DNA from: a virus
DNA length: 22,514 bases
Virus record (IMG/VR): IMGVR_UViG_3300047470_000184
Location: 1-22,514 of that record
Strand: one strand, 5' to 3'
The notes below the pieces were generated by a model, which saw only the letters and a list, made by a program, of their open reading frames with translations, was not told the DNA's origin and made no database searches. The position numbers were made by a program, and so were the translations under genes. This document shows positions 1-22,514 of the stretch, piece after piece (the first letter of the stretch is position 1; every line of letters begins with the position of its first letter).

Positions 1-3
1 TCG

Positions 4-142
4 GCCGCCTCCCTGGAGGTCGGCGTCCGGGGTCCGCCACCACGGCCGGTGCCGGCTTATCGGGCGCCCTTTCCGGGCCGCCCGATCCGGCGCGTAGCGC
101 CTCGCGCGCCGCTGGCGCGCCCTGGCCCGCCGTCGGGCGGGC
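4..142. repeat. Cluster of consecutive GC-rich stem-loops
   Basis: Successive inverted repeats can be read directly. They are 4-12 with 15-24 (one bulged base), 61-69 with 75-84 (9 bp, one bulge at 78, loop 70-74), 89-93 with 97-101 (5 bp, loop GTA), 104-110 with 114-120 (7 bp, loop GCT), and 125-131 with 136-142 (7 bp, loop GTCG). A weaker one lies at 45-56. Such density resembles packaging or terminal regions and the palindrome-rich ends of some actinobacterial linear replicons, but function is unproven and high GC inflates chance stems. Confidence 0.55.
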
Positions 143-330
143 ACATGGTGCCCTCCGGGGGTGGAGCAGGGCATTACTCCTGCTCAGCGCGGCATGTGCA
201 GTCAGGTCTTGTGTGTGTCCACCACGGCGCTCCTGCCTCTGGACGCCTGCTGCTCGTGGTTTTGCGGGCGCTCATCTCCGCCTTCTGCGGGGAGAGTGTT
301 GCCCGCCGAGCTGACCGCTTACAAGGACTC

Positions 331-358
331 ACCGCCGCGTTCCGCGTGCGGTTTTTCT
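331..358 (+). terminator. Intrinsic (rho-independent) terminator
   Basis: ACCGC (331-335) pairs with GCGGT (348-352) and CGCG (336-339) with CGCG (343-346). This gives a 9-bp stem with one bulged T and a TTC loop, followed directly by a run of five T (352-356). No gene precedes it in the window, so it would end transcripts arriving from beyond base 1 (for example from the right end after circularisation or in a concatemer) or a short leader RNA. Confidence 0.6.
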
Positions 359-394
359 AGGGGTTCTGGAAACCAGCACTCCACTGCCCTGCAA

Positions 395-523
395 CGGGGT
401 GACCCCGGGATCAGCGGGGGATCGCGGAGCGTGCTCAACGCGACGCCGCCATTACACCAGACGCCCCGCCTCAACAAGACATCCGACACGCCGTGTTGGG
501 CAATTTTTGTAGGTTCCTACAAA
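395..523. promoter_or_regulatory. Operator-like dyads upstream of the terminase
   Basis: Three perfect dyads lie here. They are CGGGGT/ACCCCG at 395-400 and 402-407 (1-bp spacer), ACACG/CGTGT at 486-490 and 492-496, and TTTGTAGG/CCTACAAA at 506-513 and 516-523 (8-bp arms, 2-bp spacer). The last stands out because it is AT-rich in a GC-rich genome. A TTTTTGTRGG sequence is also present twice, at 504-513 and 536-545, 32 bp apart. The arrangement suits DNA-binding sites controlling the rightward terminase unit. No clear -35/-10 pair was found, although TACACT at 549-554 is -10-like. Confidence 0.4.
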
Positions 524-551
524 GACAGGTCCGCGTTTTTGTGGGACGTAC

Positions 552-577
552 ACTGCTAGCACCGAAGTGCTAGCAGT
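552..577. promoter_or_regulatory. Paired GCTAGC element, copy 1 (11-bp inverted repeat before terminase)
   Basis: ACTGCTAGCAC (552-562) and GTGCTAGCAGT (567-577) form a perfect 11-bp inverted repeat around CGAA. It contains two GCTAGC hexamers (555-560 and 569-574) 14 bp apart, the same spacing as in the copies near 3697 and 16528. As DNA it is an operator-like site. As RNA it would be an 11-bp hairpin ending 12 bases before the GTG start at 590 and just before its ribosome binding site, so it could also influence translation. Confidence 0.6.
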
Positions 578-589
578 CCAGGGGGTGCA

Positions 590-2527
590 GTGGTCGTCAA
601 GATCGTGGGTGGCTCCGCCAACTCCCGGGACCGCAGGCGGACCAAGGTGTCCGCCCACAACGCCAAGGACGTGATCCTGGCCGGCATCAAGTCCGGCCTG
701 ACGGTCAAGAGGGCGTGCGAGGCCGCGGAGCGCGGCGTGAGCACGTACGCGTACTACCGCAAGACCGACCCGAACTTCCGGGTCATGGCCGACGCCGCCC
801 TCCAGCAGCGCAGCGGGGAGAACACCTCCAAGGAGGTGCCGGACTTCCCGGAGTTCTGCGAGGAGTACCTGAACACCAAGCTGTTCTGGCACCACTTGCA
901 GTGGTACGACCTACTGGAGGGCAGGGCCCCCCGGGACCTGCACCCCAACCAGCTCTACGAGCCGCGGGACCCGGACCAGATCCTGGTCAACACCCCACCA
1001 GATCACGCGAAGAGCACCACGCTCACGATCAACTACGTGACGTGGCGGATCTGCCAGGATCCGAACGTCCGAATCCTGATCATCTCCAAGACGCAGGACA
1101 TGGCCAAGAAGTTCCTGGTGGCCATCAAGGCGCGCCTGGCGGAGAACTCCGCGTACACCAAGCTCCAGGCGGACTTCGGTCCGCCGGGAGGCTTCGCCGA
1201 GGGCGCCGCCCGCTGGGCGGCGGACGCCATCTATGTGTCCGGGCAGGACTCTGGCGAGAAGGACCCCACGGTCCAGGCCGTGGGCATCAAGGGCCACATC
1301 TACGGCTCCCGCTGCGACCTGGCCATCATGGACGACACGGTGGACCACACGAACCACCAGGACTACGAGAAGCAGATCGACTGGATCCAGAACCAGGTCT
1401 CCAGCCGCGTGGCCGACGCTGGCGGCCGGATGCTCCTGGTGGGTACCCGCATGGAGACCGTGGACCTGTACTCCGAGATCCGCAAGCCGTCCTACTACGT
1501 GGACGGCGAGTCTCCCTGGACGTACCTGAAGCAGCCAGCGGTGCTGGAGTACGCGGACGATCCGAAGGACTGGAAGACCCTATGGCCGGAGACTAACCGC
1601 CCCCCGGTGTCCATCAAGGGCCGCAAGGTCGCGGAGTCTCAGGGCTGGCCCAGGGACGGCATGTGGCCCGCGTGGCCCGGCCCGGCGCTGGCGCGCAAGC
1701 GCTCCAAGATGCGGGCGCGCAACTGGAGCATGATCTACCAGCAAGACCAGGTGGCCGACGACTCCACCTTCAAGCAGGAGGACGTGCAGGGCTGCGTGGA
1801 CCGGGCCCGCTACCCGGGCCGGCTGATGGCCGGCCAGTCCGGCCACCGCCAGCACGGCATGGAGGGCGTGACCGTCATCGCCGGGGTGGACCCGGCTGCC
1901 GCCGGGTACACGGCGATCCACGTCTGGGCCCTGGACCGCCAGACCGGTGTCCGGTGGGTGCTGGAGGTCGTGAACAAGCGCGGCATGCTGCCGCACGAGC
2001 TGCGCGAGGAGATGTTCCGCATCACCGAGCGCTACGGCGTCTCGGAGTGGCGGATCGAGAAGAACGCCTACCAGGCGTCCCTGGTCCAGGATCGCCTGAT
2101 CCGGGACCACATGAACGCCCGGGGCGTTCTGATCTCCGGGCACACCACGGATGCGAAGAAGTGGGACCCGGACTACGGCGTGGCCTCCATGGCCACGCTC
2201 TTCGAGGGCTGGCGCGATGGGCGCAACCTGATCCGTCTGCCGTCGCAGACGCAGTCCGAGCCGGTGCGGAACTTCATCGAGCAGCTGTGCTCCTGGACGC
2301 CGGAGACCAAGGGCCTGACCGACACGGTCATGGCCGCGTGGTTCGTGGAGATCCGCTGCCGGGAGCTGATGGGCAGCGGCCTGGACGGCTGGCACACCAG
2401 TGACAGCGAGTTCATGTCCGAGCGGGACCGCGAGGGCCAGATGGTCGTGGACCTGGAGATGGCCCTTCAGCAGGGCGGTATCACCGCCTGGGACGGCCGC
2501 CTCGGCGGCTTCTCCGGGCTCAACTGA
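590..2527 (+). CDS. Terminase large subunit (DNA-packaging ATPase/nuclease)
   Basis: This is the motor protein that pumps DNA into the prohead and cuts the concatemer. The 645-residue protein has an ATPase domain with a Walker A-like PPDHAKST at 136-143 and a Walker B-like DLAIMDD at 243-249. An RNase H-fold nuclease domain follows, with likely metal ligands D434 (AGVDPAAAGY), E490 (WRIEKNAYQ) and D578 (LTDTVMAAW). Residues about 20-75 look like an added helix-turn-helix segment (AGIKSGLTVKRACEAAERGV), which might serve as a small-terminase-like DNA-binding part because no separate small terminase is seen. Start GTG 590 follows AGGGGG at 580-585. The length is typical of terminases with an N-terminal extension. 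The family call is firm; the role of the extension is inference. Confidence 0.95.
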   Translation: MVVKIVGGSANSRDRRRTKVSAHNAKDVILAGIKSGLTVKRACEAAERGVSTYAYYRKTDPNFRVMADAALQQRSGENTSKEVPDFPEFCEEYLNTKLFWHHLQWYDLLEGRAPRDLHPNQLYEPRDPDQILVNTPPDHAKSTTLTINYVTWRICQDPNVRILIISKTQDMAKKFLVAIKARLAENSAYTKLQADFGPPGGFAEGAARWAADAIYVSGQDSGEKDPTVQAVGIKGHIYGSRCDLAIMDDTVDHTNHQDYEKQIDWIQNQVSSRVADAGGRMLLVGTRMETVDLYSEIRKPSYYVDGESPWTYLKQPAVLEYADDPKDWKTLWPETNRPPVSIKGRKVAESQGWPRDGMWPAWPGPALARKRSKMRARNWSMIYQQDQVADDSTFKQEDVQGCVDRARYPGRLMAGQSGHRQHGMEGVTVIAGVDPAAAGYTAIHVWALDRQTGVRWVLEVVNKRGMLPHELREEMFRITERYGVSEWRIEKNAYQASLVQDRLIRDHMNARGVLISGHTTDAKKWDPDYGVASMATLFEGWRDGRNLIRLPSQTQSEPVRNFIEQLCSWTPETKGLTDTVMAAWFVEIRCRELMGSGLDGWHTSDSEFMSERDREGQMVVDLEMALQQGGITAWDGRLGGFSGLN

Positions 2528-2539
2528 CAAGGGGACGAG

Positions 2540-2794
2540 ATGAAGTACCGCAAGAAGCCCGTCGAGATCGAGGCTGTGCAGTGGAAGGGGTGGAACACCA
2601 CCGAGGTTGCAGACCTCATGGGCGCTTCCCCGGCCTTTGGGTCAGACGGGAAAGGTCTGCACTGGGTCTCGATCGAGACCCTGGAGGGCACCATGACCGC
2701 CTCCCTTGGCGACTGGATCATCAAGGGCGTGCAGGGCGAGTTCTACCCCTGCAAGCCGGACATCTTCGCCGCCACCTATGAGGAGGTGGCCTGA
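2540..2794 (+). CDS. Small phage protein of the MKYRKKPVEIEA...GDWIIKGVQGEFYPCKP type
   Basis: An 84-residue protein of unknown function. Its start (MKYRKKPVEIEAVQW) and its end (GDWIIKGVQGEFYPCKPDIFAATYEEV) match a small protein widely present in phages and prophages, which I recall as related to the PGDYG family. It is soluble, with no membrane segment or signal peptide. AAGGGG at 2530-2535 serves as ribosome binding site for ATG 2540. Its stop overlaps the endolysin start (TGATG at 2792-2796), so the two are probably translationally coupled. The family likeness is from memory of the motif; no biochemical role is known to me. Confidence 0.85.
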   Translation: MKYRKKPVEIEAVQWKGWNTTEVADLMGASPAFGSDGKGLHWVSIETLEGTMTASLGDWIIKGVQGEFYPCKPDIFAATYEEVA

Positions 2795-3693
2795 TGGCCA
2801 CCCCCATGACGGCGGACCAGTTCCTGGCCGCCCTCCAGGCCGAAGGGCTCCACATCGTGGGCCCCGCCGGATGGCGTGACCACAACCGCGCCGGCCACGG
2901 CGGCTGGGGCCCGATGAACGGCGTGATGATCCATCACACCGGTGGCACGGCGCCGAGTGACGGCGCCCTGGTCTGGGCCGGGCGCAGTGATCTGCCCGGC
3001 CCGCTGGCGCACGGCTACCTGGACAAGACCGGCGTAGTGACCATGACGGCCAACGGCCGGGCCAACCACGCCGGAGGCGGGGATCCCTCAGTCCTGGCGG
3101 CCGTGGTGGCCGAGGCGGCCACCGTGCCGCCCACGCACTATCACGACGGCTCCTCCGGGGCCGTGGACGGCAATGCGCACTTCTACGGCCTGGAGATCTC
3201 CAATCTCGGGGACGGCAAGGACCCGTACCCGGCGGCGCAATACGACGCCGCCGTGCGCTGGGCGGCAGCCATCTGCCGCTTCCACGGCTGGTCCGCTCAC
3301 TCCGTGATCGGACACAAGGAGTGGTCCGACTGGAAGTCGGACCCCAGCTTCTCGATGAACACCTTCCGGGCCGCTGTCGCGGCCCGCCTTGCGGCGCCCG
3401 CGGGCGCTTCCACCACGGAGGACGACGTGCCCCTGACCACCGCCGACGCGGACACCATCCTGAACGTCAAGCTGGACGACCCCACCACCACCGATGATTC
3501 CCAGGTCAGCCTGCGGGCCGTGCTCTGGAGTGCCGGCGCGAACGCCTTCCAGGCGAACAACGCCGTGAAGGCGGCCCGGGGCGACATCGCCGCCCTGGCG
3601 GCGAAGGTCGACAAGATCTCGACCGGGGGCGTCGATCTGGACGCCCTGGCGGCCAAGGTGGCCGACCTGCTGGCCAAGCGCCTGGAGTCGTGA
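2794..3693 (+). CDS. Endolysin: N-acetylmuramoyl-L-alanine amidase (Amidase_2/PGRP type)
   Basis: This enzyme is predicted to cleave the amide bond between N-acetylmuramic acid and the stem peptide for host lysis. Within 299 residues the catalytic domain covers about 20-200. It has the zinc motif IHHTGG (H47, H48), NAHFYGLEISN around 128, and IGHKEWSDWKSDPS with H174 and D183 as further zinc ligands. Residues 204-299 form an Ala- and Asp-rich tail (PLTTADADTILNVKLDD, ending in a helical VDLDALAAKVADLLAKRLES) without LysM or SH3 repeats, possibly a cell-wall-targeting or oligomerising part. There is no signal peptide, so it should need a holin, yet none is adjacent. It lies between packaging and portal genes, an unusual place for a lysis gene. 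Confidence 0.92.
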   Translation: MATPMTADQFLAALQAEGLHIVGPAGWRDHNRAGHGGWGPMNGVMIHHTGGTAPSDGALVWAGRSDLPGPLAHGYLDKTGVVTMTANGRANHAGGGDPSVLAAVVAEAATVPPTHYHDGSSGAVDGNAHFYGLEISNLGDGKDPYPAAQYDAAVRWAAAICRFHGWSAHSVIGHKEWSDWKSDPSFSMNTFRAAVAARLAAPAGASTTEDDVPLTTADADTILNVKLDDPTTTDDSQVSLRAVLWSAGANAFQANNAVKAARGDIAALAAKVDKISTGGVDLDALAAKVADLLAKRLES

Positions 3694-3694
3694 T

Positions 3695-3729
3695 CTGCTA
3701 GCACATTTCTGCTAGCTACCGGGTATAAC
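3695..3729 (+). promoter_or_regulatory. Paired GCTAGC element, copy 2, with a -10-like TATAAC, before the portal gene
   Basis: GCTAGC occurs at 3697-3702 and 3711-3716, exactly 14 bp apart and in direct orientation when the flanks are considered (CTGCTAGC both times). TATAAC at 3724-3729 is a good -10-like hexamer 7 bp after the second box. No recognisable -35 is present at the right distance; the first box lies about where a -35 would be. This suggests an activator-dependent or phage-specific promoter for the portal operon. It sits in the 59-bp gap between endolysin and portal. Confidence 0.55.
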
Positions 3730-3752
3730 GGAATCAACAAGGGAGGTGCCGC

Positions 3753-5570
3753 ATGGCCGACATGGACGTGATCGCCCGGCGCGTGAGCGTGCTGCGTGCC
3801 GATCACACCGAGCGGGATGTGCGGCACCAGACCGTCTACGACGTGCGGGCCAACAAGGTGGACCGGATCCAGCCCGGCAGCCTGCCGGACGCCTGGCCCA
3901 AGCCGATCGTGGCCAACGTGATCGACACCTCCGCCCGGCAGCTCGCGGAGAACCTGGCCCCGCTCCCCTCGATCAACTGCGCCTCGGGCATCACGACTTC
4001 GGACCGGGCCAAGAAGTTCGTGGCCAAGAAGACGAAGGTCGCGTACTCGTACGTGATCGACAGCCAGCTGAAGTCCCGCATGCCGCAGGGCTGCGACTGG
4101 TACGTGACCTACGGGTCCCTGCCCGTGATCGTGGAGCCGGACTTCAAGGACGGCAAGCCGAAGATCCGGTTCGACAACCCGAAGGGCAGCTACCCGCAGT
4201 TCGACATGTGGGGCCGGGTCATCTGCTACGCCCGGGTGTACCGGGAGAAGGCGCACGAGCTGGCGGCGAAGTTCCCCGACGCCGCTGACCAGATCTACGA
4301 GCGCAACTGGGCCGGCCAGCGCATCACCTCCGACGACGCCCTGATCGAGGTCGTGAAGTACCTCGACAAGGACGTGCAGCTCCTCTACATGCCGGAGCGC
4401 AAGAATGCGGTCCTGGCCGAGACGCCGAACCTGTTCGGAAAGTGCCCGGTGGCCGTGGCGGTCAAGCCCAGCTACGACGAGCAGGACCGCGGCCAGTTCG
4501 ATGACGTGATCTACCCGCATCTTGCTCGAGCGCGCATGGCCATGTTGGCGCTCGAGGCCACGAACCAGACGGTCCGGGCGCCGCTGGCGCTCCCGACCGA
4601 CGTGCAGAAGATCTCCTTCGGCGACAACGCCGTGATCCGCACGAACTCGCCGGAGAAGATCCGGCGGGTGGGGACGGACATCCCCACCGCTGCGTTCCAG
4701 CAGGAGCAGATGCTGGCCGAAGAGGTGATGCGCGGTACGCGCACCCCGGCCAGTGCCACGGGCGACGTGAACGCCTCGATCATCACCGGGCAGGGCGTCA
4801 ATGCCCTGAACGGCGGCTATGACATCCAGATCGCCACCGGGCAGACCATCATCGGTCACGCCCTGGAGCAGGCGCTGATGCTGGCCTTCGAGATGGACGA
4901 GAAGTTCTGGCCGGATGCCGTGAAGACGGTCTCCGGCGTCATCAACGGGACGCCGTTCCAGCAGACCTACACCCCGAAGAAGGACATCGCCGGGGACTTC
5001 CGGGTCTCCGTGACGTACGGGTTCGCCAGTGGCATGAACCCCAATCAGGCGCTCGTGTTCCTGCTCCAGCTGCGCGGGGACCAGCTGGTCCCCCGGGACT
5101 TCGTCCAGCGGCAGCTGCCGATGGACGTGGATGTGAGCCAGCTCCAGATCCAGATCGATAACGAGCAGATCACGGACGCCCTGAAGCAGGGCCTGTTCGC
5201 GGAGCTGTCCAGCATCGGGATCATGGCCCAGCAGGGCATGGACCCGAGCCAGATCCTGCGCAACGGCGCACAGATCATCTCCCTGCGGGAGAAGGGCGTG
5301 CCCCTGCACGAGGCCGTCCTGAAGACCTACCAGGCTCCTCCGCCGCCGCCGTCCCCCGCGGCCGGAGGCCCTGGCGCCCCTGCGGGCGAGGGCCCCGCAG
5401 GGGCGCTTCCGGGGATGAACCCGACCACGGGCGCCCCGATGGGCGTTGCGCCCGGCCAGGCCGGGATGGGTCCCGGCGGCCGGCCTGACCTCCAGACCCT
5501 GCTGGCCAGTTTGAGTGGAAACGGACAAGCCGACCTGCGGGCCGGAGTTAAGAGGAGCGTTCCGGCATGA
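3753..5570 (+). CDS. Portal protein
   Basis: The portal is the dodecameric ring at the capsid vertex through which DNA enters and leaves. The 605-residue product lies directly after terminase and lysis genes and has the features of long portals. These are a helical N-terminus (VIDTSARQLAENLAPLP), a mixed alpha/beta core, a long helical region with HLARARMAMLALEATNQ near residue 256, and LREKGVPLHEAVLKTYQ near residue 510. The C-terminal 75 residues are Pro/Gly-rich (APPPPPSPAAGGPGAP) and probably disordered. GGGAGGTG upstream is a strong ribosome binding site for ATG 3753; ATG 3762 is a weaker alternative. The call rests on size, position and general pattern, not on a single diagnostic motif. 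A rare-codon hairpin lies at 4525-4556. Confidence 0.8.
   Translation: MADMDVIARRVSVLRADHTERDVRHQTVYDVRANKVDRIQPGSLPDAWPKPIVANVIDTSARQLAENLAPLPSINCASGITTSDRAKKFVAKKTKVAYSYVIDSQLKSRMPQGCDWYVTYGSLPVIVEPDFKDGKPKIRFDNPKGSYPQFDMWGRVICYARVYREKAHELAAKFPDAADQIYERNWAGQRITSDDALIEVVKYLDKDVQLLYMPERKNAVLAETPNLFGKCPVAVAVKPSYDEQDRGQFDDVIYPHLARARMAMLALEATNQTVRAPLALPTDVQKISFGDNAVIRTNSPEKIRRVGTDIPTAAFQQEQMLAEEVMRGTRTPASATGDVNASIITGQGVNALNGGYDIQIATGQTIIGHALEQALMLAFEMDEKFWPDAVKTVSGVINGTPFQQTYTPKKDIAGDFRVSVTYGFASGMNPNQALVFLLQLRGDQLVPRDFVQRQLPMDVDVSQLQIQIDNEQITDALKQGLFAELSSIGIMAQQGMDPSQILRNGAQIISLREKGVPLHEAVLKTYQAPPPPPSPAAGGPGAPAGEGPAGALPGMNPTTGAPMGVAPGQAGMGPGGRPDLQTLLASLSGNGQADLRAGVKRSVPA
4525..4556 (+). repeat. 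Hairpin inside the portal gene built from rare codons
   Basis: CTCGAGCGC (4525-4533) is perfectly complementary to GCGCTCGAG (4548-4556). The 14-nt loop contains the palindrome CATGGCCATG (4535-4544). The codons that create it include CTT, GCT, CGA and TTG, which are uncommon in this GC-rich gene. This suggests the nucleotide sequence itself may matter, as an RNA structure or protein-binding site. The stem is read directly; function is not known. Confidence 0.5.
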
Positions 5571-5698
5571 GCGAAAACCTGAAGTGCCGCGACTGCGGCC
5601 ACGCGGCCCCGATCATCGACGGCGTGCTGGTCCTCACGGACCACGCCGCCGACTGCGCTGGTGCCCAGCGCAAGGTCATCACCGTGGACCCCGCATGA
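5567..5698 (+). CDS. Very small putative zinc-binding protein
   Basis: A 43-residue product, MSENLKCRDCGHAA..., with C7-x2-C10 plus H12, H26 and C30 as candidate zinc ligands, so it resembles a minimal zinc ribbon or knuckle. ATG 5567 overlaps the portal stop by 4 nt (ATGA), and the next gene starts in the same way (ATGA at 5695-5698), giving a coupled chain. GAGGAG at 5553-5558 serves as ribosome binding site. There is no membrane segment. The family is not recognised; a nucleic-acid-binding or small regulatory role is only a guess from the cysteine pattern. Confidence 0.7.
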   Translation: MSENLKCRDCGHAAPIIDGVLVLTDHAADCAGAQRKVITVDPA

Positions 5699-5937
5699 GC
5701 GACTGTCAGACCTGCGGCCGGGACGACGGCCACTACATCGGCTGCGCGGAGATTGCGCAGCCCTTCGAGCTACGCAGGCGCGCTGACGCGCCAGACCCCG
5801 AAGAGCACATGGCGGAGTTGATCGAGAAGGCCGGTCAGTGCGCCTTCGGCGAATGCAAGAACCCCAAGCGCCCGAAGGGCAAGGGCCCTGCGCCCAAGTA
5901 TTGCGAAGAGCACAGCGACCCGAAGAACAGGAAGTAG
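5695..5937 (+). CDS. Small protein with two putative zinc knuckles
   Basis: An 80-residue product carrying two separate Cys/His sets. The first is C4-x2-C7 with H13 and C17; the second is C49-x4-C54 with C70-x2-H73 (KYCEEH). The second set has a Lys/Pro-rich loop (NPKRPKGKGPAPK), the look of short zinc fingers that many actinophages encode. ATG 5695 is chosen because it overlaps the preceding stop (ATGA); the same frame is open upstream, but an earlier start would overlap the portal and the 43-residue gene. Function is unknown. Tandem small Cys-rich genes within a head operon suggest either assembly cofactors or modulators of host proteins. Confidence 0.75.
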   Translation: MSDCQTCGRDDGHYIGCAEIAQPFELRRRADAPDPEEHMAELIEKAGQCAFGECKNPKRPKGKGPAPKYCEEHSDPKNRK

Positions 5938-5940
5938 ATC

Positions 5941-6171
5941 ATGGCCGACACCGGATTCACGGGCGACCCCTACCACGAGGGCGCCAGCCAGCCCATGGCG
6001 CACCTCCAGGGCGGCATGGCGGAGATCCACACCCAGATGCCGATGACCTCCGAGGCGATGACCAACCCGCGCAGCGCGGGCGTGGACAACGTCCAGCAGA
6101 CCTGGAACACCACCTCGCTGGCGCCCACCGCCGCGAACACCCCGAACAACGACTCTCACGAGGCCCGCTGA
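5941..6171 (+). CDS. Hypothetical 76-residue protein
   Basis: The product MADTGFTGDPYHEGASQ... is polar, rich in Thr, Asn, Met and Gly, and has no Cys pair, membrane helix or signal peptide. It looks partly disordered (ending TAANTPNNDSHEAR). AGGAAG at 5931-5936 precedes ATG 5941, and the gap to the preceding stop is 3 nt, so it belongs to the portal operon. It is not a family I recognise. Given its place it may be a minor virion or assembly protein. A stem-loop begins at its stop codon (6170). Confidence 0.7.
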   Translation: MADTGFTGDPYHEGASQPMAHLQGGMAEIHTQMPMTSEAMTNPRSAGVDNVQQTWNTTSLAPTAANTPNNDSHEAR

Positions 6172-6200
6172 CCTCCTAGTCAGGAGGTCTCTTAGGAGGA
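6170..6200 (+). promoter_or_regulatory. Stem-loop with anti-Shine-Dalgarno-like arm before the gene at 6204
   Basis: GACCTCCT (6170-6177) pairs perfectly with AGGAGGTC (6182-6189) around AGTC. The left arm contains ACCTCCT, identical to the anti-Shine-Dalgarno end of 16S rRNA. It could pair with AGGAGGT at 6182-6188 or, alternatively, with TAGGAGG at 6193-6199, which lies 4 nt before ATG 6204. No T-run follows, so a terminator is less likely than an RNA element affecting translation of the downstream gene. Confidence 0.5.
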
Positions 6201-6203
6201 GCG

Positions 6204-6674
6204 ATGGCCAACGGCCATGGGGGCGCACGGACCCCCAGCTCCCCCGCCCCGGTCTCCGGGCCGGGGGCTCTCAGTCGCAGGACGGATTCCGGTCCCGCGG
6301 ACCAGAAGCAGCCGGTCCGCGTCCCCACGGGCGGCGCGTACGGCGACGCCACGCAGCTACGCCAGGACCAGCAGGGTGCGCCGCTGGCCGCCTCCGGCGG
6401 CGGGGACACCCCGACCCCCGGCCTTCTGGCCGGGATGTCGCTGCCCACCGGGCCGGGCCTGGCTGCGCCCACGCAGCAGCCCGGCGTGCCCGTCACCGAC
6501 GGGGCGGCCTCGGGCCCCGGCGCGGGCCCGGAGGCCCTGGGCCTGCCGGCGCAGAAGGACCAGGACATGCAGGCCCTGGTGGCCTACCTGCCCGTGTTCG
6601 AGCACGTGGCGAACATCCCCGGCGCCAGCTCGGCGTTCCGCAACATGGTGCGGCAGATCAAGGGGAACGCGTGA
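6204..6674 (+). CDS. Hypothetical Pro/Gly/Ala-rich protein
   Basis: This 156-residue product begins MANGHGGARTPSSPAPVSGPGALSRRTD and is of low complexity to about residue 110 (many PG, AP and TP pairs), probably disordered. A folded-looking C-terminus follows (DMQALVAYLPVFEHVANIPGASSAFRNMVRQIKGNA). The opening resembles small proteins I have seen beside portal genes in other actinophages, but I know no function. Two consecutive AGGAGG sequences precede it, the nearer 4 nt before ATG 6204. It overlaps the following gene at its stop (TGATG). A virion-assembly role is a position-based guess. Confidence 0.75.
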   Translation: MANGHGGARTPSSPAPVSGPGALSRRTDSGPADQKQPVRVPTGGAYGDATQLRQDQQGAPLAASGGGDTPTPGLLAGMSLPTGPGLAAPTQQPGVPVTDGAASGPGAGPEALGLPAQKDQDMQALVAYLPVFEHVANIPGASSAFRNMVRQIKGNA

Positions 6675-6856
6675 TGGATTGGGTAGACCGAGTGGGCGCG
6701 ATGTACCAGTTCTTCAACGGCTACCCGCCGCTGGCGCACGACATGGGGATCAACGGCCCCCAGTCCGACTTCGCCTACTCCCTGGCGTACGGGGTGCAGA
6801 ACACCTCCACGCCTCTGGATGTGTATCCGGCGGACACCCAGACCTTGGCAGGCTGA
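6674..6856 (+). CDS. Hypothetical 60-residue protein
   Basis: The product MDWVDRVGAMYQFFNGYPPLAHDMGINGPQSDFAYSLAYG... is aromatic-rich, without Cys pairs or a clear membrane helix. ATG 6674 overlaps the preceding stop by one base and follows AAGGGG (6660-6665) at good distance; GTG 6671, one codon earlier in the same frame, is also possible. It ends 1 nt before the GTG of the giant virion gene, so translation of the two is probably coupled. Function is unknown. Confidence 0.65.
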   Translation: MDWVDRVGAMYQFFNGYPPLAHDMGINGPQSDFAYSLAYGVQNTSTPLDVYPADTQTLAG

Positions 6857-6857
6857 C

Positions 6858-9800
6858 GTGGGCCTGGGCGGTTTCTTCAAGGATCTGGGCAAGGGCGTCA
6901 GCGCGACCGCTGGCGCCCTGAACACGGTCGACCGGTACATCAACCCCTTCCACACCGAGGCCGGCTCGGCGCACACGGGCGCCCCCAATCAGAGCAACTT
7001 CCTCGGCCTGGGCAAGTCGCCCCTTGGCGACGCGGTTGTCTCCAACGAGATCAACCCGAGCCTGGAGTCAGTCTCCAAGGGCCTGAACTGGGTGTACGAC
7101 AACGGCATCAGCCAGCCGCTGTCCACGGCTCTGATGGCCGGCGAACTGAACGGCGGTGCGTTCAGGGCCAGCAACTGGTCCATGGCGTGGCACGCGGCGG
7201 AGCACATCTCCCCGGCCCAGGCGCTCTTCCTTGGGCCGAAGGACAACGACCCCGCCTCCACGCAGAAGGCCGTGGAGTCCCCGCTGGACTACTACAAGCC
7301 GGACTCGGCCTACCTGCCGCCCGACTTCGATCAGAAGTCCCCGCAAGAGCAGCAGGCGTTCCTGAAGAAGGCGGGCATGCCCGCCGTGGGCAACGCCTAC
7401 ATCAACGAGCTGCGCCAGAGCAGCAGCACGTTCAAGTACGCCTCCGGCGTGGGGGACTTCGCTCTGCGCTGGTGGGCAGACCCCACGATCATCGCTGGCC
7501 GTACGGCCAGCGAGCTGCGCAAGACCTCTCAGGTCGTGCGTCGCCCGGCCGAGGGCTGGTCCACGCAGGACATTGACAAGATCATGGCTTCGTCCACCAT
7601 GGCCAAGGCGGAGCAGTTCACCTGGGAGAACAGGAACAATCCCGCGCTCCTGAACAACTTGGCCATGGCCAAGAACTCGGCCCTGGGGCCGAGGTTCGGC
7701 GCCATCGTCTCCACACTCCAGAGCCCGGCGGAGGTCCACGAGTTTTACCGCGTGACCCTGGGCCACGTGGACGCCATCGAGAAGCTTCAGACGCAGAACG
7801 CGCTGGCCGCCTCGCGGATTGAGCAGGACACCTCGCGCTACAGCGCGCTGGACGCGATGCACACGCGGTACGCAAACGTGGGCAATCGGCGCATGACGGA
7901 CCTGGTCGACCAGCAGATGACGGCGTTGAACGCCCGCGTGAACGCGGATGAGTCCCTGGTGGCTCGATACAGCCAGGTGCTGGACCACGCTCATGAGCTT
8001 GACCAGGTGAACCTGACGCGCTGGAGCTTCGCTAGGGCGCAGCAGGCGACCGACGCGCAGGCGGAATACCGGGCCGGCGCTGCCCGCGGCGGCGAGTTCG
8101 TGCGGAACCGCGCCCGCGCGGTCACGATCTCTCCGCTCGCCGGCAAGCCCCTGCTTCCCGGGGTGTCCCGGGCCAGCGCCCCCGGTGCCGGGATCGAGTC
8201 CTACGCTCCCCGGACACTGCGAGCGGCGTCTACGCCGCTGGACAGCGGCCTGATCAAGTCCCGCCTGTACGGCGTGGGGGACTTCTTCTCCACGCCGGTA
8301 ACCATGGTCCGGTCCCTGGCGAACGCCAGGCCCAACGGGTACATGCGGATCGACGACATCGACAAGGACTCGATCGCGGAGCTGCGAGGGCAGCTCGCGC
8401 GGATCCCGGGGATCAGCAACGACACCCGGCTGAACATGCTCAACGAGTACCTGAAGACGAAGACCGAGGGCGAGCGCCTGGCGCTGCTCAAGGAGATCGG
8501 CGCGACGGGCGCCGCCAAGGTCGCGGAGAAGCATGGCCTGGACCCGAAGCTGGGCCTGGACATCTATCAGGAGCACCTGAAGCGCCAGGTCGGCGAGATC
8601 GACAACATGAAGCGCTACAGCAACGCAACCAAGCCGGTCACGATGCCGGACGGATCCACATCTCAGATCCACGTGGACGAGTTCATGACCGACGGCGGCA
8701 AGGTCGTGGTGCACCCCAACCTGGTGACACGCATGGCGAACGACCACGTCTTCCAGGATCTGGACGAGATGGACAAGGTGCTGGCGCGCAACGCCAGCTC
8801 CTTCAGGGCGATCCGCACGAGCAAGCTGGGCAATCCGGACTGGATGCTGGATCGCGCGGATCAGCTGACCTCGCTGTTCAAGTTCGGCACCCTGTTCCGC
8901 CTGGGCTACATCCCCCGCGTGGCGGGGGATGACCTCGCGGGCCAGGTGGCCCGCCTGGGCGCGGCGAACATGGCGCTGCGCGCCGGCTGGGGCGTGCGCA
9001 ACGGCGCGACCAACGCGGCCCTGCGCGTCACCAAGCGCATGGCCGCTGCGCGGGCTGCCACAGGACAGAAGGGCGTCGACTACGCCGCGGAGAAGATGGC
9101 GGAGGTTAAGAGCCAGATCGATGGCCTCACGGCCTCCGGGGCGGATGCGGACCGCCTTGCCAGCCTTCAGGAGCACTACGACTTTCTGAAGTCGTATCGG
9201 GACCTCAAGCGCAAGGCCGTGGATTCGGACCTAGCCGAGGCCGCCGCGCCGAAGGCGAAGGCGGGCACGCGCCAGGTGGCGCTACCCGGCGGCGTTACGG
9301 CGCCCGCAGCCTTCGAGGGAGACGAAGGCCAATACTTCATGAAGTCGATCTCCAGCGATGAGGCGCTGGGACAGATCTTCTCCACGAACAAGGCCCTGGT
9401 GCACGGGCATCTGATGCGGTCCTTTGACCACGGCGGCAAGGCGATCTCTGCGGCCCAGGACGAGACCCTGCACGCGACCTCCTGGGCGCACGCGATCAAT
9501 GCGCAGCTCATGCAGGACCCGCTGGCCTCACAGGCGGTGCGTGGCGCGTCCGTCGAGGACATGACGAAGTGGCTGAAGTCCACGGCCGAAGGCCGCCAGT
9601 ACCAGCGCCGCATTGGCATGACTCCGGGCGCCCGCGGCGCCGGTACGGAGAACCGGATCATCGCCGACCCGGAGGAGCTGGCGAACTCCGCGTGGCATGA
9701 CGTGGCGGAGTACATGCCCACTCCGGACATCCGACACGCCGCGCTTGAAGGCGAGGTCACGCCGGACTTCCTGAAGAAGGCCATGCCGATGGAGCAGCGG

Positions 9801-11762
9801 CCCGACGTGCACACCGGGCAGGTCGGGCAGGGGCAGTCCAGGTTCAAGGGCGCGCTGAACGACATCATGTCGGGCTGGTTCAACTGGGCGGCGAAGCTGC
9901 CGGCTGACAACTGGTCCCGGCATCCGCTGTTCAACCAGTTCTACGAGGACCACCTGGAGACGCTGGCCGGCCAGCTGAAGAAGCAGGGCGCGTATGACAC
10001 CACGACCGAGGGTGTGGAACGCATGGCCACGACCGCGCGCCGCCTGGCGCTGCGAGACACGCGCAAGCTGGTCTTCGACATAGCACACAGGTCTGACGCC
10101 GCAGCCGCACTGCGGCTCATCTCGCCGTTCATGGCGGCGACCACGGAGTCCTTCCAGCGCTGGGGTCGGATCATCGCGGACAAGCCCCAGGTCGTGGGCT
10201 ACGCCAACGACTTCTTCAACGCGCCGATCGCCAAGGGCAACATGCAGGACGCCGACGGCAACGACGTGACGAAGGACGGGTACAGCTACACGATCGACCC
10301 GGCGACCGGCAAGGCCGTGAAGAAGCTGGTCCCGAAGTCCCAGCGTTACATCGTGGGGCGGATGCCCAGGTGGCTGGTCCACGGCACGGGCGGCAAGCTG
10401 TCGCCGTTCGCCCTGGCCATCGGTGCCGACCCCTCCAGTCGGAACTTCAAGCTCAGCCAGAACTCCATGAACCTGGTCACCCAGGGTGACCCGTGGTTCA
10501 ACCCGGGCGTGGGCCCGATTGTGCAGATTCCCGTGAACGCCCTGGTCAAGGACAAGCCGAAGGCTGCGGAGCTGGCCCGCCAGCTCCAGGTTCTGCCCTT
10601 CGGGCCGCAGAACGGCGGTGCCTTCGGCACCGGTCCGGCCGGCGAGGCCGCGTCCTTCCTCCTGCCCAGCACGGTGAAGAATTTCCTGACCGGGTTCGAC
10701 ACCTCGGACGACCGCTATCAGCAGGTCAAGCTCCAGATCATGCAGCGCGCTGCGTTCGAGCACGACCAGCTGGGCAAGCCGATGCCCAGCGCGAAGCAGA
10801 TCGCGGCCATGACGCGGAACTACTGGATGTTCTCCGCGGCGTCAGCCTTTCTTCAGCCGATGGCGACGCAGAAGAGCGACAACTACCAGTTCTTCCGGGA
10901 TCAGTACAACAACCTGCGGCGCATCGATCCGCTGACGGCGGACGACGAGTTCCTGAAGCGCTACGGGGAGTCGTACTTCATCTTCGCCCAGTCCCAGTCC
11001 AAGAACGAGTCCGGGATCCCGGCCACGGTCAAGGCCGTGGACTTGGAGAAGAAGTACGGCGATCTCATCGCCGCCAACCCGGAGCTGGGGGCCCTGATCG
11101 TGGGGCCCGAGGGCAACGGGCCCTTCTCGCCGGAGGCGTACTCCTACCAGCTGAACACGCCGGTCACGCCCGGCGGCTCGGAGATGCAGCGGACCAAGAT
11201 GTCCGCGAGCGATGCCATGGAGGAGAACCAGCGCCGGCTGGGCTGGGCGAAGTACACGGGCTTCATGAACGCCCTGACCGCCAAGCTCCACAACCAGGGC
11301 TTCAAGTCGTTCTCCGACAAGGGCGCCGAGGCCCTTCGGGCACAGAAGCAGGCCATCACGCAGCTGTTCGGGTCGCCGACGCTGCCTGACGGCAGCCAGA
11401 ACCCGTTCTACAACGAGGCGTGGTCCAAGGATTTCAACACCCTGGACCCGCTGAAGTACGAGCGCCTGATCCCCAGCCTTCAGAAGGTCGCCACAAGCCC
11501 TCTGGCGGCCGATCCCAACCGCAGTGACCTTCGGGTCCTCCAGACCTATCTGGGGGCCCGACAGGGCATTGTGCAGGCCCTGGCGCTGCGCAAGAAGAAC
11601 GGCGGTTCCAATGACATCCAGGCCAAGGCGAACGCGGACGTACTGACCGCGTGGCAGAAGTTCGTGGACGGACTCGTGGAGTCCGACACGCGGTTCGGCG
11701 ACCTGCACTCGCGCTACCTGGCGCGAGACCTCGGCTACGACGGATCGACCCAGGAGGCGTAA
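6858..11762 (+). CDS. Giant putative internal virion (DNA-ejection) protein
   Basis: A 1634-residue protein, by far the largest gene here, and a candidate for the internal or ejected protein that travels with the DNA in podovirus-like particles. It is mainly helical and soluble, with no signal peptide and no peptidoglycan-hydrolase motif that I can find. Notable parts are a Gly/Phe amphipathic N-terminus (MGLGGFFKDLGKGVSATAGAL), a coiled-coil-like stretch at about 330-420, a hydrophobic block at about 670-740 (FKFGTLFRLGYIPRVAGDDLAG) and AALRLISPFMAATTESFQRW near 1080. GTG 6858 is chosen because it lies 1 nt after the previous stop; an in-frame ATG at 6819 would overlap that gene. A tape-measure protein is the main alternative, but the usual tail genes are missing. 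Confidence 0.65.
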   Translation: MGLGGFFKDLGKGVSATAGALNTVDRYINPFHTEAGSAHTGAPNQSNFLGLGKSPLGDAVVSNEINPSLESVSKGLNWVYDNGISQPLSTALMAGELNGGAFRASNWSMAWHAAEHISPAQALFLGPKDNDPASTQKAVESPLDYYKPDSAYLPPDFDQKSPQEQQAFLKKAGMPAVGNAYINELRQSSSTFKYASGVGDFALRWWADPTIIAGRTASELRKTSQVVRRPAEGWSTQDIDKIMASSTMAKAEQFTWENRNNPALLNNLAMAKNSALGPRFGAIVSTLQSPAEVHEFYRVTLGHVDAIEKLQTQNALAASRIEQDTSRYSALDAMHTRYANVGNRRMTDLVDQQMTALNARVNADESLVARYSQVLDHAHELDQVNLTRWSFARAQQATDAQAEYRAGAARGGEFVRNRARAVTISPLAGKPLLPGVSRASAPGAGIESYAPRTLRAASTPLDSGLIKSRLYGVGDFFSTPVTMVRSLANARPNGYMRIDDIDKDSIAELRGQLARIPGISNDTRLNMLNEYLKTKTEGERLALLKEIGATGAAKVAEKHGLDPKLGLDIYQEHLKRQVGEIDNMKRYSNATKPVTMPDGSTSQIHVDEFMTDGGKVVVHPNLVTRMANDHVFQDLDEMDKVLARNASSFRAIRTSKLGNPDWMLDRADQLTSLFKFGTLFRLGYIPRVAGDDLAGQVARLGAANMALRAGWGVRNGATNAALRVTKRMAAARAATGQKGVDYAAEKMAEVKSQIDGLTASGADADRLASLQEHYDFLKSYRDLKRKAVDSDLAEAAAPKAKAGTRQVALPGGVTAPAAFEGDEGQYFMKSISSDEALGQIFSTNKALVHGHLMRSFDHGGKAISAAQDETLHATSWAHAINAQLMQDPLASQAVRGASVEDMTKWLKSTAEGRQYQRRIGMTPGARGAGTENRIIADPEELANSAWHDVAEYMPTPDIRHAALEGEVTPDFLKKAMPMEQRPDVHTGQVGQGQSRFKGALNDIMSGWFNWAAKLPADNWSRHPLFNQFYEDHLETLAGQLKKQGAYDTTTEGVERMATTARRLALRDTRKLVFDIAHRSDAAAALRLISPFMAATTESFQRWGRIIADKPQVVGYANDFFNAPIAKGNMQDADGNDVTKDGYSYTIDPATGKAVKKLVPKSQRYIVGRMPRWLVHGTGGKLSPFALAIGADPSSRNFKLSQNSMNLVTQGDPWFNPGVGPIVQIPVNALVKDKPKAAELARQLQVLPFGPQNGGAFGTGPAGEAASFLLPSTVKNFLTGFDTSDDRYQQVKLQIMQRAAFEHDQLGKPMPSAKQIAAMTRNYWMFSAASAFLQPMATQKSDNYQFFRDQYNNLRRIDPLTADDEFLKRYGESYFIFAQSQSKNESGIPATVKAVDLEKKYGDLIAANPELGALIVGPEGNGPFSPEAYSYQLNTPVTPGGSEMQRTKMSASDAMEENQRRLGWAKYTGFMNALTAKLHNQGFKSFSDKGAEALRAQKQAITQLFGSPTLPDGSQNPFYNEAWSKDFNTLDPLKYERLIPSLQKVATSPLAADPNRSDLRVLQTYLGARQGIVQALALRKKNGGSNDIQAKANADVLTAWQKFVDGLVESDTRFGDLHSRYLARDLGYDGSTQEA
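7492..7513. repeat. 22-bp perfect palindrome inside the giant virion gene
   Basis: TCGCTGGCCGT is followed immediately by its exact reverse complement, with no spacer, covering codons for IIAGRTASE. It includes GCT and CGT codons where GCC and CGC would be commoner in this genome. A perfect dyad this long is not expected by chance in 22 kb. The role is unknown: protein-binding site, recombination site or chance. Confidence 0.6.
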
Positions 11763-12658
11763 TGGCGATCACCGACAGCTCCACTCCGACGCCCAGCGCC
11801 TCTTCGGGCGCCGGCCTGACCCCGGCACAGCAGAAGGCGCTGGACTCCATCGCCGCCAGCATCGGCAACTCCGGGTCCGGTGGGCCCGGCAAGGTCTTCA
11901 TGGGCTACACCCCGGGGAAGACCGCGAACTCCCGGTTCACCTCCGAGGCGGGCCAGGCGCGTCAGCAGACGCAGCCGCGCACGCCCAGCTGGTGGTCCCT
12001 GAGCGGGGCCACCAGCCAGTATTTCAACTGGACCCAGAAGCAGCGCGACGACTTCCGGGCCAAGGGCCTGCTCTCGGGCCTGCTCACGCAGGGAGCGGGC
12101 GACCTGGAGGCGTACAGCCTCTGGCAGAACTTGGTGAACCAGGCGGCCCTGTACGGGGCGCAGGGCCAGGAAGTCGGCCCCCTGGACATCCTGTCGGGGT
12201 ACGTGAAGTCCAACTCCAGCGGCGGCTGGATCAAGCAGGGGGACTTCGAGATCAACCCGGTCACGGGCGAGAAGCGGTACATCGGGCCGCAGTTCAAGAC
12301 CACGACGCAGAGCAACATCGACGTCACGGACCCGGCGACCGCTCGGGCGATCGCCACCAAGGTCTTCCAGGATCTCCTGGGCCGGGATCCCGGCCAGGGG
12401 GAGATCCAGGCGTACGCCAACGCGCTGAGCCAGAGCGAGGCGAACAACCCGTCCAGCACGACCACGACCACGCAGTACGACCCGACCACGGGCGAGGCCA
12501 CGAACTCCAGCTCGGTCACCACGGGCGGCATGACCGATGACGCCCGTGCCCTGCTGGCCAGCGACCAGCTGAAGAAGAACAAGGAGTACGGGGCCTACCA
12601 GGCCGCGACCACTTACCAGAACGCCCTGGACCAGGCGGTGTACGGAGGTCCGAGCTGA
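11762..12658 (+). CDS. Putative internal virion protein, 298 residues
   Basis: The product has a Ser/Thr/Gly-rich, probably disordered start (about 1-75). A central region with aromatic residues follows (WWSLSGATSQYFNWTQKQRDDFRAKGLL). Near residues 200-220 is a short helical motif VFQDLLGRDPGQGEIQAYANAL, of a kind seen in several phage structural proteins. A Thr-rich linker (STTTTTQYDPTTGEATNSSS) precedes the C-terminus. ATG 11762 overlaps the giant gene's TAA (TAATG), after AGGAGG at 11752-11757. The stop overlaps the next start (TGATG). Position between the giant protein and two cell-wall hydrolases suggests the same ejection apparatus. Precise function is unknown. Confidence 0.7.
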   Translation: MAITDSSTPTPSASSGAGLTPAQQKALDSIAASIGNSGSGGPGKVFMGYTPGKTANSRFTSEAGQARQQTQPRTPSWWSLSGATSQYFNWTQKQRDDFRAKGLLSGLLTQGAGDLEAYSLWQNLVNQAALYGAQGQEVGPLDILSGYVKSNSSGGWIKQGDFEINPVTGEKRYIGPQFKTTTQSNIDVTDPATARAIATKVFQDLLGRDPGQGEIQAYANALSQSEANNPSSTTTTTQYDPTTGEATNSSSVTTGGMTDDARALLASDQLKKNKEYGAYQAATTYQNALDQAVYGGPS

Positions 12659-13950
12659 TGACCGTCTCCGGCCTCGACATCGTCAACTTCGCCAAGAGCG
12701 CCCTGGGCACGAAGTACGTCTGGGGCGGCGACGACCTGAAGACCGGCGTGGACTGCTCCGGGCTGGTGCAGCAGGTCTTCGGGCACTACGGGATCCAGCT
12801 TCCCCGGGTCACCTACGACCAGATCAACCAGGGCGCCTCCGTCCCCGTGGACAAGCTCCAGCCTGGTGACCTGGTGTTCTTTGACACCGAGCCGGGCAAC
12901 AAGGGCGCCGATCACGTCGGGATCTACATCGGCGGGGGCAAGTTCATCCACGCGCCCCACACGGGCGACGTGGTCAAGATTTCCAGTTTGTCGGATTCGT
13001 ACTACATGAACCGCTTGATGGGCAGCCGCCGCATCGGCGGCGTGTCCGGCTACGCCCCCTCGGGGGCGGCGACAGCCACCCCGCAGATCAAGCTCTCCGC
13101 GGACGAGCTGGCCGACAACTACGGCATGTCGTACGCGTTCTTCAAGTCCCAGCCGGAGCTGATGGGCCTGCTGAAGTCCGCCGTGGCGGACCAGTGGACG
13201 CCGGACAAGTTCCAGGCGGAGTTGAAGAACACCAAGTGGTGGAAGAACAATTCGGACAGCGCCCGCAAGGCGCAGGTTCAGGCGAAGACGGACCCGGCCA
13301 CGTACCAGGCGTCCATCGCCGCGGCCCAGGCGGACGCGGCCAAGCGCGCCGTGGAGGCCGGCGCGATCCTCAGCGCCAAGCAGGTCGGCACCCTGGCCAA
13401 GAACATGGTGGACTACGGCTGGGACGACACGCAGATCCAGAACTTCCTGGGCCAGTACGTGAAGTTCCGCACCGATGGCACGCTGGGCGGCCAGGCGGGA
13501 GCCGCCGCCGACCAGATCACGAAGTACGCCTACGACCAGGGCATCCGGATCTCGGACCAGACGGTGAAGAACAACGCCGCGTACCTGGTGCGCGGCCTGA
13601 CGACCATGCAGCAGATCCAGGACGGCATGCGTCAGCAGGCCATCTCCACGTACCCCGGCTGGAGCGAACAGCTCCAGGCCGGCGCGACGATGCGCGACAT
13701 CGCGCAGCCGTACATCCAGATGATGGCGCAGGAGCTGGAGCTGCCCGACAGCGACATTGATGTCTGGCATCCGAAGGTCTACGCCGCGCTCCAGCAGGCT
13801 GGCCCCAAGGGCCAGCCCAGCCCGATGACGCTGTCGGACTTCCAGCGCACCCTGCGCACTGACCCGGCCTGGAAGGCCACACAAGGGGCCCAGGACCAGA
13901 CCCTCCAGGTCGGGCACCAGGTTCTCCAGTCCCTGGGGCTGGCCTCATGA
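12658..13950 (+). CDS. NlpC/P60 peptidoglycan peptidase fused to a virion domain
   Basis: In this 430-residue protein, residues 1-130 form an NlpC/P60 cysteine peptidase, which cuts stem peptides of peptidoglycan. The catalytic C33 lies in GVDCSGLVQQVF, H86 in ADHVGIYIGGG and H98 in KFIHAP, with YVWGG before the Cys. Residues about 145-430 are a long helical region starting IKLSADELADNYGM, homologous along its length to the C-terminal part of the next gene product (LKNTKWW, LPDSDID, HQVLQ). It has no signal peptide, and it is encoded among virion genes rather than with lysis genes, so a role in opening the wall during DNA entry is likely. Starts at ATG 12658 (TGATG overlap). Confidence 0.9.
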   Translation: MTVSGLDIVNFAKSALGTKYVWGGDDLKTGVDCSGLVQQVFGHYGIQLPRVTYDQINQGASVPVDKLQPGDLVFFDTEPGNKGADHVGIYIGGGKFIHAPHTGDVVKISSLSDSYYMNRLMGSRRIGGVSGYAPSGAATATPQIKLSADELADNYGMSYAFFKSQPELMGLLKSAVADQWTPDKFQAELKNTKWWKNNSDSARKAQVQAKTDPATYQASIAAAQADAAKRAVEAGAILSAKQVGTLAKNMVDYGWDDTQIQNFLGQYVKFRTDGTLGGQAGAAADQITKYAYDQGIRISDQTVKNNAAYLVRGLTTMQQIQDGMRQQAISTYPGWSEQLQAGATMRDIAQPYIQMMAQELELPDSDIDVWHPKVYAALQQAGPKGQPSPMTLSDFQRTLRTDPAWKATQGAQDQTLQVGHQVLQSLGLAS

Positions 13951-15224
13951 CGATCACATTCGCCCAGTTCAAGGCGGGCATCAAGAAGGTGGAGTCCGGC
14001 GGGCGCTACAGCGTCGTGAACTCCATTGGCGCCGTAGGCGCCTACCAGGTCATGAAGGCCAACATCCCCAGCTGGACCAAGCGGGCCCTGGGCTACTCGA
14101 TGACCTGGCAGCAGTTCCGGGACTCGCCGCAGGCCCAGGAGAAGGTCGCCGACGTCATCCTGGGCGGCTACTTCAAGCAGTACGGCGCCGAGGGCGCCGC
14201 CTCGATGTGGTTCTCCGGGCAGCCCAACCCGCGCTCCAGCGCGAGCGACGGCGGCAACACCGTTGCCCAGTACGTAGCCAAGGTCATGGCCGCCGCGGGC
14301 GGCAGTTCCGCCGGAGGCGGCGGAGGAGCGGTAGGAGCGGCGGCCGTGACGCCCAAGCTGAGCATGGACGAGCTGGCGGCGCAGTACGGCCTCAGCTCCG
14401 CGCTGATCAACTCCAGCAAGGAGTTGAAGTCGCTGTTCAACAAGGCGGTGGCCGGCAGCTGGTCTGCCGACCTGTTCACCGCCCGGTTGAAGAATACGAA
14501 GTGGTGGTCCACGCAGAGTGACACTCTGCGGCAGTACATCACCACCAAGTACACCGACCCGGCGACCTGGAGGCAGAAGTACGGCCAGGGCACCGCGGAC
14601 ATGAACTCCATCGCGGTGCAGGTGGGCCTGGGCAACCAGATCAACTCCAAGGGCCAGAGCAGCAAGCTCCTCCAGACCGCCACGTACTACTCCCTGGCGC
14701 TCGGCTGGTCCGACGCCAGGATCAAGGACTGGATGGGTGGCCAGGTCCAGGGCCACGCCGGGGTCATGTGGGGCGAGGCCGGCCAGACCTACGACAAGCT
14801 CCAGTCGATCGCGTACCTGAACGGGATCAAGCTGGCCACCAGCTGGTACACCAACAACGTCCGGGCCGTGGAGTCGGGCAAGAGCACGGAGTCCCAGCTG
14901 GAGGACTCCATCCGCAAGACCGCGGCAGCGCGGTACTCCGCCTTCGCCCCGCAGATCCTCGCGGGGCAGAACGTCATGGATCTGGCGTCCCCGTACATCC
15001 AGTCCGTGTCCAAGATCCTGGAGGTCCCGGACACGGACGTGGACCTGTTCAACTCCCACGTGGCCAAGGCCATGAGCTACAACAACAAGGGTCAGGCGTA
15101 CTCGATCTGGCAGTTCGAGAATGACCTGCGCCAGGACCCCTTGTGGAAGAAGACCCAGAACGCACAGGACGGGGCGATGCAGACCGCCCATCAGGTGCTC
15201 CAGCAGTTCGGCATGGCGTTTTAG
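13947..15224 (+). CDS. Lytic-transglycosylase-like protein fused to the same virion domain
   Basis: The 425-residue product has an N-terminal lysozyme/transglycosylase-like domain. It carries a probable catalytic E16 in KKVESGGRYSVVNSIGAVGAYQVM, with the GAYQVM motif typical of the fold, then a second half ending about residue 115. A Gly/Ala/Ser linker (SSAGGGGGAVG) joins it to a helical region from about 133 (PKLSMDELAAQYGL) that aligns with the C-terminal region of the preceding NlpC/P60 protein (LKNTKWW, LEVPDTDVD, LRQDPLWKKTQNAQD, HQVLQQFG). It presumably cleaves the glycan strands while its neighbour cleaves the peptides. ATG 13947 overlaps the preceding stop by 4 nt (ATGA). Confidence 0.88.
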   Translation: MTITFAQFKAGIKKVESGGRYSVVNSIGAVGAYQVMKANIPSWTKRALGYSMTWQQFRDSPQAQEKVADVILGGYFKQYGAEGAASMWFSGQPNPRSSASDGGNTVAQYVAKVMAAAGGSSAGGGGGAVGAAAVTPKLSMDELAAQYGLSSALINSSKELKSLFNKAVAGSWSADLFTARLKNTKWWSTQSDTLRQYITTKYTDPATWRQKYGQGTADMNSIAVQVGLGNQINSKGQSSKLLQTATYYSLALGWSDARIKDWMGGQVQGHAGVMWGEAGQTYDKLQSIAYLNGIKLATSWYTNNVRAVESGKSTESQLEDSIRKTAAARYSAFAPQILAGQNVMDLASPYIQSVSKILEVPDTDVDLFNSHVAKAMSYNNKGQAYSIWQFENDLRQDPLWKKTQNAQDGAMQTAHQVLQQFGMAF

Positions 15225-15238
15225 GGGATGATGACCTG

Positions 15239-16156
15239 ATGGCAGCGGTACCTCCGAACCTGGTGACCACGCCGAACCCCAACGGCGTGGACCCGGGCTA
15301 CTCCCAGTCCCCCACGGACCGGTTCACCAACGCCCTGACGGGCGCGAGCAGGGATGCCTTCGTGGCGCTGAACGCCCTGTTCACGTCGTACGGTCTGGCG
15401 ACCCTGGCACCGAAGATCTTCAGCTACATCCAGAACGGGTACAGCGCTGACACGATCAGTCTCCTGCTCCAGGAGACCCCGGAGTTCAAGCAGCGCTTCG
15501 CGGGCAACGAGCTGCGCCAGAAGGCGGGGCTGGCCGTGCTCAGCCCCGCGGACTACCTGGCCACGGAGGCCAGCTACCGCCAGGTGATGGCCAGCGCTGG
15601 CCTGCCGGCCAGCTTCTATGACACGCCTGCGGACTTTGCCAACTGGATCGGCGGCGACGTGTCGCCGACGGAGATCAAGTCCCGGGTGGACCTGGCCACG
15701 GCCGCGACCACCGCGGCCGACCCGTACCTGAAGCAGCAGCTCGCTGCGTTCTACGGCGTCGATGACGCCCACCTGACGGCGTACTTCCTGGACCAGTCCA
15801 AGGCGCTGCCCCTGCTCCAGAAGCAGGGGGCAGCCGCCCAGTTCGGGGCCGAGGCAGCCCGCAGGGGGCTGCTGAGCGACCCCGAGCGGATGATGGACTA
15901 CGTGAACCAGGGGTTCAGCCAGTCCCAGGCCAGCCAGGGCTTCCAGCAGGTCGCGGACGAGCTGCCGAACCTTCAGGCCCTGGCCCAGAGGTTCGGTACC
16001 ACGTTCAGTCAGACCGAGGAGGAGCAGTCCGTGTTCGGCACCAGCGCCGACTCCCTAGCCAAGAAGCGCGGCCTGGCCAGCCAGGAGCGCGCTCAGTTCG
16101 GCGGAGCCATCGGAGGAGCCGGAGGGGGCCTGTCGGCGGGGTATCGTGCTACGTAA
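15239..16156 (+). CDS. Putative internal virion protein, 305 residues
   Basis: The product MAAVPPNLVTTPNPNGVDPGYSQSP... is largely helical. It contains a block of the pattern LLLQETPEFKQRFAGNELRQKAGLAVLSPADYLATEASYRQ (about 76-116) and FYDTPADFANWIGGDVSPTEIKSRVDLA (about 123-150), a kind of module that recurs in actinophage virion proteins near large internal or tail proteins. The C-terminus is Gly-rich (GGAIGGAGGGLSAGYRAT). ATG 15239 is the likely start; an earlier in-frame start would overlap the transglycosylase gene. It closes the ejection-protein cluster, and its stop lies immediately before the tRNA-like element. Function is inferred only from place. Confidence 0.7.
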   Translation: MAAVPPNLVTTPNPNGVDPGYSQSPTDRFTNALTGASRDAFVALNALFTSYGLATLAPKIFSYIQNGYSADTISLLLQETPEFKQRFAGNELRQKAGLAVLSPADYLATEASYRQVMASAGLPASFYDTPADFANWIGGDVSPTEIKSRVDLATAATTAADPYLKQQLAAFYGVDDAHLTAYFLDQSKALPLLQKQGAAAQFGAEAARRGLLSDPERMMDYVNQGFSQSQASQGFQQVADELPNLQALAQRFGTTFSQTEEEQSVFGTSADSLAKKRGLASQERAQFGGAIGGAGGGLSAGYRAT

Positions 16157-16157
16157 G

Positions 16158-16255
16158 GGACACGTAGCTCAGCTTGGCAGAGCACTTGGCGCCCGGGCCG
16201 CCTAGCGGGCGGCCTGCTACAGGAGAGGTCGCGGGTTCAAATCCCGCCGCGTCAC
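16158..16255 (+). tRNA. tRNA-like element, isotype uncertain, possibly degenerate
   Basis: The 5' part reads like a tRNA: T8 A9, D stem GCTC (16167-16170) with GAGC (16180-16183), and loop AGCTTGGCA. The 3' part has a perfect T arm (GCGGG 16231-16235, TTCAAAT, CCCGC 16243-16247). The acceptor pairing (16158-16164 with 16248-16254) has mismatches at positions 1 and 5. The middle is 47 nt rather than about 22. It holds a strong stem GGCCGCC/GGCGGCC (16196-16202 and 16208-16214), which would give anticodon loop CTAGCGG (AGC, Ala), and an alternative loop CTGCTAC (GCT, Ser) at 16214-16220. No CCA is encoded at the expected place. It may be a class-II-like, interrupted or decayed tRNA. Confidence 0.45.
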
Positions 16256-16259
16256 CCCA

Positions 16260-16286
16260 GAAGCCCCCGGTCGCTCCGGGGGCTTC
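16260..16286. terminator. Bidirectional terminator hairpin
   Basis: GAAGCCCCCGG (16260-16270) pairs perfectly with CCGGGGGCTTC (16276-16286), an 11-bp stem with loop TCGCT. There is no long T-run on either side, but the stem is very strong. It lies between the + strand ejection/tRNA unit and the minus-strand gene ending at 16292, exactly where convergent transcripts would need to stop. Confidence 0.65.
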
Positions 16287-16291
16287 GTGCT

Positions 16292-16471
16292 TCAGCTTCG
16301 CTCCCCCGCCAGGTACCAGGTGCGCAGCGCAGCCGCTGCGAACAGCGCGGCGATGATGCCGCTGCCGACCCGGCCTCCGGCGCCCTGGTCGCCGATGACG
16401 GCGCCTGCGGCAGCGCCTGCGGCGATGACCGCCAGGACGATCCCGATCCAGATCTTCAGTGCCTTCTTCAC
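16292..16471 (-). CDS. Small two-helix membrane protein (only minus-strand gene)
   Basis: A 59-residue product starting at GTG 16471: MKKALKIWIGIVLAVIAAGAAAGAVIG..., with hydrophobic helices at about 7-27 and 36-54 and a positive N-terminus. AGGGGG lies 4 nt before this GTG; a longer form from ATG 16513 adds 14 polar residues but has a poorer ribosome binding site. The gene opposes its neighbours and is bounded by a terminator. It shares its upstream region with the scaffold operon, the usual look of a separately expressed extra gene (moron). A holin or superinfection-exclusion protein is conceivable, since the endolysin here has no adjacent holin, but nothing in the sequence proves either. 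Confidence 0.6.
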   Translation of the reverse strand: MKKALKIWIGIVLAVIAAGAAAGAVIGDQGAGGRVGSGIIAALFAAAALRTWYLAGERS

Positions 16472-16492
16472 GTCTCCCCCTTGGTTGGTGGT

Positions 16493-16570
16493 CGCAGCGT
16501 AGCGCTGCGTCATGCCTTTCGGCAGGCGCTAGCGGATAACTGCTAGCACCTCGGGCATACTGGGTATGCC
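16493..16570. promoter_or_regulatory. Paired GCTAGC element, copy 3, with flanking dyads in a divergent gap
   Basis: GCTAGC boxes at 16528-16533 and 16542-16547 are again 14 bp apart. On the left is CGCAGCG/CGCTGCG (16493-16499 and 16503-16509, 7 bp). On the right is GGCATAC/GTATGCC (16554-16560 and 16564-16570, 7 bp, 3-bp spacer), which includes a -10-like CATACT at 16556-16561, 8 bp after the second box. This matches the spacing at the portal copy, where TATAAC follows 7 bp after. The site lies between the minus-strand gene and the scaffold gene, so it could control both. The 97 bp from 16571 to the scaffold start hold no gene that I can support. Confidence 0.55.
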
Positions 16571-16667
16571 AGGGACCCGACCGGCCCCCTGGCCGTAGAA
16601 GTCCGGGAGTGGAGCGCGAACCCGATCCCCAGCGGGTGAGTAGGCCACGCAGAACAGGGAGTACGCA

Positions 16668-17171
16668 GTGAGCGAGATGTACGGCTTCGGCGAAGAGGTA
16701 GAGCCCACCGAGCAGGGCCAGGGCGAGCAGGGACCCAAGTGGTTCCGCGAGCAGATGGCGAAGGTCTCGGGAGACATCAAGGCTCTCCGGGACGAGAACG
16801 CCGCCCTGCGGGCCGAGAAGGCACGCCAGGAAGTCGAGAAGAAGCTCACGGCGCAGGGCTACGCCCCGCAGGCCGCCGGCCTGTACACGGGCACGCCCGA
16901 AGAGCTGGACAGCTGGCTGGCCGCCAACGGCGGCGCACTGGCCAAGACCGGCGGCGAGGCCGCCGGGGAGGCCGGACAGGGCGTGCAGGGCACGCCGCAG
17001 TCGGTGGTTCCGGCCGAGAGCCAGCAGGCCCTGGCGGCGTTCAGCGCCGCCGGAACGGACGGAGCGCCCGCACTGTCGGGCGAAGACGCCCTGGTCGCGC
17101 GGATGGACTCCTTCAACAACCCCGAAGAGTTCAAGAAGTTCATGCGCGAGCAGGGAAACCGCCGCTTCTGA
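16668..17171 (+). CDS. Putative capsid scaffolding protein
   Basis: The 167-residue product is acidic at its start (MSEMYGFGEEVEPTEQGQGEQ), then has a coiled coil with heptad spacing at about 36-60 (DIKALRDENAALRAEKARQEV). A Gly/Ala/Gln-rich disordered centre follows, then a short helical basic end (NNPEEFKKFMREQGNRRF). This is the usual plan of phage scaffolds: dimerising coiled coil plus a basic C-terminal capsid-binding tail. It lies 56 bp before the major capsid gene, the expected place. GTG 16668 follows AGGGAG (16656-16661); ATG 16677 is possible. No protease motif is visible. The scaffold call is by architecture and position rather than sequence family. Confidence 0.75.
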   Translation: MSEMYGFGEEVEPTEQGQGEQGPKWFREQMAKVSGDIKALRDENAALRAEKARQEVEKKLTAQGYAPQAAGLYTGTPEELDSWLAANGGALAKTGGEAAGEAGQGVQGTPQSVVPAESQQALAAFSAAGTDGAPALSGEDALVARMDSFNNPEEFKKFMREQGNRRF

Positions 17172-17204
17172 CCTGCCCAGCTCTCTCCCCCTGACTTCTG
17201 CGAT

Positions 17205-17221
17205 ACCCGAGAGGGTGAGAG
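17205..17221 (+). promoter_or_regulatory. Hairpin in the capsid leader overlapping a weak ribosome binding site
   Basis: ACCC (17205-17208) and GGGT (17213-17216) close a GAGA tetraloop of the stable GNRA type. The following GAGAG (17217-17221) is the best-placed Shine-Dalgarno match for ATG 17228 but could pair with CTCTC at 17181-17185. The most highly expressed gene of the phage thus has an unusually weak or structured leader. Confidence 0.35.
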
Positions 17222-17227
17222 ACCAAG

Positions 17228-18199
17228 ATGGCGAACGCCTTCACCGACACAACCGCTCTGTCGAACACGGTCCAGACCGCGTACGACAAGAGCTTCCGCT
17301 TCGCTCTGCGCAGCCAGCCGATGTTCCGGCAGCTCGCCGACGTGCGGCCCACCGACCTGACCGCTCCCGGCTCGTCCATGGTGCTGAGCACCTGGCAGGA
17401 TCTGGCTCCGGCAACCACGCCTCTGTCCGAGGACGTGGACCCGGACGCGGTTGCCATCGGCAACCCGACCCAGAAGACCCTGACCATCAACGAGTACGGC
17501 AACCCGGTCCTTCGGACCCGGAAGCTGATGCTGGTCAGCCTCACCGACGTGGACCCGGCCGCGGCCTCGATGATCGCCTACAACATGGCGGACTCGGTGG
17601 ACGTGCTGGTGCAGACTCAGATCCGGGGCGGCTCGAACCTGCTCCAGTTCAAGGCCGGCGCGATCTCGTACATCACCAACTCCAACGGTTCCACCGTGGC
17701 CACGACCATGGTGAACACCGACACGATGCGGTCTTCGATCGTGCGCTTCGCCACGGCGAAGCTCCGCACCAACAAGGCCGTGCCGAAGCGGGACAGCTAC
17801 TACGGCGGCATCATCCACCCCGAGGTCTCCCACGACCTGCGGGCGGAGTCCGGCGCCGCCGCATGGCGTGACCCGCACAACTACTCGGCCGTGGGCAACA
17901 TCTGGGCCGGCGAGATCGGCCTGTACGAGGGCGTGTACTGGATGGAGTCGCCCCGCTGCTACCAGGCGGTGGACGCCGGTACCGGCGACAACACCCTGCG
18001 CCGCTTCCGGACCTACATCATGGGCCAGGAGGCCGTGGCGGAGGCCGTGGCCGATGAGTTCCACATCGTGGCCGGCCCGATCGTGGACAAGCTCGGCCGC
18101 TTCCGGCCGCTGGGCTGGCTCGGCACCGCCGGGTGGGCCCGCTTCCGCGAGGAAGCGCTGATCCGCATCGAGACCACGTCTTCGATCGACTTCTCCTGA
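17228..18199 (+). CDS. Major capsid protein (N4 gp56-like, HK97 fold)
   Basis: The 323-residue product should form the capsid shell. It shows the pattern of the N4 gp56-like coat family. After an N-terminal helix it has an extended strand region, GNPVLRTRKLMLVSLTDVDPAAASMIAYNMADSVDVLVQTQI (about 88-130). Later come YYGGIIHPEVSHDL (about 197-210), AGEIGLYEGVYWMESPR (about 236-252), and a C-terminal block with YIMGQEAVAEAVADEFHIVAGPIVDKLGRFRPLGWLGTAGWARF. No N-terminal prohead-protease region is present, consistent with a separate scaffold upstream. The ribosome binding site is weak (GAGAG). Family recognition is by motif memory; size and place agree. Confidence 0.88.
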   Translation: MANAFTDTTALSNTVQTAYDKSFRFALRSQPMFRQLADVRPTDLTAPGSSMVLSTWQDLAPATTPLSEDVDPDAVAIGNPTQKTLTINEYGNPVLRTRKLMLVSLTDVDPAAASMIAYNMADSVDVLVQTQIRGGSNLLQFKAGAISYITNSNGSTVATTMVNTDTMRSSIVRFATAKLRTNKAVPKRDSYYGGIIHPEVSHDLRAESGAAAWRDPHNYSAVGNIWAGEIGLYEGVYWMESPRCYQAVDAGTGDNTLRRFRTYIMGQEAVAEAVADEFHIVAGPIVDKLGRFRPLGWLGTAGWARFREEALIRIETTSSIDFS

Positions 18200-18202
18200 T
18201 CC

Positions 18203-18529
18203 ATGGCCACATGGACGTTCCGGCCCCCGGTTGTCACCGAGGGGCCGGCGTCCTGGCAGAACCGGCTGTTCTTGCGGGTGAAGCTGGACCGGGGCGTGTC
18301 CCTCCTGGAGGGGCCGCCCGGCCAGTTCCGGGCAGCCCGGTTCCCCACCCAGGACGAGATCGCAGCGAGCCAGCCCCGCTTCTACATGGGCGGCCATGAG
18401 TACGAGGTCTCCGACCTCGACAAGGCGGACCTGATCGCCGCAGGCGTTGGCGTCACCGACGCCAACTTCACCAGTAACGCCAGAGGCTTCGGCACGGGCC
18501 GCTTCGGCGAAGGGCGGTTCGGCGGATGA
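18203..18529 (+). CDS. Small virion-associated protein with GFG-type C-terminus
   Basis: A 108-residue product, MATWTFRPPVVTEGPASWQNRLFLRVKLDRGVSL..., ending in a Gly/Phe/Arg repeat (GFGTGRFGEGRFGG). The middle (RFYMGGHEYEVSDLDKADLIAAGVGVTDA) looks like a small folded domain. It follows the capsid gene by 3 nt and overlaps the spike gene by 4 nt (ATGA at 18526-18529). I cannot name the family. Possible roles are head decoration, head completion or an adaptor for the spike. No Cys, membrane segment or catalytic motif is seen. Confidence 0.7.
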   Translation: MATWTFRPPVVTEGPASWQNRLFLRVKLDRGVSLLEGPPGQFRAARFPTQDEIAASQPRFYMGGHEYEVSDLDKADLIAAGVGVTDANFTSNARGFGTGRFGEGRFGG

Positions 18530-20337
18530 CCTTCTCTCCCATTGCTCAGGGCACCCCGAACTGGGACGAGCCCCTCAACGACGCCCTCCAGGATCTCCAG
18601 GACCAGGAGACAGCGCACGCCACGGGCGCCGACCCGCACGGAGACCGCGCATACGCGGACTCCCACTTCCTCGGCGGAGCCGTCTCCGGTACGGCGGCCA
18701 ACGGCCGCGGCCTGATCTACGACGGCTCTCCCGCATGGCGGGACTCCCTGGGCACCGGCCCCTGGATCTTCAACGTCCGCTCCTACGGAGCCAAGGGCGA
18801 CGGCCGTTGCGTGACCGACGGAGCCATGACCAATGGCTCCGCCACGCTCACCTCCGCCACGGCTGGCTTCACCATGGCCGATGTCGGCAAGCCGGTCCAG
18901 GTCAAGGGCGCAGCCGCCACGGGCGTCACCTCCCTGGTGACGACCATCCAGGCGTACACGAACTCCACCACGGTGACGCTGGCCGCCTCTGCGGCCACCT
19001 CCGTGACCAACGCCCAGGTGTTGTGGGGCACGGACGACACCGCGTCCGTCCAGGCCGCGATCGACGCGGCCACCACCTGGGCCCGCGCCAACTCCGGCGC
19101 GGCCACCGTGTTCTTCCCCGGCTGCGCCGGGTTCTACGCCGTGGCCGGCGGCCTGAAGACCGGCGGGTCCGCCAAGGGCAACAGCCAGCTGACGCTGCTG
19201 CCGATCCCGGTCGCGGAGAAGAAGGTCCACCTGACCTTCCTCGGGACCTCCGGCGGCAGCGTCCAGCACTGGCAGCAGCAGGTGCCGCAGCTGTCCGGCG
19301 CCATCGTGTCCTTCGGGGTGTTCACCTCGATCGGAGGCCAATCGGCCTCGATCACCGCCAACGGCAATCCCTCGGTCCTGTCCGGCCCGCTCCAGCCGGG
19401 CGGCTACGGCACGTCCGCCCTGCTGTTCTCCAACATGCAGGTGACCCTGCGGGACCTGAACATCCTGACCACGCACAGCCTGTACGGCCTGACGTACAGC
19501 GCGGCGGACTTCTCCGGGCTGGCCTGCGCCAGCCTGGAGCGGGTCTCCTACGGCACGGCCGCGACCGTCGTGAACTCCGACTACGCCACGCCCGTGCAGT
19601 TCTCCACGGGCCTGTCCATGGGCATCGTGATGCCCGCCAACGGCGGCAACGACAACTGCTATGTGGACAACCTGGTGTGCCACGGCGGCTACACCTGGGG
19701 CCTGGTGGCCACCGAGCACACCGTGATCAACCGTGCGGTCCTGCTGTACTGCTGGACCGCCCTTGGGGTCACGGGCTCGTACAACACGAGCGTGGGCGCA
19801 TCCCACGCCTTCTACGCCAACCAGCTGTCCATGGAGAGCTGCGCGAACATCATCTACGTGTTCGGCCAGGGGGCCGCGGGCCTGGGCCCGTTCCTGGATT
19901 TCAACCAGATCGACACGGAGATCGGCGCCCCGACGATCCTGGACAACTCCAGCGGCGCCGGCATCACGGCGCTGCTCGGCACGGTCCGCCTGGTGGGCCT
20001 CTACACGCCCGCGAACATCTCCGTGGGCGGATTCCCCACGGGGCTGCGGATCGTGGACGGACAGGGCCAGCTGGCCCGCACGGTAACCACGTCTCAGACC
20101 CTGCGGGTCACTGACGAGACGGTCCTGGGCGACGCCACCGGCGGCGCCATCACGATCACGCTGATCTCCGCGCTGCGGACCCCGAACAAGCCCGCGTTCC
20201 GCAACATCGGCAGCGCCAACAACGTGACGCTGGCCGCCGCTGGCAGCCAGAAGATCAACGGCTCCGCCACCCTCGTTCTCACCCCGGGCCAGACGGCCCG
20301 GCTGGTGTCGGACGGGGCCAACTGGTTCACGGTCTAG
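18526..20337 (+). CDS. Tail spike with right-handed beta-helix (pectate-lyase-like)
   Basis: This 603-residue protein is likely to recognise, and perhaps degrade, a surface glycan. Residues 1-45 form a helical virion-attachment part (NWDEPLNDALQDLQDQETAHATGADPHGDRAYADSHF). At about 83-93 comes the classic entry to a beta-helix, NVRSYGAKGDG. Later, repeated short strands with Asn/Gly turns continue to about 510 (for example NMQVTLRDLNILTTHSLYGLTYS and NDNCYVDNLVCHGGYTWGLV). The C-terminal 90 residues are a small beta domain (TLAAAGSQKINGSATLVLTPGQTARLVSDGANWFTV) common on phage fibres. Catalytic residues cannot be assigned by eye. ATG 18526 overlaps the previous stop. Confidence 0.88.
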   Translation: MTFSPIAQGTPNWDEPLNDALQDLQDQETAHATGADPHGDRAYADSHFLGGAVSGTAANGRGLIYDGSPAWRDSLGTGPWIFNVRSYGAKGDGRCVTDGAMTNGSATLTSATAGFTMADVGKPVQVKGAAATGVTSLVTTIQAYTNSTTVTLAASAATSVTNAQVLWGTDDTASVQAAIDAATTWARANSGAATVFFPGCAGFYAVAGGLKTGGSAKGNSQLTLLPIPVAEKKVHLTFLGTSGGSVQHWQQQVPQLSGAIVSFGVFTSIGGQSASITANGNPSVLSGPLQPGGYGTSALLFSNMQVTLRDLNILTTHSLYGLTYSAADFSGLACASLERVSYGTAATVVNSDYATPVQFSTGLSMGIVMPANGGNDNCYVDNLVCHGGYTWGLVATEHTVINRAVLLYCWTALGVTGSYNTSVGASHAFYANQLSMESCANIIYVFGQGAAGLGPFLDFNQIDTEIGAPTILDNSSGAGITALLGTVRLVGLYTPANISVGGFPTGLRIVDGQGQLARTVTTSQTLRVTDETVLGDATGGAITITLISALRTPNKPAFRNIGSANNVTLAAAGSQKINGSATLVLTPGQTARLVSDGANWFTV

Positions 20338-20346
20338 GAGGCCGCC

Positions 20347-20514
20347 ATGAGCACCGAACCCGAGTACGAGACCACGGCCGGCGGCAACCGGACCCTGGTC
20401 AACGGCAACGAGGCCACGACCCTGGACGACTGCAACACGCTGCCCGTCCAGGTCGTCGGCTACCAGGCCGACGACAGCCACATCACGGCCCAGTTCCGGG
20501 AGCAGGGCATCTGA
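20347..20514 (+). CDS. Hypothetical 55-residue protein
   Basis: The product MSTEPEYETTAGGNRTLVNGNEATTLDDCNTLPVQVVGYQADDSHITAQFREQGI is acidic and probably beta-rich. TAGGAGG overlapping the spike's TAG stop (20335-20341) is an excellent ribosome binding site for ATG 20347. The stop overlaps the next start (TGATG), so it is a real member of the operon despite its size. No motif is recognised. It may be a spike accessory or chaperone, given its place directly after the spike. Confidence 0.75.
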   Translation: MSTEPEYETTAGGNRTLVNGNEATTLDDCNTLPVQVVGYQADDSHITAQFREQGI

Positions 20515-20795
20515 TGGCCTGCCGCACCGGGTGCAGGACCCAGGACCACGCCTCGTATCACGAGTGCCTGCGGGACGCAGGCGTGAAGACCTACCTGGCC
20601 AGCCCCTCCAAGGGGCTGGACGGCTCGGCGCAGAAGCGCTGGGACAAGGAGCTGTCCGCCTACGAGGCGGCCCGCCGTCAGGGCATCCAGCCCGACGGCA
20701 CCACCATGCCGAAGATCGAGGACGCCATGCGTCGCAGCGAGGCCGCAGGCGCGGCCTACGGCCGGGACTTCTCCCTGGCCAACCCGATGGAGTGA
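20514..20795 (+). CDS. Conserved small actinophage protein (MACRTGCRTQDHASYHECL type)
   Basis: The 93-residue product starts MACRTGCRTQDHASYHECLRDAG, with C3, C7, H12, H16 and C18 as a compact possible metal site. A helical region follows (KRWDKELSAYEAARRQGIQPDGTTMPKIEDAMRRSEAAG). I have seen this kind of opening in many Streptomyces and other actinobacterial phages next to capsid and spike genes, always without known function. ATG 20514 overlaps the previous stop by one base. A structural or assembly role is likely from context only. Confidence 0.78.
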   Translation: MACRTGCRTQDHASYHECLRDAGVKTYLASPSKGLDGSAQKRWDKELSAYEAARRQGIQPDGTTMPKIEDAMRRSEAAGAAYGRDFSLANPME

Positions 20796-20798
20796 GCC

Positions 20799-21707
20799 GT
20801 GACCACGTTTGACGGTCTCCTGTCGCGCATCCGCCAGCAGACCATGGGCTACGCCAAGGACCAGTCCGCCGTAGGCGAACTGGCCGCAGGCATGTCCGCC
20901 ACCGCCACCACGTTCACCGCCGACACCGGCACCGTGACGTCGCTGTCCCGGGGCCTGGTGGAGATCGACGACGAGCTGATCCTGGTCAAGAGCTACGACC
21001 GCACCTCCGGTGTGGTCCAGGTCATGGGCGGCCTCAACGGCCGCGGAGTGGAGGGCACCACCGCGGCCCCCCACAACATCACCTCGCTCATCACCGCCGA
21101 TCCCAAGTTCCCCCGGGCTCGGGTGCGCGAGACCGTCAACGACGTACTTCAGTCCCTGTATCCGCAGGTCGTGGTGTTCGGCACCACGGAGATTACGAAC
21201 GTCTCCGTGGTCTACGAGTACGGCATGCCGGCCGAGGCGCTGGACGTGTGGGCGGTCTCCGACCAGACGGTCGGGCCCACCCAGGTCTGGATGCAGGGGC
21301 TGAACTACAAGTTCAACCCCACCGCGGACACCTCCGCCTTCCCCACGGGGAAGAGCATCCAGCTCTTCGACTCCGTCACCCCGGGCATGTCGATGCTGAT
21401 CAAGTACACCAAGGCCCCGAACCCCCTGGTCAACGGCAGCGACGACTTCGCTGCCACCACGGGGTTGCCGGAGCGGTTCGTGGACCTGGTGATGTGGGGC
21501 GCCTGCGCCCGGCTGCTGCCCGCCTATGAGGCGGCCAGGCTCCAGCAGAGCACGGTGGAGTCCACCGAACGGGCGGCCCTGGTGCCGCCACAGTCGGCCG
21601 TCAAGGCCGCCCAGTACTACCTGGCCATGTACCAGCAGCGCCTCGAAGAGGAGCGCTCCCGCATGTTCCAGGAGAACCCGCAGACCATCTCCTACGCGGG
21701 AGCCTGA
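20799..21707 (+). CDS. Putative head-tail connector or tail structural protein
   Basis: The 302-residue product starts at GTG 20799, 3 nt after the previous stop. A helical opening (MTTFDGLLSRIRQQTMGYAKDQ) is followed at about 26-100 by a beta domain with a pattern (SATATTFTADTG, EIDDELILVKSYD, RGVEGTTAAPHN) that also occurs in the next gene product. The centre is beta-rich (TNVSVVYEYGMPAEALDVWAVSD), and the C-terminus is helical (YYLAMYQQRLEEERSRMFQENP), as in adaptor proteins that dock onto the portal. No enzyme motif is seen. Connector is the best guess from size, mixed fold and place; a baseplate component is possible. Confidence 0.6.
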   Translation: MTTFDGLLSRIRQQTMGYAKDQSAVGELAAGMSATATTFTADTGTVTSLSRGLVEIDDELILVKSYDRTSGVVQVMGGLNGRGVEGTTAAPHNITSLITADPKFPRARVRETVNDVLQSLYPQVVVFGTTEITNVSVVYEYGMPAEALDVWAVSDQTVGPTQVWMQGLNYKFNPTADTSAFPTGKSIQLFDSVTPGMSMLIKYTKAPNPLVNGSDDFAATTGLPERFVDLVMWGACARLLPAYEAARLQQSTVESTERAALVPPQSAVKAAQYYLAMYQQRLEEERSRMFQENPQTISYAGA

Positions 21708-21708
21708 C

Positions 21709-22514
21709 ATGCCCGTGAACCGGTACTACTCCAGCGAGGCCGTCCCCACCACGCTGCTGGGCAACATCTCCGCAGGAGCCACCACGCTGTCCGTGGTGGC
21801 CCTGACGGGCTATCCGGGGACGTTCCCGTACACGATCGCCGTGGACTTCGGCGGTGCCGCCGAAGAGCTGATGGACGTGACCAACGCGTCGGGCACGACG
21901 CTCACGGTCACCCGGGGCGTGGACGGCACGTCCGCGCAGTCCCACGGCGTGGGCGCTGCCGTGCAGCACGTCACCAGCGCCCGGGACTTCGCCGACTACC
22001 AGAACCACCAGGCCGCCTCCGCGGCCGTGCACGGCGTCACCGGCTCCGTGGTGGGAACCAGCGACGCCCAGACCCTGGCGAACAAGACCCTGACGACCCC
22101 GACCGTGAACGGGGGCGCCCTCAGCGGCACCCTCACGGGTGCGCCCACGTTCTCCGGTGCCCCGGTCTTCTCCGGCAACCCGAACTTCACCGGCAACCCG
22201 AACCTGGGCACCGGCGCCGCCCTGGCCGGCACGTTCACCGGCTCCCCGACCCTGTCGGGGAATCCGGTCCTGTCGGGGAACCCGAGCTTCACCGGAGCCC
22301 CGGTCTTCACGCCCAGTGCGGGCGTGCTGTTCCAGCGCGGCCTGACCACCAACCTGGTCATCCGCACCGCCGTGACTGGCGATGCCAACGACCGTCTGGC
22401 GGCCCGTGCGGACGGCCGCCTCCTGTGGTCCGACGGCGCCCTTGCCGCGGACACCAACCTCTACCGCGCCAGCGCCAACACGCTGATGACGGACGACAAC
22501 CTGAGCGTGGCCCT
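21709..22514 (+). CDS. Tail-fibre-like protein, 3' end beyond the window
   Basis: Open from ATG 21709 to the last base (268 codons visible). Residues about 18-90 form a beta domain (SAGATTLSVVALTGYP, AEELMDVTNASGTTLTVTRGVDGTSAQSHGVGAAV) of the type often used to anchor phage fibres and shared with the preceding gene. A DFADYQNHQAASAAVHGV segment follows, then ANKTLTTPTVNGG, a motif common in fibres. A run of five-residue repeats of the form (F/L)(S/T)G(A/N/S)P spans about 145-204. After that a less repetitive part begins (RLAARADGRLLWSDGALAADTNLYRAS), reminiscent of fibre head-binding repeats. The gene starts 1 nt after the previous stop. Confidence 0.8.
   Translation, partial: MPVNRYYSSEAVPTTLLGNISAGATTLSVVALTGYPGTFPYTIAVDFGGAAEELMDVTNASGTTLTVTRGVDGTSAQSHGVGAAVQHVTSARDFADYQNHQAASAAVHGVTGSVVGTSDAQTLANKTLTTPTVNGGALSGTLTGAPTFSGAPVFSGNPNFTGNPNLGTGAALAGTFTGSPTLSGNPVLSGNPSFTGAPVFTPSAGVLFQRGLTTNLVIRTAVTGDANDRLAARADGRLLWSDGALAADTNLYRASANTLMTDDNLSVA
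22141..22317 (+). repeat. Coding short tandem repeats in the tail-fibre-like gene
   Basis: Pentapeptide-like units are repeated with small variation, among them FSGAP, FSGNP, FTGNP, FTGSP, LSGNP and FTGAP. At DNA level they give near-identical blocks such as CTGTCGGGGAA (22250-22260 and 22271-22281). Such repeats form extended shafts in trimeric fibres and can vary in copy number between relatives. Confidence 0.65.

Follow-up and report, generated by a model that had tools for sequence, protein, structure and literature searches.

Why should the same pair of hexamers stand in front of three separate groups of phage genes? The question is raised by a 22.5-kb virus record (G000 among the genomes compared; hereafter the window, meaning the whole stretch of 22,514 nucleotides analysed), which represents the late region of a Streptomyces-type phage. 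Its gene order is terminase, endolysin, portal, a 1647-aa protein, tail proteins, one tRNA, a scaffold-like protein and capsid, and the genes concerned are as follows.

590 to 2527, plus strand: terminase large subunit gene, GTG start (PHROG_38, E=2e-74).
3753 to 5570, plus strand: portal protein gene (PHROG_104, E=9e-29).
16668 to 17171, plus strand: scaffold-like protein gene, GTG start, before the capsid gene (PHROG_7813, no annotated function).
17228 to 18199, plus strand: major capsid protein gene (PHROG_1357, E=2e-71).

A scaffold role is suggested for the PHROG_7813 gene by its position. The isolated relatives nearest to the window are Streptomyces phages WRightOn (Manuelvirus, Beephvirinae), Abafar and others, with identities of ~50% for portal and 56% for capsid, and a near-identity DNA search of isolated phages returned no close relative of the window. 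Note that the sole tRNA, a tRNA-Pro (cgg) at 16157-16259 on the plus strand, is unusually long (103 nt), and that 23 and 14 tRNA genes are annotated at this position in WRightOn and Abafar, respectively.

The first-pass annotation had described three GCTAGC pairs 14 bp apart, each in a gap before terminase, portal or scaffold/capsid, with no other GCTAGC in the window. The positions proved exact: GCTAGC occurs six times (555, 569, 3697, 3711, 16528 and 16542), every one of them in a GCTAGC-N8-GCTAGC pair, and no further pair was found in the window with up to two mismatches allowed. All three copies are in non-coding gaps, which make up ~7% of the window. The copies and the -10-like hexamers beside them are listed below.

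553 to 576, no strand assigned: copy 1, CTGCTAGCAC-CGAA-GTGCTAGCAG, a perfect dyad with 10-bp arms, before terminase.
549 to 554, plus strand: putative -10-like hexamer TACACT, directly upstream of copy 1 and touching its box 1, assigned from conservation.
3697 to 3716, no strand assigned: copy 2, GCTAGC-ACATTTCT-GCTAGC, before portal; portal site also in 5 other distinct relatives.
3724 to 3729, plus strand: -10-like hexamer TATAAC, 7 nt past box 2 of copy 2, assigned from conservation.
16528 to 16547, no strand assigned: copy 3, GCTAGC-GGATAACT-GCTAGC, before scaffold/capsid; also in 20 other distinct relatives.
16556 to 16561, plus strand: -10-like hexamer CATACT, 8 nt past box 2 of copy 3.

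The boxes of copy 1 (555-560 and 569-574) end 15 nt ahead of the terminase GTG (590), and this copy is conserved in the close group, as 10 distinct TerL_A sites. Copy 2 is within the endolysin-portal gap (3694-3752), and copy 3 is 120 nt ahead of the scaffold GTG (16668). The 10-mer CTGCTAGCAC was found four times among the half-sites, once inverted, as had been annotated (553-562 on the plus strand, 567-576 inverted, 3695-3704 and 16540-16549), and the -10-like hexamers annotated after copies 2 and 3 are those listed. Downstream of copy 1 there is no -10, a layout that the annotation did not mention. Next to copy 3, a small ORF (16292-16513, minus strand), which is divergent and includes a hydrophobic segment, starts 14 bp from the copy; similar minus-strand ORFs occupy this place in G001, G002 and G003, and the ORF may also be affected by copy 3.

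Six single GCTAGC hexamers are ordinary for the window, the mean in shuffled sequences being 3.95. Pairing is what chance did not reproduce: not a single GCTAGC pair at spacing 14 arose in 400 Markov simulations, and in a set of 60 no simulated window had, for any hexamer at a spacing of 7-40, three pairs and no unpaired copy.

Relatives were gathered by capsid, portal and terminase protein searches, which gave ~200 viral loci, several of them sharing contigs, and 2 bacterial genome loci. When 2.03 Mb of related phage DNA was scanned at a threshold of at least 11/12 box matches, 69 of the 74 matches were directly upstream of TerL, portal or scaffold/MCP; for those loci in which the scaffold gene was not placed, a position up to 800 bp before the capsid gene was counted. 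They correspond to 49 distinct upstream matches (22 terminase, 21 scaffold and 6 portal). The other five compare with ~4.5 expected by chance, as calculated by arithmetic for random sequence, indicating that the pair is not scattered in coding DNA and does recur upstream of the same genes in relatives, both of which the first-pass annotation had named as points to check. By a weight matrix applied to long contigs, each genome had 1-3 sites scoring 23-36 and everything else scored at most 15; early regions and the HTH/integrase locus had no such site, not even one of a second tier. The element thus marks late promoters only, one to three per genome, recurring as a dyad at several promoters of one phage and standing at only one late promoter in G006 and G029. 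The annotation had spoken of a phage-wide regulatory code: the regulatory site at structural promoters stands, and its extension to the whole phage does not, since the early region is left out. A perfect GCTAGC-N8-GCTAGC off the usual positions was seen in L192 (619-638), ~940 bp upstream of the terminase and amid opposite-strand ORFs. Literature joining GCTAGC, phage and promoter comprised, by title and abstract, only unrelated work.

The consensus of the element is GMTAGC, an A/T-rich spacer of 8 and GCTAGC, a near-symmetrical 6-8-6 dyad. Its spacer is AGAAATGT-like at terminase and the reverse complement, ACATTTCT-like, at portal; since the centre occurs either way round, its direction is apparently unimportant. 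The element has a fixed relation to the -10, in two geometries. In the first, the hexamer follows box 2: all 12 class-B terminase sites have TAnnnT at 5-6 nt, all 6 portal sites have TATAAC at 7-8 nt, and 17 of the 21 scaffold sites have a -10-like hexamer at 5-9 nt. In the second, that of the class-A terminase in the window's close group, a -10 was downstream in 0/10 sites, and TAnnCT abutted box 1 upstream in all nine sites with readable sequence (the tenth, L223, is too near the contig end to be read upstream). Relative to the presumed starts, the dyad is at ~-38 to -18 at portal, scaffold and most terminase promoters, and at ~-6 to +14, over the presumed transcription start, at the class-A terminase. 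Sites lie anywhere between 34 and 373 nt from the start codon. Inspection by eye showed no consistent -35 upstream of the late -10s, and some group-B portals keep a late-style -10 where the element is absent, indicating that the -10 does not depend on the element. We infer from these sequences that the -10-like hexamers belong to real promoters. Class-B terminase leaders (L168, L175, L182 and others) have a GGGCCCC/GGGGCCC-type hairpin after the -10, which is absent from the window's group.

This layout suggests that the element is very probably a binding site for a regulator of late promoters. Two readings would give it another function. The first is that box 1 GCTAGC is the -35 hexamer, used with a TAnnnT -10 by a phage-encoded or alternative sigma factor; box 1 is near -35 at portal and scaffold, and the virulent WRightOn encodes a sigma-70 region-4 protein (PHROG sigma-K, E=5e-34). 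A sigma -35 would be a single hexamer ~15-19 bp upstream of the -10, whereas the element has two boxes, the distance from box 1 to the -10 varies between 19 and 22 bp, and the order is reversed at the class-A terminase, where the element is downstream of the -10. Furthermore, the second box, equally conserved, would be left without a role, the element is near-symmetrical with its centre in both orientations, and no homologue of the WRightOn sigma-like protein was found in element-bearing genomes. We give this reading little credence. The second, which we regard as very improbable, is a role outside transcription, such as a packaging start, partition, recombination at module borders or an RNA hairpin. 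It would suit the perfect palindrome of copy 1, whose 10-bp arms adjoin the terminase gene, and the location of sites at module borders; the portal and scaffold copies are, on the contrary, fixed upstream of a -10 and so not transcribed from that promoter, and no T-run follows any copy.

The distribution of the regulator site was compared with phage lifestyle. Among records of ~45 kb or more, the strict element was present in 7/10 with a serine integrase and 0/8 without (Fisher p=0.004), an association that is not independent evidence because element and integrase both follow phage clades, and in which several records may be incomplete (G004 and G005 end where the integrase is expected). Two of the three integrase-positive records without the strict element, G007 and G026, have 6-8-6 variants, and G008 has the element with no integrase found. 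One relative is prophage-like, inside a 196-kb Streptomyces composti contig, and is without the strict element. The element is absent from the virulent Manuelvirus phages WRightOn and Abafar, the latter reported to have no lysogeny genes.

Host genomes bear on whether the binder is a phage or a host protein. S. himalayensis (9.3 Mb) had 6 pairs with at most one mismatch, of which only the two on a phage contig had A/T-rich spacers; S. composti had 1 pair at the same threshold, and no A/T-rich-spacer match was found outside phage sequence in either genome. Since these genomes are nearly free of sites outside phage sequence, a phage protein is likely to be the binder. The same scarcity counts against a host regulator whose site the phage has taken over, although phages often use host factors and no phage binder was pinned down among the candidates; we consider it the least probable of the readings.

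Of the three options in the first-pass annotation, a repressor site, an activator site or a phage-specific promoter, the last is weakened by the occurrence of the element on either side of the -10, the activator remains and the repressor is favoured. We consider it somewhat more probable than the contrary that the main action of the element is repression. A phage-encoded regulator, probably a dimer, would bind the dyad at late promoters; where the dyad is at -38 to -18 it would occupy the -35 region, so that the bound dimer keeps RNA polymerase off, and over the presumed start of the class-A terminase promoter the bound dimer would likewise exclude RNA polymerase. The terminase, portal and capsid operons would then be silent in lysogeny, and perhaps in early infection, and would come on only once the regulator had gone or been displaced. 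Repression is favoured by the site being on either side of the -10, by its near-symmetry, by its loss from single promoters with the -10 kept, and by its co-occurrence with integrase; a repressor readily accommodates such a change of side, which an activator or a -35 box could hardly do. On the other hand, unlike a classical immunity repressor, the putative repressor would have no site at early promoters, and late promoters without a recognisable -35 and with tight -10 spacing would suit a late activator too.

The lack of an evident -35 and the closely kept distance between box 2 and the -10 make a late-gene activator the main rival. From the dyad at ~-38 to -18 it would recruit or remodel RNA polymerase, acting negatively at the window's terminase as a dual regulator. 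The confinement of the element to late promoters would fit, and phage Mu C serves several late promoters through one site type, which overlaps the -35 at Pmom (PMC4461284). An activator is less easily reconciled with the close-group terminase site downstream of the -10, with group-B portals that retain the -10 without the site, and with integrase-less relatives, which need late genes yet have no site. We regard activation as possible, but clearly less probable than repression. We lean slightly towards the element being an operator of a family of largely temperate Streptomyces phages that acts mainly by repression at late promoters.

Some relatives have variants of the element. In G007, GATGGC-agaaaagg-GCCATC takes the place of the element, 5 nt before a TAGCTT -10; in G026, GCTAGC-N8-CGTAGC is 5 nt before TACCCT; and G004 has a 9/12 version at scaffold. 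In these variants specificity appears to have drifted while the 6-8-6 layout stayed constant, and repressor sites of other actinophages are known to differ in motif between relatives (PMC6550527). A more specific proposal, which we put forward tentatively and think doubtful as it stands, is that a dedicated late-promoter repressor, with sites absent from early promoters, silences the structural operons as a separately evolving switch, having specificity variants such as GATGGC-N8-GCCATC and being lost together with integrase in virulent relatives. At the scaffold promoters of L269 (the S. composti prophage) and L024 (G007), GAACAYGTTC is beside the -10 and the full GCTAGC dyad is absent.

Leading candidates for the binder are small HTH proteins beside the integrase, which form two families. 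One of them, HTH-A, adjoins the integrase in most genomes whose early region could be read, and its AlphaFold model is a confident, generic HTH with no close PDB match. In its recognition helix, R precedes an aromatic residue in 6/10 element-positive versus 0/5 element-negative genomes (p=0.04, for a feature chosen after looking), so that the helix differs only suggestively by element status. Other proteins were considered and rejected. The DUF5753/DUF397 pair, which is related to the Streptomyces WhiJ/BldB proteins, correlates with the element (p=0.007), but DUF5753 was found in 2 records without the element as well as in 8 with it, is absent from the element-bearing G006, G008 and G029, and has no N-terminal HTH in its ORFs. 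Likewise, a WhiB-like protein is present in nearly all genomes, with or without the element, and ribbon-helix-helix proteins near the terminase are present in few genomes only. In L271-L280, a DUF5753 without the usual HTH (five examined) and an adjacent DUF397 make up a headless WhiJ/BldB-type pair.

A second conserved feature begins just past the -10 of copy 3.

16565 to 16650, plus strand: conserved structured RNA leader of the scaffold/capsid transcript, predicted from covariation.

The leader has 20 pairs, and 96.8% of 340 cells are paired. Double changes are numerous and spread across four helices: 11 pairs have them, with 48 double-changed cells versus 13.9 in shuffled alignments. In slid controls pairing drops to 35-49%, a comparison that favours the structure because it was drawn from the same alignment. 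A CCGG/CCGG pairing is invariant across sequences and possibly forms a pseudoknot. In a search with the leader model, the window matched at 81 bits and most genomes searched had one match each; no match was obtained in WRightOn and Abafar, and an Rfam search with the leader RNA gave none. We propose this leader as a candidate for a new cis-regulatory RNA.

Taken from sequence alone, these data point to likely late promoters and a common control site for a widespread and little-studied group of temperate Streptomyces phages, and they give a directly testable claim on how structural genes stay off in the lysogen. Late genes of most model temperate phages are controlled by activation or antitermination, and a late-only repressor site would therefore be unusual, if true. 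The site, which contains CTAG, was seldom found in the two host genomes scanned and might be useful in Streptomyces genetics as a clean control element; the leader RNA would be a second, independent handle on capsid expression.

Classical immunity-repressor operators accompany the early lytic promoters and the repressor's own gene; here, sites were found neither in early regions nor at the HTH/integrase locus. The conserved inverted repeats of phiC31, repressor sites of a temperate Streptomyces phage in its early/essential region, are of a similar inverted-repeat type, but the element has no early-region copy. Temperate actinophages with repeated short repressor sites also include the Cluster A mycobacteriophages (L5), whose stoperators vary in motif among relatives. 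A stoperator is an asymmetric site of 13 bp, and a genome may have up to 30 of them, most pointing the same way (PMC6550527), whereas the element occurs as 1-3 near-symmetric dyads per genome at late promoters only, and it does not qualify as a stoperator. The C sites of phage Mu resemble the element in that one type of regulator site is common to several late promoters, C being the late transactivator of the four late promoters of Mu (PMC4461284). Mu C activates, whereas one class of the element is downstream of the -10 (the class-A terminase), so that a site upstream of the -10 was not found at every late promoter, and the element accompanies integrase genes. Finally, like the element, the extended start-associated sequences (ESAS) of Cluster K mycobacteriophages are phage-specific inverted repeats that precede some of the genes and are conserved among relatives; they are 17-bp imperfect repeats with a variable spacer, beside a 13-bp translation-start sequence (PMC3203893). 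The element differs from ESAS, and is not to be grouped with them, in that its spacing is fixed and its position is tied to the -10, not to the start codon.
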